64,000 nucleotides of DNA from Paludibacteraceae bacterium (lineage in GTDB: Bacteria > Bacteroidota > Bacteroidia > Bacteroidales > Paludibacteraceae): positions 30,785 to 94,784 of the forward strand of contig CAJOCN010000002.1 of assembly GCA_905233255.1 (NCBI GenBank), given 5' to 3'. Below, in pieces: positions 1 through 64,000 of the stretch. The notes under the pieces are model-generated. The model was not told the DNA's origin. It worked only from the letters and a program-made list of their open reading frames with translations, and ran no database searches. Positions within the stretch are counted from its first letter, which is position 1. The number at the start of each line of letters is the position of its first letter. Made by a program: the position numbers and the translations under genes.

Positions 1-364
1 GCGTCGCTCCTGTCTCGTACGGAGGCAGATAGTCTATGTTCTTTTTCAGAGCCAGCACGATAGCGCGGCAGAAAATATCCTCGGGAGGAGGCGTCATCAT
101 CAACCCTTCTGCGCTTTTCGCCATGCGTCTCGCGTTCTCCTGCATCCGAAAAATACGCACTTTTCCGTCCACTCCCCGGAATGCTTTCAATCCCTCGAAA
201 GCTTGCTGACCGTACTGCAGTCCTGTAGAGGCGACATGCAGTTGGATGGTCTTGTCCTTCGTGGCGTATGGTTCTTCCCATACACCGTCTTTACAGGCAG
301 AGCGGACAATGTAGTCCGTCTCCGTGTAATGAAAACTCAGTTTACTCCAATCAATCTCTTTCAT
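1..364 (-). CDS. ilvE: Branched-chain amino acid aminotransferase, N-terminal part
   Basis: The reverse strand opens with ATG at 364 and reads MKEIDWSKLSFHYTETDYIV, then YGQQAFEGLKAFRG and EDIFCRAIVLALKKN. This is the conserved N-terminal lobe of class IV PLP aminotransferases of the BCAT family (YGQQ-FEGLKAFR). The enzyme transfers the amino group between glutamate and the keto acids of leucine, isoleucine and valine in the cytoplasm. Only about 121 codons are present; the catalytic lysine lies beyond the window edge. Its ATG overlaps the TGA of the upstream wbqC-like gene (ATGA), so the two are probably translationally coupled in the dapB-lepB-wbqC-ilvE operon. The family call is firm; substrate preference is inferred. 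Confidence 0.88.
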   Translation of the reverse strand, partial: MKEIDWSKLSFHYTETDYIVRSACKDGVWEEPYATKDKTIQLHVASTGLQYGQQAFEGLKAFRGVDGKVRIFRMQENARRMAKSAEGLMMTPPPEDIFCRAIVLALKKNIDYLPPYETGAT

Positions 365-900
365 CTCAAATGGTCGGTTGTCTCCGGCCCATATTCAAAT
401 AATTCATCTAATATGCTTTTACCGTCTCCAAAAAAACGGTTCAACTCTTCGCCTCTCCAATCCGCCGTACACCGATAGGCAAATTTTTCTCCGTCTCCGG
501 AAGAGAGGGTCGGGGAGAGGTTTTTCAGTAACATCATGATCGTCTCATGTATCTCGCTGTTGAAATCCCATAAAAACCGGTACTCTTTCTCGTAGAACGG
601 CTTGAAAAACTCCTCGTAGTAGTCAAAATACGGTGTGTGTTTATAGGCCGATACCAGCGAAATCCAATGTTGGTGTTGCCACCGGCTCTGATAACTGATC
701 TCAATGTCCCGCGTCAGCTGCTTGTGCTCCACTTTCTTCACAGGAACGCTCAGCATGATACCTTTTCCAATCGTGCAACGATTCCTGCAGGTCTGTTTCT
801 CAAAACTCTCCAGCCCTTCGATCTCCACTTCCTCCGGAGCCGCCAGATATGCTCTGTACCACTCCTTCGGTGCCATATATGCAATCGGTAATACCATCAT
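361..900 (-). CDS. WbqC-like family protein
   Basis: The 179-residue protein begins MMVLPIAYMAPKEWYRAYL and contains EKQTCRNRCTIG, SVPVKK, ISYQSRWQHQHW and SAYKHTPYFDYY, the successive blocks of the WbqC-like family. These proteins are often encoded near polysaccharide loci; their biochemical activity is not established. Here the gene sits between lepB (4-nt ATGA overlap) and ilvE (4-nt overlap), which suggests co-expression rather than a shared pathway. Residues about 125-137 (NLSPTLSSGDGEKF) are encoded by a decayed in-frame copy of the CGP palindrome. Cytosolic: no signal peptide or membrane segment is visible. Confidence 0.85.
   Translation of the reverse strand: MMVLPIAYMAPKEWYRAYLAAPEEVEIEGLESFEKQTCRNRCTIGKGIMLSVPVKKVEHKQLTRDIEISYQSRWQHQHWISLVSAYKHTPYFDYYEEFFKPFYEKEYRFLWDFNSEIHETIMMLLKNLSPTLSSGDGEKFAYRCTADWRGEELNRFFGDGKSILDELFEYGPETTDHLR
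490..525 (-). repeat. CGP palindrome, decayed copy inside the wbqC-like gene
   Basis: The plus strand reads GGAAGAGAGGGTCGGGGAGA, matching the right half of the fuller copies at 10329 and 35180; the left arm is eroded. In the gene it reads NLSPTLSSGDG, the same register as NLSPTLPSREG in the esterase at 35 kb. Confidence 0.65.
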
Positions 901-2306
901 CTGCCTGTGGCTTTGCGTCCCAACCGCTCCCAGCGGATGCCGTGTTTGTCTTTATCCAGACTCAGCCAGATAAATACCGGCCGACCGACGATATGATCCT
1001 CCGGCACGAATCCCCAGTAACGGCTGTCGGCGGAGTTATGGCGGTTATCGCCCTGCATCCAGTAGTAATCCATCTTAAACTCATACTCCTCGCCAATCGC
1101 CATCGGCTGGAACTCGTAGGCGTCTGCGATACGCTTATAAACCCAATAATTTTCCTCGGTAATCATAATCTTGTCGCCTTTCCGCGGAATATAAATCGGT
1201 CCGTAGTTGTCCCGCGTCCAGTCGTTATGACCGAGCGGATAAACGGCTCCGCCGCGTTCCTCGGGTTCTACCGCGATGCCTGACACATGCGGGTTCTTCG
1301 CCAACTCGCTTTTCATCTCCGCTGTCAGCGGAAAATGCCATGTTTGCGGGTCTATCTGCACGCGGTCTGCCACGCTGATTCCGATTTTCTCCAGATACTT
1401 GGCGGTGAAGATATGTCCGTCCGTCCGCACCAGATAATTGAGCTGCAACCCCTCTCTCTCCGGCTCACGGATCCAACCACCAGACCACTCCAACTCCCCT
1501 ACAGGGGAGAGTGCCTGATCATCCCCCTTTAGGGGGATAGAGGGGGTCTTTGTCTTCGTGAAAATCGTGTTGTCCACGATTTTCAGACTGTCTCCCGGCT
1601 CACCCACGCAACGCTTCACGTAGTTCTCCCGCCTGTCCACCGGACGGGTTACAATCTCGCCGAATACGTCCTTGCGACTCTTAATCAACGCCTCGCCGTA
1701 ATAATGTTTCAGCGTGTAATAATCCGGATTTTGCATCTTCAGACACACGGTATCGCCTGCCGGAAAATTGAATACCACAATATCGCCCTTCTGCGGACTT
1801 GTCCAACCTTTGAGACGTTTGTACTCCCAGTGCGGCCAATCCAGATAACTCTTGCCGCCACCAAGCCATGCCGGCATCGTGTGTTGTACTAAAGGCATAC
1901 TCAGCGGCGTCTGCGGCACGCGCGCACCATAAGCCATCTTGCTGACGTACAGAAAATCACCCACACGCAGACTCTTCTCCAGACTCGAACTCGGGATCTG
2001 GTAGTTCTGGAAGATATACAGATTGATAAAATACACCGCTACCAGCGCAAACACAATCGCGTCTATCCAACTGAACAAAGTGTACAGCGCCGGCTTGGTG
2101 TCTTTGTATTTCCGCCACCAGTTGTAGTTGATATACTTGGTGGTGAACGCATCGACGATCAGCGGCAGCAGCACCAGCCACCCGAGACTTGCCCAGTCGC
2201 CCCATGCGACCCAGATAACAAACGCTATATACAGCGCGCTCCACACTCCTGCGCGAACCCATCCGCCGCGCGGCACTTCTGAAATTCTATTTTGAAAACT
2301 TTTCAT
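897..2306 (-). CDS. lepB: Signal peptidase I
   Basis: Type I signal peptidase of 469 residues, cleaving signal peptides at the outer face of the inner membrane. Hydrophobic segments lie near residues 22-52 and 78-98. The catalytic Ser is in IPSSSLEKSLRVGDF (Ser108), the general-base Lys in YVKRCVGEPGD (Lys231), and the C-terminal block is MQGDNRHNSADSRYWGFVP. It is longer than the E. coli enzyme, as usual for Bacteroidota, with inserts between boxes. One insert (about residues 253-275, KTPSIPLKGDD and LSPVGELEW) is encoded by two CGP-type palindromes. It lies 102 nt downstream of dapB and overlaps the wbqC-like gene by 4 nt. Confidence 0.95.
   Translation of the reverse strand: MKSFQNRISEVPRGGWVRAGVWSALYIAFVIWVAWGDWASLGWLVLLPLIVDAFTTKYINYNWWRKYKDTKPALYTLFSWIDAIVFALVAVYFINLYIFQNYQIPSSSLEKSLRVGDFLYVSKMAYGARVPQTPLSMPLVQHTMPAWLGGGKSYLDWPHWEYKRLKGWTSPQKGDIVVFNFPAGDTVCLKMQNPDYYTLKHYYGEALIKSRKDVFGEIVTRPVDRRENYVKRCVGEPGDSLKIVDNTIFTKTKTPSIPLKGDDQALSPVGELEWSGGWIREPEREGLQLNYLVRTDGHIFTAKYLEKIGISVADRVQIDPQTWHFPLTAEMKSELAKNPHVSGIAVEPEERGGAVYPLGHNDWTRDNYGPIYIPRKGDKIMITEENYWVYKRIADAYEFQPMAIGEEYEFKMDYYWMQGDNRHNSADSRYWGFVPEDHIVGRPVFIWLSLDKDKHGIRWERLGRKATGR
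1494..1548 (-). repeat. Two adjacent CGP-type palindromes inside lepB
   Basis: CTCCCCTACAGGGGAG at 1494-1509 and ATCCCCCTTTAGGGGGAT at 1521-1538, followed by AGAGGGGGTC. Both are near-perfect inverted repeats and are read in frame as part of a signal-peptidase insert. They are shorter than the consensus copies and may be a related subfamily. Confidence 0.65.
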
Positions 2307-2337
2307 GTCTAATCAATTACCTATTCATTGCCAGGTA

Positions 2338-2390
2338 ATCACGTATCCTACCTATGCTATATATATTATTTATAATATATATCCCGTGAT
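2338..2390. repeat. AT-rich inverted repeat between dapB and lepB
   Basis: An 11-bp perfect inverted repeat at 2359-2369/2372-2382 (ATATATATTAT, loop TT) is bracketed by an outer ATCACG (2338-2343) / CGTGAT (2385-2390) pair. In the transcript it could form a long hairpin just upstream of the lepB start. There is no T-tract, so it does not look like an intrinsic terminator. Confidence 0.55.
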
Positions 2391-2408
2391 TTTAGCAAAT
2401 AACTATTT

Positions 2409-3107
2409 TTATTGTATATATTTCTCTGCCGCCAGTACTGCTCCTAAGGCAAATCCTCTGCGCCCTTTGGCGATGTGCGTAATGACGAGGGTATCCTCCT
2501 CGCTGTCCCATTTCACTTCGTGCGTTCCAGGCACTTCTCCCTCGCGTATCGACTCAATTTCAATATCTTCGATATTTCGATATTTCGGTATCTCGGTATC
2601 TCGGATTTGTTCCGCAAGGGTCTTTGCCGTGCCGGAGGGTTTGTCGAGCTTATGAATATGGTGTATCTCCTTGATAGAAGGCGTATATTGCGGCTGATCT
2701 TTCATCTTCTGTGCCAGAAGTTTGTTTAACTCAAAGAATATATTCACTCCCACAGAATAATTACTACTCCACACGAGCATTTGTTTGTCATGCGTCCGTC
2801 GGTCTTCGTCCATCAGCGCTGCGGCATCCCACCCGGTGGAGCCGGAGACAACCGGCACTCCTTGCGCCCACGCCTTGCGGATATTACCTTCCGCCGTAGC
2901 CGGCGTAGTGAACTCAATCGCCACATCCGCACTCCTGAACGCCTCACTCTCAAAACCATCTTCCGGGGAATAAACCATTCTCTCCCCCTCTAGGAGGGAG
3001 CCGGAGGGGGTCTTGTCTATAACACATACTATCTCATGTCCGCGTTGCAGAGCCACTTCCTCGATCATGTGGCCCATCTTTCCGTATCCGATAATTGCTA
3101 TTTTCAT
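2409..3107 (-). CDS. dapB: 4-hydroxy-tetrahydrodipicolinate reductase
   Basis: NAD(P)H-dependent reductase of the diaminopimelate/lysine pathway, cytoplasmic. The N-terminal Rossmann motif is IAIIGYGKMG (residues 3-12). The signature EIHHIHKLDKPSGTAK spans residues 147-162, with the general-acid His149 and Lys153. At 232 residues it is slightly short but complete. The segment at residues 32-43 (KTPSGSLLEGER) is a CGP-type palindrome and residues about 170-189 (IPKYRNIEDIEIESIREGE) are an 8-nt repeat array; both fall in surface or variable stretches. It is the first gene after the promoter at 3165-3195 and heads the dapB-lepB-wbqC-ilvE run. Confidence 0.96.
   Translation of the reverse strand: MKIAIIGYGKMGHMIEEVALQRGHEIVCVIDKTPSGSLLEGERMVYSPEDGFESEAFRSADVAIEFTTPATAEGNIRKAWAQGVPVVSGSTGWDAAALMDEDRRTHDKQMLVWSSNYSVGVNIFFELNKLLAQKMKDQPQYTPSIKEIHHIHKLDKPSGTAKTLAEQIRDTEIPKYRNIEDIEIESIREGEVPGTHEVKWDSEEDTLVITHIAKGRRGFALGAVLAAEKYIQ
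2564..2606 (-). repeat. 8-nt word array inside dapB
   Basis: Plus-strand units TCGATATT, TCGATATT, TCGGTATC, TCGGTATC, TCGGATTT follow one another. The gene reads them as RNIEDIEIES. A similar 8-nt family (TGTCGATA, TGCCGATA, TGACGATA) occurs at 44141-44180. Confidence 0.75.
2982..3013 (-). repeat. CGP-type palindrome inside dapB
   Basis: CTCCCCCTCTAGGAGGGAG followed by CCGGAGGGGGTC. Read in frame as KTPSGSLLEGE. Confidence 0.65.
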
Positions 3108-3164
3108 GTTTCCTTATATGTATATGTACGTGCGCGCTATTATGCGTGCGCACAAAATCGGCTA

Positions 3165-3195
3165 CAAAGGTACAAAAAATAAATGACATACACAA
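3165..3195 (-). promoter_or_regulatory. Promoter of the dapB operon
   Basis: On the minus strand TTGTGTATGTC is followed, after a T-rich spacer, by TACCTTTG (3172-3165). TTG and TA are separated by 20 nt. The leader to the dapB ATG is about 50 nt. Confidence 0.75.
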
Positions 3196-3242
3196 GTGTA
3201 TGCCATTCTTTTTGTTAGAAAGTACTATTTCCGTCAATTTTT

Positions 3243-3890
3243 CTACATCCAATGTGTTATTTTTTCTACTAATTCATCGATACTTGCTTTGCCGTCATTA
3301 TGCACAACCACCAGATTGCCCCCTTCGACCGGCAGAGAACTCTCCGCCTTTTGTGCGCGTATGCGGGCGCGTACCTTATTGATATTAGTGTCTGTGGCTT
3401 CGCCGTGGTAGTCCCGTTGGATTGTGCGGGCGATGCGTACTTCCTCCGGTGCCTCCACTACAATAATCTTGTCGCATATCCCGTCCAAACCTGCTTCGTA
3501 CAAAATGGCGGATTCGACGAATAAGACCGGCTCCGCCTGACAGACCGTTTCACTGACGGATCGTTTCACTGACAGACCGCTGCGCTCTAAGATATCTCTT
3601 TTGACCGCCGGGTGAACGATCTGATTCAGTTGCTCCAGTAACTCCGGCTCGCGGAAAACCTGTTCCGCCACATAAGCGGTGTTATAAACGCCGGTGAAAG
3701 GGTGCTCGGGCGAAGGGATAAAAGCCTCCGTTCCCAATAACGCAATAACTGCCTTCCGTACATCGGCGTTCTCCACGATGATCCGTTTGGCTTCTTTGTC
3801 GCAGTCATAGACGGCGAACCCACGCGCCGCGAGTGCCCGTGCAATAGTGGATTTGCCACTGCCTATACCTCCGGTAATTCCTATAATCAT
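3243..3890 (-). CDS. coaE: Dephospho-CoA kinase
   Basis: Catalyses the last step of coenzyme A synthesis, phosphorylating dephospho-CoA with ATP. The P-loop is ITGGIGSGKST near the N-terminus, followed by FAVYDCDKEAKRI; later blocks are VHPAVKRDILERS and KIIVVEAPEEVRIAR. Length 215 residues, slightly above the usual 200 because of an insert at about residues 100-121 (GLSVKRSVSETVCQAE). That insert is encoded by two roughly 18-nt repeats (GACAGACCGTTTCACT / GACGGATCGTTTCACT). Start is ATG at 3890, 7 nt after the MBOAT stop; it is the last gene of the dxs operon. Confidence 0.94.
   Translation of the reverse strand: MIIGITGGIGSGKSTIARALAARGFAVYDCDKEAKRIIVENADVRKAVIALLGTEAFIPSPEHPFTGVYNTAYVAEQVFREPELLEQLNQIVHPAVKRDILERSGLSVKRSVSETVCQAEPVLFVESAILYEAGLDGICDKIIVVEAPEEVRIARTIQRDYHGEATDTNINKVRARIRAQKAESSLPVEGGNLVVVHNDGKASIDELVEKITHWM
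3528..3592 (-). repeat. GACCG-CTGT repeat cluster inside coaE
   Basis: Three imperfect units on the plus strand: CTGACAGACCGTTTCA, CTGACGGATCGTTTCA, CTGACAGACCGCTGCG. Related to the units at 43348-43425, 43945-43990 and 45583. In frame in coaE. Confidence 0.6.
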
Positions 3891-3897
3891 AATCGGT

Positions 3898-5808
3898 CTA
3901 GAACTGGAAATATATAAACGGTTGCATCTCAGCGGAGACGAACTGGTAGATCACGACGATGGCGACGCATACGACGATGACCATGAGCCAAAGCGGCATG
4001 GCGCTGAACCATAGCCGGTAGCGCCTCTTCCAGTTGGTCGGCAGCCAGTGGATAATCATACCTGCCACGAACATTGCTACCACCCACCTATACTCCCACA
4101 GGAAACCGGGAATAATAGCATTTGTCCACGCGCCGCCGATCTGATTGACCATGTTCTTTGCCGTTGCCCACGCTACCTCATTGGCAGTCGCGGGATCCAG
4201 ATTGCTGCTGCTCCGGAAGAACAGACGCGTGAAGGTGATAAACGTAAAGGTCTGTATTATCGCCCAAGCGGTGCTTAAACCATTCGTAATTTTTAAATTG
4301 TAACCCGTAACCTCTCTGTCCATGGTAATCAGCCAATAAACATATCGAATGGCAGTACCGAACCACACAATCGCCGACCAGACGGCAAAGAGCCGCCAGA
4401 CGGGCAGACTGTAACTGTAATCCAAGGCTACCAACCCGAAGGTCAGCACTGTGATGGCAGCAAACCGCACGTGCCAGTTCATTTCCCGCCATATCTTATT
4501 GACGATCATACCGAAGCCGTTAATACCGCCCCAGATGATGAAGTTCCAACTCGCGCCGTGCCACAAACCGCCTAACACCTGCGTGATAAAAGAGTTGAGG
4601 TTGGAGTAGAGTAGCTTGCGTTGGTTGGTGATTGGTGATTTTCTCCAATGGTAGTCCAGAATACCAATGACCAATAAGAAACAACCGATAATCAATACGA
4701 TTAACCACCAGCCGGTGAGAGCGGCGGAGACAACCGCAATGAGGGAGAGCCAGAAATAGGTGCCGAAACCGATCTTCCGGTTACCGCCCAGCGGGATATA
4801 CAGATAAGTCTTGAGCCACCGTCCGAGTGACATGTGCCACCGCCGCCAGAACTCCTGCGGGTTCTGCGACTTATAAGGACTATTGAAGTTCATCGGCAGG
4901 TAGAAACCCATCAGCAATGCTATTCCGATCGCTATATCCGTGTAGCCCGAGAAATCCGCATAGACCTGCAGCGAGTAGGCAAAAAGCGCGAACAGGTTCT
5001 CGAATCCCGAGAACAGCAGCGGGTTGTCGAACACGCGGTCAATCAGGTTCACCGCCAGATAATCGGACATAATAATCTTCTTCGCCAAACCGTTGATGAT
5101 CCAGAAGACGGCGATGCCGAACGCTCTGCGGCTCAGACGGAAGGGCTTGTAGAGCTGCGGGATAAACTCCTCCGCACGCACGATGGGGCCGGCTACCAAC
5201 TGCGGGAAGAACGACACGTAGAACCCGAAATCGAGGATGTTCTTCACCGGCTCTATCCGCCTGCGATAGACATCCGCGGTGTAGGAAATGACCTGAAAGA
5301 TATAGAACGATATACCCACCGGCAGGACAATCGTGTCCACGGAGAAGCGTCCGGCCTCCGAGAACCCGTTGCCGACATAGGCGAAGATATCAAAGACCTG
5401 AAAACTCGTGCCGAAGAAGTCGTTGATCACATTCGTGAAGAAGTACGCGTACTTGAAATACGCCAGAAGCCCGAGGTCTATTGTCACTGAGAGTGCCAAT
5501 AAGGCTTTGGCTAGTGGTGATTTTTGATTGGTGATAGCTGATTTTATTCGCCCGGCGATGATCCAGTCGGAGAGAGTGACGAACGCTAAAATGAGCAGGA
5601 ACAATCCGCTCGTCTTGTAATAGAAGAACCAACTGACGAACAGCAGATAGACGTTGCGCAGGTGCAACTTGCCGTCCGATACCTTGCGTCCGCTCATGAT
5701 CAGCGCAAAGAGCGCATAAACCAACGCAAAGAACGCCCAGAAATAGAACTGGGTGAAGAGCAGCGGACTGTTCTCGTCAAACGCAAATATGTGATGTAAA
5801 AAAACCAA
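3898..5808 (-). CDS. MBOAT-family membrane O-acyltransferase (AlgI/DltB-like)
   Basis: A polytopic inner-membrane protein of 636 residues with the MBOAT signature GGLWHGASWNFIIWGG, containing the invariant His, and upstream NFNSPYKSQNPQEFWRRWHMSL. Members move an acyl group onto a surface polymer; the acceptor cannot be inferred. The next gene upstream in the operon is an SGNH hydrolase, the usual partner for periplasmic transfer. The start is TTG at 5808: an in-frame stop lies at 5812-5814 and no ATG precedes the first membrane segment. That TTG belongs to a 7-nt repeat array. Two more in-frame arrays encode about residues 88-98 (AITNQKSPL) and 389-396 (PITNQRK). Confidence 0.9.
   Translation of the reverse strand: MVFLHHIFAFDENSPLLFTQFYFWAFFALVYALFALIMSGRKVSDGKLHLRNVYLLFVSWFFYYKTSGLFLLILAFVTLSDWIIAGRIKSAITNQKSPLAKALLALSVTIDLGLLAYFKYAYFFTNVINDFFGTSFQVFDIFAYVGNGFSEAGRFSVDTIVLPVGISFYIFQVISYTADVYRRRIEPVKNILDFGFYVSFFPQLVAGPIVRAEEFIPQLYKPFRLSRRAFGIAVFWIINGLAKKIIMSDYLAVNLIDRVFDNPLLFSGFENLFALFAYSLQVYADFSGYTDIAIGIALLMGFYLPMNFNSPYKSQNPQEFWRRWHMSLGRWLKTYLYIPLGGNRKIGFGTYFWLSLIAVVSAALTGWWLIVLIIGCFLLVIGILDYHWRKSPITNQRKLLYSNLNSFITQVLGGLWHGASWNFIIWGGINGFGMIVNKIWREMNWHVRFAAITVLTFGLVALDYSYSLPVWRLFAVWSAIVWFGTAIRYVYWLITMDREVTGYNLKITNGLSTAWAIIQTFTFITFTRLFFRSSSNLDPATANEVAWATAKNMVNQIGGAWTNAIIPGFLWEYRWVVAMFVAGMIIHWLPTNWKRRYRLWFSAMPLWLMVIVVCVAIVVIYQFVSAEMQPFIYFQF
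4620..4640 (-). repeat. 7-nt array (GGTGATT) inside the MBOAT gene
   Basis: GTTGGTT, GGTGATT, GGTGATT in sequence; the gene reads SPITNQ. Same word family as 5516, 15380, 44637 and 56489. Confidence 0.65.
5516..5543 (-). repeat. 7-nt array (GGTGATT) inside the MBOAT gene, second copy
   Basis: GGTGATT, TTTGATT, GGTGATA, GCTGATT. Read in frame as SAITNQKSP. Confidence 0.65.
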
Positions 5809-5847
5809 CTGTCAACTATCAACTGTCAACTATCAATTATCAACTCC
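5806..5847 (-). repeat. 7-nt array (CAACTAT) at the SGNH/MBOAT junction
   Basis: Six consecutive units: CAACTGT, CAACTAT, CAACTGT, CAACTAT, CAATTAT, CAACTCC. The array fills the gap between the two genes, reaches into the 3' end of the SGNH gene and supplies the TTG start of the MBOAT gene. Confidence 0.85.
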
Positions 5848-7155
5848 TTCCATCATCCACTCCGCTACCGCCTTACCGGCTTTGCGGGCACCGGCGCGGG
5901 TGAAGTGTACACCGTCCGAACCGGCTAATCCCACTTCCTGCCAATGTAACATACTTCCGCTGCCGCCCATCCACCTGTACAGGCTGAAATAAGCGATATT
6001 CTCCTCCATCGCCATCTTCCGCAGCAACCGGTCCATGTACGGTACCATGGGGTAGGTGATCCACTCGCCGTTCTCCTGCGTCAGCATGTCGCTCGGACCG
6101 ATAAAGAGGAACGAAGCCTCCGGTGCGCAGCGGCGCAGGTAACGCACCTGTTGCCGTAGTCCCTTCACGATGCCGGAGATCGTACCTGGGTTCTTATTGG
6201 ACGGGATGGCATTGCCGCCGAACTGCATAATAATCAGCCGGACGTTCTGCTCCCGATAGAAAGTGGCTAACTGCGTGCTGTCGATCTTTGTGAACACCGT
6301 ACCGATACACCCACGCAGAGGTATGTTATCGACGATCACGCCTGTACGGCTCTCCTGCGAGAGACCATAGACGCCTCCGCGGCCACTCAAGAAGACTGTA
6401 TCGCCGGAGGTGGAGTAGTGTACCGAACTGTCGGCAAAAACCTGCCACCGGTCGTAGTGTCCGTTGTTCTGCAGCGGCTTGCAGACGGCTCGGATCTGTT
6501 CGCTGCCTTTCACCAGACTGTCGCTCAGGTACGCCATCTGACCCATTGGTCCGTAGAGTCCATCGGCGCGCTGGTCACGTTTGAAACCATGCACCATATA
6601 CCGCCGCGGTCCCTGCTGGGGCGTCACGAACCTGCCGTTCATGTATAGCTCCTGCCTGACCGTCAGCGACGGAATGGTCTGCGCTAAAGGTAATAATCCT
6701 GCGCCCGAACCGCCGTAACGGCTCTGCAGCGCCTCGCGGATCTGTTGGGTCAGACGATCTTCCTCTATCTGACTGTCACCGTAGTGCAGTACCCGTACCG
6801 TTCGTTCGCCCGCTTCCGTCAGCGAGGCATAGAAAGATGCAAGGAACACCCGGCTGTCCGTCGTGGAATCCACCTGTACCTTGGGAATGGGAAGCCTCTC
6901 TTCGGTCCTCCCCTCAAGGGAAGGAAGAGTGTCTAGGGTGTCTAGGGAGCCTAGTGTATCTAGTGTATCTAGTTCTTCTAGTTCTTCTAGTTCTTCTATG
7001 CTCTCTATCGTCTTCTCCTCGCCCAAGACCTCTGTCAAAGTCGGCCACCGCAGTTCCTGCCCGCCGAGCGCAATGCGTCCGGGCAACACCACACACAGTG
7101 CCGCCAACCCCGCCATCACACAGGCAATGAATATCAGAACTCTAAATGGTTTCAC
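5833..7155 (-). CDS. SGNH/GDSL hydrolase partnering the MBOAT protein
   Basis: 440 residues starting at GTG 7155. An N-terminal membrane anchor (VLIFIACVMAGLAALCVVL) is followed by a low-complexity spacer of 3-residue repeats (ELE/DTL, about residues 52-75) and then the hydrolase domain. Block I is VLHYGDSQIEED with the nucleophile Ser, FGGNA is block III, and DGVHFTRAGA carries the catalytic Asp/His. Such proteins act in the periplasm with MBOAT acyltransferases in polymer acetylation. The gene lies 3 nt after trkH. The spacer is encoded by a 9-nt tandem array, and residues 76-84 (LPSLEGRTEE) by a CGP copy. Confidence 0.85.
   Translation of the reverse strand: MKPFRVLIFIACVMAGLAALCVVLPGRIALGGQELRWPTLTEVLGEEKTIESIEELEELEELDTLDTLGSLDTLDTLPSLEGRTEERLPIPKVQVDSTTDSRVFLASFYASLTEAGERTVRVLHYGDSQIEEDRLTQQIREALQSRYGGSGAGLLPLAQTIPSLTVRQELYMNGRFVTPQQGPRRYMVHGFKRDQRADGLYGPMGQMAYLSDSLVKGSEQIRAVCKPLQNNGHYDRWQVFADSSVHYSTSGDTVFLSGRGGVYGLSQESRTGVIVDNIPLRGCIGTVFTKIDSTQLATFYREQNVRLIIMQFGGNAIPSNKNPGTISGIVKGLRQQVRYLRRCAPEASFLFIGPSDMLTQENGEWITYPMVPYMDRLLRKMAMEENIAYFSLYRWMGGSGSMLHWQEVGLAGSDGVHFTRAGARKAGKAVAEWMMEGVDN
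6904..6926 (-). repeat. CGP palindrome inside the SGNH gene
   Basis: GTCCTCCCCTCAAGGGAAGG; the gene reads LPSLEGRTEE. It directly abuts the 9-nt array. Confidence 0.75.
6932..6994 (-). repeat. 9-nt CTAG tandem array inside the SGNH gene
   Basis: Seven units: TCTAGGGTG, TCTAGGGAG, CCTAGTGTA, TCTAGTGTA, then TCTAGTTCT three times. The period is a multiple of three, so copy-number change would alter the length of the DTL/ELE spacer without breaking the frame. Confidence 0.92.
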
Positions 7156-7158
7156 AAT

Positions 7159-8607
7159 CTACTTCTTCCACAACGCTCTACTGAAGAGCAGCAACACCGT
7201 GAATATCTCCAGACGACCAATCAGCATGACGAAGGTCGCTACCCATTTGGCGGCAGCCGGCAGGGCGGCGTAACAGCCGCTGGAGCCCCACTGACCGATG
7301 GACACTCCTACATTGCCGATCATCGACACCGCTATACCCAACGACTCATCGAAACCGATTCCGCAGCCGCAGAACCAGAGCGTGGCGATGACGATGATCA
7401 CGATATAGAAGAACATGAACGCCACGACGTTAGAGGTCGTCTGCTCGCGCAGGGTACGGCCGTTGAATCGCACCGGAATCACGGCGTTCGGGTGAATACG
7501 GCGTTTGATCTCTGCCAAGGCTGCTTTCGCAAAGATGGCGATACGCACCCATTTCATTCCTCCGGCGGTCGAACCCGACGCACCGCCCGTGAACATCATA
7601 AAGAACACGAGCACCCATAGTACCGGCGGCCAAATCATATAATCCGCCGCCACGAAACCCGTAGAGGTAATCGTTGCTACGGCGGTGAAGAAACCGATCC
7701 GGATACTGCTCCACAGTCCCGTGGTGACGAACAGCCCGGCGGCGAGTAGCACACCCGCTGCCAGGCACGCGCCGGCGTACCAGTGCGTCTCCTCGTCCTG
7801 CAGCACACGCTGAGGCTTGCCGCGGAAGAGATAGATCAGTTGGGTGAAGTTGATACCCGAGAGGAGCATGAAGAACAGGATTGTCCATTGGATAGCCGGC
7901 CCGAAACCGATCACACTGTCGTTATGAGTGGCAAAACCGCCCGTGGAGATGGTCGCCATCGAGTGGCAGATAGCATCGAACTTACCCATTCCGAAGAGCC
8001 ATAGCAACACCCCTTCGCTGATCGTCAGACCGATATACGTGATCCACATGTGTTTGGCGGTGTCGGCAATACGCGGACTGAGTTTCTCGTAGCTCACGCC
8101 CGTCACTTCGGCGCTGTAGAGCTGCATGCCGCCGAGACCGAACATCGGCAGAATAGCCACGGAGAGCACGATGATACCCATACCTCCGATCCACTGGGTC
8201 AGTGCGCGCCAGAGGAGGATCGAGTGGGTCTGTGCCGCTACATCGGTGAAGACGGTGGAGCCGGTGGTGGTGAATCCCGCCATCGTCTCGTACCACGCGT
8301 CGGTGATCTGAGGCAGCGCGCCGCTCAGCCAATAGGGCAGTAATCCGAAGAGCGAATAGACGATCCACACCGCCCCTACGATCACGTACCCCTCGCGCTC
8401 GCCTACGCGTTTCTCGGCGTGCCGTCCGGCGGCAATCATCCACCAGCAGGAGAGCCATGTGATAGCGGACGAGACGATCCAGGCACCTAAGTCCGCCTCG
8501 TGGTAGAACCACGCAGTGACCGTCGGCACTAACATGAATAGTGCCTCCAGCATCGTCAGAACGCCCATCGTCTTGAAGACGATCCGCCAGTTAAAGGTCC
8601 TTGTCAT
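7159..8607 (-). CDS. trkH: TrkH-family potassium uptake channel subunit
   Basis: 482-residue polytopic inner-membrane protein of the TrkH/TrkG/KtrB superfamily. Selectivity-filter-like segments are visible: MAGFTTTGSTVF, ATISTGGFATHND, TSTGFVAADY and GNVGVSIGQWG, with the conserved GGASGSTAGGMKW between the third and fourth repeats. It imports K+ under control of the TrkA ring encoded immediately upstream (4-nt ATGA overlap). The SGNH gene begins 3 nt after its stop, so the two functions share a transcript by position only. Confidence 0.94.
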   Translation of the reverse strand: MTRTFNWRIVFKTMGVLTMLEALFMLVPTVTAWFYHEADLGAWIVSSAITWLSCWWMIAAGRHAEKRVGEREGYVIVGAVWIVYSLFGLLPYWLSGALPQITDAWYETMAGFTTTGSTVFTDVAAQTHSILLWRALTQWIGGMGIIVLSVAILPMFGLGGMQLYSAEVTGVSYEKLSPRIADTAKHMWITYIGLTISEGVLLWLFGMGKFDAICHSMATISTGGFATHNDSVIGFGPAIQWTILFFMLLSGINFTQLIYLFRGKPQRVLQDEETHWYAGACLAAGVLLAAGLFVTTGLWSSIRIGFFTAVATITSTGFVAADYMIWPPVLWVLVFFMMFTGGASGSTAGGMKWVRIAIFAKAALAEIKRRIHPNAVIPVRFNGRTLREQTTSNVVAFMFFYIVIIVIATLWFCGCGIGFDESLGIAVSMIGNVGVSIGQWGSSGCYAALPAAAKWVATFVMLIGRLEIFTVLLLFSRALWKK

Positions 8608-9938
8608 TTGAAGAATCGCTCTAATTGTCTTATTACGTGGTTCTTACAGAAGAGCACCACTATATCGCCGGCGATGATCTGGGTCTCGCCGTTGACCAAT
8701 ATTCCTTCGCCGGCTCGCACGATACCGCCAATGTTGGCTTCGTCCGGCAGCGAAAGGTCTTTCACCTTGCGGCGGGTGATCAGGCTGTCCTCTTTGGCTT
8801 CGAACTCCACAATCTCCGCATCGGCGCTCGTCAAGTTATGCACGCCGCGGACGGAGGCGTCCAGCAGCATTTGGTAGATATAACTGGCGGCGATGGTCTT
8901 CTTGTTGAGCACGGTACCTATATCCAGTCCTTCCGCCATCGGGATATAATCCAGGTTCTCCACCTCGGCAATGGTCTTGCGGACGCCAAACCGCTTGGCG
9001 GCAAGGCAGGCGAAGATATTCGCTTCGCTGCTATCCGTCACGGCTACGAAAGCGTCCGCGTCCTGGATACCTTCTTCCTTGAGAATATCCATCTCACTGC
9101 CGTCGGCATTGATGATCAGCGCGTCCGGCACTTTCTCGCTTAGGATATTACAGAGCTTGCGGTCTTTCTCGATGACTTTGATATTCATCTCCGAGGTCAG
9201 TTCGGTAGCCGCTTTGCGGGTCACGCGTCCGCCGCCGAAGAAGATCACGTTGTTGATCTCCCGTTTGGATTTGCCTAACTCCTCGCGCATGAACTCCATG
9301 TTCTCTTTCGTACAGACGCAATAGACCAAGTCGCCGAACTCCACGGTGTCGTTGCCGCGTGGGATGATCGTATCCTGGTCGCGTTTGATAGCTACGATGC
9401 GGTACTTGCCGTGGTTATAGGCACCTGAGGAGAACGGCAGACCGATGATCTTCGCCGTTCCGCGCACCTTGATCACACACAGTTCCAGTGCGCCCTGACC
9501 TAAATGCAGGTGGTACCGCATCCAGTTGGTACGGAGGCTCTCCTCGATCTCGTTGGCGGCGAGCACCTCCGGATAGATGAGGTGGTTGAGACCCATGTTC
9601 TCGAAGAACTTCTTGTTCTCCGGCAACAGGTACTCGTAGTTATCGATGCGTGCCAAGGTACGTTTGGCACCTAAGGAATTGGCAATCAGGCAGGCGGTCA
9701 TATTCTCCGTCTCTAATGGAGTCACGGATATGAACAGGTCGCAGTCCTTCACGCCTATGTCGCGGAGGTCATGGATAGAGGTGGGGTTGCCAACCTTGGT
9801 CAACAGGTCGTAGTTGGCGCTCAGGTCACCCAAGCGCTCCGGACTCTCGTCCAGCAGACTGATCTCCATATCCTCGCGGCTCAGCAGTTTAGCCAAGTGC
9901 GTGCCTACTTCACCGGCACCTGCAATAACGATTCGCAT
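8604..9938 (-). CDS. trkA: Trk system potassium uptake regulatory protein
   Basis: 444 residues with two RCK halves: MRIVIAGAGEVGTHLAKLLS (GxGxxG) at the N-terminus and VIFFGGGRVTRKAATEL mid-protein, each followed by a TrkA-C domain. The protein forms the cytosolic nucleotide-binding gating ring of TrkH. It overlaps trkH by 4 nt and the dxs gene by 34 nt. The start at ATG 9938 is fixed by the N-terminal Rossmann motif, so the overlap with dxs is real. Confidence 0.95.
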   Translation of the reverse strand: MRIVIAGAGEVGTHLAKLLSREDMEISLLDESPERLGDLSANYDLLTKVGNPTSIHDLRDIGVKDCDLFISVTPLETENMTACLIANSLGAKRTLARIDNYEYLLPENKKFFENMGLNHLIYPEVLAANEIEESLRTNWMRYHLHLGQGALELCVIKVRGTAKIIGLPFSSGAYNHGKYRIVAIKRDQDTIIPRGNDTVEFGDLVYCVCTKENMEFMREELGKSKREINNVIFFGGGRVTRKAATELTSEMNIKVIEKDRKLCNILSEKVPDALIINADGSEMDILKEEGIQDADAFVAVTDSSEANIFACLAAKRFGVRKTIAEVENLDYIPMAEGLDIGTVLNKKTIAASYIYQMLLDASVRGVHNLTSADAEIVEFEAKEDSLITRRKVKDLSLPDEANIGGIVRAGEGILVNGETQIIAGDIVVLFCKNHVIRQLERFFK

Positions 9939-11815
9939 AGTCCTTCTTTGTCTAATTTCAACATATGATAGAGCTCTTTGGTAGAGCCGTGTTCTACGAA
10001 TTGGTCGTTCACACCGAGGCGGATCACCCGCGGCGTGTAGCCGTGGTCAGCCATCCATTCCAGTACCGCGCTGCCTAATCCGCCGGCTATCATGCCGTCC
10101 TCGGCGGTCACGATGGTCTTGAACCGCCGTCCTACCTCGTGTAGTATCTCCTCGTCCATCGGCTTCAGCCACCGCATGTCGTAGTGAGCAAAAGAAACCC
10201 CTCCCGACCTCCCCTCAAGGGAGGAGATCGCTTCGCTCATGGTGTTTCCGATTGCGCCGATGGTCAGGACCGCTATATCCTCTCCGTCCCGGAGCTTGAC
10301 GCCCTTTCCGTACTGTAATTCGGTCTGTCCTCCCTCCCTTGAGGGGAGGGTCGGGGAGGGGTTTGTGCTTATAGGCGTTCTCCCTCTCGGATACCTGATC
10401 GCCACGGGACCTTCCATCGTCTCGGCGAGGCGGAGCATGGCCTCCAGATCTTCCGCTGTACGCGGGGCGCAGATCTGCATGTTGGGGATCGGACGGAGGT
10501 ACGCGAGGTCGAGCAAACCGTGGTGCGTCGCACCGTCGTTGCCTACGATACCTGCGCGGTCGATACAGAGTACCACGTGCAGGTTCAGTAGCGCTACGTC
10601 ATGGACGATGTTATCGTACGCCCGCTGCAGGAACGTGGAGTAGATATTACAGTACGGGATCATTCCGGCTTTGGCGAGTCCGGCGCTGAAGGTCACGGCG
10701 TGCCCCTCGGCGATGCCTACGTCATACACCCGCTCCGGCAGCTCTTTCTGCATGATACTCATGGAGCACCCGCTGGGCATCGCCGGCGTGATACCGACGA
10801 CTTTCTCGTTCTTCTTCGCTATATCCAGCAACGTCTCGCCGAACACCTCCTGCCACAGCGGCGTGTTTTCTCCATTAGCCTTTAACCTTTCGCCATTCGC
10901 CACATTGAACTCTCCCGGTGCGTGCCATACGGTCTGGTCGTTCTCCGCCGGCGCATAACCCTTGCCTTTCTTGGTGATAATATGCAGCACTTTGGGTCCG
11001 CGGTGGTTCTTGATCTCACTCAGAATACGCACCAACCCTTCTACGTCGTGGCCGTCCGTCGGACCGAAATAGCGGATATTGAGACCCGTGAAGATATTAC
11101 TCTTCTGCTTGCTCAGCGCCGCTTTGATGTTATTGTTGCGCCGCAGGATACGTCCTTTCTTGGCGTCGTCAATCAGATGCAACTTCACCGCCAGCTTATA
11201 CGCTCTCCACCGCCATTTATTGTAGGTCTCGCTGGTCGTCAGATCCACGAGGTACTGGGTAAAACCGCCCTTGAGCGGATCGATCGCCATGTGGTTGTCG
11301 TTGAGGACGATGAGCAGATTGTTCTTGTCCATCGAGGTGTTGTTCAGTCCCTCGAACGCCAACCCGCCCGTCATCGCTCCGTCCCCGATGATCGCTACGG
11401 TGTTGTGACCTGATTTTTTATTGGCTATATCAAGGCCTAAAGCCGCAGATATAGAGTTAGAGGCGTGCCCGGCGATGAACGCGTCATACTCGCTCTCTGC
11501 AGGGTTGGTGAAAGGCGATAGACCCTTGAACTGCCGGTTCGTATGAAACCGGTCCCGCCGGCCTGTCAGAATCTTATGGGCGTAAGCCTGGTGTCCCACG
11601 TCCCACACTAATTTGTCGTTCGGCGTGTCGAACACATAATGCAGCGCTACGGTCAACTCGATCGTCCCTAACGACGATGCCAAATGACCGGGGTTCTTGC
11701 TCAACGCCTCGATGATAAACTGCCGCAACTCCGCACACACCGCCGGCAGTTCTCCCACAGGGACTTTCTTCAAATCCGCCGGCGAATCAATCTTATTGAT
11801 ATACTGGTATTCCAT
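9905..11815 (-). CDS. dxs: 1-deoxy-D-xylulose-5-phosphate synthase
   Basis: First enzyme of the MEP isoprenoid pathway: condenses pyruvate and glyceraldehyde 3-phosphate using thiamine diphosphate. Visible are GHQAYAHKILTGRRD, the TPP/Mg motif GDGAMTGGLAFEGLNN, and DRAGIVGNDGATHHG in the pyrimidine-binding domain. 636 residues. Three in-frame repeats interrupt it: a 7-nt array at residues about 303-314 (ANGERLKANGE), a CGP copy at about 484-495 (NPSPTLPSREGG), and a CGP copy in the opposite orientation at about 530-540 (SSLEGRSGGVS). The rest is canonical, so the inserts seem tolerated between domains. First gene after the promoter at 11873-11903; heads the run to coaE. Confidence 0.96.
   Translation of the reverse strand: MEYQYINKIDSPADLKKVPVGELPAVCAELRQFIIEALSKNPGHLASSLGTIELTVALHYVFDTPNDKLVWDVGHQAYAHKILTGRRDRFHTNRQFKGLSPFTNPAESEYDAFIAGHASNSISAALGLDIANKKSGHNTVAIIGDGAMTGGLAFEGLNNTSMDKNNLLIVLNDNHMAIDPLKGGFTQYLVDLTTSETYNKWRWRAYKLAVKLHLIDDAKKGRILRRNNNIKAALSKQKSNIFTGLNIRYFGPTDGHDVEGLVRILSEIKNHRGPKVLHIITKKGKGYAPAENDQTVWHAPGEFNVANGERLKANGENTPLWQEVFGETLLDIAKKNEKVVGITPAMPSGCSMSIMQKELPERVYDVGIAEGHAVTFSAGLAKAGMIPYCNIYSTFLQRAYDNIVHDVALLNLHVVLCIDRAGIVGNDGATHHGLLDLAYLRPIPNMQICAPRTAEDLEAMLRLAETMEGPVAIRYPRGRTPISTNPSPTLPSREGGQTELQYGKGVKLRDGEDIAVLTIGAIGNTMSEAISSLEGRSGGVSFAHYDMRWLKPMDEEILHEVGRRFKTIVTAEDGMIAGGLGSAVLEWMADHGYTPRVIRLGVNDQFVEHGSTKELYHMLKLDKEGLCESLLQVPVK
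10196..10226 (-). repeat. CGP palindrome inside dxs, reverse orientation
   Basis: CCCTCCCGACCTCCCCTCAA then GGGAGGAG. In frame as SSLEGRSGGVS. Confidence 0.85.
10329..10363 (-). repeat. CGP palindrome inside dxs, forward orientation
   Basis: CCTCCCTCCCTTGAGGGGAG then GGTCGGGGAGGGG, one of the two best-preserved copies. In frame as NPSPTLPSREGG. Two opposite copies only about 105 nt apart in one gene could also pair with each other. Confidence 0.9.
10872..10906 (-). repeat. 7-nt array (CCTTTCG family) inside dxs
   Basis: CCATTAG, CCTTTAA, CCTTTCG, CCATTCG, CCACATT. Read in frame as NGERLKANGE. Related arrays at 12119, 30395, 33348 and 48168. Confidence 0.75.
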
Positions 11816-11872
11816 GCTTTTCTTTCGCGCTTATCCGCATATGCGCATACTCGCGCAATTAAATCGGCGACA

Positions 11873-11903
11873 AAGATACTGCTTTTTTTTGATATACGCA
11901 AGG
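11873..11903 (-). promoter_or_regulatory. Promoter of the dxs-trk-coaE operon
   Basis: Minus strand: TTGCGTATATC, A-tract plus GCAG spacer, then TATCTTTG (11880-11873). TTG-to-TA spacing is 20 nt; the leader is about 50 nt. Confidence 0.8.
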
Positions 11904-11910
11904 GAAAAGT

Positions 11911-11959
11911 GAAAAATGAAAGATGAAAAATGAAAAATGAAAGATGAAAAATGAAAAAA
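11911..11959. repeat. 7-nt array (ATGAAAA) upstream of dxs
   Basis: Seven units on the plus strand: GTGAAAA, ATGAAAG, ATGAAAA, ATGAAAA, ATGAAAG, ATGAAAA, ATGAAAA. It sits between the terminator of the methyltransferase gene and the dxs promoter. The same word family forms the start of grpE at 20594. Confidence 0.92.
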
Positions 11960-11983
11960 TCGCCCCGGAGAGCGATTTTTATA
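11956..11983 (-). terminator. Terminator after the THUMP-like gene
   Basis: AAAATCGC (11958-11965) pairs with GCGATTTT (11974-11981) around an 8-nt loop, with a T-run on the minus strand. The upstream arm includes the TAA stop of the methyltransferase gene. Confidence 0.8.
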
Positions 11984-13208
11984 CCCGTTCTGCCCAAAGA
12001 AGCGTGGGCTTTCCGGCAATACGGCAACCGATCACATATTCCTCTCCGCCGTCCCGGAGGTGTAGTTTTTTCTTCAGTTGCTCAGCACTGAGCGGGTAGT
12101 TGCGCACGAGTACATTGGCCTTTAACCCTTCCCCTTTCGCCTTTCCCCTTTCGCCCTTCGCCTTTACCTCCCATACCCTGCCCGGAAAATCAGGCACGAA
12201 CCGATCGGATACGTACAGATGGGTGTTTACATCTAATTTATGCAGCCCGAACCGTGCACCCACCAACTTGTACGCGCCGGCTTTGAGGATAGCGGCGGAA
12301 GGCTCGTAGAGCCAAAAGCCCGCAAACCCCACCCCGACCCTCCCCTCAAAGGGAGGGAGGGTAGTGTCTCGTTCTTCCTCGCGGGTGAAGACAAACGCCT
12401 GCTCCGGCTTCGAGAGATCAATCGCGGTGATAGTAGGTTCGGGTTTTCGATTTTCCGGCAGATCGGTATATCGACTCACCAACAACACTTCCTTCACCTC
12501 GTTCTTCACCGCCACTACGTGCACATCCCATGTGAGGTCTGAGGGCAGACCGCTGACGGCTGAGAGCTCTTTAATCGCTTGTGTGAGATCGAGCATGGGC
12601 GACAGTTTGAGCATGATTCGTCCGTCCGGCGCGAGGTGCGCTAACAGGCTCGGCAGCAACTCCACTACATTAGGCGTGCAGTCGGCCAAGCGGAAGACTT
12701 TGCCTCCGTGACTGTCCCGCCGCGCCGGATCGAGGAAGATTAAACCCCACCCGGCCTCCCCACAGGGGGAGGAGAGAAGGAAATCCTCGGCGGTGGTGTT
12801 GTGGACGGCAATGGAGAGCTTTTGTCTTTCGACTTTCGACTTTCGACTAAGAGCGAAATTGTGTTCGGCAATGCGGCATAGCTCTGTGTTTTGCTCCACG
12901 TAGTCGGTGTGGTCAAAGCACTCGCTCAGGAAGTACGTGTCCACTCCGTACCCGCCGGTGAGATCAAGACAAGTACCATTTGACCAAGTACCATTTACCA
13001 TTTGGGCTTTGTAGCGCGCGGTGAGTTCCGATGAGCACTGCTCGCAACTCAGTCGCACCGGATACCACCAGTCGTCGATAGCGGCGAACGTGGGCAGCTT
13101 GTCCGCCGTCCGTTCACGCCCTTCGACCTGTTGCAGGAACCACCGCCACTCTTCGTCGCTCAGGTGCTTGTATTTATCGCGCTGAAACGCTAAGTCTTGC
13201 GCCTGCAT
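11979..13208 (-). CDS. THUMP-like / class I SAM-dependent methyltransferase
   Basis: 409 residues. The methyltransferase core shows CLDLTGGYGVDTYFL (motif I), DYVEQNTELCRIAEHNF (motif II) and LIFLDPARRD, followed by LKLSPMLDLTQAI. The C-terminal part resembles the THUMP-like domain of Bacteroidota proteins annotated as class I methyltransferases. The target, likely RNA, is unproven. This gene carries five repeats in frame: a 7-nt array at residues about 68-79 (MVNGTWSNGT), another at 119-128 (SRKSKVERQ), CGP copies at 144-155 (SSPCGEAGWG) and 282-294 (LPPFEGRVGVG), and a 7-nt array at 347-363 (KAKGERGKAKGE). It overlaps the SpoIID-like gene by 35 nt and ends in a terminator. Confidence 0.82.
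   Translation of the reverse strand: MQAQDLAFQRDKYKHLSDEEWRWFLQQVEGRERTADKLPTFAAIDDWWYPVRLSCEQCSSELTARYKAQMVNGTWSNGTCLDLTGGYGVDTYFLSECFDHTDYVEQNTELCRIAEHNFALSRKSKVERQKLSIAVHNTTAEDFLLSSPCGEAGWGLIFLDPARRDSHGGKVFRLADCTPNVVELLPSLLAHLAPDGRIMLKLSPMLDLTQAIKELSAVSGLPSDLTWDVHVVAVKNEVKEVLLVSRYTDLPENRKPEPTITAIDLSKPEQAFVFTREEERDTTLPPFEGRVGVGFAGFWLYEPSAAILKAGAYKLVGARFGLHKLDVNTHLYVSDRFVPDFPGRVWEVKAKGERGKAKGEGLKANVLVRNYPLSAEQLKKKLHLRDGGEEYVIGCRIAGKPTLLWAERV
12119..12167 (-). repeat. 7-nt array (CCTTTCG) inside the THUMP-like gene
   Basis: Seven units: CCTTTAA, CCCTTCC, CCTTTCG, CCTTTCC, CCTTTCG, CCCTTCG, CCTTTAC. Translated as KAKGERGKAKGEGLKA. Confidence 0.9.
12325..12361 (-). repeat. CGP palindrome inside the THUMP-like gene
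   Basis: ACCCCACCCCGACCCTCCCC then TCAAAGGGAGGGAGG. Read as LPPFEGRVGVGF. Confidence 0.88.
12743..12776 (-). repeat. Second CGP palindrome inside the THUMP-like gene
   Basis: ACCCCACCCGGCCTCCCCAC then AGGGGGAGGAG. Read as [13 protein letters not shown], a different register from the 12325 copy. Confidence 0.85.
12825..12852 (-). repeat. 7-nt array (ACTTTCG) inside the THUMP-like gene
   Basis: TCTTTCG, ACTTTCG, ACTTTCG, ACTAAGA. Encodes SRKSKVERQ. Confidence 0.75.
12971..13004 (-). repeat. 7-nt array (TACCATT) inside the THUMP-like gene
   Basis: TACCATT, TGACCAA, GTACCAT, TTACCAT. Encodes MVNGTWSNGT immediately before SAM motif I. Same family as 14583 and 28005. Confidence 0.7.
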
Positions 13209-14217
13209 AGTAGTATTGTAGAATCTCCTCGTAACTCTTTCCTTCGCTTGCCATGACTGCTGCGCCGATTTGACAGAGACCTGCTCCGTGACCCCATCCG
13301 TGACCGGTGAGGACCCAAGACGAAGCCCCTTCCCGACCTTTCCCTGAAGGGGCGGGAGTGGTTTTCTTTATGTCGAACCAGCTGCTGTAGAGACAGCTGC
13401 GGCTGAGCCATAAACGGATCTTCAGCTCCTTGCCGATGACCTCGGTGTGCTTGGTACCCACGATACGGAGACTGTCGATGCGTCCCGACTCGCCTCTGTG
13501 CAGGGGCTCTAACGCCGTTATATGCCCGAAATCAATACCCGACTTGGTACGTACGATTTCGTCCAACTCGTCCTCCGTGTAAGTCACCTGCCAATCCCTA
13601 AAATCCTTCGTCTCCTGGTCGTAGTCATTGAGCACCAGACGCAACACTTTGGGCGACGGCGACTTGCACCAGTCGCATTGCACCGACCGGATATACGGCA
13701 CGTCGATATCTTCCCAGCACGTGCGCCAGATTTCCGTTTTTCCTCCGCAGCACTTGTGGTACCGGCAGTCACAGATTTCGCCGTCGTAGGTCAGCACCTG
13801 TCCTTCGGTCGCCCGCACGGCTTCCACGGCGCGTTCGCTCATCCGTCTCAATCCCTCGTATCGTTGGCAGTGGTCGTCGGCACACACGTCAAAGTGGGCA
13901 TGGGGCTTGTATGCGATGGCTCGCATCGCCCAGCTGCGGCTGATCACGGCGTGCGCTTTGAGTAACTCCATCGGACTGTCCGCACGCATCTCCGAGGAGA
14001 TGACCGAACAGAGGTAGTCCTCCAACTCAATCGTGTTGATCGCCGTCTGTGAGCCATCGGCGTTATGACGGATTTCCAATTCCCCTGCGAACTCCTGATC
14101 TTCGTATCGGTCCCAGTGGAAGCCGATACCGATCCGCACGTTCTTGAGCAGGAAAGTCTTTTCCCTCCGCTCGTACTCAATCTTCGGCGCCGTTAATATG
14201 CCAACCCGGATTTTCAT
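13174..14217 (-). CDS. SpoIID/LytB domain protein
   Basis: 347 residues. The SpoIID domain is recognised by [54 protein letters not shown] and the C-terminal [15 protein letters not shown] block. SpoIID proteins are lytic transglycosylases acting on denuded glycan strands in sporulating Firmicutes; non-sporulating Bacteroidota carry homologues of unknown role. No signal peptide is visible, which is odd for a peptidoglycan enzyme. Start ATG 14217 overlaps the GT2 stop (ATGA). A CGP copy encodes residues about 286-298 ([11 protein letters not shown]). Confidence 0.88.
13324..13360 (-). repeat. CGP palindrome inside the SpoIID-like gene
   Basis: GCCCCTTCCCGACCTTTCCC then TGAAGGGGCGGGAG. Read as [13 protein letters not shown], a further register. 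Confidence 0.82.
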
Positions 14218-15617
14218 CTCATTCGTGCTTCGAGTTCGAAGGTGCGCAGCCGGTCTTTATACCAGTTATTGCGGTTCATGGCTACGATGTCGCAGTTGGC
14301 ATCGGAGTTATCCTCCCATCGGCGGCAGTTATAGACCACGTCGTAGATGCGTCCGATCGGCCAGTCGCGGCTGATACGCAGTCCGACGGCGTAGTCCTCG
14401 CCGTACTTGGTGGTAGGGTAGTTGATGGTACGCAGCAGCGGTACGTAGAACCCTCTCGGCGCACCCAAGCCGTTGATACGCAGGGCGTTGTTACGGCCGT
14501 TATTGTCCGTCCACTCGCGGTGGTCGATCACGCCCGGAGGAAGCACCTCTCCCGCCATGTTCGTCAACCGGTACGTTCCGATTACCATACCATAATGGCA
14601 TTTACCATTTGGACATGTACCATTTACCATTTCGAAGGTATCGATGAATTTCTGCACGGTGTTCTCGTCAAAATAGGTATCGTCGGAGTCGAGCTGAATG
14701 GCGTACTTGCCGCATCGCGGGTCATGGATCGCCACGTTCCAGTTGCCTCCGATCGCGTGCCAGCTCTTGTCCTGGGAAATGTAAATTAATTGCCCATTTG
14801 AAATTTGAGATTTGAAATTTGAGATTTTCTCTGCGGTGCCGTCGGTGGAGTTGTCGTCCACGACGATCACGTTGAACGAATAAGGCGCGCGTACCTTCTG
14901 CGCGAGCGCGCTGCGTACGGCGTCCGCTATAGTGCGGGCGCGGTTTTTACAAGGTATGATGACGCTTGCCGTCACCGGGTAGGAGTCGTCGGCTTCGGGT
15001 AGTGGCTTATATACACCCGGCTCGAGGTACGCACCGATACGCTTGAGGTGCGCCGTGACGCACGCTTCCATCTCTACCTGCACCGCGCGGTTACGCGGAT
15101 CGACGTAGTCGAACAGCTTCTCTCCGCTCTTGCGCGTGTCCGTCTCCACCTCGTAATACAGGTATTCGGGAAGATGTACCAAATTTGAGATTTGAGATTG
15201 GAAATTTGAAATTTTTTCCGTTGCTCTCAGCCGCAAGTCGTATAGCCCGGCGTACTCGTACTCGGTGTCCATCTCGGCAACGAGCGCTTTGAGCTTCGCG
15301 GTGTCCCATAGCAGTACGGCTCCGAAATCAAAATCGTCCCGTAGCGCCCCTGCCTGATAGTCTATCACCGGCGCTTCAATATTGGTGATTTGTGATTGCT
15401 CATCGGTGATTTTTTGAAAATGGTCCGCATAAACCATGGTGGCGTGGGTCATTTCCATCACCTGCACCATCCGCTCCTGACCTAAATAAACCCATTCGAT
15501 CTCGGGCTTGAGACAGATCATGGTGTACGGTGCGGAACTCTGCTGAGCAATCTCCCGGATTGCGGCTGTGCTGCACACCCGCCCGGGCAAAAAGAAGGTA
15601 GCTATATTCATATTCAT
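14214..15617 (-). CDS. Glycosyltransferase family 2 protein
   Basis: 467 residues with a GT-A domain in the second half: [33 protein letters not shown] and [14 protein letters not shown], where DSDD is the DxD-type nucleotide-sugar site. The first 200 residues are not recognised. The reading frame is open to 15839, but the promoter at 15632-15662 places transcription start just before ATG 15617 (or 15611), so the long N-terminal extension is rejected. Four 7-nt arrays are read in frame: residues about 67-79 ([10 protein letters not shown]), 133-145 ([11 protein letters not shown]), 263-274 ([11 protein letters not shown]) and 328-345 ([14 protein letters not shown]). First gene of a three-gene operon. 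Confidence 0.85.
14583..14633 (-). repeat. 7-nt array (TACCATT) inside the GT2 gene
   Basis: Imperfect units around TACCATT, TGGACAT, GTACCAT, TTACCAT. Encodes [12 protein letters not shown]. Confidence 0.65.
14795..14827 (-). repeat. 7-nt array (AATTTGA) inside the GT2 gene
   Basis: CATTTGA, AATTTGA, GATTTGA, AATTTGA, GATTTTC. Encodes [12 protein letters not shown]. Confidence 0.9.
15181..15215 (-). repeat. 7-nt array (AAATTTG) inside the GT2 gene, second copy
   Basis: AAATTTG, AGATTTG, AGATTGG, AAATTTG, AAATTTT. Encodes [12 protein letters not shown]. Confidence 0.9.
15380..15415 (-). repeat. 7-nt array (ATTGGTG) inside the GT2 gene
   Basis: ATTGGTG, ATTTGTG, ATTGCTC, ATCGGTG, ATTTTTT. 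Encodes [12 protein letters not shown]. Confidence 0.8.
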
Positions 15618-15631
15618 TTCATTTTGCGGTA

Positions 15632-15662
15632 CAAAGGTACTGCTTTTTTTCGATATACGCAA
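15632..15662 (-). promoter_or_regulatory. Promoter of the GT2-SpoIID-methyltransferase operon
   Basis: Minus strand TTGCGTATATC, A-tract with GCAG, TACCTTTG (15639-15632); spacing 20. Only 14 nt separate the box from ATG 15617, implying a leader under 15 nt. Confidence 0.82.
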
Positions 15663-15670
15663 GTTTTTAG

Positions 15671-15704
15671 GCAGAAATATGCCGGAATATGCCGGAATAT
15701 GCCT
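15671..15704. repeat. 10-nt direct repeat (GGAATATGCC)
   Basis: GAAATATGCC, GGAATATGCC, GGAATATGCC just upstream of the GT2 promoter and past the stop of the unknown gene at 15707. Intergenic given the short GT2 start. Confidence 0.8.
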
Positions 15705-15706
15705 CT

Positions 15707-16450
15707 TTAGGTAGAGACAGAGAGCGGGAGACGAATGCCGTTGGAAACCCCACCCGACCTCCCCACAAGGGGAGGAGAGCAGGAGCGAAAGATAGAGCGG
15801 TAGCGGGAGCGGGCAATAGAATTGCCCTGGAATGAACATACCTTAATCGGTTCGAAGGTTACGTCTTCCGTCAGGTGGTGAAGGTACGCGTCGGTGATAG
15901 TTGGTTGTTGCTCCTTGGGTTTTGCGGCTTCGGCTTTCGCGGCTTGGAGGGCACGGTAGATGGCTACGTACGTATATTGGTAGAAACGGGAGTAGCGCTT
16001 CATGCCGGGTTCGGGGGTAGCGTGGCCTTTGACCACGTTGAAATAATGGCGGAAGAAACGGATACGCCATTCGAGGGCTTCCGGGGTTGAGGAGTGCTCC
16101 AAAGCGTGGGCTTGGCGCTGGGCTTCCTTGATCATTTCGCGGTTGGCGACACAGGCGGCAGACCATGTTTTAGGGAAATGGTAGGTGTATAGTTCGAAGA
16201 GTCCGTCCCGGAAACGAGAAGGGCGAACGACGATGCGTTTCTTGTATTTTTGGCCCTCTTTGACTGAATCCATGGCACCCCAGAGCATTTTGATACAGAG
16301 ATCAAAACGGAAATAGCGGACGCCGCGGGAATGTGGTCCGGAGTGCCTCCGGTGGCGGATATCCCTGCGGCTGGTAGCAGGGAGATCTTCGAAAGTGGCT
16401 CCTCCGTATTTCAAACGGTCCATAACGATGGTTTTTAGGTGTTGTGCCAT
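15707..16450 (-). CDS. Unrecognised basic protein
   Basis: A 247-residue protein that I do not recognise. The N-terminus ([40 protein letters not shown]) is rich in Arg and His; the middle ([20 protein letters not shown]) looks helical and is followed by a Lys/Ala/Glu/Gln linker. No signal peptide or membrane span is seen. The C-terminal 30 residues are repeat-derived: a CGP copy encodes about residues 224-235 ([12 protein letters not shown]), preceded by Arg/Ser-rich short repeats ([13 protein letters not shown]). The gene has its own promoter (16620-16650) with an unusually long leader of about 160 nt. A nucleic-acid-binding role would fit the charge but is speculation. Confidence 0.65.
15746..15779 (-). 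repeat. CGP palindrome inside the unrecognised gene
   Basis: ACCCCACCCGACCTCCCCAC then AAGGGGAGGAG. Read as [13 protein letters not shown]. Confidence 0.87.
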
Positions 16451-16614
16451 GTGCTTGTAAGTTATTTATATTCAGTTGTTTGGGTGCTGTGCGTTTGTTA
16501 TAAAGTCTAGGATTGCACCGATGCGCCTATTGGATTACCCTTATTTTGAGCTTATTTTGGGTCGGTGAGGGGTAGTTTGGCGACCTCGACGGTGATTAAG
16601 CAATCCTGGAAATC
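16451..16614 (-). other. Long 5' leader of the unrecognised gene
   Basis: Between the promoter at 16620-16650 and ATG 16450 lie about 160 nt without an ORF on the sense strand. I see no known riboswitch or strong terminator hairpin. The remaining bases to 16770 hold the divergent promoter of the ytxH-like gene. Confidence 0.5.
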
Positions 16615-16619
16615 GGGTG

Positions 16620-16650
16620 CAAAGATACAAAAAATATTTGGAATATGCAA
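16620..16650 (-). promoter_or_regulatory. Promoter of the unrecognised gene
   Basis: Minus strand TTGCATATTCC, T-rich spacer, TATCTTTG (16627-16620); spacing 20. Confidence 0.78.
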
Positions 16651-16701
16651 ATTTTCGGGGGACGGAAATATGAAGAAAATGACGAAAAGATATATTTTTT
16701 C

Positions 16702-16732
16702 TTGCGTATGTCAAATATTTTTTGTATCTTTG
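16702..16732 (+). promoter_or_regulatory. Promoter of the ytxH-like operon
   Basis: TTGCGTATGTC, T-rich spacer, TATCTTTG (16725-16732); spacing 20. The leader to ATG 16771 is about 33 nt. Confidence 0.82.
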
Positions 16733-16770
16733 CAGCCAAATTGTTAATCATTAACTAAATCTATACGAAT

Positions 16771-17010
16771 ATGAACAACTTGTTTAAGGGAGCCGCACTC
16801 TTTATCGGCGGCGCATTGGTAGGCGCAACAGCCGCCTTGTTACTTGCTCCGAAAACCGGCGAGGAAATCCGTCAACAGATCGCTAACGCAGCTGACGAGG
16901 CAAAACAACGTATGCAGGATTACTGCGAACAACTCAAAGCCGATCTCGCGGCCGCAAACGCGCCCGAACAACCCGCTGCTGATGCAGAACACGCTGCAGA
17001 GGAGATTTGA
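16771..17010 (+). CDS. YtxH-like small membrane protein
   Basis: 79 residues: one N-terminal hydrophobic segment (FKGAALFIGGALVGATAALL) followed by LAPKTGEEIRQQIANAADEA, the YtxH/gas-vesicle-GvpP-like signature, and an Ala/Gln/Glu-rich coiled tail. Members are envelope-associated and of unknown mechanism. First gene of a run with a holin-like protein and an AI-2E-type permease. The TGA stop at 17008-17010 lies inside a GAGATTT repeat. Confidence 0.85.
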   Translation: MNNLFKGAALFIGGALVGATAALLLAPKTGEEIRQQIANAADEAKQRMQDYCEQLKADLAAANAPEQPAADAEHAAEEI

Positions 17011-17093
17011 GATTTCTTATCTCGGCAAAGCCTCGAACGATCGGCTGAAGCCGTATGGAAATTTGAGATTTGAAATTTGAGATTTGAGAATTT
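17001..17093. repeat. Composite array: GAGATTT words around a 43-nt insert
   Basis: Two GAGATTT units, then an insert with CGGCAAAGCC, AACGATCGGC and CCGTATGG (17016-17058), then AAATTTG, AGATTTG, AAATTTG, AGATTTG, AGAATTT. It fills the whole gap between the ytxH-like and holin-like genes. A similar insert, also ending CCGTATGG, lies at 27960-28022. Confidence 0.8.
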
Positions 17094-17585
17094 ATGGAAA
17101 ACGAAGTATTCAATCAACTCAAGGACGAGTTGAGTTCTTACGGTAAGTCCGTAGGTGAGGTAGGCAAACTCCGCCTCATCGGCATCGTCAGCCGTGTGTT
17201 AGGACTCTTTCTGATGATCTTCACGATCGTCCTCTGCGCCCTCGCGCTACTTACCTTCGGCGCCGTAGCCGCTATTGACGCTATGTCGGCGGTGATGCCG
17301 GTATGGGCGGCTGCGCTCATCATCAGTAGTATCTACGTGCTGCTCATAGCTATCGCTATCGTAGGACGCAAACCCCTCTTCATTCACCCCTTCATCGCCC
17401 TCATGGCGAAACAGATTCGGTCGGAGGAAGAACTTGCGCTCAAGACCATGGAGGCGGAGCACCAAGCCGAGATAGAACGCGTCAAGATAGAGTGCCACGT
17501 GGAGAACGCTACCCGCGAACTCAACCTCTACGCCTCGCTCTTCTCCCGTATCTGGTCCTTCATTACAGGTAAACTGAAGAAATAG
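17094..17585 (+). CDS. Holin-like (phage holin family) membrane protein
   Basis: 163 residues. Amphipathic N-terminus (FNQLKDELSSYGKSVGEVGK), then two hydrophobic hairpin segments (VLGLFLMIFTIVLCALALLT and VMPVWAAALIISSIYVLLIA), then a charged coiled-coil tail (EELALKTMEAEHQAEIERVK). This pattern matches the Actinobacteriophage holin III-like family that Bacteroidota encode beside ytxH. No other phage gene is near, so lysis is not implied. Confidence 0.78.
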   Translation: MENEVFNQLKDELSSYGKSVGEVGKLRLIGIVSRVLGLFLMIFTIVLCALALLTFGAVAAIDAMSAVMPVWAAALIISSIYVLLIAIAIVGRKPLFIHPFIALMAKQIRSEEELALKTMEAEHQAEIERVKIECHVENATRELNLYASLFSRIWSFITGKLKK

Positions 17586-17586
17586 C

Positions 17587-18639
17587 ATGTTTTCCCGTCT
17601 ATACGGCGTATTACTGCCATTCTTCGTCAGCTTCCTGTTGGCGTATGTTCTGGACCCCGTAGTGGTGTTCGTACAAACCAAATGCCGCGTGCGCAACCGG
17701 GCGCTCGCGGTGTTTGTGACCTTAATCCTGGTTATCGGTATCGTCGTAGGCGCCATAGCCGCCCTGCGCAAACCCGTCACCGAACAGGTCAACACCGCCT
17801 GGACGGCTTTCCAGACGTATATAGCTGCCTTTAATATCAACGATTATGTCTCCGCCGAGACCCAGGAGAAACTCCTCCAGTGGCAGTCGGAGTGGGATTG
17901 GAAGAAGGCGCTCGCGAACCCCGAACTGACCACCTCTATCAAGGAATTGCTGCCTAAGATCTCCAATTGGATCACCGGCGGACTGTCGTGGCTCTCCGAG
18001 TTGGTGGTCGTCTTCATGGGACTGCTCTATCTGGTCTTTCTAATGATCGACATGCCGAATATACGCGCCGGCTACAGCCGTTTTATACCGCGTAAGATCA
18101 GGCCGCAGGTTGTCACCCTCATGGGCGCTATTGACAGGAATATGAACGCCTATTTCCGCGGGCAGGCGATGGTAGCTACCTGCGTGGGTGTTCTCTTCGC
18201 CATCGGCTTCACCATCACCGGCATGCCCATGGGCATTGCCATGGGGCTCATCATCGGACTCCTCAACATGGTACCGTACATGCAGGCGCTTGGTATCCCG
18301 CCCTGTATCGTGCTCTGCCTCATTCAATCGGCGCAGACCGGCCAGCCCGTCTGGCTCACGCTGCTGATGATGGCAATCGTCTTCATCGTCGTTCAGTCGA
18401 TCCAGGACATGGTTCTCACCCCTAAGATCATGGGTGACGTCACGGGCATGAGCCCCGCGATGATTCTTCTCTCCCTCAGTGTCTGGGGTGCGCTCTTCGG
18501 CGTGATCGGAATGATCATCGCCCTGCCGCTGACCACCCTCATCATCGAGTATTACGACCGCTATGTAGCCAACCGCGGCGTCACCTCCCGTGCCCACCAG
18601 GACAACTACCCAGGACGGCTGCGCAAAACCAAAGAATAA
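17587..18639 (+). CDS. AI-2E/PerM-family permease
   Basis: 350 residues, polytopic. Starts MFSRLYGVLLPFFVSFLLAY, shows WITGGLSWLSELVVVFMGLL and the C-terminal family block GDVTGMSPAMILLSLSVWG followed by GVIGMIIALPLTTLI. The family includes AI-2 exporters and transporters of unknown substrate. Only one nucleotide separates its ATG from the holin-like stop; an in-frame stop at 17575 rules out a longer N-terminus, so the first membrane segment of longer homologues is absent. Confidence 0.88.
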   Translation: MFSRLYGVLLPFFVSFLLAYVLDPVVVFVQTKCRVRNRALAVFVTLILVIGIVVGAIAALRKPVTEQVNTAWTAFQTYIAAFNINDYVSAETQEKLLQWQSEWDWKKALANPELTTSIKELLPKISNWITGGLSWLSELVVVFMGLLYLVFLMIDMPNIRAGYSRFIPRKIRPQVVTLMGAIDRNMNAYFRGQAMVATCVGVLFAIGFTITGMPMGIAMGLIIGLLNMVPYMQALGIPPCIVLCLIQSAQTGQPVWLTLLMMAIVFIVVQSIQDMVLTPKIMGDVTGMSPAMILLSLSVWGALFGVIGMIIALPLTTLIIEYYDRYVANRGVTSRAHQDNYPGRLRKTKE

Positions 18640-18666
18640 ATCTTCAAATCTTCAAATTTTCAAATC
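18640..18666 (+). repeat. 8-nt array (TCTTCAAA)
   Basis: TCTTCAAA, TCTTCAAA, TTTTCAAA, TC. It directly follows the permease stop, in the 37-nt gap before the TonB receptor. Confidence 0.8.
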
Positions 18667-18676
18667 GTAATTCCCC

Positions 18677-20551
18677 ATGTTCTCCCTTCTCCTGGCGGTC
18701 AGTGCAGCAACTACAATATCGTCCGCTACTCCGGACACCCTCTCCTATACCCTCGATGAGGTGGTAGCGACGGGTACGCGCGCGGAGACACCTGCACGAC
18801 TTCTGCCGGTGACCGTCTCAGTGGTCTCAGAAGAGGTACTGACCGATAAATCCGCACCGAATATCCTGCCTACGCTGACAGAACAGGTGCCGGGACTCTT
18901 CGTCACCTCCCGCGGCGTGATCGGCTATGGCGTCAGCAACGGCGGATCGGGAGGAATCAAAGTGCGCGGTATAGGCGGGCAACCGAACACTGACATACTC
19001 GTCCTCATCGACGGACTGCCGCAGTACGCAGGCTTGTACGGTCACCCCATCGCCGATAATTACCAGACGGCTATGGCGGAGCGGGTGGAGGTTATCCGCG
19101 GACCCGCATCGCTCTACTACGGCTCGAACGCTATGGGAGGAGTGATCAATATCGTCACCCGCCAACCCCGCAAGGACACGCTCGTCACCTCCCTCCACGC
19201 ACAAGGCGGATCCTATTTCTCCGCCGACGCCGGCATTTCCAACATGCTGCGCCGGGGCAAATGGAGCGAGGCTTCGGGATTCAACTATATTCGTACCTCC
19301 GGACACAGACCGAACATGTTCTTTGACCAATACTCGGGCTTTGCCCGGCTCGGCTATGACATTGACCCGCATTGGTCGTTCGCCGCTACGGGTAATATAG
19401 CCTATTTCAATACCGCCAACCCCGGTACGGTCACCGATCCAATCTTGGACTCCCACCAACATGTCCTCCGGGGCATGGCGACCCTCTCTGCGGAGAACCG
19501 CTATGACCGCACGGAGGGTGCCATCCGCGTCTATTACTCCGGCGGCAGGCACCGCATCTATGACGGTCACAAAGCGTCGGAACCTGTGCCGGTCACCGAG
19601 TATAACCACACCGATCTCATGGTCGGCGTCTCGGCGTACCAGACGGTACGTTTCTTCCGCGGCAACAGTACGACCTTCGGTTTTGACTACCAGCATTTCG
19701 GCGGACATGTGTGGAATAAGGGACTAAGTAACCAAGTACCAAGTACAACGGAAGTCATCCGCAAGACCCAATACGAGCTCGCCGGGTTTGTGGATTTCCG
19801 CCAGCAGGTAGTGTCCTGGTTCTCGTTAGACGCCGGCGTACGGCTCGGACACCACTCGGTGGCCGGATTTTACTATGCACCCCAAGCCGGACTCTCTTTC
19901 CTCCTGCCGCAAGACGCGCAGATCAAAGCCGTCGTCTCGCGCGGATTCCGTAACCCTACCATACGCGAACTATATATGTACGCCCCCGCGAACGACTCAC
20001 TCCAAGCCGTCAGCCTCTGGAACTACGAACTATCCTACCGCCAGTTCTTCCTCGGCGGACGTATCCGTCTCGGCGCAAATATATTCTACCTGCATGCCAA
20101 AAACATGATCGAGACCCGCCCCGTGAACGGCAGACCACGCAATGTGAACACCGGCGAACTGAAGAACGCCGGCTGCGAAATAGAGTTCGCCGCAAGGGTC
20201 TGGAAAGGACTTGTCCTCTCCGCCAACTACAGCTACCTGTATATGGTCAATCCCGTCCTGGCGGCGCCGGAACATAAGTTGAATATAGCCTTGGCGTACC
20301 ACCACGACCGCTTCCGCGCGGGCACTAACGTACAATATATCCACGGACTCTACACCGCGCTGCCCAACGCCGCTACCCCCGGCACCAAGCAGAACTTCGT
20401 ACTCTGGTCGGCGCACGGCGCGGCACGTATATACCGCGAACTGTGGGCGACCCTCACGGCGGATAATATCTTAGGCACGGAATACGAGATCAATGCCGGC
20501 TTCCCCATGCCCAAGACCACCGTTATGGCAGGACTCAAGTTCGCCTTCTGA
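18677..20551 (+). CDS. TonB-dependent outer-membrane receptor
   Basis: 624 residues: short signal peptide (FSLLLAVSAATTISSA), TonB-box-like stretch YTLDEVVATGTRAETPARL, plug domain with NTDILVLIDGLPQYAGL, AERVEVIRGPASLYYGSNAM and GGVINIVTR, then a 22-strand-type barrel ending MAGLKFAF with the C-terminal aromatic. Substrate not determinable; no SusD partner follows, which argues against a SusC glycan receptor and fits metal-complex or cofactor uptake. A short 7-nt array (CCAAGTA, 19724-19747) encodes SNQVPS in a loop. Confidence 0.92.
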   Translation: MFSLLLAVSAATTISSATPDTLSYTLDEVVATGTRAETPARLLPVTVSVVSEEVLTDKSAPNILPTLTEQVPGLFVTSRGVIGYGVSNGGSGGIKVRGIGGQPNTDILVLIDGLPQYAGLYGHPIADNYQTAMAERVEVIRGPASLYYGSNAMGGVINIVTRQPRKDTLVTSLHAQGGSYFSADAGISNMLRRGKWSEASGFNYIRTSGHRPNMFFDQYSGFARLGYDIDPHWSFAATGNIAYFNTANPGTVTDPILDSHQHVLRGMATLSAENRYDRTEGAIRVYYSGGRHRIYDGHKASEPVPVTEYNHTDLMVGVSAYQTVRFFRGNSTTFGFDYQHFGGHVWNKGLSNQVPSTTEVIRKTQYELAGFVDFRQQVVSWFSLDAGVRLGHHSVAGFYYAPQAGLSFLLPQDAQIKAVVSRGFRNPTIRELYMYAPANDSLQAVSLWNYELSYRQFFLGGRIRLGANIFYLHAKNMIETRPVNGRPRNVNTGELKNAGCEIEFAARVWKGLVLSANYSYLYMVNPVLAAPEHKLNIALAYHHDRFRAGTNVQYIHGLYTALPNAATPGTKQNFVLWSAHGAARIYRELWATLTADNILGTEYEINAGFPMPKTTVMAGLKFAF

Positions 20552-20593
20552 TATTTCTGCCAAAATGGCAGTTCGTCAGCCTGTGGCATGATA

Positions 20594-20642
20594 GTTGAAA
20601 GATGAAAGATGAAAAATGAAAGAAGAAAAATGAAAGAAAAAA
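20594..20642 (+). repeat. 7-nt array (GATGAAA) forming the grpE start region
   Basis: GTTGAAA, GATGAAA, GATGAAA, AATGAAA, GAAGAAA, AATGAAA, GAAAAAA. Contains ATG codons at 20602, 20609, 20616 and 20630; those at 20609 and 20630 are in the grpE frame. Confidence 0.9.
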
Positions 20643-21181
20643 AGACAGAAGAATTAGAGCAACCCATTGAGGAGCAAGAGAGCCAAGAGGCGAAGGAAGC
20701 CGAGCAGGCAAAGGAGAACGAGGCAGCGGTGAACGAAACAGCCGAGCCGACACCGGAGGAGCAATTGGAGAAGGCGCAGGAACGCATCGCCGAACTGGAG
20801 GATAAGAACCTGCGGATGATGGCGGAGTTTGATAACTACCGCCGCCGTACCAATAAGGAGAAGCTCGAACTCATGGCTACTGCCGGCGAACGGATCTTCA
20901 AGGAAATGTTGCCGCTCGTCGATGACTTCGAGCGTGCCGTAGCCGCCACCGATGACGAGGGCGTGAAACTCATTTACCAGAAGTTCCTTTCCTTCCTCGA
21001 TAAGAACGACGTGCATCCCATCGAGACCGAGGACGCCGATTTCAATACCGACGAGCACGAGGCGGTAACGACCTTCGCTGCCGGTGAGGAGAAAAAAGGC
21101 AAGGTAATCGATTGCACCCAGAAAGGATATAAACTCGGCGAAAAGGTCATCCGTTTCGCCAAAGTAGTAGTAGGAGAATAG
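20609..21181 (+). CDS. grpE: GrpE nucleotide exchange factor
   Basis: Co-chaperone releasing ADP from DnaK. 190 residues: acidic, low-complexity N-terminus ([20 protein letters not shown]), long helix [20 protein letters not shown] followed by [20 protein letters not shown], and a beta domain with DEHEAVTTF and [16 protein letters not shown]. Translation may begin at 20609 or 20630; both ATGs are in the repeat array, so the first seven residues are uncertain. dnaJ follows 4 nt downstream. Confidence 0.94.
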
Positions 21182-21185
21182 TTTT

Positions 21186-22343
21186 ATGGCAGAGAAGAGA
21201 GATTATTATGAGGTGTTAGGCGTCGAAAAGACGGCTAGTGCCGAAGAGATAAAAAAAGCGTACCGCAAGAAAGCGATACAGTACCACCCGGACAAGAACC
21301 CGGGCGACAAGGAGGCCGAGGAGAAATTCAAAGAGGCAGCCGAGGCGTACGAGGTACTGTCCGACCCGCAGAAAAGGCAACGCTACGACCAGTACGGCTT
21401 CGCCGGTATGGGCGGCGCAGGAGGATTCAGCGGAGGAGGCATGTCCATGGAGGATATCTTCACCCACTTCGGCGACATCTTCGAGGGCGCGGGATTCGAC
21501 TTGGGCGACTTCTTCGGCGGCGGAGGACGCAGCCGCGGCGGTCAACGCGTACGCAGAGGAAGCGACCTGAGAGGAAAAGTGACCCTCACGCTTGAGGAGA
21601 TCGCTACGGGGTGCGAGAAGAAGATCAAAGTCCGCCGTCTCGTGGAGTGTCAGGACTGTCACGGCACAGGCTCGGCAGACGGACAGACAGAGACCTGCCC
21701 GACCTGTAAGGGTGCCGGCCGAATCACCCGCGCACAGCGAGGTATCTTCGGTATGATGCAGGTGCAGACTGAGTGTGACACCTGCGGCGGCGAGGGACGG
21801 ATCATCAAGAACAAGTGTCCGAAATGCGGCGGTCAGGGCGTCGTGCGAGCCGAAGATATCATTACAGTAACTATCCCGGCAGGCGTAGCCGGAGGCATGC
21901 AGCTCACCGTACCCGGCAAGGGTAACGCCGCGCCACACGGAGGAGTACCGGGCGACCTGCTCGTCATGATCGAGGAGGAGGAACACAAGGACTTCGTCCG
22001 TCACGACAGTGACCTGATCTACAACCTGCTGCTCGACATGCCGACGGCGGTGCTCGGCGGCCAGGTGCAGATTCCTACGCTCACGGGAGACGTGAAGATC
22101 ACCATTACCCCGGGTACGCAGCCCGGCAAGGTGCTCCGCATGCGGGGCAAGGGACTGCCGCGCATCGACCAGTACGGACGGCGGTACGGAGAAGGCGACC
22201 TGCTCATCAACGTAGGCGTTTATATCCCCGAGAAACTGAATAAGGACGAGAAGAAACTGATCGAGCAACTCCAGAACAGCCCGAACATCGCTCCGGGAAG
22301 CGCCAATAAGAAGAACTTCTTCCAGAACCTGTTCGGAATATAA
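21186..22343 (+). CDS. dnaJ: Chaperone DnaJ
   Basis: 385 residues with the full type I layout: J domain ([20 protein letters not shown], with YHPDKNPG), Gly/Phe-rich linker ([20 protein letters not shown]), four CxxCxGxG zinc repeats ([32 protein letters not shown]) and the C-terminal substrate-binding domain. Partner of DnaK and of GrpE encoded just upstream. Free of repeats, in contrast to many neighbours. Confidence 0.97.
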
Positions 22344-22351
22344 GCCACGCG

Positions 22352-24781
22352 ATGAAAAATCACCTGCTCATAGCGTTAGCGCTGCTATGCCTCTGTACGA
22401 CAACAAGTCGTGCGGAGGCATATTGGTTGCAGACCAACGATTTGGGGCACTACCTGGATAACCTCAACGACTATACCGTCTATGAGACAGAGACCACCGG
22501 CGAGTGGAATATAGGGGATCGGAAAGTGTTCTCCATCTCCGGTAACTCCTTCCGGCAAAACAAATACCGCCTGAATGGCATGCGGATCGACAGCCGTACC
22601 ATGGCGGGGCACACCATGCTGATGACTCCGCTCGATCGCGTGACGCTCGATCTGAACCACCTGGACGGCGAACTCTCCTTTACGGACGACTCGCTCCAGC
22701 TCTCTTCGGTACGGCTGACGGGTAACATAGGCGCCTTAGGCGGCATAGCCCCGGGTACCCGGGAAATGATTAATCTCTTTCACTCCTCGGGCGAGGAGCG
22801 CACCATGGATCGCCGGCCGATAGAGATGCGTAACCACGTGGTAGGCGCCGGTACGTTCGACGGCACTTTCGTCATACCCGTCAACGGACGCAGGTACTAC
22901 CAACATGCCTATGTGACCTACGGCCAACGGTCCCTCACCGCCTTTGACCACACCGGTATCAGCGGACTGTTCACCGCTCCTTACTACACCGCGCAGGTGG
23001 ACGGCGAACTGCCTTTAAACTCTAAACTTTCCACTCTCCGCTATTTCTTCGTGACCTCCGGCCGCTCTGACTACGGCAGTGAGTTCTACCTCAACCGTAA
23101 CGAACTGGCCGCGCAGCGCGCGTACCACGCCGGCGTGTACAGCACGACGCGGTTCGATAACTCCGGGGTGTTGGTGGCAGGCGTGAGCTACGAGCAGAAC
23201 GGCTTGCGGCACGACTCCCTCTCTTTCCGCCGGAATATATTGGATCAGGACGGCGAGGCTTTCGACCCCTGGTATCCGGACGGCAGACTCCATGCGGTGA
23301 GCCTCTCCGTGCAGTACGACCAACGGCTCTTACCGTGGCTCCGTATTCATGCGGAGGGCTATAACTCGGTGCTTCATTTCCGGCCGACCACAAGCACGTG
23401 GTCGAATGATATATATGCGCAGTCCATCGCCGACGCCACGCCTACCGATCTCTATACCTACCACTGGCAGAGCAGAGCCTTCACCTCCGGTCTGTTGGAG
23501 AACAAAGCGCTCGCTATCGTTGAGAAGAAAGGGTGGGCGAAAGGGCTCGATTTCTACGCCCATATAGGTGTCTCGCTGGACGGTATAGTGCTCGGGAACG
23601 GGCGATCCGTCGTCTCGCCTAACGGCTTGGCGCAGGTGGCGATTGACTATGAACCGGTGTGGTGGTTCCGGTTCGGACTGTCCCTCAGTCACCATCGTAT
23701 GTCCTACACCTGGGATGACTTGCGGTACCTCAGCTCGGACTACCTCTCCGGCGAAGTAAGGTATCGGGATAACACCCTCTTGGCTACCACCGGCGGCGCA
23801 TACCACACCCCTGACAAGAACCTCTGGGCGCACCAACCCTCCTACGCCGTGATAGACCTGCCGATCCGCTTTACCTTCGGCCGCTCCCGCCGCCACGAGA
23901 TAGCGATCCTCAATACCGCCCGTAAGTACTACCATCAGTGGTACACCGCCTTCACGAACGGCGTGGAGGCGAATATGGAGCAGGTGGACGGCACCTACTA
24001 TATGCGGGAGGGCGAGAAACATTATACCGTCACCACGCAGCCTCTGGAACTGATGTCCGGCAGGGTAGGCGGACGCACACCGTATTATCTGTCCAATACC
24101 GTCAAATATACGTACACCGGGAAGAAATGGTTTGTGCTGGTCAGTTGGCAGAGTTACCTGATGGCTGGACTGAGTACGATGGGAAACGGTCCGCTCCATA
24201 ATAACATCGGCGCCCTCTCGGAGTCCTCCGCAAACCCCGATACCTACCTCGCCCTAAGCGAAGGTAATAAACCTTACCAGGGCAACAGCCGCCTCAATCA
24301 GGATAAGTCCTTTATCCTCCGGCTGCAGGTAACTTATAATGCATGCAAATATTTCTCGATTGCGCTGAACGGCAAGTTCAAGGACGGTCAGCCCTTCTCT
24401 ACCTACACCGTCAGGGAACAGATCCTCAACGGACATACCCGGGTAGCGCTTCTCCACTCGGATGCCAAAGGCATCAACATGGCTAACGGAGCGTTCGGCA
24501 AACGCGAAGATGCGTTCTTTAATTTTGACCTCCGCGCTACCGGCCGATGGTGGGTAAGGGACATACCAATGTCGCTGGAGGTAATGTGCTATAACATCTA
24601 TGATTTCGGTACGGCGCTGACGGAATATACGTTCGATAACTATAATCACCCTACCTATCCGCATTGGACGGTAGAACGCGGGATTGCCTCGATGAAGGAC
24701 AGCCGCACCTCGATGAGTCTTTGTATTCCGCGGGGACTACTCTTCACTTTCCGCGTGGGACTGGAGAAGGATAAACAATAA
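22352..24781 (+). CDS. TonB-receptor-like outer-membrane barrel protein
   Basis: 809 residues. Signal peptide NHLLIALALLCLCTTTSRAEA, then a plug-like stretch (KYRLNGMRIDSRTMAGHTML, PLDRVTLDLNHLDGELSF), then many amphipathic strands rich in Tyr/Trp and ending LLFTFRVGLEK. The conserved plug motifs are weak and no TonB box is evident, so it may be a divergent TonB receptor or a receptor-like barrel. It follows dnaJ by 8 nt. Its 3' end overlaps the convergent O-antigen-ligase gene by 45 nt. Confidence 0.72.
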   Translation: MKNHLLIALALLCLCTTTSRAEAYWLQTNDLGHYLDNLNDYTVYETETTGEWNIGDRKVFSISGNSFRQNKYRLNGMRIDSRTMAGHTMLMTPLDRVTLDLNHLDGELSFTDDSLQLSSVRLTGNIGALGGIAPGTREMINLFHSSGEERTMDRRPIEMRNHVVGAGTFDGTFVIPVNGRRYYQHAYVTYGQRSLTAFDHTGISGLFTAPYYTAQVDGELPLNSKLSTLRYFFVTSGRSDYGSEFYLNRNELAAQRAYHAGVYSTTRFDNSGVLVAGVSYEQNGLRHDSLSFRRNILDQDGEAFDPWYPDGRLHAVSLSVQYDQRLLPWLRIHAEGYNSVLHFRPTTSTWSNDIYAQSIADATPTDLYTYHWQSRAFTSGLLENKALAIVEKKGWAKGLDFYAHIGVSLDGIVLGNGRSVVSPNGLAQVAIDYEPVWWFRFGLSLSHHRMSYTWDDLRYLSSDYLSGEVRYRDNTLLATTGGAYHTPDKNLWAHQPSYAVIDLPIRFTFGRSRRHEIAILNTARKYYHQWYTAFTNGVEANMEQVDGTYYMREGEKHYTVTTQPLELMSGRVGGRTPYYLSNTVKYTYTGKKWFVLVSWQSYLMAGLSTMGNGPLHNNIGALSESSANPDTYLALSEGNKPYQGNSRLNQDKSFILRLQVTYNACKYFSIALNGKFKDGQPFSTYTVREQILNGHTRVALLHSDAKGINMANGAFGKREDAFFNFDLRATGRWWVRDIPMSLEVMCYNIYDFGTALTEYTFDNYNHPTYPHWTVERGIASMKDSRTSMSLCIPRGLLFTFRVGLEKDKQ

Positions 24782-25984
24782 CCCTACCGCCCACAAAGCG
24801 ATGCCGCAGAAACGCCCGAACATGCAGTCGGTGAGCATATTGAGGGTATAGAGAACGAAAAACGGAATGGCGGTCATCTTGCCTTCTCCCTGCGCACATA
24901 TCGGAACGGCTAACCACGCCAAGATTAGCAGTACCAACCCGGGGATACCTCCCTCCATCAGTTCTTCCAGATACTGGTTATGGGCATTATACCGCATTTG
25001 GGCGAAATCATCAAAGCCCGTAGCCTTGTATTTGGCGATTAAGTAGGGCGTACTTTGCCCTGCGCCCAAACCGACGGCCATATAGTCGGAGGGGTTTTCC
25101 AAAGCCAGGCCCCATATATTCAACCGTGGCTCCGGTTTTCGCACGCTCACATCCGTAATCTGAGTCAGGTTGTGCAGACTAAAATCCGCCATGCGGGGAT
25201 GCAGAGACAACATTCCCGCCGCCCCGACCAAACCTATTAGTATAACGGCTATCCCGTACCGTAAGCGCAGCCGCTCGGGCAACGCATAGATGAGTACGAT
25301 GACCACGATCGCTGCGGCGGTCAGAATGGACTGGCGTGAGCCGGTGAGCGGTACCGTGGAGAGCATGACCGCTGCGGCGGGCAGGAAGAGCAGAACTCTC
25401 TTACGGTACAGCACGAACGCGCATATGAGACCGAACAACTCAACACTGCAGAGGAAGAGGCGGTGCTTCATAAACGATACATTCTCCTGAAAGAAGGGCC
25501 ACCACTCTGTAATCTCGTAGTGCCAAGGCTGGTTGGGCTCCAGCGCATAAGCCGTCTCGGGGTGGTGCCATAAATAAGCGAGCAACGCCGGGTAGAACGG
25601 GACGGCTGCTATACAGCTGACAATCAAAACCTTACCTGCCGTACGCCAATCATACCTCTTATTCACTCCCCATATACCGACCGGGATCATGAGTGCGAAG
25701 GTCAGGTATCGCTCCATCTGCCCCGACCAAACGGCATGATCCGGAGCCCACAGACCCGAAACCGCTTTCCACCCGTACCAAAGACCGAAGAGAACGACCG
25801 GGATAACTATCCTGTTCTCTCGCACCGGAAGAGAACGGGAGAGCCATCTACCCTCCAATACCCAGAAGACAAACCACAAGACGCAAGCATAACGTATAAA
25901 GATCTGCGGGAAAGGCAGTAATGCTACAAACGCCAAAAAGAGGCCGTAATTAATCCGTCCTATAATATCACGATACCGATTCAT
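24737..25984 (-). CDS. O-antigen ligase family protein (Wzy/WaaL-like)
   Basis: 415 residues, about ten membrane segments. The periplasmic block MRYNAHNQYLEELMEGGIPG with its His, and PLTGSRQSILTAAAIVVIVL, are typical of the Wzy_C/WaaL superfamily. Members polymerise or ligate O-antigen or related glycans at the periplasmic face. It is the last gene of the envelope run: Wzi-like, GT2, GT2-kinase, ligase, with a 17-nt overlap with the GT2-kinase gene. Ligase versus polymerase cannot be decided. Confidence 0.85.
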   Translation of the reverse strand: MNRYRDIIGRINYGLFLAFVALLPFPQIFIRYACVLWFVFWVLEGRWLSRSLPVRENRIVIPVVLFGLWYGWKAVSGLWAPDHAVWSGQMERYLTFALMIPVGIWGVNKRYDWRTAGKVLIVSCIAAVPFYPALLAYLWHHPETAYALEPNQPWHYEITEWWPFFQENVSFMKHRLFLCSVELFGLICAFVLYRKRVLLFLPAAAVMLSTVPLTGSRQSILTAAAIVVIVLIYALPERLRLRYGIAVILIGLVGAAGMLSLHPRMADFSLHNLTQITDVSVRKPEPRLNIWGLALENPSDYMAVGLGAGQSTPYLIAKYKATGFDDFAQMRYNAHNQYLEELMEGGIPGLVLLILAWLAVPICAQGEGKMTAIPFFVLYTLNMLTDCMFGRFCGIALWAVGLLFILLQSHAESEE

Positions 25985-27278
25985 AACCTTTCTCCATTTG
26001 TAGAATACCCTCCGGTTCGATTCTTCTCAGTCGTTCGAACGGATCACCGGGTACGTGTTTGCGAAAACGAATACGATTAAGATCAATCACCTCTATACGG
26101 CTGCCGTCGGCGTTAAAGAGTATATTCCCCGCCGAGTAGTCGCGGTGCCATACGCCTTGTTGGTGCAGGCGGGCGGTGAAGCGCCCGATAGCAAAGAGGA
26201 TAGTACTTCTGTTCGGAAAATCCGGCTGCTCAATGAGGTCAATGAACGTATAGGGGCACTCCGATTGCGCGCAGGCGTACCAACTCTCACGCAGCACGCC
26301 GCATACGCGTACCTCGCGATAGGCAATCGGTGCGGGCGTCAGATTACCCAGTCGCACCGCGTTCTCATAGCTCCGCCGCGCCTTGCTCGTACCGAACCAA
26401 CCGTACCATAGTCCACGGAGAAAACCCGGTGTGCGGAATTGCTTGACTACCACGCCTCCCGTCAGCCGGAGTATGTTCCGGCGATGGTCAATAATCCTGC
26501 CCTCCGTCCAACGGTTGAAATCACCTACCTGTCTGACGGTGCGGAAGCGGTTGAGGAACTTACTCCACGACCGGTGGTAATGCAGCGGTCCGCCGAGGTA
26601 GCGCTCCATATACGCAGGGTGTAACCTGTTCATTGCATCTACGATAGTGCGTTTCTGCGCCTTGGCCTGCCGGCGGCGGGAGTGGGGAAGCACGCGGTAA
26701 TAGAGCCCGACTTCATCTAATCGTATATAGGTGCCGCCTAACTCCATGAGACTGACCCAGAAACTCCAGTCCTCGCGGTAGATCTCCTCCTCGCAGAAAC
26801 CTCCCGTGGCGATCCAATCCGCCTTGCGGAAGAGAGAGGTAATGGGGATCATGTTCCGCCGTGCTAACAGTTCATGGGAGAACGGCGGCAGTTTCCATTC
26901 GCCTTGCCTCTCGCCGAAGAACTCAGCCCGGCACCCTACCACTCGCACTCCTTCGTGCATCGCCTCCACGGCGTGGGTAATATAGGTGGAACCAATCTTG
27001 TCATCCGCATCGAGGGGCAGGATATATTCGCCTCGCGCCTCCCGGATGGCATGATTGCGAGCAGCAGAGACACCGGCGTTGGGCTGGGAGAAAAGACGAA
27101 TCTCGCTATGCTCTTTCGCATAACGCGCTGCCACCTCTTCGCCTTTATCCGTGCTACCGTCATTGACCACGACGATCTCGATCGGCCGATAGGTCGATGC
27201 CAGCACGCTCTCCAGCGCCTCGGTGATATACGGCGCCGCGTTATAAAGGGGTATGATGACGGATACCAGAGGGTTCAT
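25968..27278 (-). CDS. Bifunctional GT2 glycosyltransferase / LPS-kinase-like protein
   Basis: 436 residues with two domains. Residues 1 to about 210 are a GT2 domain: PLVSVIIPLYNAAPYITEAL, IEIVVVNDGSTDKGEEVAA, NHAIREARGEYILPLDADDK (DADD metal site) and EEIYREDWSFWVSL. Residues about 225-436 resemble Kdo/heptose kinases (WaaP/InaA type): GVVVKQFRTPGFLRGLWYGW, GVWHRDYSAGNILF (HRD-N catalytic loop) and IEVIDLNRIRF (metal-binding loop, DLN in place of DFG). It would both add a sugar and phosphorylate a glycolipid core. Overlaps the next GT2 gene by 4 nt. Confidence 0.82.
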   Translation of the reverse strand: MNPLVSVIIPLYNAAPYITEALESVLASTYRPIEIVVVNDGSTDKGEEVAARYAKEHSEIRLFSQPNAGVSAARNHAIREARGEYILPLDADDKIGSTYITHAVEAMHEGVRVVGCRAEFFGERQGEWKLPPFSHELLARRNMIPITSLFRKADWIATGGFCEEEIYREDWSFWVSLMELGGTYIRLDEVGLYYRVLPHSRRRQAKAQKRTIVDAMNRLHPAYMERYLGGPLHYHRSWSKFLNRFRTVRQVGDFNRWTEGRIIDHRRNILRLTGGVVVKQFRTPGFLRGLWYGWFGTSKARRSYENAVRLGNLTPAPIAYREVRVCGVLRESWYACAQSECPYTFIDLIEQPDFPNRSTILFAIGRFTARLHQQGVWHRDYSAGNILFNADGSRIEVIDLNRIRFRKHVPGDPFERLRRIEPEGILQMEKGYESVS

Positions 27279-28018
27279 ATCTTATCAAGACCTTTGGTCA
27301 ACTTGCGCCAATAATAAAGGAGCGGGTTTGTGTATTTGAGTTGTTTCCATGGCCTGCTGGAGTGGGGCTTATGGAGCACGGGGTTGGAGAGCTGGAGAAT
27401 ATTCCGGAATCCTATTTCGACGGACTTATGGGAGATAAAGACGTCGTACCAGTTCTTCGTCTCGTCCAGCTGCCCGAAATCGTAGGCGTGGAGGAACGCG
27501 TTCGTGAGGAGGGTGCAGCAGAACGAGAACCGTTTCTTGCTCTCTCCGTCTGTCTTCAGCCGCCGCGCGTACTCGTATGGAAAATTGATTTCACCCGCCT
27601 CGTTGACAGTCACTGCGGCTACCATTCCTACGCCTTCCGTCACCGCCTCTTGCAGCCGTGCAATCGTGTCCGGCCGAACCATCACATCGCTCTCCACAAT
27701 CACGAGGTGGGCACCTGCCTGCAGTGCTCTCCGCTGTGCCTCAATCAGTACCCACCGGTAGTTAGGCGAAGGGTGATTGACCCGTTCGCTCAGATGTACA
27801 ACCTCTATCCCTGACTCTTCAGCCAAGAGGTCCAGCCGCGCGGCACTCTGAGGAGTGGAATAGTCGTCATAGACGGTCAGCGTTTGACCGCTCCTGACGA
27901 GCGCACGGATGGCTTCCTCTGCCGTCTCCATGGAGTCCTTGACGGGCATGATAATATTTACCATTTCTTTATTCACTTCGTTCATACGATCTGCTTCGCC
28001 GTATGGGTCATTTACCAT
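27275..28018 (-). CDS. GT2-like glycosyltransferase
   Basis: Up to 247 residues. VNIIMPVKDSMETAEEAIRA, TLTVYDDYSTPQSAARLDLL and AHLVIVESDVMVRPDT outline a GT-A fold, with ESD in the DxD position. The start is uncertain: ATG 28018 overlaps the Wzi-like stop, but the conserved domain begins at ATG 27964 (MVNIIMPV). The intervening 18 residues come from a repeat-bounded insert (27960-28022), so the array may have supplied a new start. Probably builds the same surface glycan as its neighbours. Confidence 0.78.
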   Translation of the reverse strand: MVNDPYGEADRMNEVNKEMVNIIMPVKDSMETAEEAIRALVRSGQTLTVYDDYSTPQSAARLDLLAEESGIEVVHLSERVNHPSPNYRWVLIEAQRRALQAGAHLVIVESDVMVRPDTIARLQEAVTEGVGMVAAVTVNEAGEINFPYEYARRLKTDGESKKRFSFCCTLLTNAFLHAYDFGQLDETKNWYDVFISHKSVEIGFRNILQLSNPVLHKPHSSRPWKQLKYTNPLLYYWRKLTKGLDKI

Positions 28019-28022
28019 TGGG
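27960..28022. repeat. Composite element: CATTTACCAT words around an insert
   Basis: CATTTACCATT-type words near 27957-27966 and 28008-28018 flank about 45 nt with ATTCACTTCGTTCATACGAT and GCTTCGCCGTATGG. It resembles the insert at 17016-17058. It joins the Wzi-like stop to the GT2 start. Confidence 0.6.
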
Positions 28023-29439
28023 TTATAAGTCCTCTTTTGGTGATCGTTACCATGGCGCCGAACGAGTTGCCGTAACGGCTTCCGAAATCGCCGGACAGCG
28101 AGAGTCCGAAATCCAGCCCCCAGGCTTTAGGTACCTGTTTCTTGACCTCCAGAAGGAAAGCGGTGTTGCGACTGTGTTCCGGCCGGCTATACCTGCCATA
28201 GTAGTCGGCGTATTGGACGATAGCGCGGTAGCGGAAACCGTATATGTCGCCTCGCAGACCGGCGTGGTGTGCCCGTACGCGGCTGTTGTCCGGGGTCAGC
28301 AGAGGCGAACCGATCACATTGCCGAAATACGTCCAGCCCTGCCGGTAGATCGAGTTGCTGTAGTAACTATCCGCTCCGCCATAGACACAGCCGTCGCGGT
28401 CGTGGAACGGACCGGACTGGTCGGTGGTATGGAGAAACTCATACGTGAAACCTTGTATGAACGGCCAATGGTTTTGCGTGGCGCTGACACCCCAGAGACC
28501 GTCCCTGCGGTTCATCGTGGTACCGATAAACGCAATGGGACCGTCTTCCTGGATAATCTGCCAATACGCACTCACTTTCCATCCTTCGCCCTTGATATCC
28601 AATGCCAATTGCTGGAAGGCGATGTGATTGCCCTGCGCGTTGAGTTGGTCGTTTTGCATTGACCCGCCGGAGCGGGCAAGGAACGTGGATTTATAGGCGG
28701 AGAGGTTGTTGCCTAAGTCGCCGTAAACAGTGGAGTAACCGCCCCATTGCGCCATGTGGTGAAACTCGTAGGAGATATTCACCGGCAGTTTGCCGCCGAT
28801 GCGTCCGCCGATATGCTTGTGGTGCAGTAATGTTCCTTTAACAACCTCGGAGTTGTCGCCCAACCAACCGTGAGTGATTCCGCCTTTCACCTCTGCGTAG
28901 CCGAAGAGCCCGGGTATGGGGGTCCACCTCTCAAACCCGATACTGATTTGCGGAATAGGGTGGGCGTTATTGGAGAAATGCAGACTTCCGCTGCTTAACT
29001 CCCTGTCTCCCGCACCCCAATACTGAGGCCGGATACCCGCGGTGATATCCACTATATAGAGACGCACGTGCGCATATAGTTGGCTGAAATAACCGGTAAT
29101 ATCCTTCTGCCCAGAGCCCGGTTGCCCTCCGCCGAACCGTCCGTTCAGCACGACTCCGAAATCATAATCGTACCACCGGCTCGGGCGCGTAGCGGGTTTG
29201 AGAATGCCGGCTGAGAATGTGCCGGCGTATGGTTGGCGGGAGATATTCCCGTCTGTGTTGTGCCACATCAGGGACGGAGCCTGTGCGCCGGAAGACGCGT
29301 GCGCCTGAATCTGACCGACATAGAACAGACTGTCCCGGCACGTGTCCGGCTGAGCCATCGGTAGCGGCCACCAGTTCCACGCTTCCGCAGAGAGACTGAC
29401 CGCCAACAGCAGAATACTATAGAGACACTTATTCTTCAA
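28012..29439 (-). CDS. Wzi-like capsule assembly outer-membrane protein
   Basis: 475 residues. Signal peptide CLYSILLLAVSLSAEA, then a beta-barrel with the family blocks RLYIVDITAGIRPQYWGAGD, GSLHFSNNAHPIPQISIGFE and HHMAQWGGYSTVYGDLG. Wzi proteins anchor capsular or surface polysaccharide at the outer membrane. The start is TTG 29439, because no ATG precedes the signal peptide; it overlaps the kelch gene stop by 11 nt. Followed by glycosyltransferases and an O-antigen-ligase homologue. Confidence 0.88.
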   Translation of the reverse strand: MKNKCLYSILLLAVSLSAEAWNWWPLPMAQPDTCRDSLFYVGQIQAHASSGAQAPSLMWHNTDGNISRQPYAGTFSAGILKPATRPSRWYDYDFGVVLNGRFGGGQPGSGQKDITGYFSQLYAHVRLYIVDITAGIRPQYWGAGDRELSSGSLHFSNNAHPIPQISIGFERWTPIPGLFGYAEVKGGITHGWLGDNSEVVKGTLLHHKHIGGRIGGKLPVNISYEFHHMAQWGGYSTVYGDLGNNLSAYKSTFLARSGGSMQNDQLNAQGNHIAFQQLALDIKGEGWKVSAYWQIIQEDGPIAFIGTTMNRRDGLWGVSATQNHWPFIQGFTYEFLHTTDQSGPFHDRDGCVYGGADSYYSNSIYRQGWTYFGNVIGSPLLTPDNSRVRAHHAGLRGDIYGFRYRAIVQYADYYGRYSRPEHSRNTAFLLEVKKQVPKAWGLDFGLSLSGDFGSRYGNSFGAMVTITKRGLITQW

Positions 29440-30409
29440 TGCAATACAGCTGATTGATAACTATTCCTTTCTCATCCTCGCCCAGCCCGAAATAGGCTTT
29501 CCCGTCTATCGTGAAAGCAATCTGGTTCTCCGCGCTTCCGCAGGGCATGGTGCCGCACCATCTCCACCGGTCTGTCTCCGGCTCGTAGCGGAGGTAGGTA
29601 TTGAAGATCTCACCTCCGGACATGTCTCCGGCAAAATAACGTCCGCCGAAGACATATATATATTCGTCGGAGGCAGCAGCGGCGGCGAACTCACGTCCTT
29701 TGCCGGGCATGGAAGTGCGCTTGCGCCACTTATTCGGCGCGAGCTCAACGCTGTACCAGTCCGTCAGATTATGGGCATCAAAGCCGCACCCAAAATAGAG
29801 CGTGCCGCGGAGGGCTGCTCCCGTACAGCCAAAAGCCGACCGGTGCAATACTTCGCCCGGAGGGACGGGTTGCCATTCGTTGGTGAGTGTGTTATAGCGC
29901 CAACGATCTGCGCTCATGAACCGCCCGCAGCCGTAATACACGTGAATGTCATTGCCGTCAGTGGAAGTAACGGGTGCAATTGTGTTCGCACACGGGTATT
30001 GGGCCAGTGATGTCCATTGACCGTTCTGCGGGTCGTATTTCCACCAGTCACGCTGGTATGCTGTGTCGTTATAAGCATGCGAGGCGGAGTAGCCCAGCCC
30101 CATATACAGTGCTCCGTCGGCTGCGGCAATCGTGGCGTTCACGCGTTTGTTCCCCGGGCATTGGCTGACATAAGTCCACGCATCCGTCTCCGGGTTGTAC
30201 TGCCAGAGATCATTGAGGTAATGACCTGCACTGTCCCGTCCGGCGAACACATACGCCTTGCCGTCCAACACAGCGGCACGTGCGCTCGCTCGTCCGCCTG
30301 CCGGTAACGGCGCGCACTCGCGTACCGCTATCTTCAGTTCCGGCTCGCGCTGACAACCCGCTATCAGTACTGCCGCAATCAGAAATACTATGTACCTTTC
30401 GCCTCTCAC
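29429..30409 (-). CDS. Kelch-repeat lipoprotein
   Basis: 326 residues starting at GTG 30409. Lipobox LIAGC after YIVFLIAAV marks it as a lipoprotein. The rest is a beta-propeller of kelch repeats, each with a G-D/N-LW-Y-P-T--W pattern: AYVFAGRDSAGHYLNDLWQY and NPETDAWTYV, then ALYMGLGYSA with WWKYDPQNGQWTSL, then YVFGGRYFAGDMSGG. Role unknown; kelch propellers mediate binding. The GTG start lies in a CCTTTCA-type 7-nt array (30395-30428). Confidence 0.85.
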   Translation of the reverse strand: MRGERYIVFLIAAVLIAGCQREPELKIAVRECAPLPAGGRASARAAVLDGKAYVFAGRDSAGHYLNDLWQYNPETDAWTYVSQCPGNKRVNATIAAADGALYMGLGYSASHAYNDTAYQRDWWKYDPQNGQWTSLAQYPCANTIAPVTSTDGNDIHVYYGCGRFMSADRWRYNTLTNEWQPVPPGEVLHRSAFGCTGAALRGTLYFGCGFDAHNLTDWYSVELAPNKWRKRTSMPGKGREFAAAAASDEYIYVFGGRYFAGDMSGGEIFNTYLRYEPETDRWRWCGTMPCGSAENQIAFTIDGKAYFGLGEDEKGIVINQLYCIEE

Positions 30410-30428
30410 CTTTCACCTTTCGCCTTTT
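30395..30428 (-). repeat. 7-nt array (CCTTTCG) at the kelch gene start
   Basis: CCTTTCG, CCTCTCA, CCTTTCA, CCTTTCG, CCTTTTA. It spans the lptB/kelch junction and provides the GTG start and first codons (RGER). Confidence 0.82.
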
Positions 30429-31170
30429 ATTCCACTCTTGTCTTTTTCTTTAACTCGAAATCGCGGCCGAGGTAGTTCTGTCGTACAATGGGGTTGGCAG
30501 CCAGCTCTTCCGGCGTGCCGTGAAAGAGGATCTTACCCTCAAATAGCAGGTACGCGCGGTCGGTGATCATCAGGGTCTCGTCCACGTTATGGTCGGTGAT
30601 GAGGATACCGATATTCTTGTCTTTGAGCCGCCAGACGACATCTTGGATCTCCTGCACGGCAATCGGATCGACACCTGCGAAAGGCTCGTCGAGCATGACG
30701 AACTTAGGTTCGATAGCCAGGCATCGAGCGATCTCTGTACGCCGCCTCTCGCCGCCGGAGAGACGGTCGCCGAGGTTCTTGCGTACGTGGGCGAGGTTGA
30801 ACTCCTTGATCAGTTGTTCCAGTTTCTCTTCCTGGTATTCCTTGCTGAAATTGGTCATCTCCAGCACCGAGCGGATATTATCCTCTACGGTCATCTTACG
30901 GAACACGCTCGCCTCCTGCGGCAGATAACCGACACCCATCCGTGCCCGTTTATACATCGGATAAGAGGTGATCTCTTGGTCATTGAAGAAGATTTTGCCG
31001 TTATTGGCGGCTACCAGTCCGGTCGTCATGTAGAAGGTCGTCGTCTTACCGGCTCCGTTAGGGCCTAACAGACCGACTATCTCGCCTTGCTCCAGCTCGA
31101 TAGACACGTCATCAACAACGGTGCGCTTGCCGTATTTCTTTACCAGGTGTTCGGTACGTAACTTGTCCAT
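30427..31170 (-). CDS. lptB: LPS export ABC transporter ATP-binding protein
   Basis: 247 residues. Walker [17 protein letters not shown], signature [16 protein letters not shown], Walker [21 protein letters not shown] and the switch His in [31 protein letters not shown] is characteristic of LptB, which powers lipopolysaccharide extraction through LptFG. The permease genes are not nearby. Separated from xth by about 60 nt containing CGGCTTTGCCG-type and GGTCTT-rich short repeats. Confidence 0.94.
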
Positions 31171-31230
31171 AATCTTTCAGCGGCTTTGCCGCGGTCTTTT
31201 AGTGTAACGGTCTTGCAGCATAGCGGTCTA

Positions 31231-32010
31231 TCAGCCGCAGGCGGTCTGGTCGTCCACGACGACCATTACCGGGCAGTGATCCGAATGCACTGCTTCAGTC
31301 AGTATTTTTCCGTCTTTCAGTCTTGGTCGCAGGCTCTCGCTGACCCAGAGGTAGTCAATCCGCCAGCCTACGTTACGGGCTCTGGCACCGGCTCTCCAGC
31401 TCCACCAGCTGTACCGCTCGGGACTCTGGTCAAAGACCCTGAACGAGTCCACCAAGCCGCTTGCCTCCCACCGGTCCATCCATTCGCGCTCCTCGGGCAG
31501 GAATCCCGACACACCGATCTGTCGCTCGGGGTGGTTGATGTCGATGGGCTTGTGGCAGATGTTGTAGTCGCCGCAGATGATGAGGTTAGGACGCTCTTTG
31601 CGCAACTCGTTCACCCATTGCAAAAAGTCCTCCAGAAACTCCATCTTGAAATCCTGACGGACATCTCCGGTCGTGCCGCTCGGTATATAGGCATCGACGA
31701 TGGTCAGTTCGCCGAAATCGACCCGCAGCACTCGTCCCTCGCGGTCGTACTTGGGGTTGTTCATACCCACGACCACTCTGTCCGGTTCGCGTTTGGTGAA
31801 TACGCACACGCCCGAATAGCCTTTCTTCTCCGCCGAGTGGATATAACTGTGGTAGCCCAGTTCCTGAAACGCCATGACGTCTATCTGCTCGGGCTGCGCC
31901 TTGCTCTCCTGGATGCAGAACACATCCGGGTTCTCCTCCGCCAGCCAGCTTAACAACCCTTTGCTAATCGCCGAGCGGATGCCATTCAAATTATAGGAAA
32001 TGATTTTCAT
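31231..32010 (-). CDS. xth: Exodeoxyribonuclease III
   Basis: 259 residues of the EEP fold: [48 protein letters not shown] and the C-terminal [11 protein letters not shown]. Processes AP sites and 3' blocks in base-excision repair. Start ATG 32010 overlaps the M6 protease stop (4 nt). Confidence 0.94.
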
Positions 32011-33599
32011 AACTGTCTGCCCGTTATGTCGTATAGTTTATCGTTCCGGATGATGAGTATTTGTCCGTCGCGGAGGATTTTCCGGGAGGAAACCTCCGAG
32101 GGCTGAGTGGATATAGTTTCCAAGGGGATCTCTTCTCCGCCGCCCAGGACGTCAAAGGTGATTACTCCGTTCGTCTCCTTGATATTCGTGACCGGGTAGT
32201 CGCTCACTTGGGTAAACGAAGTGACGGTAGCCGTCGGGTACGCATCGCCCTGTTTGCCGAAATAGCCGTTGAAATGATTGTCCTGTTTATACGTAGGTGT
32301 CAGTCCGTCTGCCTCCATGATATCAATACCCATTTGCGTGGAAGTATAGTTCACTGTATTGCCCCTCCACCAGTTGTAGTGGTAACTGATTTGGGTGACC
32401 AGCAACCCGTGCCCCGGGATGAACTCATCCCAACCCGTCTGCTGGCGGTTCTCCAGCATATAGAATACCGTCGGGTTCGGGCGTAAGATATTGGTGATGG
32501 TGTCGCCGTTAGTCGTGAGGTACGCAGCTTTGTAGGAGTCGTACAAGGGACCCAAAGTTACCGACGCGGCCTGATTGAGGAGTGTCGGTTCCATCCATCC
32601 CATCCACCAACGCTCGTACGCCGAGTATGCCGGAGGAGTGTTTCCGCCGTTGTTGTAACAGCCGTAGTCCATGATGTCCCATTCGCCTAAGGTCTTGAAA
32701 TTGGCACCCTCGGCAGTGGAGTAGATATCCGGCAGACCCATTATATGTCCGAACTCATGGCAGAAGGTGCCGATTCCGCAGCGGTCATGGCTCTCTCCGT
32801 CTATCTCGTTGAGGCAGCAGTAGTGGTCGATCGTCTTGCCGTTCAGCGTGATGGTACTGCCACGAAGGCTCAGATCGTCCTGGTGCGGCCAGATAGTGTT
32901 CGGCATATTCGGATAATTGTCCGCTTCGCTATAACCGGCGTAGATGATCACTACGAAATCAACCTTGCCGTCACCGTCGGAGTCGTACTGACTGAAATCC
33001 GCTCCATCCTGCTCTGCGGCTAACTGACAAGCCTCGACGACCAGCTCATCCGGGTGAAGGTCGTTTCTATGCTGGTCGTTTGAGCCGTAGTAAGCGCAGG
33101 CTTTACTCACCTGCACAGGTCCAAAAACATCCAGAACGAGGTCATACTGACCGTTGGACACATCGTTGAAATAGCGGTTGATGGAACCCGTAGCGCCGCC
33201 GTAAGTGTAGTTCTCGCCCATCGCCCAGTCGGTCATATCCGCCTTGGTGGACTGAAAAATGGTGTCGCTGAAACTGACGAGGATCACTGGTCCGCGGGGC
33301 GCTAAGAGCCTGTCCACGCCGGTTACTTTGGTTGCCCGCCGCACAGTTCTTTCGCCTTTAACCTTTTGCCTTTCGCCTTTAATCTCCTCTGTCATCGGCA
33401 GGAGTGTCTTCTCGTCCAGCCGGTTACCGGCTTCATCGGTCAGGAAATGCAGGTTCTCGTCGCCATGGGCGTACACGATTTTGGTTACGCCGTTCGCGTC
33501 CACCATCATTCTGCCTTCTCTCCGTGCCGGTACTGCCCACATGCTCACGCACACGGTAATCAGTACTGATAGAATATAGAATTTTCTTTTTGTCGTCAT
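32007..33599 (-). CDS. Secreted M6-family metalloprotease
   Basis: 531 residues from ATG 33599; the frame is open further upstream but would run into mlaF. Signal peptide [19 protein letters not shown]6 catalytic domain with [41 protein letters not shown] and the zinc motif [12 protein letters not shown]. It ends [20 protein letters not shown] then GRQL, a short C-terminal motif shared with two other proteins in this window and suggestive of type IX secretion. A 7-nt array encodes residues about 72-84 ([13 protein letters not shown]) in the pro-region. Confidence 0.87.
33348..33382 (-). repeat. 7-nt array (CCTTTCG) inside the M6 protease gene
   Basis: TCTTTCG, CCTTTAA, CCTTTTG, CCTTTCG, CCTTTAA. 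Encodes [11 protein letters not shown]. Confidence 0.88.
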
Positions 33600-33603
33600 G
33601 TCG

Positions 33604-34362
33604 TTATTTTGCACTCTCCTTAATCTTCTTAAACAGCTCGCTGGCGAACACGAAGTCATTGAGCGCTTCGTTCTCGCTCGTCATAATCTCGTGGCGCGAG
33701 CCTTGCCATTCTTTCTTACCGCCTTTGAGGAAGACGATATTGTCGCCGATCTCCATAATGGAGTTCATGTCATGGCTGTTGACGATGGTACAGATATTAT
33801 ACTCTTTGGTGATATCTTGTATCAGCGCATCGATGACGAGACTGGTCTTCGGATCCAGACCCGAGTTCGGCTCGTCGCAGAACAGGTATTTCGGCTCCAA
33901 CACAATAGCGCGGGCGATGGCGACGCGTTTCTGCTGACCGCCGGAGATCTCGCTCGGCATCAGGTGCCACACTTTCTCGGGCATCTCCACGCGCCTCAGA
34001 CAGAACTCCGCCCGTTCTTTCATCTCCTTGCGGCTCTTCTGGCTGAACATCTCCATCGGAAACAGCACATTCTCCATCACCGTCATGGAGTCGAACAGCG
34101 CCGAACCCTGGAACAGCATGCCTACCTCGCGGTGCAGCATACGGATGTCGTTGCTCTTCATCGCTGCGAGGTCGCGGCCGTCGTAAAGTATCTGTCCGCT
34201 GTCGAGCGTGTGCAGACCGATCATGGACTTCATGAGGACGGTCTTACCCGAACCCGACTGACCGATGATCATGTTCACTTCCCCGTCCCGCATGACGGTC
34301 GAAACATGGTTCAGCACCACATTCCCCTCAAAACTCTTTACTACATCTTTTACTTCAATCAT
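33604..34362 (-). CDS. Phospholipid-asymmetry ABC transporter ATPase (MlaF-like)
   Basis: 252 residues. Walker A IIGQSGSGKTVLMKSMIG, signature ISGGQQKRVAIARAIV, Walker B LFCDEPNSGLDPKTS and NSHDMNSIMEIGD. Belongs to the Mla/TTG2 group that moves phospholipids between membranes. ATG 34362 overlaps the mlaE stop (ATGA). The MCE-domain protein MlaD is not in this window. Confidence 0.9.
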   Translation of the reverse strand: MIEVKDVVKSFEGNVVLNHVSTVMRDGEVNMIIGQSGSGKTVLMKSMIGLHTLDSGQILYDGRDLAAMKSNDIRMLHREVGMLFQGSALFDSMTVMENVLFPMEMFSQKSRKEMKERAEFCLRRVEMPEKVWHLMPSEISGGQQKRVAIARAIVLEPKYLFCDEPNSGLDPKTSLVIDALIQDITKEYNICTIVNSHDMNSIMEIGDNIVFLKGGKKEWQGSRHEIMTSENEALNDFVFASELFKKIKESAK

Positions 34363-35099
34363 AACAGCAATTTACTTAATACGAGGTCGAGGAAAAGGAT
34401 CATAATGTTACTATTGACTACGGCATTCGTACTCGCCCGACCGACATCCAGCGCACCGCCACGGACATTATACCCGTAGTAACTCGCCATGCTGGTGATC
34501 ACGAACGCGAACACCAGACTCTTGATGATGCCGTACCACACATAATAGGGGTTGAACGCGTACTGCACGCCCACCAGATAGTCGTGTATGGTGATAATGT
34601 CCGTGAACGCACCTACCGCCCATCCGCCGAGCAGACCCACCGCCGTGGAGATGATGACGAGCATCGGCATCATCGTCACGAACGCCAATATCTTCGGCAA
34701 AATCAGGTAATTGGCGCTGTTCACACCCATGATCTCCATCGCGTCTATCTGCTCCGTGATACGCATCGTACCGATCTCCGAAGCGATGTTCGAACCCACT
34801 TTGCCTGCCAGAATCAGACACAGAATAGTGCTTGAGAACTCCAACAGCAGTGTCTCTCGCGTCAGCAGACCCACCGTGTAGGTCGGCAGTAACGGGTTCT
34901 CGGTGTTCGTCTTCGCCTGAATGGTCAGGATAGCACCGATAAACACGGAGATGATCAGCACGATTGGCAGACTCTGCAATCCCTGTTTCTCCAACTCGCG
35001 GCTGTATTGCCGCCAAAACATCCGCTGACGGTCGGGCATGCGTAACACCCGGCCCAGCAGCAGAAAATACTCACCTATATGTTGAAAAAATCGTAACAT
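34359..35099 (-). CDS. MlaE-family ABC permease
   Basis: 246 residues from ATG 35099, just after the esterase TAA. SLPIVLIISVFIGAILTIQA, TRETLLLEFSSTILCLILAG, GTMRITEQIDAMEIMGVNSA and ASYYGYNVRGGALDVGRAST are the MlaE signature blocks. Forms the inner-membrane channel of the Mla system with the adjacent ATPase. Confidence 0.92.
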   Translation of the reverse strand: MLRFFQHIGEYFLLLGRVLRMPDRQRMFWRQYSRELEKQGLQSLPIVLIISVFIGAILTIQAKTNTENPLLPTYTVGLLTRETLLLEFSSTILCLILAGKVGSNIASEIGTMRITEQIDAMEIMGVNSANYLILPKILAFVTMMPMLVIISTAVGLLGGWAVGAFTDIITIHDYLVGVQYAFNPYYVWYGIIKSLVFAFVITSMASYYGYNVRGGALDVGRASTNAVVNSNIMILFLDLVLSKLLL

Positions 35100-35100
35100 C

Positions 35101-36987
35101 TTATTTAACAATCGCGCCTTGCGCGTTATAAACCACGCCGTTGCGGATGATCAGCAGTACACCATCGCGGAGTATCTTTACTCCCTCCCTTGAGGGGAGG
35201 GTCGGGGAGAGGTTCTCAATTCCCTGTGTCGGCTCGAATGCTTGACCCTCGATCTTAACGCTCCTGAGACAGATATATTTGCTGTCCTTCACTTCTCCGA
35301 GGTCATGCCACGGCAGGATACGTACATGCAGCGTCTCGCCGGCGGGGATAGTCAGGGTGGGAGTAATATCAGCGTGCTCCACTACACGGTTGACCATGTG
35401 CTGTCTCTCGGCAATGGTCTTCACACCGGTGAAACCGTCACCGAACCCGGTGTTGATATGGTAGCACATGGTGGATGTACCGTCGGCTCCAATTGCTATC
35501 GAGATTTTGGTGATGCGGACTTCCATTGTAGCCGGTGCTGTAATGGCGAAATCCATATAGCGGCTCGCGTTCTCGTCAATCTCGCCTGCCGGCCATGGCG
35601 TTCTGGCGCTTCCGTCGGCGGAGTTATGGAAACGACCCAATGTCAAATCCGTCTCATCGCCGTCGGTGAAATAGTTCTTGCTACTGCTATTGTAATCGAT
35701 ATACGCCATGTTGTTCATTGAGAACGCTGCGCTGATCGGGCCTTCTACCACCGGCTCCGGCATCGGCTTGGCGTTCACTGTCCAAGTCGCGCTTACGGCA
35801 CTACCGCCTGCCAAAGAGATTACGTTCGCTGTTACGGGTATGGACAGACTGTTGTCGCCGAAAGTAACTACGACGGAGTCTTTGTTCTCGCCTTCGTTCT
35901 CATAAATAGCGCGCACGTAGATCTTTTGGAACAAGGTGCTGCCGGCGTAATCCACGGTAGCCGTCTTCGCGTAGTTCTCTTTGTCTGTCGAGATCGTCAG
36001 CGCGCCTGTCGCATGAAGCGATACGGTGCCGCTTGCGGGCTCCAGACCAAATCCGGTCAGCAGGAACTCTTTGTTCTGCGCTACGCCGCTGTAGGTCTCT
36101 CCGATAGTGATGGCGGACGGGTTGGCGGTGATGGAAGTCGGGATATTGATATGTTCTGCCAAAATACCGGCGTCTTTCAGCATCTGTGCCGCCTGGCGTG
36201 CAATCAGGTTGCCTCCCATCGCATTCGTGTGCGTGTTATCTCCGTTGCAGAAAAGGAGCTGCGTGCACTGTTCCTCGCCGTACTCCAGGTACATTTGGCG
36301 CGTCGCCTCCGTCAGGTCGATGAACGGCACGTTCTTCTCTGCCGCTACCACTTTCATGGCCTTCACATAACTCATCGTCGAGTCACCTGCCGGCAGACTC
36401 TGGTTCTCGTACAGCACGCCGTCCTCAATCTTGCTGAACTTGTCGCCCAAGTCGTGCTGACCGTTACGGCGGATGGTGTTGCCGTTGAAATATTTACGGC
36501 AGATGGGACCAACCAAAATCGGGTTGACGCCCAATGCCCGCGCCTCGTCGATAAACTTACGCAGGAACTCGCGGTAAGTCGTTTGCGGGTTCGTGCCGCG
36601 GGCGTCCGTCGGAGCCGGCAAACCCTTCGCCTGACAATATTCAGCGTACTCCAAGTTATCCATTCCGTTGGTCACGGTACCTTCGTCGTTGTGCGCAAAC
36701 TGAATAATGAGGTAATCGCCCTGGCTCATCTGGTTCTTCACGCTTGGCCAATAAGCGTCTCCGGTGTAGAAACCGCGGGTGTCGGCACCCGACTTGCCTC
36801 GGTTATTGACGGTCACGAAAGCGGGATCGAAGAATGAACCTAAGTACATTCCCCAGCCGCGCTTGTCGGTGGTGTTCTCATCGTATTCTGCCATCGTACT
36901 ATCACCGATGGTGTGCACCTTGATGGCACTCATAGCAACCGGCATTCCCATTACCGCTGCCATCAAAATAGCTAAAATCTTTTTCAC
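35101..36987 (-). CDS. Secreted SGNH esterase (rhamnogalacturonan acetylesterase-like)
   Basis: 628 residues, GTG start at 36987, signal peptide ILAILMAAVMGMPVAMSA. Catalytic domain: VHTIGDSTMAEYDENT (block I), VNNRGKSGADTRGF (block II), IQFAHNDEG (block III) and DNTHTNAMGGNLIA (Asp/His). A beta-rich C-terminal half follows. The tail is NLSPTLPSREG (a CGP copy) then VKILRDGVLLIIRNGVVYNA plus QGAIVK, the same short motif as the M6 protease. Likely deacetylates plant pectin or a similar glycan. First gene after the promoter at 37065-37095. Confidence 0.87.
   Translation of the reverse strand: MKKILAILMAAVMGMPVAMSAIKVHTIGDSTMAEYDENTTDKRGWGMYLGSFFDPAFVTVNNRGKSGADTRGFYTGDAYWPSVKNQMSQGDYLIIQFAHNDEGTVTNGMDNLEYAEYCQAKGLPAPTDARGTNPQTTYREFLRKFIDEARALGVNPILVGPICRKYFNGNTIRRNGQHDLGDKFSKIEDGVLYENQSLPAGDSTMSYVKAMKVVAAEKNVPFIDLTEATRQMYLEYGEEQCTQLLFCNGDNTHTNAMGGNLIARQAAQMLKDAGILAEHINIPTSITANPSAITIGETYSGVAQNKEFLLTGFGLEPASGTVSLHATGALTISTDKENYAKTATVDYAGSTLFQKIYVRAIYENEGENKDSVVVTFGDNSLSIPVTANVISLAGGSAVSATWTVNAKPMPEPVVEGPISAAFSMNNMAYIDYNSSSKNYFTDGDETDLTLGRFHNSADGSARTPWPAGEIDENASRYMDFAITAPATMEVRITKISIAIGADGTSTMCYHINTGFGDGFTGVKTIAERQHMVNRVVEHADITPTLTIPAGETLHVRILPWHDLGEVKDSKYICLRSVKIEGQAFEPTQGIENLSPTLPSREGVKILRDGVLLIIRNGVVYNAQGAIVK
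35180..35213 (-). repeat. CGP palindrome inside the esterase gene
   Basis: CTCCCTCCCTTGAGGGGAGG then GTCGGGGAGAGG. Encodes NLSPTLPSREG exactly at the junction between the barrel-like domain and the C-terminal motif. Confidence 0.9.
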
Positions 36988-37064
36988 GTTACTTTGAATA
37001 TGGTTTTTGTTATTTTTGGTGTTGTTCGGGTGTGTCTGTTATGAAATAAATCATAACGAGCGCA

Positions 37065-37095
37065 CAAAGTTACTGCTTTTTTTCGACATACGCAA
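37065..37095 (-). promoter_or_regulatory. Promoter of the esterase-mla-envelope run
   Basis: Minus strand TTGCGTATGTC, A-tract with GCAG, TAACTTTG (37072-37065); spacing 20. Leader about 70 nt. No other matching promoter was seen before 24.7 kb. Confidence 0.8.
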
Positions 37096-37144
37096 GCGTG
37101 CGCGCGTTTTTCTGCAAAAAAAACACTTTTTTGAAGCCGAAAAT

Positions 37145-37175
37145 TTGGATATATGAAAAATTTTGTGTATCTTTG
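37145..37175 (+). promoter_or_regulatory. Orphan promoter of a candidate small RNA
   Basis: TTGGATATATG, spacer, TATCTTTG (37168-37175); spacing 20, on the plus strand. No plus-strand gene lies downstream until 45 kb. Confidence 0.75.
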
Positions 37176-37245
37176 CAGTCGATTTCAAAACCATCCGCCT
37201 ATACATGGCGGATTCCCGAAATTCCCTTATTTTTTCCGAAAAATT

Positions 37246-37300
37246 AGTGCGTGATTAGTGCGTGATAAGTGCGAGATAAGTGCGTCGTAAGTGCGTCATT
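37246..37300 (+). repeat. 11-nt tandem array, five units
   Basis: AGTGCGTGATT, AGTGCGTGATA, AGTGCGAGATA, AGTGCGTCGTA, AGTGCGTCATT. Exact 11-nt period over 55 nt. The RNase gene at 58 kb holds a different 11-nt array. Confidence 0.93.
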
Positions 37301-37339
37301 TTCGGACTCATCACCACCTCATCGCCATCCCTCGCTAAC

Positions 37340-37368
37340 AAAAACAGCCCCGCATTGCTGCGGAGCTG
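37340..37368 (-). terminator. Terminator of the chitobiase-C-like gene
   Basis: On the minus strand CAGCTCCGCA, loop GCAA, TGCGGGGCTG, then TTTTT (37344-37340). Ten base pairs with one G-U. Confidence 0.85.
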
Positions 37369-37421
37369 CCTGTGTCTTGTATTTTGTCCCGTCTTCGGGA
37401 CAGACAACTTAGCGTCTATGC

Positions 37422-37445
37422 ATCGTGCATGGATGCACGATTTTT
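37422..37445 (+). terminator. Plus-strand terminator of the candidate RNA
   Basis: ATCGTGC (37422-37428) pairs with GCACGAT (37435-37441), followed by TTTTT. Confidence 0.78.
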
Positions 37446-37547
37446 ATAGCCGTACACCCAGTACGTTGTACTTCTTGCCGTCTTTCTCAATAACGATCAT
37501 TCCGTTCTCCAGCGACTTAACAGCCTTTGCCTCTACTAGCTTCGCTC
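37444..37547 (-). pseudogene. Frameshifted C-terminal tail of the chitobiase-C-like gene
   Basis: In the +1 frame relative to the preceding gene the minus strand reads AKLVEAKAVKSLENGMIVIE then KDGKKYNVLGVRL and TAA. This is the same C-terminal motif as in the M6 protease and the esterase. The shift occurs around GGCGAGGAGAGCGAAG (near 37541-37556); the main frame instead runs into GEESEASRGKGC and stops at 37517. Either a recent frameshift mutation, a base-call error, or recoding. Confidence 0.7.
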
Positions 37548-38734
37548 TCCTCGCCAAACCAGATTTTGATTTTCTGGATACGGATGTTGTTATCATTTGT
37601 AACCTTAACCATGTGCTCAACGTTCTTTTTGCGCGGGTAAATTTCAAATATTTGATCCGGTTTGCAACTGGTTACTTCCTCGCTGACAGCCGTTTCACCT
37701 TGATAAATATTGAACGTTACACTACCAGAACCATTCTCTACTCCCATGATTACGATACGGGCAATTGCGTTGTCTGCGAAAACAGGGAGTACCATATATG
37801 CATCCTTTTTGCCTAGCAAGATGTTATTGTTGGTATCATCATAGTAGTAACCATTGCCTGTCGGTCCGTACAGGCTAATGGTATAGTCTCCGGCGGTATA
37901 TTCATTAAGACCCGTAGTCTTTTGGTTATTTACCTGCAGAGGAATTTGCCATTCGGTATTATCGGAGAAATCTAAAGTTACATCCGGGCCATCTATAATA
38001 GTATAGCTGGCAGAAACAACCTCACTATCCTCCAAACCTTCTTTCATTGCCAAAGCTTTGATGGTGTGCTCGCCTACTTGATCCAGAACAATAGCATTAG
38101 TATAAACAGCAGATTCCGCTGTCGGATCTGTACCATTAACGGTATAATAGATAGTAGCGCCCTCCGTCTTGCAAGTAAGAGCAATGCTCTGGGTGCCTTC
38201 GTATGTACCTTCAGCCAAAGAGAATTTCGGATCAGCTACTTTGGTCGCCGGAGCAGGAGTATAGGTAACCTCAACCGATTTGCAGTAAATAGCTTTTTTG
38301 GCTTTGTCGGCTTTATATACTTTTACGATAATTTCTCCACTACCCGAACCTGTGAAGGTATAGTCAGTCGCAGTTGCGGAAACGGCTACGCTAGTTTCCT
38401 CACCACTTGTGAACGCTGTTCCGCCAACGGAAACGCTAACATTTGCGGAGACATCAGCAGCAGCGCTGGCATTAACAACTACTTTCGTGATAGTTCCTAA
38501 GATTGAACTTGTAGCAAGTTGAATGTAACCTACTGCGGCGTTACCAGTTCCATAATGGATACCTTTTGTATTGTCAAAGCTAGATTCGGTACCATCAGAT
38601 GTAACTGTCCACACTGCCTCGTCGTCAGCAGTACCAGAACCATTGCATGCTTTGGTGAAGGTCAGCGTGGATGTTTCTGCCATCATGCTGCCTGCAAAAA
38701 GCACGGCAGCGAAAAGAGAAAAAAGTTTTTTCAT
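37517..38734 (-). CDS. Secreted chitobiase/beta-hexosaminidase C-terminal domain protein, frameshifted
   Basis: 405 residues as read. Signal peptide KKLFSLFAAVLFAGSMMA, an N-terminal beta-sandwich (TSTLTFTKACNGSGTADDEA), a CHB_HEX_C-type domain at about residues 165-245 (VADPKFSLAEGTYEGTQSIA, ATIYYTVNGTDPTAES) and a second sandwich. Likely an extracellular, glycan-associated protein. The C-terminal export motif expected from its relatives is out of frame (37444-37547), so the protein as encoded may not be sorted. Lower G+C and a more AT-rich leader than its neighbours; own promoter and terminator. Confidence 0.8.
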   Translation of the reverse strand: MKKLFSLFAAVLFAGSMMAETSTLTFTKACNGSGTADDEAVWTVTSDGTESSFDNTKGIHYGTGNAAVGYIQLATSSILGTITKVVVNASAAADVSANVSVSVGGTAFTSGEETSVAVSATATDYTFTGSGSGEIIVKVYKADKAKKAIYCKSVEVTYTPAPATKVADPKFSLAEGTYEGTQSIALTCKTEGATIYYTVNGTDPTAESAVYTNAIVLDQVGEHTIKALAMKEGLEDSEVVSASYTIIDGPDVTLDFSDNTEWQIPLQVNNQKTTGLNEYTAGDYTISLYGPTGNGYYYDDTNNNILLGKKDAYMVLPVFADNAIARIVIMGVENGSGSVTFNIYQGETAVSEEVTSCKPDQIFEIYPRKKNVEHMVKVTNDNNIRIQKIKIWFGEESEASRGKGC

Positions 38735-38905
38735 AATGTTAATGTTTTTAGTTGTTATATAAATGTTAACTGGTTGATTATAAGCACTATAAAAAGAAGA
38801 ATAGGTTTGCCCCTATTCTCTTATCCGTTCACACTAATAGCCGTAGTATTGGCACCGAAAGTCTGCATCAGGAAAAAGTCCGATGCTATAATATAACTAT
38901 ATCCG
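38735..38905 (-). promoter_or_regulatory. 170-nt leader with a terminator-like hairpin
   Basis: Between the promoter at 38910-38940 and ATG 38734. Contains AGAATAGG (minus strand), loop GGCAAA, CCTATTCT (38819-38798), then TCTTTTT, which resembles an attenuator. No known riboswitch recognised. Confidence 0.5.
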
Positions 38906-38909
38906 AGTG

Positions 38910-38940
38910 CAAAGGTACTGCTTTTTTTTGATATGTGCAA
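38910..38940 (-). promoter_or_regulatory. Promoter of the chitobiase-C-like gene
   Basis: Minus strand TTGCACATATC, A-tract with GCAG, TACCTTTG (38917-38910); spacing 20. Confidence 0.82.
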
Positions 38941-38979
38941 GTAAAAAGTGTTTTTTTTCTTAAATCATGCCAATATATT

Positions 38980-39963
38980 TTATTTTTTGTGTGCGACAAT
39001 GAAAAGTTGGGTGGAGTTGAATATATTCTGCCAGATGATATATGCAGCAGCGCCGAGAGAAGACATTGGATCCAGGAAAGTGTTCGCCATCCAAACACCG
39101 AGAGAAGTGTTCTTCTGACCAAACGCTTGTCCGGCAGTGATAGACGAGACTCCCGCCATCGTTTTAGGCGCTGCCGCAGGGTTGATCAGAACGTCCTGAT
39201 AGTCCGTCCCTTTGCTCGGCGCAGGAAGGTAATAACCGATCAGTTTGCCGAGCCCGAACTGAATCAAGCAGACAAAGAAAGAACATACTAATAAAATGAG
39301 TATATTTGAAATTTGATATTTGAAATTTGAAATGGTAGTCTCCGTTACCACGGACGAGAGAACGACAATCGAAGCCACCCACAGATAGAAGGGAACGACC
39401 GCAATCTTTGTAGGCAGTACGAACTCCTTTTTCGTCCGCCATTTGTACGCGAGGCGCACCAGCCATGCGGCAAAGAAGGGCACCAATAGGAGCGGTGCCA
39501 CGCGGCTGAGGATAAGCAGAAAAGCAGGCCAGAAACTCATGCCGGCAACCGGATTTATCAGCGGGAAAGTGGCGGGTACGATGATCGCCGTAGAGAAATT
39601 GGAGAGCAGCGTAAACGTGGTGAGGTTCTGGATCGAACCGCCTAACTTACCGGCGATGATCGGCGCTGCCGTTGCCGTGGGCATGATAAAACACATGAGC
39701 AAGCCCTGCGCCAGAACTGTATTGTCCGTCAGGTATAAAATACCTGCGTAAGAGGCAAAAGCGAAGAGAAGCTGGGTGCCCAGTACGACCCAATGCCACT
39801 TGTGAAGACGCAGATCAAGCGGGTTGACCTTACAGAACGTGAAGAAAAGCATAAAGAAAATCAGCCAGGGAAGCGTGGGCTTCAGTGGCAGAAAGATCTT
39901 ATATCCTACTGCTCCGATGACCATCGAGAGCCAGAGGGCGTTACTATCAAAGAATTTTTTCAT
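38980..39963 (-). CDS. SBF/bile-acid:sodium symporter family transporter
   Basis: 327 residues, about ten membrane segments. WLIFFMLFFTFCKVNPLDLR, LLMCFIMPTATAAPIIAGKL and the C-terminal AGVSSITAGQAFGQKNTSLG place it in the BASS/SBF-like superfamily. Substrate unknown. Residues about 210-220 (TISNFKYQISN) are encoded by an AATTTGA 7-nt array between two membrane segments. Last gene of the gldD run, 27 nt after dus. Confidence 0.83.
   Translation of the reverse strand: MKKFFDSNALWLSMVIGAVGYKIFLPLKPTLPWLIFFMLFFTFCKVNPLDLRLHKWHWVVLGTQLLFAFASYAGILYLTDNTVLAQGLLMCFIMPTATAAPIIAGKLGGSIQNLTTFTLLSNFSTAIIVPATFPLINPVAGMSFWPAFLLILSRVAPLLLVPFFAAWLVRLAYKWRTKKEFVLPTKIAVVPFYLWVASIVVLSSVVTETTISNFKYQISNILILLVCSFFVCLIQFGLGKLIGYYLPAPSKGTDYQDVLINPAAAPKTMAGVSSITAGQAFGQKNTSLGVWMANTFLDPMSSLGAAAYIIWQNIFNSTQLFIVAHKK
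39303..39332 (-). repeat. 7-nt array (AATTTGA) inside the SBF transporter gene
   Basis: TATTTGA, AATTTGA, TATTTGA, AATTTGA. Encodes TISNFKYQISN, almost the same peptide as in the GT2 gene at 14795. Confidence 0.9.
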
Positions 39964-39990
39964 TGTTGTTATCTGGTAGATCTACTTTAA

Positions 39991-40980
39991 CTAGTATAAC
40001 TGGTTTATCTGGTTGTCACCCCATTGGGCGACGATGGAATCCATAATGGCGAAGACCTCTTCAACAGTGTCGGCGCGGAGAAGGGCGATGCGGGTCTGCT
40101 TGAAATCTGCGAGCCCCTTGAAAACCGGCGAAGCCGCAAAATGTCTGCGGGAATGGATGATCCCCTTCCGCTCGTCGTTGCCGCACCACTGGATGGAGGC
40201 AAGGACATGCTCTTTGAGCACATTTACCTTTTCTTCCATTGACCGCGGTGCGGGCAGTTCTTTCATTTCGGCGAAGAGCCATGGTGCGCCGAAGGTGGCT
40301 CTGCCGATCATGATGGCGTCCACGCCGTAGCGGTCGAAACACTCTTGTGCGCGAGCGGGCGTGCACACATCCCCGTTACCTATAATAGGTATGTGCATGC
40401 GCGGGTTGTTCTTCACCTCGCCGATCAGCGTCCAGTCCGCCTCGCCGCGGTACATCTGCGAGCGTGTGCGGCCGTGGATGGCCAGTTCTTGAATACCGCA
40501 GTCTTGCAACCGCTCGGCGAGATCGACGATGAACGGCGTGCCGTCGCTCAGGTATAACGACGGTTCATCCCAGCCGAGGCGGGTTTTGGCGGTGACGGGC
40601 GTATGCACGGCGTTGACCACCGCGCGGGTGATCTCTAACATCTTCGGCACATCGCGCAGCAGTCCTGCCCCGGCACCTTTGCCGGCTACTTTCTTTACCG
40701 GGCAGCCGAAATTGATATCAATGAAATCGGGGTGCGCCTCTTCGACGATCCGTGCGGCGTCCGCCATGGCTTCGGGTTCGCGTCCGTAGATCTGTATCGC
40801 CACGGGGCGCTCGGCATCGGAGATCGTCAGTTTGCGGGTGGTGGAGGCTATGTCGCGCACCAGTGCATCGGCATTGACGAACTCCGTATAGACGCGATCT
40901 GCGCCGTAACGCTTGCACAGCGCCCTGAAGGCAGGGTCCGTCACATCCTCCATGGGAGCCAGATAGAGTTTATTTGCCAT
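39991..40980 (-). CDS. dus: tRNA-dihydrouridine synthase
   Basis: 329 residues, FMN-dependent TIM barrel: LYLAPMEDVTDPAFRALCKR, TEFVNADALVRD, FINFGCPVKKVAGKGAGAGL-type block (here DINFGCPVKKVAGKGAGAGL) with the catalytic Cys, and IPIIGNGDVCTPARAQE. Reduces uridines in the tRNA D-loop. DusB-like by overall pattern. Overlaps the pgpH-like gene by 11 nt. Confidence 0.93.
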   Translation of the reverse strand: MANKLYLAPMEDVTDPAFRALCKRYGADRVYTEFVNADALVRDIASTTRKLTISDAERPVAIQIYGREPEAMADAARIVEEAHPDFIDINFGCPVKKVAGKGAGAGLLRDVPKMLEITRAVVNAVHTPVTAKTRLGWDEPSLYLSDGTPFIVDLAERLQDCGIQELAIHGRTRSQMYRGEADWTLIGEVKNNPRMHIPIIGNGDVCTPARAQECFDRYGVDAIMIGRATFGAPWLFAEMKELPAPRSMEEKVNVLKEHVLASIQWCGNDERKGIIHSRRHFAASPVFKGLADFKQTRIALLRADTVEEVFAIMDSIVAQWGDNQINQLY

Positions 40981-42886
40981 TATTCAGCGTGGGATAAGAG
41001 ATGCGGTGATGGTTCATGGCGGTGAGGCGCGAGACAAAGACAAGCCGTATGTCCTCTACATCCTTGAAGGAGAGAGGGGTCTCAGCGAACTGACCGTCCG
41101 CAATCTGGGTGTCGATCATCTGGTTGACCGCCTTGGTGATAGATGCCTCGGAGTAATCGGTCAGACTGCGTGAACGCGCCTCGATAGCATCCGCCATCAT
41201 CAGGATAGCACCCTCCTTCGTGGTGGGTTTGGAACCCGGGTAGCGGAAGAGCGATTGATCCACATTCTCGTCCGGGTGTGCGTTGCAGTACGTGTTGTAG
41301 AAATAGCGCACAAGCGAAGTGCCATGGTGGGTGGTGATGAAATTGATGATGACCTCGGGCAGATGGTTCCTGCGGGCAATCTTCTCTCCCTCCGCTACGT
41401 GCGAAATAACCACCTGTGCCGCGTCACGCGGATCCATCTTCAGGAGCGGGTTCTCGGTGTCATTCTGGTTCTCCGTGAAGTATAGCGGGTCGGTGATTTT
41501 GCCGATATCATGATAGAGCGCTCCGGTGCGCACGAGCAGCGCGTTGGCGCCGATGGCTTTCGCCGCTTCGGCAGCGAGGTTGGAGACTTGCATGGAGTGC
41601 TGGAACGTACCCGGCGCACGCTCTGCGAGGGTATGCAGCAGGTCCGAGTTGAGATCCGTGAGTTCCACCAGCGTGATAGAGGAGATGAAACGGAAGAGTT
41701 TCTCGAACGTATAAATCAGTCCGTAGCAGCCGATGGTCAGCAGCGCGCAGATTACGAAATAGAGGTACATCCACGGATCAAGCGCCGACCACGCACCCGC
41801 TTGGGCAAAAGTGATGGCGGTATAGGAAACCGTCTGCGCCAGCAGGATCCAACCGGCGGTCTGAACGAGCTGCGCACGGCGGGTCATGTCATTGAGGGAC
41901 GAGATAGCCACCATACCTACGACAATCTGGATAAAGAAGAACTCCACCGGCGCCGGCACCACAATGGAGGTGATCAGGATCGTCGTGAAATGCAGGAAAA
42001 GGGCGGTGCGGGAGTCAAAGAACACGCGCGTTAATATAGGTACCCACGCGAAGGGAATCAGATAGACCGAGAGCCCGAATCGCAGCGCCAGACAGGCTAA
42101 CGCAATGACGATGAACATCTGGAGACAGAAGAACGAAACGGTGGCTGTCGAACGCAGGTACTGACGGCGGAAGACATACAGGTAAATGACGAAAAGACAG
42201 AGGAATAGGAGCACCAGAATCGTCTCGCCCATGATGGAGATCGTGCGTTGCTTGGTGCCCAGCGACTCGTCGTCATATGCCTTGCGGAGAGAGATCAGAA
42301 TCTGGTATTTATTGGCGGTCACGATATCTCCGCGGTCGATGATCTTCTCGCCCTTCTGGACGAGTCCCTGGGTCGGAGAAAGGGTGGCTAAGAGCTTGGT
42401 CCGCATAGATGAGGTGAGGGCGGTGTCGAGCTCCAGGTTCATCGCACAGTCGTAACCGAAATGTTCGTAAGCGGACTTAGGCGTATAGACCTCGGAGAGC
42501 GGATAGATCTTGGAGGTACGGCCGTTGATGACCGAGATGCGGCTGAAATGCTCTGCGTCCAGCCACTCCCTGTCCTGCAGCGACATCACCAGTACCTGTC
42601 TCTGCGCGCCGCGGATAAATTTATAACTGGGCACAAACGTAGAGAGAAGTTGGGCCTGCTCCCGCTGCAGCTGCTCGTCGGTCTTGTAGATCGGGAAGTC
42701 AAAATCGGCAGTGAGAGCGTTGTACCCCCACGGTTTCTCCAGTTCAAAATGGTAGCGGAAAGCATTGCTGTACCGCGGGAAAATGAGCACAATGATGGCT
42801 GCCAGAATAACAAAGAGGCTCAGCCGGAAGATGGTTTTGGCATTCTCGGTCTGCGGGATTTTAGATTTCAGTTGATCGATATTCAT
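40970..42886 (-). CDS. 7TM-HD domain phosphohydrolase (PgpH-like)
   Basis: 638 residues: N-terminal membrane anchor (IFRLSLFVILAAIIVLIFPR), extracytoplasmic domain to about residue 210, seven membrane segments, and a C-terminal HD domain (GALYHDIGKITDPLYF, VISHVAEGEKIARR, FITTHHGTSLVRYFY). PgpH proteins in Firmicutes hydrolyse cyclic-di-AMP. The HD metal ligands are intact. A short 8-nt array (42888-42917, TTATGTCG) separates it from the upstream fusion gene. Confidence 0.9.
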   Translation of the reverse strand: MNIDQLKSKIPQTENAKTIFRLSLFVILAAIIVLIFPRYSNAFRYHFELEKPWGYNALTADFDFPIYKTDEQLQREQAQLLSTFVPSYKFIRGAQRQVLVMSLQDREWLDAEHFSRISVINGRTSKIYPLSEVYTPKSAYEHFGYDCAMNLELDTALTSSMRTKLLATLSPTQGLVQKGEKIIDRGDIVTANKYQILISLRKAYDDESLGTKQRTISIMGETILVLLFLCLFVIYLYVFRRQYLRSTATVSFFCLQMFIVIALACLALRFGLSVYLIPFAWVPILTRVFFDSRTALFLHFTTILITSIVVPAPVEFFFIQIVVGMVAISSLNDMTRRAQLVQTAGWILLAQTVSYTAITFAQAGAWSALDPWMYLYFVICALLTIGCYGLIYTFEKLFRFISSITLVELTDLNSDLLHTLAERAPGTFQHSMQVSNLAAEAAKAIGANALLVRTGALYHDIGKITDPLYFTENQNDTENPLLKMDPRDAAQVVISHVAEGEKIARRNHLPEVIINFITTHHGTSLVRYFYNTYCNAHPDENVDQSLFRYPGSKPTTKEGAILMMADAIEARSRSLTDYSEASITKAVNQMIDTQIADGQFAETPLSFKDVEDIRLVFVSRLTAMNHHRISYPTLNNGK

Positions 42887-42887
42887 G

Positions 42888-42917
42888 TTGTTATGTCGTT
42901 ATATCGTTATGTCGTCA
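42888..42917 (-). repeat. 8-nt array (TTATGTCG)
   Basis: TTATGTCG, TTATATCG, TTATGTCG, TC. It fills the gap between the fusion gene and the pgpH-like gene. Confidence 0.8.
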
Positions 42918-44189
42918 AGACGATCTCTTGTTTCTGAAAAAAGATTGCATCAGCGCGCGGCACTCGTCTTCGAGTACTCCTGCCGTGACGGTAGCTTTGG
43001 GATGGAACGTTCGCGGGGCGTATAGGGTATAGCCGCGTTTGGGGTCGGGTGCACCATAGACAATACGGCTTATCTGCGCCCATCCGATGGCTCCTGCGCA
43101 CATGGGGCAGGGTTCGACCGTCACGTAGAGCGTGGCGTCCGGCAGGTACTTGCCGCCGAGGGTCTCTGCTGCGGCTGTGATGGCTTGTATCTCCGCATGG
43201 GCGGTGACATCCGAGAGCGTCTCGGTGAGGTTATGCCCGCGACCGATGATCTGTCCCTGCGAGACGATGACGCAACCGATGGGGATCTCGTCCGCCTCGA
43301 GCGCTTTCTGCGCCTCGGCGAGGGCAAGAGACATGAAGCGCTCATCCGCAGACCGCTGCGCTGTAGGATCGCTGCCAGGTCTGACCAAGACCGCTTGCGC
43401 TGTAAGACCGGCTTCGCCTGTATGATTTTTGGGACGACAGAACTTCTTCAGTTCCTCGGGATGGGACTCAAAATGATTGCCGATGACGACGATGTCTGCG
43501 CCGGCTTCGTACGCGGCGTTCATAGCCTCCGGCGTACGGATGCCTCCTCCGACGATGAGGGTGACGGAGGTGTGTGCACGCACGGCACGGATGATCTCCG
43601 GCGAGACAGGATGAACGGCTCCCGAACCTGCCTCTAAATAGACGGCTTTCTTACCCATCAGTTCGGCCGCGATAGCGGTGTCGATGATTGTGTCGAGTTC
43701 TGTTTGCGGGATCGGTCGGGTGCCCGTGACGCGCATGGTGGAGGTCTCTACACCGCCGTCTATGAGGATATAACCTGTTGGAACGAAATCCAAATGCGAA
43801 TCGTGAATAGCCCGAGCAGACTTAACTTGCTGGGATACAAGGTATTCGGGGTTCCTGCCGGAGAGCAGAGAGAGGTACAAAATGCCGTCTGCCTCCGGGG
43901 TGAATTGTGACGAATTTCCGGGAAAAAGGATGACGGGTGGTAGTCCGTCAGGACCGCTTGCGCTGTAGGACCGCTTCGCTGTAAGACTTAGTTTGTCGCG
44001 CAAAGCACGGATGAAGGCGGTGGGATCGCCGCCGGTGGAGCCGCCCACGAAGATATAGTCGGGACAGCACTCCGGGGAAATGGGGAGTGCGGCGAGGTCG
44101 GCTTTCTCGGGATCGAGAAGAAGGGCGAGCGCTCGCTTTTTCGACATGTCGATATGCCGATATGACGATATGTCGATGTCTTTTATCAT
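42915..44189 (-). CDS. GGGP-synthase-like / TadA tRNA adenosine deaminase fusion
   Basis: 424 residues from ATG 44189 (ATGA overlap with gldD); ATG 44147 is an alternative. N-terminal half: a PcrB/GGGP synthase-type TIM barrel, RALALLLDPEKADL, DYIFVGGSTGGDPTAFIRAL, PPVILFPGNSSQFTPEADGI, GYILIDGGVETSTM, VYLEAGSGAVHPVSPEIIRA and IVGGGIRTPEAMNAAYEAGA, forming polyprenylglyceryl phosphates. C-terminal half from about residue 282: TadA, RFMSLALAEAQKALEADEIP, AHAEIQAI and PCPMCAGAI (zinc ligands), which makes inosine 34 in tRNA-Arg(ACG). Both halves look complete; the joining 25 residues are repeat-encoded (43348-43425). Residues 66-81 hold another copy of that repeat. Confidence 0.88.
   Translation of the reverse strand: MIKDIDISSYRHIDMSKKRALALLLDPEKADLAALPISPECCPDYIFVGGSTGGDPTAFIRALRDKLSLTAKRSYSASGPDGLPPVILFPGNSSQFTPEADGILYLSLLSGRNPEYLVSQQVKSARAIHDSHLDFVPTGYILIDGGVETSTMRVTGTRPIPQTELDTIIDTAIAAELMGKKAVYLEAGSGAVHPVSPEIIRAVRAHTSVTLIVGGGIRTPEAMNAAYEAGADIVVIGNHFESHPEELKKFCRPKNHTGEAGLTAQAVLVRPGSDPTAQRSADERFMSLALAEAQKALEADEIPIGCVIVSQGQIIGRGHNLTETLSDVTAHAEIQAITAAAETLGGKYLPDATLYVTVEPCPMCAGAIGWAQISRIVYGAPDPKRGYTLYAPRTFHPKATVTAGVLEDECRALMQSFFRNKRSS
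43348..43425 (-). repeat. GACCGCTTGCGCTGTAA cluster forming the fusion linker
   Basis: Plus-strand units AGACCGCTGCGCTGTAG, GATCGCTGCCAGGTCT, AGACCGCTTGCGCTGTAA, GACCGGCTTCGCCTGT. Translated as TGEAGLTAQAVLVRPGSD then PTAQRS, with no stop. Confidence 0.82.
43945..43990 (-). repeat. Second GACCGCTTGCGCTGTAG cluster, in the synthase half
   Basis: AGGACCGCTTGCGCTGTAG, GACCGCTTCGCTGTAA, GAC. Encodes SLTAKRSYSASGPDG. Confidence 0.82.
44141..44180 (-). repeat. 8-nt array (TGTCGATA) at the fusion gene start
   Basis: Units TGTCGATA, TGCCGATA, TGACGATA, TGTCGATG. Encodes KDIDISSYRHIDMS, the first residues after ATG 44189. Confidence 0.85.
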
Positions 44190-44821
44190 TTCCATTGGAA
44201 AGTCTCTACCATTTTGATGACATCGGTGCGGAGGTATTGATATACCGGCGCGAGGGAGTCTGCGTTCGGCGGACAGTTGCAATAGACCGAAGCACGGAAG
44301 AAATGATGCGTGGAATCGGTCACAAAGAACTGACACGAAGAGGCGGTGTTTCCCTCCAGATCGAAGAGCACGCCATAAACCCTTGCCTCGGGGTGAGCAT
44401 ATTCGCGCTCGGGGATCGCATTGGCGAAAGAGGCGTTGCGATAGACAAAATCCAGCGCGTCGTCGGTCAACTCACGGAGGTTATGATCCACCGTCTTGTA
44501 GGAACAATGGATAGTCGCATCCAGAGCAGGGTAGTATATGTTGATCCAGTAAGGCTCGTCGTTGCGTGGCTGTACTACGGCGTTTCGTGAGAGGGCGAAG
44601 GTGTAAGGATAAGCCCCCCTGCCCCCTGGAGGGGGAGTTGATTGTTGATTGGTGATTGTTGATTGGTGAAAGTCTATATAGGCGGTGTCAGGAACAGAGA
44701 TCCGGTAGTAGCCGTAAGGCTTGGGGGCGGTAGCCTTGTTGCATGCCGTGCACGCCAACAAGGCTAAATTAAAAATTAAAAATTCAAAATTAAGAATTAT
44801 ATTTTTTTGCCAAAAGCCCAT
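44186..44821 (-). CDS. gldD: Gliding motility / type IX secretion lipoprotein GldD
   Basis: 211 residues. GldD hallmarks: KPYGYYRISVPDTAYIDF, YPYTFALSRNAVVQ, YWINIYYPALDATIHCSYKT and LTDDALDFVYRNASFANAIP. GldD is needed for gliding and type IX secretion in Flavobacteria. The lipobox LLACTAC follows a hydrophobic core (IILNFEFLIFNLA) encoded by an AAATTAA 7-nt array, so the signal peptide is largely repeat-derived. Residues about 50-70 (STITNQQSTPPPGGRG) are a GGTGATT array abutting a CGP-like palindrome. Own promoter at 44841-44870. Confidence 0.88.
   Translation of the reverse strand: MGFWQKNIILNFEFLIFNLALLACTACNKATAPKPYGYYRISVPDTAYIDFHQSTITNQQSTPPPGGRGAYPYTFALSRNAVVQPRNDEPYWINIYYPALDATIHCSYKTVDHNLRELTDDALDFVYRNASFANAIPEREYAHPEARVYGVLFDLEGNTASSCQFFVTDSTHHFFRASVYCNCPPNADSLAPVYQYLRTDVIKMVETFQWK
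44612..44637 (-). repeat. CGP-like palindrome inside gldD
   Basis: AGCCCCCCTGCCCCCTGGAG then GGGGAG. Encodes STPPPGGRGAYP; it abuts the 7-nt array at 44637. Confidence 0.65.
44637..44671 (-). repeat. 7-nt array (GTTGATT) inside gldD
   Basis: GTTGATT, GTTGATT, GGTGATT, GTTGATT, GGTGAAA: five exact-period units. Encodes HQSTITNQQST. Confidence 0.92.
44766..44800 (-). repeat. 7-nt array (AAATTAA) encoding the GldD signal core
   Basis: AAATTAA, AAATTAA, AAATTCA, AAATTAA, GAATTAT. Encodes ILNFEFLIFNL. Confidence 0.92.
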
Positions 44822-44840
44822 ATTAATCCAAATTACGGTG

Positions 44841-44870
44841 CAAAGGTACGAAGATTAATTCAAAATTCAA
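44841..44870 (-). promoter_or_regulatory. Promoter of the gldD run
   Basis: Minus strand TACCTTTG (44848-44841) with TTG at 44870-44868, spacing 19. The TTG box is supplied by the ATTCAAA array. Confidence 0.68.
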
Positions 44871-44892
44871 AATTCAAAATTCAAAATTAACA
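44858..44892. repeat. 7-nt array (ATTCAAA) between divergent gldD and manC
   Basis: ATTCAAA four times, then ATTAACA. It overlaps the gldD promoter. Confidence 0.93.
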
Positions 44893-44929
44893 GAAAATGC
44901 ACTTTTTTTATAAAAAAGAACGCGCGCGC

Positions 44930-44960
44930 TTGCATATATAAAAAAAAAGTTGTACCTTTG
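44930..44960 (+). promoter_or_regulatory. Promoter of the mannose/glycogen operon
   Basis: TTGCATATATA, A-tract with GTTG, TACCTTTG (44953-44960); spacing 20; leader about 43 nt. Confidence 0.84.
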
Positions 44961-45007
44961 TGCGCTAAAAAGAAAGTGACAACCATAAAAACACACTTAT
45001 ATCATTT

Positions 45008-46165
45008 ATGACACGGAAACAGAATAATTATTGCGTGATCATGGCGGGCGGCGTAGGAAGCCGTTTCTGGCCTTATAGCCGCGAAGAGAAACCGAAGCAG
45101 TTCTTGGATTTCTTCGGTACGGGCAGGAGCTTGCTGCAGATGACGGTGAACCGGTTCCGGCCGATCGTACCGATTGAGAATATGTTTATCGTGACGAATA
45201 TCATGTATAAACAGATGATCATGGAGCAGATTCCGGATTTGAAGGAAGGGCAGATTCTGTGCGAGCCGGCGCGGAGGAACACGGCTCCGTGTATCGCGTA
45301 TGCCACGGCGCATATCCGCGCATTGTGTCTGCGCAAAGCCGGACTGACCGCTGCTAATCAGGATTGGACGCGGCCGGAGATGCAGGCGAATATAGTCGTG
45401 GCGGCGAGCGATCACCTGATTTTGGAGGAAGAGAAGTTCCGCGAGGCCATCGTGAAGGCGTTTGAGTTCGTGAGCAAGAACAAGGCTATCTGTACATTAG
45501 GAATGCAGCCGACGCGGCCGGAGACGGGATATGGGTATATCCAATTTGTCGCGGACAAATTGAATGAAGTCGAAAGTCTAAAGACCGCTTCGCTCAAAGT
45601 CGAAAGAAGCGAAGGGATTTATCCGGTGAAGACGTTTACGGAGAAACCGAATTTAGAGATGGCGAAAGTGTTCCTGCAGAGCGGTGATTTCCTGTGGAAC
45701 AGCGGTATCTTCATCTGGAATCTGCAGACCATCAGTGAGGCGTTCCGATACTTGCTGCCGGAGGTGGCTGACCGTTTCCGCGAGGGCGAGTTACTGATGG
45801 GGACGGAGAAAGAGGAGGATTTCATCGAGCAGATGTTTCCCAAATGTCCGAGTATCAGCATTGACTACGGCATCATGGAGAAGGCGGAGAACGTATATGT
45901 CATGCCGTCGAGTTTCGGCTGGAGCGATCTCGGTACGTGGGGCAGCCTGTATGAACTGAGTGAGAAAGACGAACAGCAGAACGTGAGTCTGCATAGTGAG
46001 GCGCATTTCTACGAGGCGAGCGGCAATATAGTGGTGCTGGAGAAAGGCAAGAAAGCAATCGTGCAGGGTGTGAACGACCTGATCATCGCTGAAGAGGGCG
46101 GACGGTTGCTCGTCTGCAAGAAGGCGGAGGAACAACGGATCAAGCAGTTCGTGAGCGAGCTGTAG
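45008..46165 (+). CDS. manC: Mannose-1-phosphate guanylyltransferase
   Basis: 385 residues. Nucleotidyltransferase signature CVIMAGGVGSRFWPYSREEK then PKQFLDFFG, plus FTEKPNLEMAKVFL and SIDYGIMEKAENVYVMPSSF followed by GWSDLGTW. Makes GDP-mannose for surface glycans. No C-terminal isomerase domain, so monofunctional. Residues about 187-200 (SLKTASLKVERSEG) are encoded by mixed TCGAAAG words and a GACCGCTTCGCT unit (45567-45608). First gene of the run to trxA. Confidence 0.92.
   Translation: MTRKQNNYCVIMAGGVGSRFWPYSREEKPKQFLDFFGTGRSLLQMTVNRFRPIVPIENMFIVTNIMYKQMIMEQIPDLKEGQILCEPARRNTAPCIAYATAHIRALCLRKAGLTAANQDWTRPEMQANIVVAASDHLILEEEKFREAIVKAFEFVSKNKAICTLGMQPTRPETGYGYIQFVADKLNEVESLKTASLKVERSEGIYPVKTFTEKPNLEMAKVFLQSGDFLWNSGIFIWNLQTISEAFRYLLPEVADRFREGELLMGTEKEEDFIEQMFPKCPSISIDYGIMEKAENVYVMPSSFGWSDLGTWGSLYELSEKDEQQNVSLHSEAHFYEASGNIVVLEKGKKAIVQGVNDLIIAEEGGRLLVCKKAEEQRIKQFVSEL
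45567..45608 (+). repeat. Mixed TCGAAAG / GACCGCTTCGCT repeat inside manC
   Basis: AGTCGAAAGTCTAAAGACCG then CTTCGCTCAAAGTCGAAAGA. It links the 7-nt and 17-nt families in one insert. Confidence 0.72.
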
Positions 46166-46199
46166 AAATTAAAAATTACGAATTAAAAATTATTACTTA
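46165..46199 (+). repeat. 7-nt array (AAAATTA) between manC and the debranching gene
   Basis: GAAATTA, AAAATTA, CGAATTA, AAAATTA, TTACTTA. It begins at the manC stop. Confidence 0.92.
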
Positions 46200-46216
46200 A
46201 TACTAAATCACAAATC

Positions 46217-48220
46217 ATGAGTTATCTTAATTTTGACAAGAAAGTGCTTGTTAATCTGGAGCGGTCGCTGCAGAAAGAGATGATTCGGACGAACCGTGCA
46301 GGTGTGTACAACTCAACGACCCTCGTTGATTGTAACACGCGTAAGTACCACGGCCAGTTGGTGATGCCTATTCCCGAGATCGGAGATGACAACTTTGTGC
46401 TGTTGAGTTCTCTGGATGAGACGGTTATCCAACACGGCGCGGAGTTCAACTTAGGTCTGCACGAGTACGGCGACAATCATTTCAGTCCGAACGGACACAA
46501 GTACATTCGCGAGTTTGACTGCGAGTTAATCTCCAAGACCATTTACCGCGTAGGTGCCATGGTGCTGGAGAAAGAGCGTCTGTTGGTTAGTTTCGAGCCG
46601 CGTGTGCTCATCCGGTACACGCTGTTAGAGAGCGGCAGTCCGACGCTGCTGCGGTTCCGTCCGTTCCTTGCGTTCCGCAGCGTGAACGAGTTGACGCACG
46701 AGAACCCGTTGGCTAATCCGAACATGGACGAGTGCGAGAATGGTCGTTACAACCGTATGTACCCGGGTTTCCCGAATCTGTACATGCAGTTCAGCAAGGC
46801 AGTTGAGTACCATCATGACCCGCAGTGGTACAAAGATATCGAGTACCGCAAGGAGAAAGAGCGCGGGTATGCGTTCAAGGAGGATCTGCTGGTACCGGGT
46901 TACTTCGAACTGCCGATGAAGAAAGGCGAGAGCATCATCTTCGCTGCCGGTGTGACGGAGTGCAAGACCGGCTCGCTGAAAGCAACGTGGAAGAAAGAAC
47001 TGGAGCGCCGCAACAAACGCCTCGATATGTTCTCAACGCTGAAGAACAGCGCAAGCCAGTTCTACAAGCGTGAGGGCGACAAGTGCTATCTGTTAGCCGG
47101 CTTCCCGTGGTTCCACGCCGATGCGCGTAACACGTTCTTCGCAACCCCGAGCTGTACGCTGGATATCGACCGTCCCGAGTACTGGGATGCGATCATCAAC
47201 AAGACGGCTATCGAGGAGATCCTGAAGTTCATGAACGGCCGCGGCAACGAGATCAAGATGACGGGTATGGACGAGCCGGACGCATTGCTGTGGTTCGTGC
47301 GTGCGATCCAGAAATACGGTCATAAATACACGATCCGCGAGGCGGCAGACGAGTACGGACAGCTCTGCCTGGATATCGTTACGTGGTATAGAAAACAGAA
47401 TCACCCGCGTGCCAAACTGCATCAGAACGGTCTGCTCTGGGTGGACGGAACGCAGCGTCCTGCTACCTGGATGAACGCGACGGAGAACGGCTGGCCGATC
47501 ACTCCGAGAACGGGTTATGTAGTAGAGATCAACGCGCTGTGGTACAACGCGATGCGGTTCACCGCCGAGTTGCTGCGCGAGATGGGCAAAGAGACGAGCG
47601 CTGACCTGATGGAGTATCAGGCAGAGATCACGAAGGACGCCTTTGTGAAGACTTTCTGGAACGGCGTTTATCTGAACGACTACGTGCTGGACGGTTATGA
47701 GAACCGCGAGGTGCGCCCGAACCAGATATGGGCAGCCGGTCTGCCGTACAGCCCGCTGGACAAGAAACAGCAGAAAGCGGTCGTAGATATCTGTACGAAA
47801 GAGTTGCTGACTCCGAAGGGTCTGCGTACGCTGAGTCCGAAGAGCGGCGACTACCGTCCTGTTTATCGCGGCGGACAGCAGGAACGCGACCGTAATTTCC
47901 ATAACGGACCGGTTTGGCCGTTCACCATCGCCGCTTATGCGCGTGCTTATATGAACGTGTACAAGTACAGCGGTATCAGTTTCATGGAGCGACTGCTGGT
48001 CGGCTTCGAGGCTGAGATGGACCAACTGACGATCGGTACGCTGAACGAGATGTACGACGGCAACCCGCCGTACAAAGGCCATGGCGGCATGAGTTATGCG
48101 CCGAGTGTGGCTGCCGTGATCAGCGTGATGGATACGTTGAAGAATTACCGCAAGGCGGAAGAAGAGGCGAAGGGCGAAAGGTTAGAGGCTAATGTAAATG
48201 GAAAGGAGGCAAGCAAATGA
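46217..48220 (+). CDS. Glycogen debranching enzyme (amylo-alpha-1,6-glucosidase type)
   Basis: 667 residues. N-terminal beta-sandwich (GVYNSTTLVDCNTRKYHGQL) and C-terminal GH133-like barrel: TGMDEPDALLWFVRAIQKYG, NGWPITPRTGYVVEINALWY, VRPNQIWAAGLPYSPLDKKQ, GHGGMSYAPSVAAVISVMDT. Hydrolyses alpha-1,6 branches of glycogen. The last residues (EEAKGERLEANVNGKEASK) come from a CGAAAGG 7-nt array that extends over the stop into the next gene start (ATGA overlap with the GT4 gene). Confidence 0.93.
   Translation: MSYLNFDKKVLVNLERSLQKEMIRTNRAGVYNSTTLVDCNTRKYHGQLVMPIPEIGDDNFVLLSSLDETVIQHGAEFNLGLHEYGDNHFSPNGHKYIREFDCELISKTIYRVGAMVLEKERLLVSFEPRVLIRYTLLESGSPTLLRFRPFLAFRSVNELTHENPLANPNMDECENGRYNRMYPGFPNLYMQFSKAVEYHHDPQWYKDIEYRKEKERGYAFKEDLLVPGYFELPMKKGESIIFAAGVTECKTGSLKATWKKELERRNKRLDMFSTLKNSASQFYKREGDKCYLLAGFPWFHADARNTFFATPSCTLDIDRPEYWDAIINKTAIEEILKFMNGRGNEIKMTGMDEPDALLWFVRAIQKYGHKYTIREAADEYGQLCLDIVTWYRKQNHPRAKLHQNGLLWVDGTQRPATWMNATENGWPITPRTGYVVEINALWYNAMRFTAELLREMGKETSADLMEYQAEITKDAFVKTFWNGVYLNDYVLDGYENREVRPNQIWAAGLPYSPLDKKQQKAVVDICTKELLTPKGLRTLSPKSGDYRPVYRGGQQERDRNFHNGPVWPFTIAAYARAYMNVYKYSGISFMERLLVGFEAEMDQLTIGTLNEMYDGNPPYKGHGGMSYAPSVAAVISVMDTLKNYRKAEEEAKGERLEANVNGKEASK
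48168..48204 (+). repeat. 7-nt array (CGAAAGG) at the debranching gene end
   Basis: CGAAGGG, CGAAAGG, TTAGAGG, CTAATGT, AAATGGA. Encodes KGERLEANVNG. Confidence 0.75.
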
Positions 48221-49479
48221 AAGCGTTAATGTTTGGATGGGAGTTTCCTCCTCATATCTTAGGAGGTCTCGGCACCGCCAGTTACGGTCTGACCCGCGGC
48301 ATGGCGCAACAACCGGATATGGAGATCACCTTCGTCATCCCCAAACCGTGGGGCGACGAGGACCAGAGTTTCCTGCGTATCATCGGCGCCAACAGCGTGC
48401 CTATTGTATGGAGAGATGTGAACTACGACTACGTGAAACAGCGTATGGAGGGTAAGATGAGCCCCGAGGAGTACTATCATCTGCGCGACGGCATCAAGTA
48501 TGACTACCGCCGCATCGGTACGGATGATTTAGGCTGTGTCGGTTTCTCCGGCCGCTATCCTGACAACCTGATTGAGGAGATCGGTAACTACGAGGCGGTG
48601 GCTTCGGTGCTGGCGCACAGTCTGGACTTCGATATCATCCACAGCCACGACTGGCTGACTTATCCGGCGGGCGTGTTCGCCAAACAGATCAGCGGCAAAC
48701 CGCTCGTGATCCACGTACACGCCACCGATTTCGACCGCAGCCGCGGTAATGTGAACCCGACCGTATATGCCATCGAGAAACGCGGCATGGACGAAGCGGA
48801 TCATATCATATGCGTAAGTAACCTGACGCGGCGTACTGTGATCGAGAAATACGGCATCGATCCGCGCAAGGTGAGCACGGTGCACAACGCCGTTGAGCCG
48901 CTGGCTCATCCGGAGGAGTTCACCAAGCCGGAAAGGAAGGACAAACTCGTTACTTTCCTCGGCCGTATCACGATGCAGAAAGGTCCTGAGTATTTCGTGG
49001 AGGCTGCAGCGCGCGTACTGAGCAAGACTGACGGCGTGCGGTTCGTGATGGCCGGTAGCGGCGACAAGATGGCCGAGATGATCGACCTGGTAGCCAAACG
49101 CGGTATTGCGGACAAGTTCCACTTCCCGGGTTTCATGCGCGGCAAGCAGGTACAGGAGATGTTAGCAATGAGCGACGTCTATATCATGCCGAGTGTGAGC
49201 GAGCCGTTCGGTATCTCTCCGCTGGAGGCAATGCAGGTCGGCTGCCCGTCTATCATCAGTCACCAGTCAGGATGCGCAGAGATCCTGCAGCACGCCATCA
49301 AGACCGACTATTGGGACATCGACGCCATGGCGGACGCTATCTATGCGATCGTCAAGTATCCGGCGATGTACAAGAGCCTGCATGAATTAGGAATGGCTGA
49401 GGTCAATAATATCAAATGGTCCGACGCGGGACTCAAAGTACGTAGGATTTACGACGGGGTCATAAATCATACGTTGTAA
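48217..49479 (+). CDS. GT4-type glycosyltransferase of the glycogen cluster
   Basis: 420 residues, GT-B fold: KALMFGWEFPPHILGGLGTA, FDIIHSHDWLTYPAGVFAKQ, VSNLTRRTVIEKYGIDPRKV, FLGRITMQKGPEYFVEAA and SVSEPFGISPLEAMQVGCPS. Set between debranching enzyme and GH57 enzyme, as is usual in Bacteroidota, where it is annotated as glycogen synthase or a GT4 enzyme. Sugar donor inferred from context. Confidence 0.88.
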   Translation: MKALMFGWEFPPHILGGLGTASYGLTRGMAQQPDMEITFVIPKPWGDEDQSFLRIIGANSVPIVWRDVNYDYVKQRMEGKMSPEEYYHLRDGIKYDYRRIGTDDLGCVGFSGRYPDNLIEEIGNYEAVASVLAHSLDFDIIHSHDWLTYPAGVFAKQISGKPLVIHVHATDFDRSRGNVNPTVYAIEKRGMDEADHIICVSNLTRRTVIEKYGIDPRKVSTVHNAVEPLAHPEEFTKPERKDKLVTFLGRITMQKGPEYFVEAAARVLSKTDGVRFVMAGSGDKMAEMIDLVAKRGIADKFHFPGFMRGKQVQEMLAMSDVYIMPSVSEPFGISPLEAMQVGCPSIISHQSGCAEILQHAIKTDYWDIDAMADAIYAIVKYPAMYKSLHELGMAEVNNIKWSDAGLKVRRIYDGVINHTL

Positions 49480-49509
49480 AGTTTAATGTTGAAAGTTTAA
49501 AGTTTAAAG
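49475..49509 (+). repeat. 7-nt array (TTTAAAG) between the GT4 and GH57 genes
   Basis: TGTAAAG, TTTAATG, TTGAAAG, TTTAAAG, TTTAAAG. It begins at the GT4 stop and ends 2 nt before the GH57 start. Confidence 0.92.
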
Positions 49510-49511
49510 AT

Positions 49512-50780
49512 ATGAAAAATATATGTTTTTGCTTCCAGATGCACGCACCATATCGTCTGAAGCGCTATCGTTTCTTTGAGATCGGTCATGATCATTACTA
49601 CTACGATGATATGGCTACGGAAGAACATGTAAACTGGTTGGTTCAGACCTCTTACATGCCGTTGTGCCAGACCATTAAAGAGATGATCAACCTCAGTAAG
49701 GGTAAGTTCCACTGCGGTCTGAGCGTCAGCGGAACGATGATCGAGATGTTCGAACAGTTCAGCCCGGAGATGATTGATATCCTGAAAGAACTGGCGGCTA
49801 CCAAGGCTGTTGAGTTCCTGGCAACTCCGTACAGCTATTCCCTGGCTTCCGAGTACAACGAGGAGGAGTTCAAGAGACAGCTGAAGATTCAAGGCGAACT
49901 GTTAGAGTCGATCCTCGGCGTGAAGGCGCAGAGCGTATGGAACACCGAATTGCTGTACACGGACGAGACGGCTTATAACCTGAATAAGATGGGTTATAAG
50001 ACCATCCTGACTGAGGGCGCCAAGCATATCCTGAGTTGGAAGACCCCGAACAAGGTGTATCAGTCGGCGGGCGCTCCGAAGATGAAAGTGCTGCTCCGCA
50101 ACACCGGTCTGAGCGATGAGCTGAGTTTCCATTTCTCGGATCCGGGATGGGGTAATTTCCCGATTGACGCAGAGAAATATGCGAACCAGTTGCAGGCACT
50201 GCCGGAGGGCGAAGATATCATCAATATATGGGTTGGCGCGGAGACATTCGGTATCCGTCAGAACGCCGGCAGCGGTATCTTTGATTTCCTGAAAGCACTG
50301 CCATACTACGCACTGGAGCGTGAGATGGGCTTCATGACGCCGAGCGAGGCAGCCAAGAAACTGGCGGCGGAGGACGTGCTGTCGAGTCCGTATCCGCTGA
50401 CCTGGAGCGGCGAGGCGAAAGACCTGAGCGTCTATACGGGTAATGACCTGCAGCAGGAAGCGCTGAACAAGCTGTATGCCGTGACGGAGCGCGTACACCT
50501 GTGCCAGGACAAGAACCTGAAGACTAACTGGCTGCGTCTGCAAGACGTGAACTACCTGCATTATATGAATCATATCGATCAGGGCGAGACCCAGTTCGAG
50601 TCCGCTTACGATGCGTTCATCAACTACATGAACGTGCTGTCAGACTTCCTGCAGACGGTAGAGGAGCAATACCCGACGACGATCGAGAACGAGGAGTTGA
50701 ACGAGTTGCTGAAGACCATCCGTAACCAGGAAGAGGAGATTCAGGAACTGCAGGCCAAACTGAAGAAAGCCAAGAAATAA
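49512..50780 (+). CDS. GH57 family alpha-amylase/glucan-acting enzyme
   Basis: 422 residues: ICFCFQMHAPYRLKRYRFFE (QMHxP opening), GLSVSGTMIEMFEQFSP, VEFLATPYSYSLAS, VWNTELLYTDE with the candidate nucleophile Glu, and FSDPGWGNFP. A C-terminal coiled coil (LNELLKTIRNQEEEIQELQA) follows. Acts on alpha-glucans, here presumably cytosolic glycogen. No signal peptide. Confidence 0.9.
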   Translation: MKNICFCFQMHAPYRLKRYRFFEIGHDHYYYDDMATEEHVNWLVQTSYMPLCQTIKEMINLSKGKFHCGLSVSGTMIEMFEQFSPEMIDILKELAATKAVEFLATPYSYSLASEYNEEEFKRQLKIQGELLESILGVKAQSVWNTELLYTDETAYNLNKMGYKTILTEGAKHILSWKTPNKVYQSAGAPKMKVLLRNTGLSDELSFHFSDPGWGNFPIDAEKYANQLQALPEGEDIINIWVGAETFGIRQNAGSGIFDFLKALPYYALEREMGFMTPSEAAKKLAAEDVLSSPYPLTWSGEAKDLSVYTGNDLQQEALNKLYAVTERVHLCQDKNLKTNWLRLQDVNYLHYMNHIDQGETQFESAYDAFINYMNVLSDFLQTVEEQYPTTIENEELNELLKTIRNQEEEIQELQAKLKKAKK

Positions 50781-50810
50781 CCCCACCTGACCTCCCCGCA
50801 AGGGAGGAGT
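50780..50810 (+). repeat. CGP palindrome filling the GH57/porin gap
   Basis: ACCCCACCTGACCTCCCCGC then AAGGGAGGAG. The whole 31-nt intergenic space is this element; its AAGGGAGGAG arm sits 2 nt before the porin ATG, where a ribosome-binding site would be. Confidence 0.85.
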
Positions 50811-50811
50811 T

Positions 50812-52758
50812 ATGCGAGTAATAAGACGGTTATTCATAGTATTAGTGCTGTTAGCAGCGACCCTTGGGGCCGCTGCTAAACAGCCTCGTACGAGGACGGT
50901 GGTAAAGACCTGGAATATGCCGTCCTATAGTGCTATAGCCGATACGATTGCTTTTACGGACACCGCAATGCTGAACTACCACGATGTGGATGTACAGCAA
51001 CTATACTCTATCAGCAGTGCGACGAACGGCAATGTGCTGGTGTCTCCGATAGAGTCGCGAGTGGTGAACCACCGCTTGAAGACAATAGAAGATCCGTTTG
51101 CATGGAGCCTGACGCCTTATGTGGTGACACCGCAGCAACAGCGGTATTTCAATACCACAACACCTTTCTCGACGGTAGCGTACAAGAAAGGCTTTGTGAC
51201 CGGTCATGAGGAGAACGATATCGATTTCCTGTTCACCGGAAATATCAACAGGCGGCTGAACTTAGGTCTGGAGATGGACTATCTGAGTTCGGTGGGGCAT
51301 TATGCCAACACAGCGGGAAAGTTATTCCGCGGATCGGTTTGGGGCAGTTACACAGGAGGGCATTACTCCATGCATGCGGCCTTTGGATGGAGTCGTCTCA
51401 GTTCGTATGACAACGGCGGATTAAGGGACATCGAGGATTTGACCAGTTCGCTATCACCGGCAGACATACCGGTAAGGCTGAATGCAATGACGGGATACCG
51501 GTATCTGAGCGGCTATCTGCATAACCAGTATGCAATCAGCAAGGAGAGGGAGTACCACGACTCTATTGAGGTGATAGAGGACGGCAGGCGAGTGAAACGC
51601 GATACCATCAAAGTGGAGTATATTCCGCTGATGACATTCAGCCATATCTTCGAGACCAACAACTCCAACCGGCGGTATATTGAGAAAACGGCTGAGCAGG
51701 GATTTTACGATACTACGTATTACAATAGTTCCAAGACGAACGATACCACGGATGTGCTGACGATCCGCAATACCCTCGCGGTGACCTTCTGCGAGGCATA
51801 TAACACCAAACTGAAGTTCGGTATCACGGCCTTTGCCATGAATGAGTGTCAGCGGTTCATGAACGACAGCGTGCCGTACGACAGTATCTATGACTACCGA
51901 TGGACGAACAATACGTTCGTGGGCGGCGCCATCCACAAGCACAGCGGCTCTATCGTGCACTACAACGTAGAGGGAAAAGTATGTGTGTTGGGATATAAGA
52001 TCGGAGAGTTTGATGTCAACGGACGGTTGGAGACGAAGTTCATGGCCGGTAAATACCCGATGATGATTAATGCGAGGGCGTATGCGAAAAGCGAGAAACC
52101 GAGTGTTTACCTGCAGCATTTCCGGTCGAACCATATTATATGGGATAATAATTTCGGATTCACGTACCGTTTCTTAGGCGGTGCCACGGTCGCTTACCCG
52201 ACCAAATGGGTTAAACCGAGAATAGATTTCAGTTTCGAGAACCAGACGAACCCCATTTATATATCTTCCGCGGACTGGAAACCGAGGCAGTTCAGGGGAA
52301 ACGTACAAATCATCACCGGTGAGGTGGGAGTGGATCTGACTACGCCGTGGGTGAACTTAGAGAACAGAGCTGTGATCCAGCACAGCACGAACGACAGTGT
52401 AATGCCGGTACCGACGGTGATTTTACAACACAGGCTGTATTACCACGGTACATGGTTCAGAGCACTGGAAACACAGATTGGTGTTGATCTGCGGTATTTT
52501 ACGCGGTATCATGCACCTGTATTATGCCCGGCAACGGGTATGTTTGCTACCCAGCAAACCGAAACAGTGGGTAATTACCCGTGGATGAACGTGTATGCCA
52601 ACTTCTACGTGAAGTCGATCCATCTGCGGTTCTTCGCCCAATACCAACACCTTAGCTATTGGTTTATGAAGAAAAATGCGAATTATTTGACCATGCCGGG
52701 CTATCCGACAAACAGGGATGTGTTTAGGGCCGGTTTGGCATGGCACTTTTATAATTAA
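50812..52758 (+). CDS. Putative porin (Porin_10-like)
   Basis: 648 residues with signal peptide RLFIVLVLLAATLGAAA and a large barrel: VTPQQQRYFNTTTPFSTVAY, DIDFLFTGNINRRLNLGLEM, GSYTGGHYSMHAAFGWSRLS, and a C-terminus ending LAWHFYN. Matches the Bacteroidota putative-porin family. Transport substrate unknown. It shares the transcript of the glycogen genes. Confidence 0.86.
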   Translation: MRVIRRLFIVLVLLAATLGAAAKQPRTRTVVKTWNMPSYSAIADTIAFTDTAMLNYHDVDVQQLYSISSATNGNVLVSPIESRVVNHRLKTIEDPFAWSLTPYVVTPQQQRYFNTTTPFSTVAYKKGFVTGHEENDIDFLFTGNINRRLNLGLEMDYLSSVGHYANTAGKLFRGSVWGSYTGGHYSMHAAFGWSRLSSYDNGGLRDIEDLTSSLSPADIPVRLNAMTGYRYLSGYLHNQYAISKEREYHDSIEVIEDGRRVKRDTIKVEYIPLMTFSHIFETNNSNRRYIEKTAEQGFYDTTYYNSSKTNDTTDVLTIRNTLAVTFCEAYNTKLKFGITAFAMNECQRFMNDSVPYDSIYDYRWTNNTFVGGAIHKHSGSIVHYNVEGKVCVLGYKIGEFDVNGRLETKFMAGKYPMMINARAYAKSEKPSVYLQHFRSNHIIWDNNFGFTYRFLGGATVAYPTKWVKPRIDFSFENQTNPIYISSADWKPRQFRGNVQIITGEVGVDLTTPWVNLENRAVIQHSTNDSVMPVPTVILQHRLYYHGTWFRALETQIGVDLRYFTRYHAPVLCPATGMFATQQTETVGNYPWMNVYANFYVKSIHLRFFAQYQHLSYWFMKKNANYLTMPGYPTNRDVFRAGLAWHFYN

Positions 52759-52782
52759 TGATTGGTAATTTAGGAGAGAAAG

Positions 52783-55056
52783 ATGTTTATGGTAGTAACA
52801 GAAAATACGAACAAGATTATTCTGTACGCCCAGGAGGAAGCAGGCAGACTGATGAGTGAGGCAGTAGAGCCGGCTCACCTGCTACTGGCAATCATCCGGT
52901 TGGGGACAGGCTCGGCTTATGAGTTACTGAGTAAGGCGGAGTTCGCTCCGTCGGTAGCGAAAGAGGCATTAGAGGATTCGGTACGCGGAACGGAGCAGAA
53001 ATCCAGTCTGCAGCTCAGTGCCAGCACAGAGCGCGTCTTCCGCATAGCAGAAGGACTGAGCCGTGAGTATCATACGGAGGCCGTCAACTCGGCATATATG
53101 CTACTGGCTATTCTGCGCGAGCGAATCAATAAAGCCGCTGCGTATCTGGAACGCGAGTGGCATATAACGTACGCGAAGATCGTGGAACTGTACGGTGAAC
53201 CGCATGAGTCGATTGAGTACCCCCAGAATGAGGCGGAGCAGGCAAGTACCGTAGATAGTGCTAACTGGCAGGCGCAAGATGAGCCCCGCAAAGGCAAGAA
53301 AGGGAAGACCACGGCGTTGGATAAATACGGTCGTGACCTTACCAAACAGGCAGAGGAAGGCAAACTGGATCCGGTAGTGGGACGCGAGAACGAGATAGAG
53401 CGTGTAATACAGATCTTGAGCCGAAGGAAGAAGAACAACCCGATTCTGATCGGTGAACCGGGAGTGGGTAAGTCGGCGATAGTAGAAGGTCTGGCTACCC
53501 GTATCGTGAGTGCCGAGAGCGGTGCGCTAAAAGGGAAACGGATTGTGACTCTGGATCTGGCATCCATGGTAGCCGGAACAACTTACCGCGGACAGTTCGA
53601 GGAACGGATGAAACAGATCATCACGGAGCTGCGTGAGCATCCTGAGGTGATCCTCTTCATTGACGAGATACATACGATCATCGGTGCGGGCAACGGCTCC
53701 GGGTCGCTGGACGCTGCGAATATACTGAAACCGGCACTCGCCCGCGGCGAAGTGCAGTGCGTCGGAGCTACCACGACTGCCGAGTATGCCAAGTCGATTG
53801 AGAAAGACGGCGCACTGGAACGGCGTTTCCAGAAAGTGATGATCCGTCCTACTACGGGCGATGAGACTATAGGCATCCTCAAGCGGCTGAGCGATCATTA
53901 TGCGAAATATCATAATGTTGTTTATTCAAAGGAGGTCCTCAAAGCCTGTGTGGAATTGAGCGAAAGATACCTGACCGACCGTGCGTTCCCGGACAAGGCG
54001 ATTGATGTGTTAGATGAGGTGGGTGCACGTAGTAAGGCCAAACAAGAGGAGAGCAGCGCTGAGGCATATACCGTAACGGTAGAAGATGTGGCAGGGGTAG
54101 TGAGTATGATGAGCGGTGTGCCGGTACAGCGAGTAGCTACTGCAGAAAGCGAGCGGCTCCGTACCATGGCGGACCAACTCAAGCACCGCGTGATCGGTCA
54201 GGACAAAGCAGTCGAGACCGTGGTTCGCGCTATCCAACGGAGTAGGCTCGGACTCCGTGACCCGAAAAGACCGATCGGTACGTTCTTCTTCTTAGGTCAG
54301 ACGGGCGTAGGTAAGACCTATTTGGCGCAGTGTCTGGCGGAGGAGATGTTCGGCAGCAAGGATGCAATCATCCGGTTCGACATGTCGGAGTATATGGAGA
54401 AGCACACGGTGAGTCTGTTGGTAGGCGCGCCTCCGGGATATGTGGCGCATGAGGAAGGCGGAAAATTGACCGAAGCAGTACGGCGCAAACCGTACTCGAT
54501 CATCCTCTTCGACGAGATAGAGAAAGCGCACCCCGATATCTTCAATGTATTACTGCAAGTGCTGGACGAAGGGCGCTTGACAGACAGACAGGGGCATATA
54601 GTAGATTTCAGGAACACGATCATCGTGCTGACCAGTAATGTGGGAACGCGACAAGTGCAGGAGTTCGGCGCCGGTATCGGTTTTGATGCAGGCGAGATGG
54701 ACCAGCAGCGCGTGAATGCCACGCTCTTGAAAGCTCTACAGAAGCAGTTCCCGCCGGAGTTTGTGAACCGTATTGACAATGTGGTGACCTTTGAACCGCT
54801 GAGCCGCGAGAGTATAGGCCGGATCGTGCGGATTGAGGTAGGACAGTTACAACAACGCATGAAGACGCAACACCACCAGTTGACGATATCCGCCGAACTG
54901 ATGGACGAGTTGATAGACAAGAGTTATGACAGCAAGAACGGTGCCCGCCCTGTGAAACGGGCAGTACAGACGTATCTGGAGGATCCGTTGACGGACATCT
55001 TGCTGCGCAGACCTAACCAGAAAAAAATAACCATCAAAAAAATACAACAAGTATGA
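52783..55056 (+). CDS. clpC: ClpC-like ATP-dependent Clp protease ATPase
   Basis: 757 residues: N-terminal Clp_N double repeat (ILYAQEEAGRLMSEAVEPAH, VNSAYMLLAILRERINKAA), AAA1 with GEPGVGKSAIVEGLATR and LFIDEIHTIIGAGNGSGSLD, and AAA2 with FLGQTGVGKTYLAQCLAEEM and ILFDEIEKAHPDIFNVLLQV. Unfoldase for ClpP. It is shorter than typical ClpC; I could not identify a UVR motif in the linker. trxA overlaps by 4 nt. Confidence 0.92.
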   Translation: MFMVVTENTNKIILYAQEEAGRLMSEAVEPAHLLLAIIRLGTGSAYELLSKAEFAPSVAKEALEDSVRGTEQKSSLQLSASTERVFRIAEGLSREYHTEAVNSAYMLLAILRERINKAAAYLEREWHITYAKIVELYGEPHESIEYPQNEAEQASTVDSANWQAQDEPRKGKKGKTTALDKYGRDLTKQAEEGKLDPVVGRENEIERVIQILSRRKKNNPILIGEPGVGKSAIVEGLATRIVSAESGALKGKRIVTLDLASMVAGTTYRGQFEERMKQIITELREHPEVILFIDEIHTIIGAGNGSGSLDAANILKPALARGEVQCVGATTTAEYAKSIEKDGALERRFQKVMIRPTTGDETIGILKRLSDHYAKYHNVVYSKEVLKACVELSERYLTDRAFPDKAIDVLDEVGARSKAKQEESSAEAYTVTVEDVAGVVSMMSGVPVQRVATAESERLRTMADQLKHRVIGQDKAVETVVRAIQRSRLGLRDPKRPIGTFFFLGQTGVGKTYLAQCLAEEMFGSKDAIIRFDMSEYMEKHTVSLLVGAPPGYVAHEEGGKLTEAVRRKPYSIILFDEIEKAHPDIFNVLLQVLDEGRLTDRQGHIVDFRNTIIVLTSNVGTRQVQEFGAGIGFDAGEMDQQRVNATLLKALQKQFPPEFVNRIDNVVTFEPLSRESIGRIVRIEVGQLQQRMKTQHHQLTISAELMDELIDKSYDSKNGARPVKRAVQTYLEDPLTDILLRRPNQKKITIKKIQQV

Positions 55057-55367
55057 CAGTAGAAATTACAGACGCTAACATCAAGGATGTGATTGCGTCA
55101 GGCAAACCGTTAGTCGTTGATTTCTGGGCAGCATGGTGCGGCCCATGTAAGATGATGCTTCCGATTCTGGAAGAACTCTCCAACGAGTACGAAGGCAAAG
55201 TAGTGGTAGGAAAACTGAATGTGGATGAGAATCCTGATACCTGCGAAGAGTACGGTATCATGAACATCCCGACGATGCTGTTCTTCCACAACGGCGAGTT
55301 GGTAAACCGCCACGTTGGTGCTTGCCGTAAGCAAGATTTGGCACAACTTTTTGACAGTTTATTGTAA
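55053..55367 (+). CDS. trxA: Thioredoxin
   Basis: 104 residues: VDFWAAWCGPCKMMLPILEE with the redox WCGPCK, NVDENPDTCEEYGIMNIPTM with the cis-Pro, and LFFHNGELVNRHVGA. Cytosolic disulfide reductant. Overlaps clpC by ATGA; followed by a hairpin that overlaps the next promoter. Confidence 0.96.
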   Translation: MTVEITDANIKDVIASGKPLVVDFWAAWCGPCKMMLPILEELSNEYEGKVVVGKLNVDENPDTCEEYGIMNIPTMLFFHNGELVNRHVGACRKQDLAQLFDSLL

Positions 55368-55380
55368 AAAAAGCATAAAA

Positions 55381-55420
55381 ATGCAGGCAGAAATGCAGAA
55401 AAATGCATTTTTGCTTGCAT
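55381..55420 (+). terminator. Probable terminator overlapping the tRNA-Arg promoter
   Basis: Nested stems: ATGCAGGCA (55381-55389) with TGCTTGCAT (55412-55420), one mismatch, and inside it AAATGCA/TGCATTT. The outer right arm contains the TTG box of the next promoter. Confidence 0.6.
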
Positions 55421-55445
55421 AATTCAAAAAAAAGTTGTACCTTTG
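55415..55445 (+). promoter_or_regulatory. Promoter of tRNA-Arg and rpoD
   Basis: TTGCATAATTC, A-tract with GTTG, TACCTTTG (55438-55445); spacing 20. The tRNA starts 17 nt after the box. Confidence 0.84.
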
Positions 55446-55462
55446 CGCGCTTTTTTGCGCGC

Positions 55463-55536
55463 GGTCCGGTAGCTCAGCTGGATAGAGCAACAGCCTTCTA
55501 AGCTGTGGGTCTCGGGTTCGAATCCCGACCGGATCA
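55463..55536 (+). tRNA. tRNA-Arg (TCT)
   Basis: 74 nt cloverleaf: acceptor GGTCCGG/CCGGATC with one G-U pair, D-stem GCTC/GAGC, anticodon stem ACAGC/GCTGT around CTTCTAA (anticodon TCT, reads AGA/AGG), T-stem TCGGG/CCCGA with TTCGAAT. CCA is not encoded. It lies 38 nt upstream of rpoD, apparently on the same transcript. Confidence 0.96.
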
Positions 55537-55574
55537 CCTCGCCGTCAGGCGAGCATAATAATAGTACATATTAT

Positions 55575-56435
55575 ATGCGTCAATTAAAAATTACAAAATC
55601 AATCACCAACCGTGAGTCAGCGAGTCTCGACAAGTATCTGCAAGAAATAGGTCGGGAGGAGTTGATTTCCGTGGATCGTGAGGTAGAGTTGGCGGGTCGT
55701 ATCCGTAATGGCGACCGTAAGGCATTAGAGGAACTGGTTCGTAGTAACCTACGCTTTGTGGTGTCTGTAGCCAAGCAGTATCAGAACCAAGGATTAAGTC
55801 TGCCGGACTTGATTAACGAAGGCAACCTGGGTCTGATCAAGGCAGCAGAGAAATTCGACGAGACCAGAGGATTCAAGTTTATTTCCTATGCCGTATGGTG
55901 GATTCGTCAGTCTATCCTTCAAGCCCTGGCCGAGCAGAGCCGTATCGTGCGTCTGCCGCTGAACCAGGTAGGATCCATGAACAAGATCAACAAAGCTTAC
56001 CAGCGTTTCGAGCAAGAGTACGAGCGTAAGCCGAGTGCAGAGGAGTTGGCAGAGATGTTGGATATTCCGGTTGACAAGATCGCCGAGACGCTGAAGATGT
56101 CCGGTCGTCACGTGAGTGTCGATGCCCCGTTTGTAGAGGGCGAGGACAACAGCCTGATCGATGTGATGGTCAACGAGGATTCGCCCAATGCCGACCGTGG
56201 TCTGATCCATGAGTCGCTCTCGACTGAGATCAACCGTTCACTCGCTACGCTTACTCCGCGTGAGGCGGACATTCTGCGTAAGTTCTTCGGTATCGGTGTA
56301 CCGGAAAAGACACTTGAGGAGATCGGCGACGAGCTGCATCTGACCCGTGAGCGCGTACGCCAGATCAAGGAGAAAGCAATCCACAAGTTAGAGTCCGGCC
56401 AACGCAGCAAGATCCTGAAAACGTATTTGGGTTAA
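55575..56435 (+). CDS. rpoD: Primary RNA polymerase sigma factor
   Basis: 286 residues, the short Bacteroidota form that lacks region 1.1: [20 protein letters not shown] (1.2), [20 protein letters not shown] and [20 protein letters not shown] then [17 protein letters not shown] (2), [20 protein letters not shown] (3) and [20 protein letters not shown] then [20 protein letters not shown] (4). It recognises the TTG/TAnnTTTG promoters seen throughout the window. Ends with a strong terminator. Confidence 0.96.
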
Positions 56436-56459
56436 CTCACCAGAGGTGATGAAAATGGC

Positions 56460-56489
56460 AACGCCTTCCGAAAGGGAGGCGTTTTTTTA
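56460..56489 (+). terminator. Terminator of rpoD
   Basis: AACGCCTTCC, loop GAAA, GGGAGGCGTT, then TTTTT. Ten base pairs with one G-U. Confidence 0.93.
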
Positions 56490-56523
56490 TTGGTGATTGG
56501 TAATTGGTCATTGGTGATTAATC
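56489..56523. repeat. 7-nt array (ATTGGTG) downstream of rpoD
   Basis: ATTGGTG, ATTGGTA, ATTGGTC, ATTGGTG, ATTAATC. It lies between the rpoD terminator and the convergent small gene, touching that gene's stop. Confidence 0.93.
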
Positions 56524-56700
56524 GAAGAGGGTGGGTTGGTCGTTTTCTATTTTCTGGAGGATGGTACGCATGAGTACCTCGCGGACGAACCGGCTGCGGT
56601 TGGAAATCCCGTATTTGTCGCAGAAACGATCCAGGGCTCGTTGTTCCTTCTCATTGAGGAGGATAGAGATTTTATGTTCGCGAGGCGCCTTTTTCATCAA
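56518..56700 (-). CDS. Small ribbon-helix-helix-like protein
   Basis: 60 residues: basic start (MKKAPREHKI), a beta-strand-like ISILLNEKE and helices QRALDRFCDKYGISNRSRFV and REVLMRTILQKI. This resembles ribbon-helix-helix DNA-binding proteins. No toxin gene adjoins, so an antitoxin role is not supported. Acidic tail ends PTLFD. Confidence 0.72.
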   Translation of the reverse strand: MMKKAPREHKISILLNEKEQRALDRFCDKYGISNRSRFVREVLMRTILQKIENDQPTLFD

Positions 56701-56734
56701 TGAATAATGAATATCTCGTAGTAGTTAATGGTTC

Positions 56735-57478
56735 TTAGAAATATAATGCGAGTTTGATACCGGTTGTGATTAAGTTACGTGCTGCTTTCTGGGAGAACTC
56801 ATTCCCTTCAATAGTCACGGTGTTCGTTACTGTAGCTTGGTGAAACTGTGCGTAGGCGACAAGGGCTATGGCTGTGCGCGGGTTGAGTTGGCAGCGGTAG
56901 CCGAAATCAAGGCCGGCGTACATACCGCCGAGATAGTTCTTGCTGAGAGCAATACCGTAACCGAGTGCTGCGCCGAAGACAGGTGCATGTTTGGTTTCGG
57001 TGAACGGCATACGGAGCGCAATCTGTATGGGCAGGAAGTTATATTTCTCCTCGCCGAGGAAGAGTCCGTGGTAGCCAAGTCCGCCACCCACGAAGATATG
57101 TTTGCCGCCTATATGGTGTGATCCGACGAGCAGGTCAGCACTAACTCCGCCTCCGGCGGTTTCTCCGGGTTTGATAGCCGCTCCGCCAGCCAGTTCCAGA
57201 AGGATAGATGCTTTCTTGGATGTCTTGATCCCGGGTTCATCGGCAGTGGCGACAGTGTCCGCTACAGCGGCGGTTTCTTCCTTTGTCAGAATCTGCGCTA
57301 CATCCTCCCGCGGGTATTGGAAACGCGCTCCCTCCGCATTGCGGATGATGACTACTTCCTCATTTTGGAAGACTATAGTTCCTTCTACGCGTGCGCCTGT
57401 GCGTAAAACTAATGTTTCCGCGTGTGCGCATGCGACAGACGCGCAAAAGAGCAGTATAAAAAGGATGGATTTTTTCAT
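56735..57478 (-). CDS. Secreted outer-membrane-barrel-like protein
   Basis: 247 residues from ATG 57478. Signal peptide SILFILLFCASVACAHA, then TLVLRTGARVEGTIVFQNEE and VVIIRNAEGARFQYPREDVA, a small beta domain, and a C-terminal barrel with Gly/Tyr-rich strands (HIFVGGGLGYHGLFLG, AGLDFGYRCQLNPRTAIALV) ending GIKLALYF. Function unknown. The promoter box ends only 8 nt before the ATG, so the mRNA is nearly leaderless; this also argues against the upstream in-frame ATG at 57517. Confidence 0.75.
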   Translation of the reverse strand: MKKSILFILLFCASVACAHAETLVLRTGARVEGTIVFQNEEVVIIRNAEGARFQYPREDVAQILTKEETAAVADTVATADEPGIKTSKKASILLELAGGAAIKPGETAGGGVSADLLVGSHHIGGKHIFVGGGLGYHGLFLGEEKYNFLPIQIALRMPFTETKHAPVFGAALGYGIALSKNYLGGMYAGLDFGYRCQLNPRTAIALVAYAQFHQATVTNTVTIEGNEFSQKAARNLITTGIKLALYF

Positions 57479-57486
57479 ATCGGCTG

Positions 57487-57517
57487 CAAAGTTACAAAAT
57501 AATTCGCATATATGCAA
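57487..57517 (-). promoter_or_regulatory. Promoter of the outer-membrane-barrel gene
   Basis: Minus strand TTGCATATATG, T-rich spacer, TAACTTTG (57494-57487); spacing 20. Confidence 0.8.
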
Positions 57518-57530
57518 ATTTTATGACAGA

Positions 57531-58976
57531 TTATGCAAACTCAAAGTCAATAAAAGCACGATTTACGTCAGTTTGTACCACTTTGACGGTTACAGCATCG
57601 CCTAATTCGTATTTTCGGATATCTCCAATCTTGGAGATGTGGATAAGTCCTTCGCATCGGTTTTCGTCCAGTTGTACGAATAGCCCGAAGTCGGTGATGC
57701 CGGAGACATAACCGGTGTGTATTTCGCCGATGTGATCGGACATCCATAGGGCTTGGAACATCTTGACAGAGTCGCGTTCTGCTTGTGCCGCTTCTTGCTC
57801 GCAGGCGGAGCAATGTTCGCATTTCTCCTCCAGTTCCTCGCGTGTGAGGGAGATCTTCTTGCCGGTGAGGATGTATTTCTCAACGAGGCGGTGTACCATC
57901 AGATCGGGGTAGCGGCGGATGGGCGAGGTGAAATGGGTGTAATGTGAGAAGGCGAGTCCGTAGTGCCCGATGTTATAAGTGGAATAGACAGCTTTCGCCT
58001 GTGCGCGAATGGTGAGCATTTCGATGGCCCGCTTGAAACCTTCCGCAGAGCGTCCGGCGTAGCGCGAGCTTCCGGTACGTGAGGCAAAGCGGTTCTTGAA
58101 GGCTTTTACTTCCTCCAGTTTGTCGGCATCGGGTAGGTCATGCACACGATAGACGAATGGTCGTCCGGAACCGACGGCAGTGGCTACCGTGCGGTTGGCA
58201 AGGAGCATGAACTCCTCGATGAGGTGGTGCGCCTCGTTGGGTCGCTCGAAATAGATGTCCACCGGATGGTGGTGTTCGTCGAGGCGGAACCGCATCTCAT
58301 CCTGCTCGATGGCGAGTGCTCCGTTGAGCAGCCGCTCCGTGCGGAGTTTCTGCGCGAGGGCGTTGAGCGTGGCTATAGCCTCCGTGATCATTCCGTTTTC
58401 CTCCTGACTTCCTCCCGATCCGTTTACGTCTCGTTTACGTGTCGTTTCCGTGTCGTTTACGTGTCGTTTACGTGTTTGAGCCGAATCAGAATGCAGATTG
58501 ATTGAGTCTATGATGGTCTGTGCTTCGTCGTAGTTGAGGCGGGCATTGGAGCGGATGACGGTGCGGCAGATCTTATGCTTGAGTATGCGGGCGTGGCTGT
58601 AGTCTGGTGCGCCCTCTGCGTTCAGGGGAACCTCAAAGGTAAAGATGACGGACATGCAGAGTTTGTCCTCGTTGGGGCGGAGGGAACATTTGTCGTTGCA
58701 GAGTTCCTCGGGCAACATGGGGATGACGCGGTCCACGAGATATATGGAAGTACCGCGGCGGTACGCCTCTTCGTCCACCCGGGTGTCCGGGCGGACGTAA
58801 AATGAGACATCGGCAATGTGGACACCAATCTGGAAAAGGTTATCGGACAGAATCTCGAACGAGAGGGCGTCGTCGAAGTCCTTGGCATCGGCGGGATCAA
58901 TGGTGAAAGTGAAAGCGTCCCGCATGTCGCGTCTGCGGAGTATCTCGTTCTGTATTTCGGTATGAGGTATGATCAT
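57531..58976 (-). CDS. RNase R-like exoribonuclease without N-terminal domains
   Basis: 481 residues. Starts within the RNB domain: RRRDMRDAFTFTIDPADAKD with FDDALS (catalytic Asp cluster), YLVDRVIPMLPEELCNDKCS, FTSPIRRYPDLMVHRLVEKY, then an S1 domain (IHTGYVSGITDFGLFVQLDE). RNase R is about 700 residues in relatives, with two cold-shock domains before RNB; these are absent. An in-frame stop at 58980-58982 and a promoter 38 nt upstream of the ATG show that the short form is the native gene. An 11-nt array encodes residues about 167-183 (TRKRHVNDTETTRKRDVNG). Confidence 0.85.
   Translation of the reverse strand: MIIPHTEIQNEILRRRDMRDAFTFTIDPADAKDFDDALSFEILSDNLFQIGVHIADVSFYVRPDTRVDEEAYRRGTSIYLVDRVIPMLPEELCNDKCSLRPNEDKLCMSVIFTFEVPLNAEGAPDYSHARILKHKICRTVIRSNARLNYDEAQTIIDSINLHSDSAQTRKRHVNDTETTRKRDVNGSGGSQEENGMITEAIATLNALAQKLRTERLLNGALAIEQDEMRFRLDEHHHPVDIYFERPNEAHHLIEEFMLLANRTVATAVGSGRPFVYRVHDLPDADKLEEVKAFKNRFASRTGSSRYAGRSAEGFKRAIEMLTIRAQAKAVYSTYNIGHYGLAFSHYTHFTSPIRRYPDLMVHRLVEKYILTGKKISLTREELEEKCEHCSACEQEAAQAERDSVKMFQALWMSDHIGEIHTGYVSGITDFGLFVQLDENRCEGLIHISKIGDIRKYELGDAVTVKVVQTDVNRAFIDFEFA
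58426..58475 (-). repeat. 11-nt array inside the RNase gene
   Basis: CGTTTACGTCT, CGTTTACGTGT, CGTTTCCGTGT, CGTTTACGTGT, CGTTTACGTGT. Encodes KRHVNDTETTRKRDVNG. Confidence 0.93.
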
Positions 58977-59013
58977 TTGTCAAATAAAGTACACATTTTC
59001 ATTAAATCGGGTG

Positions 59014-59043
59014 CAAAATTACAAAAAATCTTGCATATTTCAA
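59014..59043 (-). promoter_or_regulatory. Promoter of the RNase R-like gene
   Basis: Minus strand TAATTTTG (59021-59014) with TTG at 59043-59041, spacing 19. It overlaps the divergent glgP promoter. Confidence 0.65.
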
Positions 59044-59061
59044 AAAAAAATAGTAATTTTG
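59031..59061 (+). promoter_or_regulatory. Promoter of the glycogen phosphorylase gene
   Basis: TTGCATATTTC, A-tract spacer, TAATTTTG (59054-59061); spacing 20. The resulting leader is about 375 nt. Confidence 0.76.
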
Positions 59062-59100
59062 CGCGGTTTTTTGCTCTTGGTATGATAATAAAGAGAGGCT

Positions 59101-59138
59101 GCCCCCGTCCAGTCTCCCCCTCTATGAGGGCGAGAGCA
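59101..59138. repeat. CGP-like element in the glgP leader
   Basis: GCCCCCGTCCAGTCTCCCCC then TCTATGAGGGCGAGAGC. A diverged copy. Confidence 0.5.
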
Positions 59139-59179
59139 AACGAAAAGAAGCGGGCGTTGGTGCCTATTACAGGGAGGCT

Positions 59180-59199
59180 ATCCGCCATGCATGGCGGAT
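59180..59199 (+). repeat. Perfect 20-nt palindrome
   Basis: ATCCGCCATG joined to CATGGCGGAT. The ATCCGCC/GGCGGAT arms are the same as those of the hairpin at 37193-37213. Confidence 0.92.
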
Positions 59200-59218
59200 G
59201 CAAGAGCCTTCCGAAACG

Positions 59219-59400
59219 GGCACCAATAAAGGAAAAAACGACACCAAAAGAGACCCAGAACGGGTGCCAATAAAAGGTAAAACGGCAGCAAAAGAAAACG
59301 GAGACAGGTGCCAATAAAAGATAGAACGACACCAAAAGAGACCCGAAACAGGTGCCAATAAAAGATAGAACGGCAGCAAAAGAGACCCGAAACAGGTGCC
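59219..59400 (+). repeat. 44-nt tandem array, four units plus partial
   Basis: Units start at 59219, 59263, 59307, 59351 and 59395, an exact 44-nt period. Each unit is a dimer of roughly 22 nt: GGTGCCAATAAAAGATAGAA and GGCAGCAAAAGAGACCCGAA. No spacers, so not CRISPR. Minus-strand ORFs across it are periodicity artefacts. Confidence 0.95.
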
Positions 59401-59442
59401 AGTAGAAAAAGAGAATTCAATAAAATAAAAATATAATTATTT

Positions 59443-61995
59443 ATGAAAGTAAAAGTAAGTAATGTAAATCAGCCCGCGTGGAAAGAGTGCAATATTCATG
59501 CCACCCTTCCTGCAGAGCTGAGCAAACTGCAAGAGTTGGCGTACAACGTGTGGTGGAGCTGGAATGCAGGTGCCAAGGACCTGTTCCGCTACATCGACAA
59601 CGAGGCATGGCATCGTGCAGACTCGAACCCGGTAGTACTGCTGAACATCATCAGTTACGACCGGATGGTAGAGTTGACGAAGGACGCCAAGTTCATGAAA
59701 CAGCTGAACGAGGTGTATGCTGAGTTCCGCGCGTACATGGATGCGCCGAAAGACCAGAAGAAACCGACGATCGCTTATTTCTCGATGGAGTACGGTCTGA
59801 CGCACGTGCTGAAGATCTATTCGGGCGGTCTGGGAATCCTTGCCGGCGACTATATCAAAGAGGCTTCTGATTGCAACATCGACATGACGGCAATCGGTTT
59901 CCTCTACCGCTACGGCTATTTCACCCAGACGCTGAGTCCGGAAGGTCAGCAGATCGCCAACTACGAGGCACAGAACTTCTCAAACCTGCCGATTACGCAG
60001 ATGAAGGAGAAGGACGGCTCGAACATGGTTGTCGAGGTACCTTATCCTGGTCGCACGGTGAAGGCTTATCTGTGGAAAGTAGCAGTGGGCCGCATGAATC
60101 TGTATCTGTTAGATACCGACAACGAGCTGAACAGCGAGTGGGACCGTCAGATCACGCACCAGCTGTACGGCGGCGACTGGGAGAACCGTATCAAACAGGA
60201 GATCATGTTGGGTATCGGCGGTATGTTAGCCCTCAAGAAATTAGGTATCAAGAAGGACGTTTACCACTGTAACGAGGGCCATGCAGCTCTTATGGGTCTG
60301 CAGCGTCTGGTTGACCTGGTAGCCGAGGGTCTGAGCTTCAACGAGGCAAAAGAGGTTGTTCGTGCTTCGGGTCTCTACACCTGCCACACTCCGGTTCCGG
60401 CAGGCCACGACTACTTTGAGGAGGGTCTGTTCTACAAGTACATGAGCGAGTATGCCCCGAAGTTAGGTATCGAGTGGCATGACCTGATCGGAATGGGTCG
60501 CGTCAATCCGGACGACAACACGGAGAAGTTCTCGATGAGCGTGTTCGCACTCAATACCTGCCAGGAGGCCAACGGTGTATCGTGGCTGCACGGCGAGGTG
60601 AGCAAGAAGATGTTCAGCCCTGTATGGCCGGGTTATTTCCCGGAGGAGCTGCACGTAGATTACGTGACCAACGGTGTACACATGCCGACCTGGGCAGCCC
60701 ACGAGTGGAAAGATGTCTATAAGAAGTATCTTCCGAAAGAGTGGATGGGCGACCAGAGCAATCTGGAGATGTGGAAACCGTATGCCGACATCCCCGATGC
60801 AGAGATCTGGGCTACCCGTATGAGCCTGAAACGCAAGCTGATCGACTATATCAAGGACAAGTTCCGCGAGGACTGGATGAAGAGCCAGGGCGATCCCGCG
60901 CGTATCGTGCGTGCGCTGAACGAGATGAACCCGAACAACCTGATCATCGGTTTCGGTCGCCGTTTTGCTACGTACAAACGTGCGCACCTGCTGTTCACCG
61001 ATCTGGAGCGTCTGGACAAACTGGTTAACAACCCGAACTATCCGGTACAGTTCCTGTTCACGGGTAAGGCTCACCCGGCAGACGGCGGCGGTCAGGGTCT
61101 GATCAAACGTATCATCGAGATCAGCCGTATGCCGCAGTTCCTCGGTAAGATCATCTTCCTGGAGAACTACGATATGCGTCTGGCTAAGCGTCTGGTATCG
61201 GGTGTCGATATCTGGCTGAACACTCCGACGCGTCCGTTGGAGGCCTCCGGTACATCGGGTGAGAAAGCCCAGATGAACGGTGTGCTCAACTTCTCCGTGA
61301 AGGACGGATGGTGGTACGAGGGTTACGTAGAGGGCGCAGGCTGGGCTCTGACCGAGAAGCGTACTTATGAGAACCAGGCTCACCAGGATCAGCTGGATGC
61401 CGCTACTATCTACCAGATGCTGGAGACGGAGATCATCCCGCTGTACTACGCCAAGAACAGCAAGGGCTACAGCCCCGAGTGGATCCAGTATATCAAGAAC
61501 TCGGTAACGAAGATCACTCCGCGTTTCACCATGAAGCGTATGATCGACGACTATTTCGACAAGTTCTACAACAAGCTTGCTAAACGCCACAAGCTCCTCA
61601 GTGCGGACAACTACAAGACCGCCAAGGAGATCGCGGCATGGAAAGAGAACATGGTAGAGCATTGGGACGAGATAGAGGTGGTTTACAAATCAGAAAACCT
61701 GCGAAACCTCAATGTAGGCGACAAGGTTCAGATACAGGTAGAACTGGACACCCACGGTTTGAACGACAAGGGTATCGGCGTAGAGCTGGTAGCTATCCGT
61801 ACTTCAACCCACAACAACGACAAACTCTACGAGGTAGAGCCGTTGAAGTTGGTGAAGAGCGAAGGCAGCCACCTGTTCTTCGAGAATACGTACCAGTTGG
61901 ATTATGCCGGTGGAATGAAGTTCGGTCTGCGTATGTATCCGCAGAATGAGCTCCTGCCGCACCGCATGGACTTCTGCTACGTACGCTGGATCTAA
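59443..61995 (+). CDS. glgP: Alpha-glucan (glycogen) phosphorylase
   Basis: 850 residues of the GT35 family, the long form found in many bacteria: [69 protein letters not shown] and the PLP-lysine block [20 protein letters not shown]. Releases glucose 1-phosphate from glycogen. Strongly biased codon use suggests high expression. Its stop is immediately followed by the stop of the convergent EEP gene. Confidence 0.95.
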
Positions 61996-63225
61996 TCAGC
62001 GAAGTGTCACATCCACAACGATGGGATCATGGTCGGAGTAGCGATGCTCCGACCTGTCTTTTTGTTTATAGGCGCCGTGCGAATAGTACCAATCGGCGTT
62101 CACATGCCACGGCCGGACGCGAACGACCTGACCCGCCATAGAAGGGTTCGCGAAACAGCGGTCGAGGTAACCCGCTTCGCCCTTGAAATTATAGGAATAG
62201 TCGGAGGGCGTACCATGCGGCAGGAGATCGGCGTAACCGGCGCGGACGACCGTTTGAATAGGTAACTCCTGTGTGTAGCAGTTGAAATCGCCGAGGAGCA
62301 GGAGGTCGGAGTCACCGAAATGCTGTACCGCCTGCGGCAGGAGAGCGAGGAGCGAGTCGGTGTTCGCCATACGCTTGAGTTGGGTGTTGTCATTGCCTCG
62401 TCCGGCGCGTTTGGACTTGAGGTGAGAGAGGGAGACGATGAGCCGCTCGCCGGTAGCTTTCTCCTCGAAGGCCTGTGCGAAGATGCGGGCGTGGTAATGA
62501 CTCGCGGTGTCGCGATAGGCGGAAAGCGGCTGTCCGTGCACGCGTACGCGCTCCTTATTGTATATGAAACAGCCGCCGATACGGTCCGCGTCGGAGAGGG
62601 GCATGGAGATGAAGGCGTATCGGTCATGCCCTTTGTTGAGGGCTGCGAGCAGCATCTCGGGACCTTTGGTACCCACCTGCATCTCGCATAGAGCGAAGAT
62701 GTCGGCGTGCATCTTCTTCATGGCACGCACGAGTTTCCGGGTCTTGACCGCTTGTTGAGCAGGGGTGGTACGCTTGGTGGCATAGCCGCCGAGGTCCGCG
62801 AAATAGTTCTCTATATTGGCTCCCACGATGCGCAGTTCGCCTTTCTTGGGTCGTGGCAGACGGTCGATCTTGGTATGGCGGGTAGAGATGGTTCTGCCGG
62901 TGATCAGATGTCCGTCGCCCGTCACCCGCGCTTTGAGACGCGGCACGATGTCGCCCGTGCGGACGCGGTAGTAGTTGTTGCGGCAATGGACGATGATGCG
63001 GGAAGGTTGTTTTGTCTCGCCTATCTCATCGGGACTGAAGAGACGCGTCGGGGCTAAGACGAGTGAGTCATAGAAACTGCCGCAGACGATGAGCGGGGTG
63101 GTGAGTACGATGTCTTGGTTCCGGTACTTGGACCAATCGGACTGCAGGGTTTCTAACGAAACACGCTCCACCGCGTGAGTACTTAGCGCAAGGCATAAGA
63201 CGAAGAAAAATACCGATTTTCGCAT
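61996..63225 (-). CDS. Secreted endonuclease/exonuclease/phosphatase-family protein
   Basis: 409 residues from ATG 63225. Signal peptide KSVFFFVLCLALSTHA, a short OB-like region (QDIVLTTPLIVCGSFYDSLV), then the EEP domain: LRIVGANIENYFADLGG, ADIFALCEMQ, LLLLGDFNCYTQE and YSDHDPIVVDV. The metal and catalytic residues (Asn, Glu, Asp-Asn, Asp-His) are present. Probably an extracellular or periplasmic nuclease. The frame is open to 63300, but the promoter at 63247-63277 fixes the shorter start. Confidence 0.86.
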   Translation of the reverse strand: MRKSVFFFVLCLALSTHAVERVSLETLQSDWSKYRNQDIVLTTPLIVCGSFYDSLVLAPTRLFSPDEIGETKQPSRIIVHCRNNYYRVRTGDIVPRLKARVTGDGHLITGRTISTRHTKIDRLPRPKKGELRIVGANIENYFADLGGYATKRTTPAQQAVKTRKLVRAMKKMHADIFALCEMQVGTKGPEMLLAALNKGHDRYAFISMPLSDADRIGGCFIYNKERVRVHGQPLSAYRDTASHYHARIFAQAFEEKATGERLIVSLSHLKSKRAGRGNDNTQLKRMANTDSLLALLPQAVQHFGDSDLLLLGDFNCYTQELPIQTVVRAGYADLLPHGTPSDYSYNFKGEAGYLDRCFANPSMAGQVVRVRPWHVNADWYYSHGAYKQKDRSEHRYSDHDPIVVDVTLR

Positions 63226-63246
63226 ACTAAATGTTGTTTTACGGTG

Positions 63247-63277
63247 CAAAATTACAAAAAAAACGGTACATATGCAA
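63247..63277 (-). promoter_or_regulatory. Promoter of the EEP-family gene
   Basis: Minus strand TTGCATATGTA, T-tract spacer, TAATTTTG (63254-63247); spacing 20. Confidence 0.8.
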
Positions 63278-63294
63278 AAAAAATGTTCAAAAAT

Positions 63295-63325
63295 TTGCAT
63301 ATGTCAAAAAAAAGCAGTAATTTTG
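63295..63325 (+). promoter_or_regulatory. Promoter of the initiator tRNA
   Basis: TTGCATATGTC, A-tract with GCAG, TAATTTTG (63318-63325); spacing 20. About 125 nt of leader precede the tRNA, including the hairpin AAAACAC/GTGTTTT at 63398-63420. Confidence 0.82.
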
Positions 63326-63454
63326 TCGTCGATTTTGTCGATTAACGATTTCGTTGCTCTGCAACTCATGTAGTTATCGGAAAATCTCCTCTCCGCTTAA
63401 AACACCACTTCGCTGTGTTTTAATCGGGTAAATGAATAGGCGAAGGTGTTAAAT

Positions 63455-63526
<72 letters not shown>

Positions 63527-63530
63527 CTGG

Positions 63531-63569
63531 AAAAATCTCATGTACTCTTGCGTATGTGAGATTTTTTTT
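63531..63569 (+). terminator. Terminator of the tRNA transcript
   Basis: AAAAATCTCA (63531-63540) pairs perfectly with TGAGATTTTT (63557-63566), followed by T's. The loop carries the TTG box of the next promoter. Confidence 0.85.
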
Positions 63570-63578
63570 GTACCTTTG
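63548..63578 (+). promoter_or_regulatory. Promoter of the TPR lipoprotein gene
   Basis: TTGCGTATGTG, T-tract spacer, TACCTTTG (63571-63578); spacing 20. Only 4 nt separate the box from ATG 63583. Confidence 0.82.
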
Positions 63579-63582
63579 CAGC

Positions 63583-64000
63583 ATGAAACACATTTCCGAA
63601 AATATTTATATGTTTATAGGTGTAGCTATTGTGATGTTTATGTCTTGTAGCCATGCTGATGGTTCGCATATGTCCGTCCGTGAGGCGCAGGAGGTGGTAG
63701 TGCAGGCGGACAGCCTATGGCATAACGGGCAGATGTACGGCGTGGATGAGGGCGATAGTGCCACTCTGGCACGAGCCTATGAGACATTGAAAGATCATCC
63801 AGTTTTCAGCACCCTCGTACTTGGTACTTCGTCACGTGGTACCTATTCTCATGCTTGCTATCACTACGGCAAACTGCTCCGCGCGAAAGACGATCCGGTA
63901 GCAGCCATGCAGGTGTTTATTGATGCCACGCACTCCCACACGCGCGATTACCATATTCTCGGGCGCGTGTATAGCAATATGGGCTCCATCTGCCATCTGG
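63583..64000 (+). CDS. TPR-type lipoprotein, N-terminal part
   Basis: About 139 codons to the window edge. ATG 63583 gives MKHISENIYMFIGVAIVMFM with lipobox MFMSC; an alternative ATG at 63610 also yields a good lipoprotein signal and would leave a normal 5' leader. Then ADSLWHNGQMYGVDEGDSAT, LARAYETLKD and HYGKLLRAKDDPVAAMQVFI with RDYHILGRVYSNMGSICHL, resembling tetratricopeptide helices. In Bacteroidales such proteins often continue into a membrane span and a kinase or DNA-binding domain; that part is not visible. A short GTACTTG array (about 63816-63842) encodes LVLGTSSRGT. Confidence 0.75.
   Translation, partial: MKHISENIYMFIGVAIVMFMSCSHADGSHMSVREAQEVVVQADSLWHNGQMYGVDEGDSATLARAYETLKDHPVFSTLVLGTSSRGTYSHACYHYGKLLRAKDDPVAAMQVFIDATHSHTRDYHILGRVYSNMGSICHL

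What the first reader, a model, noticed from the sequence alone, without database searches (positions are those of the whole stretch)
490..59138. A dispersed C/G-rich palindrome (CGP) inserted in frame into many protein genes
At least 15 copies in 64 kb share the core CCCTCCCTTGAGGGGAGGG with a GTCGGGGAGGGG flank: 490, 1494, 1521, 2982, 6904, 10196, 10329, 12325, 12743, 13324, 15746, 35180, 44612, 50780, 59101. Thirteen lie inside genes for unrelated proteins (WbqC-like, LepB x2, DapB, SGNH, Dxs x2, THUMP-like x2, SpoIID-like, unknown, esterase, GldD), always in frame and never creating a stop. They occur in both orientations and several registers ([48 protein letters not shown]). Rickettsia palindromic elements behave like this, but the sequence is unrelated. 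A mobile or gene-conversion mechanism that tolerates coding targets is an inference.
Basis: partly seen in the sequence, partly recalled or inferred. Interest (0 to 1): 0.88.

Follow-up and report, generated by a model that had tools for sequence, protein, structure and literature searches.

The report
REP-like palindromes inside protein genes
An unnamed Bacteroidales-like bacterium carries over a hundred copies of a roughly 33-letter DNA palindrome; most copies examined lie inside genes, many of them for conserved proteins, in loops that sister species fill with other short DNA 'words'.

Summary
The palindrome is real. A covariance model (R1) of ten window copies finds 110 matches at E<=0.001 in the 2.28-Mb host genome, and 0 to 110 in 37 genus members examined. 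It also occurs in 36 of 179 Bacteroidota genera sampled, and a 31-letter pattern of it in records named Sphingopyxis, Henriciella, Actinomycetota and Thermoanaerobaculia.

The unit is a hairpin with compensatory changes plus a G-rich 3' tail; close pairs are nearly always tail-outward (12 of 14). In 319 kb of the genome 59 of 78 copies lie inside genes, in all six readings, including IleRS, LigA and Dxs.

Orthologues show that it is lineage-specific and sits in variable loops. It is seldom a clean insertion: sister species often carry other words there. Where two species share a copy, its third codon positions are 96% identical against 54% in the flanks (13 chosen pairs), which is hard to explain by neutral inheritance.

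No Y1/RAYT transposase was found in the host genome and no target duplication. It works like a REP or RPE element but fails defining features of both. New variant of a known kind; the mover is unknown.

The parts
490..522 (+). CGP copy in WbqC-like gene (361-900, -)
   Evidence: R1 40.9 bits; Pfam WbqC
1494..1552 (+). two C/G hairpins in LepB gene (897-2306, -), looser subtype; sister species carry other C/G hairpins or heptad words here
   Evidence: weak R1, E 0.31 to 2.1; orthologue loop alignment
2981..3013 (+). divergent CGP copy in DapB gene (2409-3107, -), identical in G031
   Evidence: R1 19.3 bits; 33/33 identical, flanks 78%
6893..6925 (-). CGP copy in SGNH/GDSL gene (5833-7155, -)
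   Evidence: R1 40.8 bits; Pfam
10195..10226 (-). CGP copy in Dxs (9905-11815, -); tail-outward partner of 10331
   Evidence: R1 45.4 bits; 30-locus Dxs alignment
10331..10363 (+). CGP copy in Dxs (9905-11815, -), peptide NPSPTLPSREGGQ
   Evidence: R1 53.3 bits; gapped in the best PDB match
12325..12357 (-). CGP copy in PG_1098/THUMP-like gene (11979-13208, -); identical in G087 (L062)
   Evidence: R1 46.5 bits; 33/33
12742..12773 (-). CGP copy in the same gene; shared with G018 and G087
   Evidence: R1 40.3 bits; 32/32 and 31/32
13324..13356 (-). CGP copy in SpoIID-like gene (13174-14217, -); +33 nt versus several relatives
   Evidence: R1 40.8 bits
15745..15776 (-). CGP copy in doubtful N-terminal extension of a GT2 ORF (14214-15839, -)
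   Evidence: R1 44.1 bits; upstream coding score -1
35182..35214 (+). CGP copy near the C-terminus of a GDSL esterase (35101-36987, -)
   Evidence: R1 52.5 bits; Pfam
44612..44636 (-). weak C/G hairpin next to a GATTGGT heptad array in GldD (44186-44821, -)
   Evidence: R1 E 3.5; repeats
50778..50809 (-). CGP copy overlapping a stop codon, otherwise between two ORFs
   Evidence: R1 33.9 bits; partial overlap

Best explanation
A non-autonomous, REP-like short palindrome (about 33 nt: 7-bp hairpin plus a G-rich 3' tail of the type TCGGGGNGGGGTT) that multiplies as selfish DNA. Copies land nearly in proportion to coding density; those that persist are in frame and in variable loops. The same loops are overwritten repeatedly: a CGP is replaced by, or replaces, other words, and sometimes the same allele (element plus a few flanking codons) is shared between species, probably by short-patch exchange. 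Shown: copy number, hairpin covariation, pair orientation, lineage-specificity, different words at orthologous loops, near-identity of shared copies inside diverged genes. Inferred: that it is selfish, that copying needs a trans-acting enzyme, that short-patch recombination moves alleles. The enzyme is unknown.
For: 110 copies in the own genome, 0 to 110 among 37 genus members. Hairpin: 24 double-change cells against 5.3 in shuffles, 0 of 500 as high; 2 to 3 such pairs when slid against 5. 12 of 14 neighbouring pairs within 150 nt are tail-outward (P 3e-6 under 1/4). 59 of 78 copies inside genes, 50 of them with at least 30 codons on each side, in 32 genes. Length differences at intragenic sites are multiples of 3 in 95 of 98 comparisons. 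At 28 own sites, 93 site-genome pairs: 13 carry the same copy (score >=0.73), 80 score <=0.31, 20 of these heptad arrays. Shared copies: third-position identity 140/146 in the element, 1249/2315 in flanks (13 pairs); 72% in the nearest three codons, falling to 49-55% beyond ten; 42% there in 21 non-shared pairs.
Against: No mobiliser found. No target duplication. No movement seen within a strain. The shared pairs were chosen because they are shared, are few and not independent. Shared identity could also be DNA-level constraint. Two of the five covariation measures barely exceed shuffles (27/500 and 157/500 as high), and the alignment was fitted to the hairpin. A diverged C/G hairpin stands at one orthologous site (own L189:2621 against G087, 21/34), and over all loop words identity falls off continuously rather than in two groups. 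The host is a MAG (97% complete). Gene calls are my own ORF scoring.
Confidence: 0.62

Rival explanations
1. Ordinary REP/REPIN moved by a RAYT (Y1 HUH transposase), the gene being lost, diverged beyond Pfam, or in the unassembled part.
For: Tail-outward doublets. In G254 they are tight inverted repeats, and one lies about 600 nt from a Y1_Tnp match (L251). Y1_Tnp matches are present in 12 of 14 phylum carriers and in 9 of 12 carriers of another set.
Against: No Y1_Tnp at E<=0.001 in the own genome, nor in G021 (71 copies, but 63% complete), G086 (22, 1.0 Mb) and the Sphingopyxis record G089 (11). Of 40 Y1 loci examined, the best-scoring part of those found, only L251 has a CGP pair, and that match contains a stop. 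In the genus, Y1 matches (22 of 61) do not follow copy number by eye; no statistic was computed. GTAG in only 5 of 88 copies.
Confidence: 0.25
2. Short-patch illegitimate recombination: short single strands (hairpin or heptad fragments, own or foreign) anneal at gaps and replace a few dozen bases of a tolerant loop. CGP is only one abundant word.
For: Replacement more than insertion; many word types in the same loop; four non-CGP word pairs at least 85% identical between species whose flanks keep 32-51% of third positions; decay of identity within about ten codons; no TSD.
Against: Does not by itself explain one sequence recurring in records of several phyla, or the pair orientation. The mechanism is recalled, not seen in a paper (search found none; one unrelated review).
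Confidence: 0.2
3. Functional DNA element (hairpin, G-quadruplex, protein-binding or processing site) kept by selection.
For: Hairpin covariation; DNA-level identity of shared copies; two-tetrad G4 pattern in 78 of 88, without a shuffle control.
Against: No match in 9 of 37 genus members; the same copy is absent in 80 of 93 orthologous pairs; three-tetrad G4 pattern in only 20 of 88; one window hairpin folds no better than shuffles (z -0.74); no fixed orientation relative to genes.
Confidence: 0.1
4. Chance or compositional C/G-rich sequence.
For: GC-rich, low-complexity motif.
Against: 0.01 expected against 6 places; 110 genome matches; a pattern with 26 fixed and two half-fixed letters recurs in 11 contig stretches of varied taxa.
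Confidence: 0.01

Closest known systems
REP / BIME / REPIN elements (PMC3733652: abstract, sections 6 and 15, passages; PMC3116915: passages)
   Same: 20-40 nt hairpin, many copies, inverted doublets, some copies inside genes incl. DNA ligase and tRNA synthetases
   Different: GTAG in 5 and CGTC in 17 of 88 copies only; mostly intragenic in the stretches examined; no RAYT found in the host genome; most copies single
Rickettsia palindromic elements (RPE; PMC2229807: passages)
   Same: palindrome read in frame inside conserved proteins
   Different: RPE 105-146 bp against about 33 nt; different host; RPE sequence itself not compared here
Small variable segments / microdiversity loci (PMC2884548: passages)
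   Same: short in-frame intragenic segments that differ between genomes, a minority being simple insertions or deletions
   Different: within-species comparisons, palindromic units being 10-16% of the E. coli microdiversity loci; here species of one genus and dispersed words in the loops
Heptanucleotide repeats such as TAACTGA (PMC4679880: search listing and start of abstract only) and cyanobacterial STRR (recalled)
   Same: 7-nt repeat words dispersed over genomes
   Different: TAACTGA repeats are titled intergenic; here heptad arrays stand in protein loops that CGP also occupies

Membership tests
REP (GTAG/CGTC) | short palindromic hairpin, high copy | tested here: met
REP (GTAG/CGTC) | GTAG or CGTC tag at one end | tested here: not met
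   GTAG in 5 of 88 and CGTC in 17 of 88 copies, anywhere in the element plus 8 nt, either strand; variants such as TGTC or CCTC not counted
REP (GTAG/CGTC) | predominantly extragenic | tested here: not met
   59 of 78 inside genes, 7 overlapping an end, 12 intergenic
REPIN | replicating unit is an inverted doublet | tested here: inconclusive
   12 of 14 close pairs tail-outward, but most of the 120 listed copies are single; G254 has tight doublets
REPIN | cognate RAYT next to a copy | tested here: not met
   none in the own genome; 1 of 40 Y1 loci elsewhere near a CGP
RPE | palindrome in frame inside conserved genes, lineage-specific | tested here: met
RPE | length 105-146 bp | tested here: not met
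   little conservation outside the 33-nt model match (0.60 bits at -1, at most 0.28 elsewhere); match lengths are bounded by the model
RPE | sequence homology to Rickettsia RPE families | not tested
   no RPE sequence fetched
MITE | target-site duplication | tested here: not met
   mean flank repeat 1.32 against 1.30 shuffled
Rfam RNA family | score over gathering cut-off | tested here: not met
   only two tRNAs in the window

The most novel reading that the evidence does not exclude
Tolerant loops of housekeeping proteins in this genus are exchange sites for a shared vocabulary of short DNA words (CGP palindromes, heptad arrays and others). Words are pasted over one another within genomes, and between species with co-transferred tracts of only tens of bases, by a short-patch process without a dedicated transposase; CGP is its most recognisable word and recurs across phyla.
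Probability: 0.22. Interest if true: 0.88.

Novelty: new variant of a known kind. Interest (0 to 1): 0.68.

Why it matters
In the papers I saw, palindromes inside genes are an RPE speciality or a minority of REP copies. Here, in the stretches examined, they are the majority, in dozens of genes including aminoacyl-tRNA synthetase and DNA ligase genes, in a genome with no detectable RAYT, and with a sequence that recurs in records of several phyla. The loop comparison makes an old question (how do short palindromes and heptad repeats spread?) testable, because many congeners show alternative alleles side by side. It also warns that loop indels in alignments of such taxa can be repeat DNA rather than protein innovation.

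Tried and rejected
RAYT: not found in the own genome by Pfam; left open elsewhere. Target motif: little beyond C/T at -1 and a mild pyrimidine bias. G-quadruplex as the conserved feature: three-tetrad pattern in only 20 of 88. Vehicle: no exact match to the pattern in viral contigs, no match in plasmids, phages or E. coli (BLAST's low-complexity filter makes these three weak). Tree conflict as proof of transfer: in the AsmA-like gene own and G002 share a pair that closer G018 lacks, but for DapB and THUMP the species are about equally distant, so I do not claim it. A second subtype with tail GGGGGTCT: one regex match in 319 kb, not established. Papers: among those listed by searches none describes this sequence; lists were capped and the library lacks most subscription papers. 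Rows left out of counts: one search used 78 of the 88 rows (ten on short loci dropped); one search used 15 of the 17 pairs (a diverged hairpin, 21/34, and a different word, 15/33, dropped); two shared pairs known (SpoIID-G018, THUMP-G087) were not among the 93, whose 80 non-shared pairs include a few different or diverged C/G hairpins.
Full report
What is there. The window is G000:C2:30785-94784 of a 2.28-Mb genome in 74 contigs, 97% complete. The exact core is present twice, and six places match within 3 mismatches against 0.01 expected. From ten window copies I built a covariance model R1: 33 positions, a 7-bp hairpin, then a G-rich tail. Ten of the 15 sites named score E<=1.1e-9 (they are the training set), one scores 1.5e-4, and four are weak or absent. 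In the whole genome R1 gives 145 rows at E<=1 (150 of 985 candidates scored) and 110 matches at E<=0.001.

Anatomy. On 86 distinct copies from the window and own-genome stretches the hairpin keeps 94% standard pairs; 24 cells change on both sides against 5.3 in shuffles, none of 500 as high. Two other measures are less clear (pairs changed on both sides: 27 of 500 shuffles as high; further pair types: 157 of 500), and the alignment was fitted to the hairpin. Outside the 33-nt match there is little conservation, and no target-site duplication was detected. Among neighbouring copies within 150 nt, 12 of 14 pairs are tail-outward, two are same-strand and none is tail-inward (list of 120 copied by hand). 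In G254, another Bacteroidota genome, such pairs are tight inverted repeats of about 80 nt, one folding at z -13; two own pairs fold at z -2.4, a single window hairpin at -0.74.

Where it sits. In 318,875 nt of own genome (the window plus 20 stretches chosen because they hold copies, so not a random sample), with my own ORF-based gene calls, 59 of 78 copies are inside genes, 7 overlap an end and 12 are intergenic; the coding fraction is 86%. 50 of the 59 have at least 30 codons on both sides, in 32 genes, 46 with positive coding scores on both sides. All six readings occur. Hosts include WbqC-like, DapB, Dxs, PG_1098/THUMP-like and SpoIID-like genes, LigA, a RecF/SMC-like ATPase, a U32 peptidase, a protein with a RapZ C-terminal domain, a DAHP synthase/chorismate mutase and IleRS. 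There is slight avoidance of genes at most (P 0.01 for 59 or fewer, 0.42 counting overlaps). The LepB and GldD hairpins of the window are not among these 78; G002 has a strong copy inside its LepB.

Orthologues. LepB matches were found in 61 of 61 genomes, Dxs in 60, the THUMP-like gene in 37; 30 loci each were kept. The elements fall in variable loops. In the best PDB match the first Dxs and first IleRS sites are gapped by 8 and 10 residues; for DapB the alignment does not decide. In the same loops sister species carry other words: heptanucleotide arrays, a CTGTCAGTCCGAAGGAC word, or other C/G hairpins. At one IleRS site G006, G003 and G030 have a short turn, G018, G002, G004 and G015 heptad-type words, the own genome a CGP. 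At 28 of 88 own copies an orthologous site was found in the relatives fetched. Of 93 site-genome pairs 13 carry the same CGP (score 0.73 or more) and 80 score 0.31 or less; 20 of the 80 are heptad arrays at a threshold that 1% of coding windows pass, and a few are different or diverged C/G hairpins. Length differences at intragenic sites are multiples of three in 95 of 98 comparisons but vary widely; the SpoIID site is +33 against five of the seven relatives listed.

An unexpected result. In 15 shared pairs the element is 466/487 identical while flank windows average 78%; 12 of 15 reach 94% against 4.3% of flank windows. By codon position (13 intragenic pairs, some from one gene) third positions are 140/146 identical in the element and 1249/2315 in flanks. 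Beside the element third-position identity is 72%, 63% and 60% at codons 1-3, 4-6 and 7-10, then 49-55%. In 21 pairs that do not share the element it is 42% in the nearest codons, with the same far baseline. Over six loops and 970 locus pairs, 13 words are at least 85% identical: seven are a short conserved THUMP peptide, two are CGP, four are other words whose flanks keep 32-51% of third positions; overall, word identity falls off continuously, not in two groups. Either loop words are exchanged between species in very short tracts, or they are constrained as DNA; the non-CGP cases and the flank gradient lean towards exchange. The pairs are few and were chosen because the word is shared.

Spread. 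28 of 37 genus members examined carry R1 matches (0 to 110 copies), and 4 of 24 other members of the order. In the phylum 50 of 392 genomes including the own one, 36 of 179 genera, at E<=1e-5 (18 candidates scored per genome, so lower bounds). The 31-letter pattern is found in 11 stretches, among them Sphingopyxis, Henriciella, an Actinomycetota MAG and a Thermoanaerobaculia MAG; MAG contigs can be misbinned, but the first two are not labelled MAG. The ten genomes behind these stretches hold 10 to 99 matches. In a Sphingobacteriales MAG it lies inside a 707-codon open frame.

Mover. No Y1_Tnp match at E<=0.001 in the own genome, G021, G086 or Sphingopyxis G089; 9 of 12 carriers in that set and 12 of 14 in another do have one. 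Of 40 Y1 loci, one lies near a CGP pair. In the genus, genomes without CGP have Y1 matches (G019, G023, G036), and the richest ones have none or weak partial ones. A cognate RAYT therefore seems not to be required for persistence, though past activity is not excluded.

Comparison with known kinds. REP elements inside genes, including DNA ligase and tRNA synthetases, are described (PMC3733652, section 15 read), as are RPE in Rickettsia (PMC2229807, passages) and REPINs (PMC3116915, passages); TnpA-REP classes come from PMC6006769 (abstract and passages). CGP resembles these but lacks the tags in most copies, is mostly intragenic where examined and has no RAYT found in its host. I therefore call it a new variant of a known kind.

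Noticed in passing
window 11896-11973, 12109-12158, 14794-15215, 17059-17093, 20575-20652, 44633-44891, 56474-56532: Dispersed heptanucleotide arrays (AAATTTG, TGAAAAA, CCTTTCG, GATTGGT, AAAATTA types), some inside genes; sister species carry such arrays in loops where this genome has CGP.
   Followed up: partly
L112, L124, L130, L146, L150 (Dxs and THUMP loops): Another word around CTGTCAGTCCGAAGGACGGTCTGTCAG recurs in unrelated protein loops of several species.
   Followed up: no
L272-L279 and L251 (G254): Another Bacteroidota genome has tight inverted doublets of the same palindrome, one about 600 nt from a Y1_Tnp match that contains a stop.
   Followed up: partly
table, e.g. G003:C2:46677-46829, G018:C52:7003-7167, G034:C12:8269-8418: Several genus members have weak partial Y1_Tnp matches inside open frames of about 330-400 codons, unexplained.
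   Followed up: no
window 58421-58475 and 59195-59414: 11-nt repeat units inside ORF 57531-58976 and a 44-nt tandem repeat nearby.
   Followed up: no
L171:3367-3805: Four same-strand CGP copies about 100-200 nt apart inside one DUF4861 gene.
   Followed up: no
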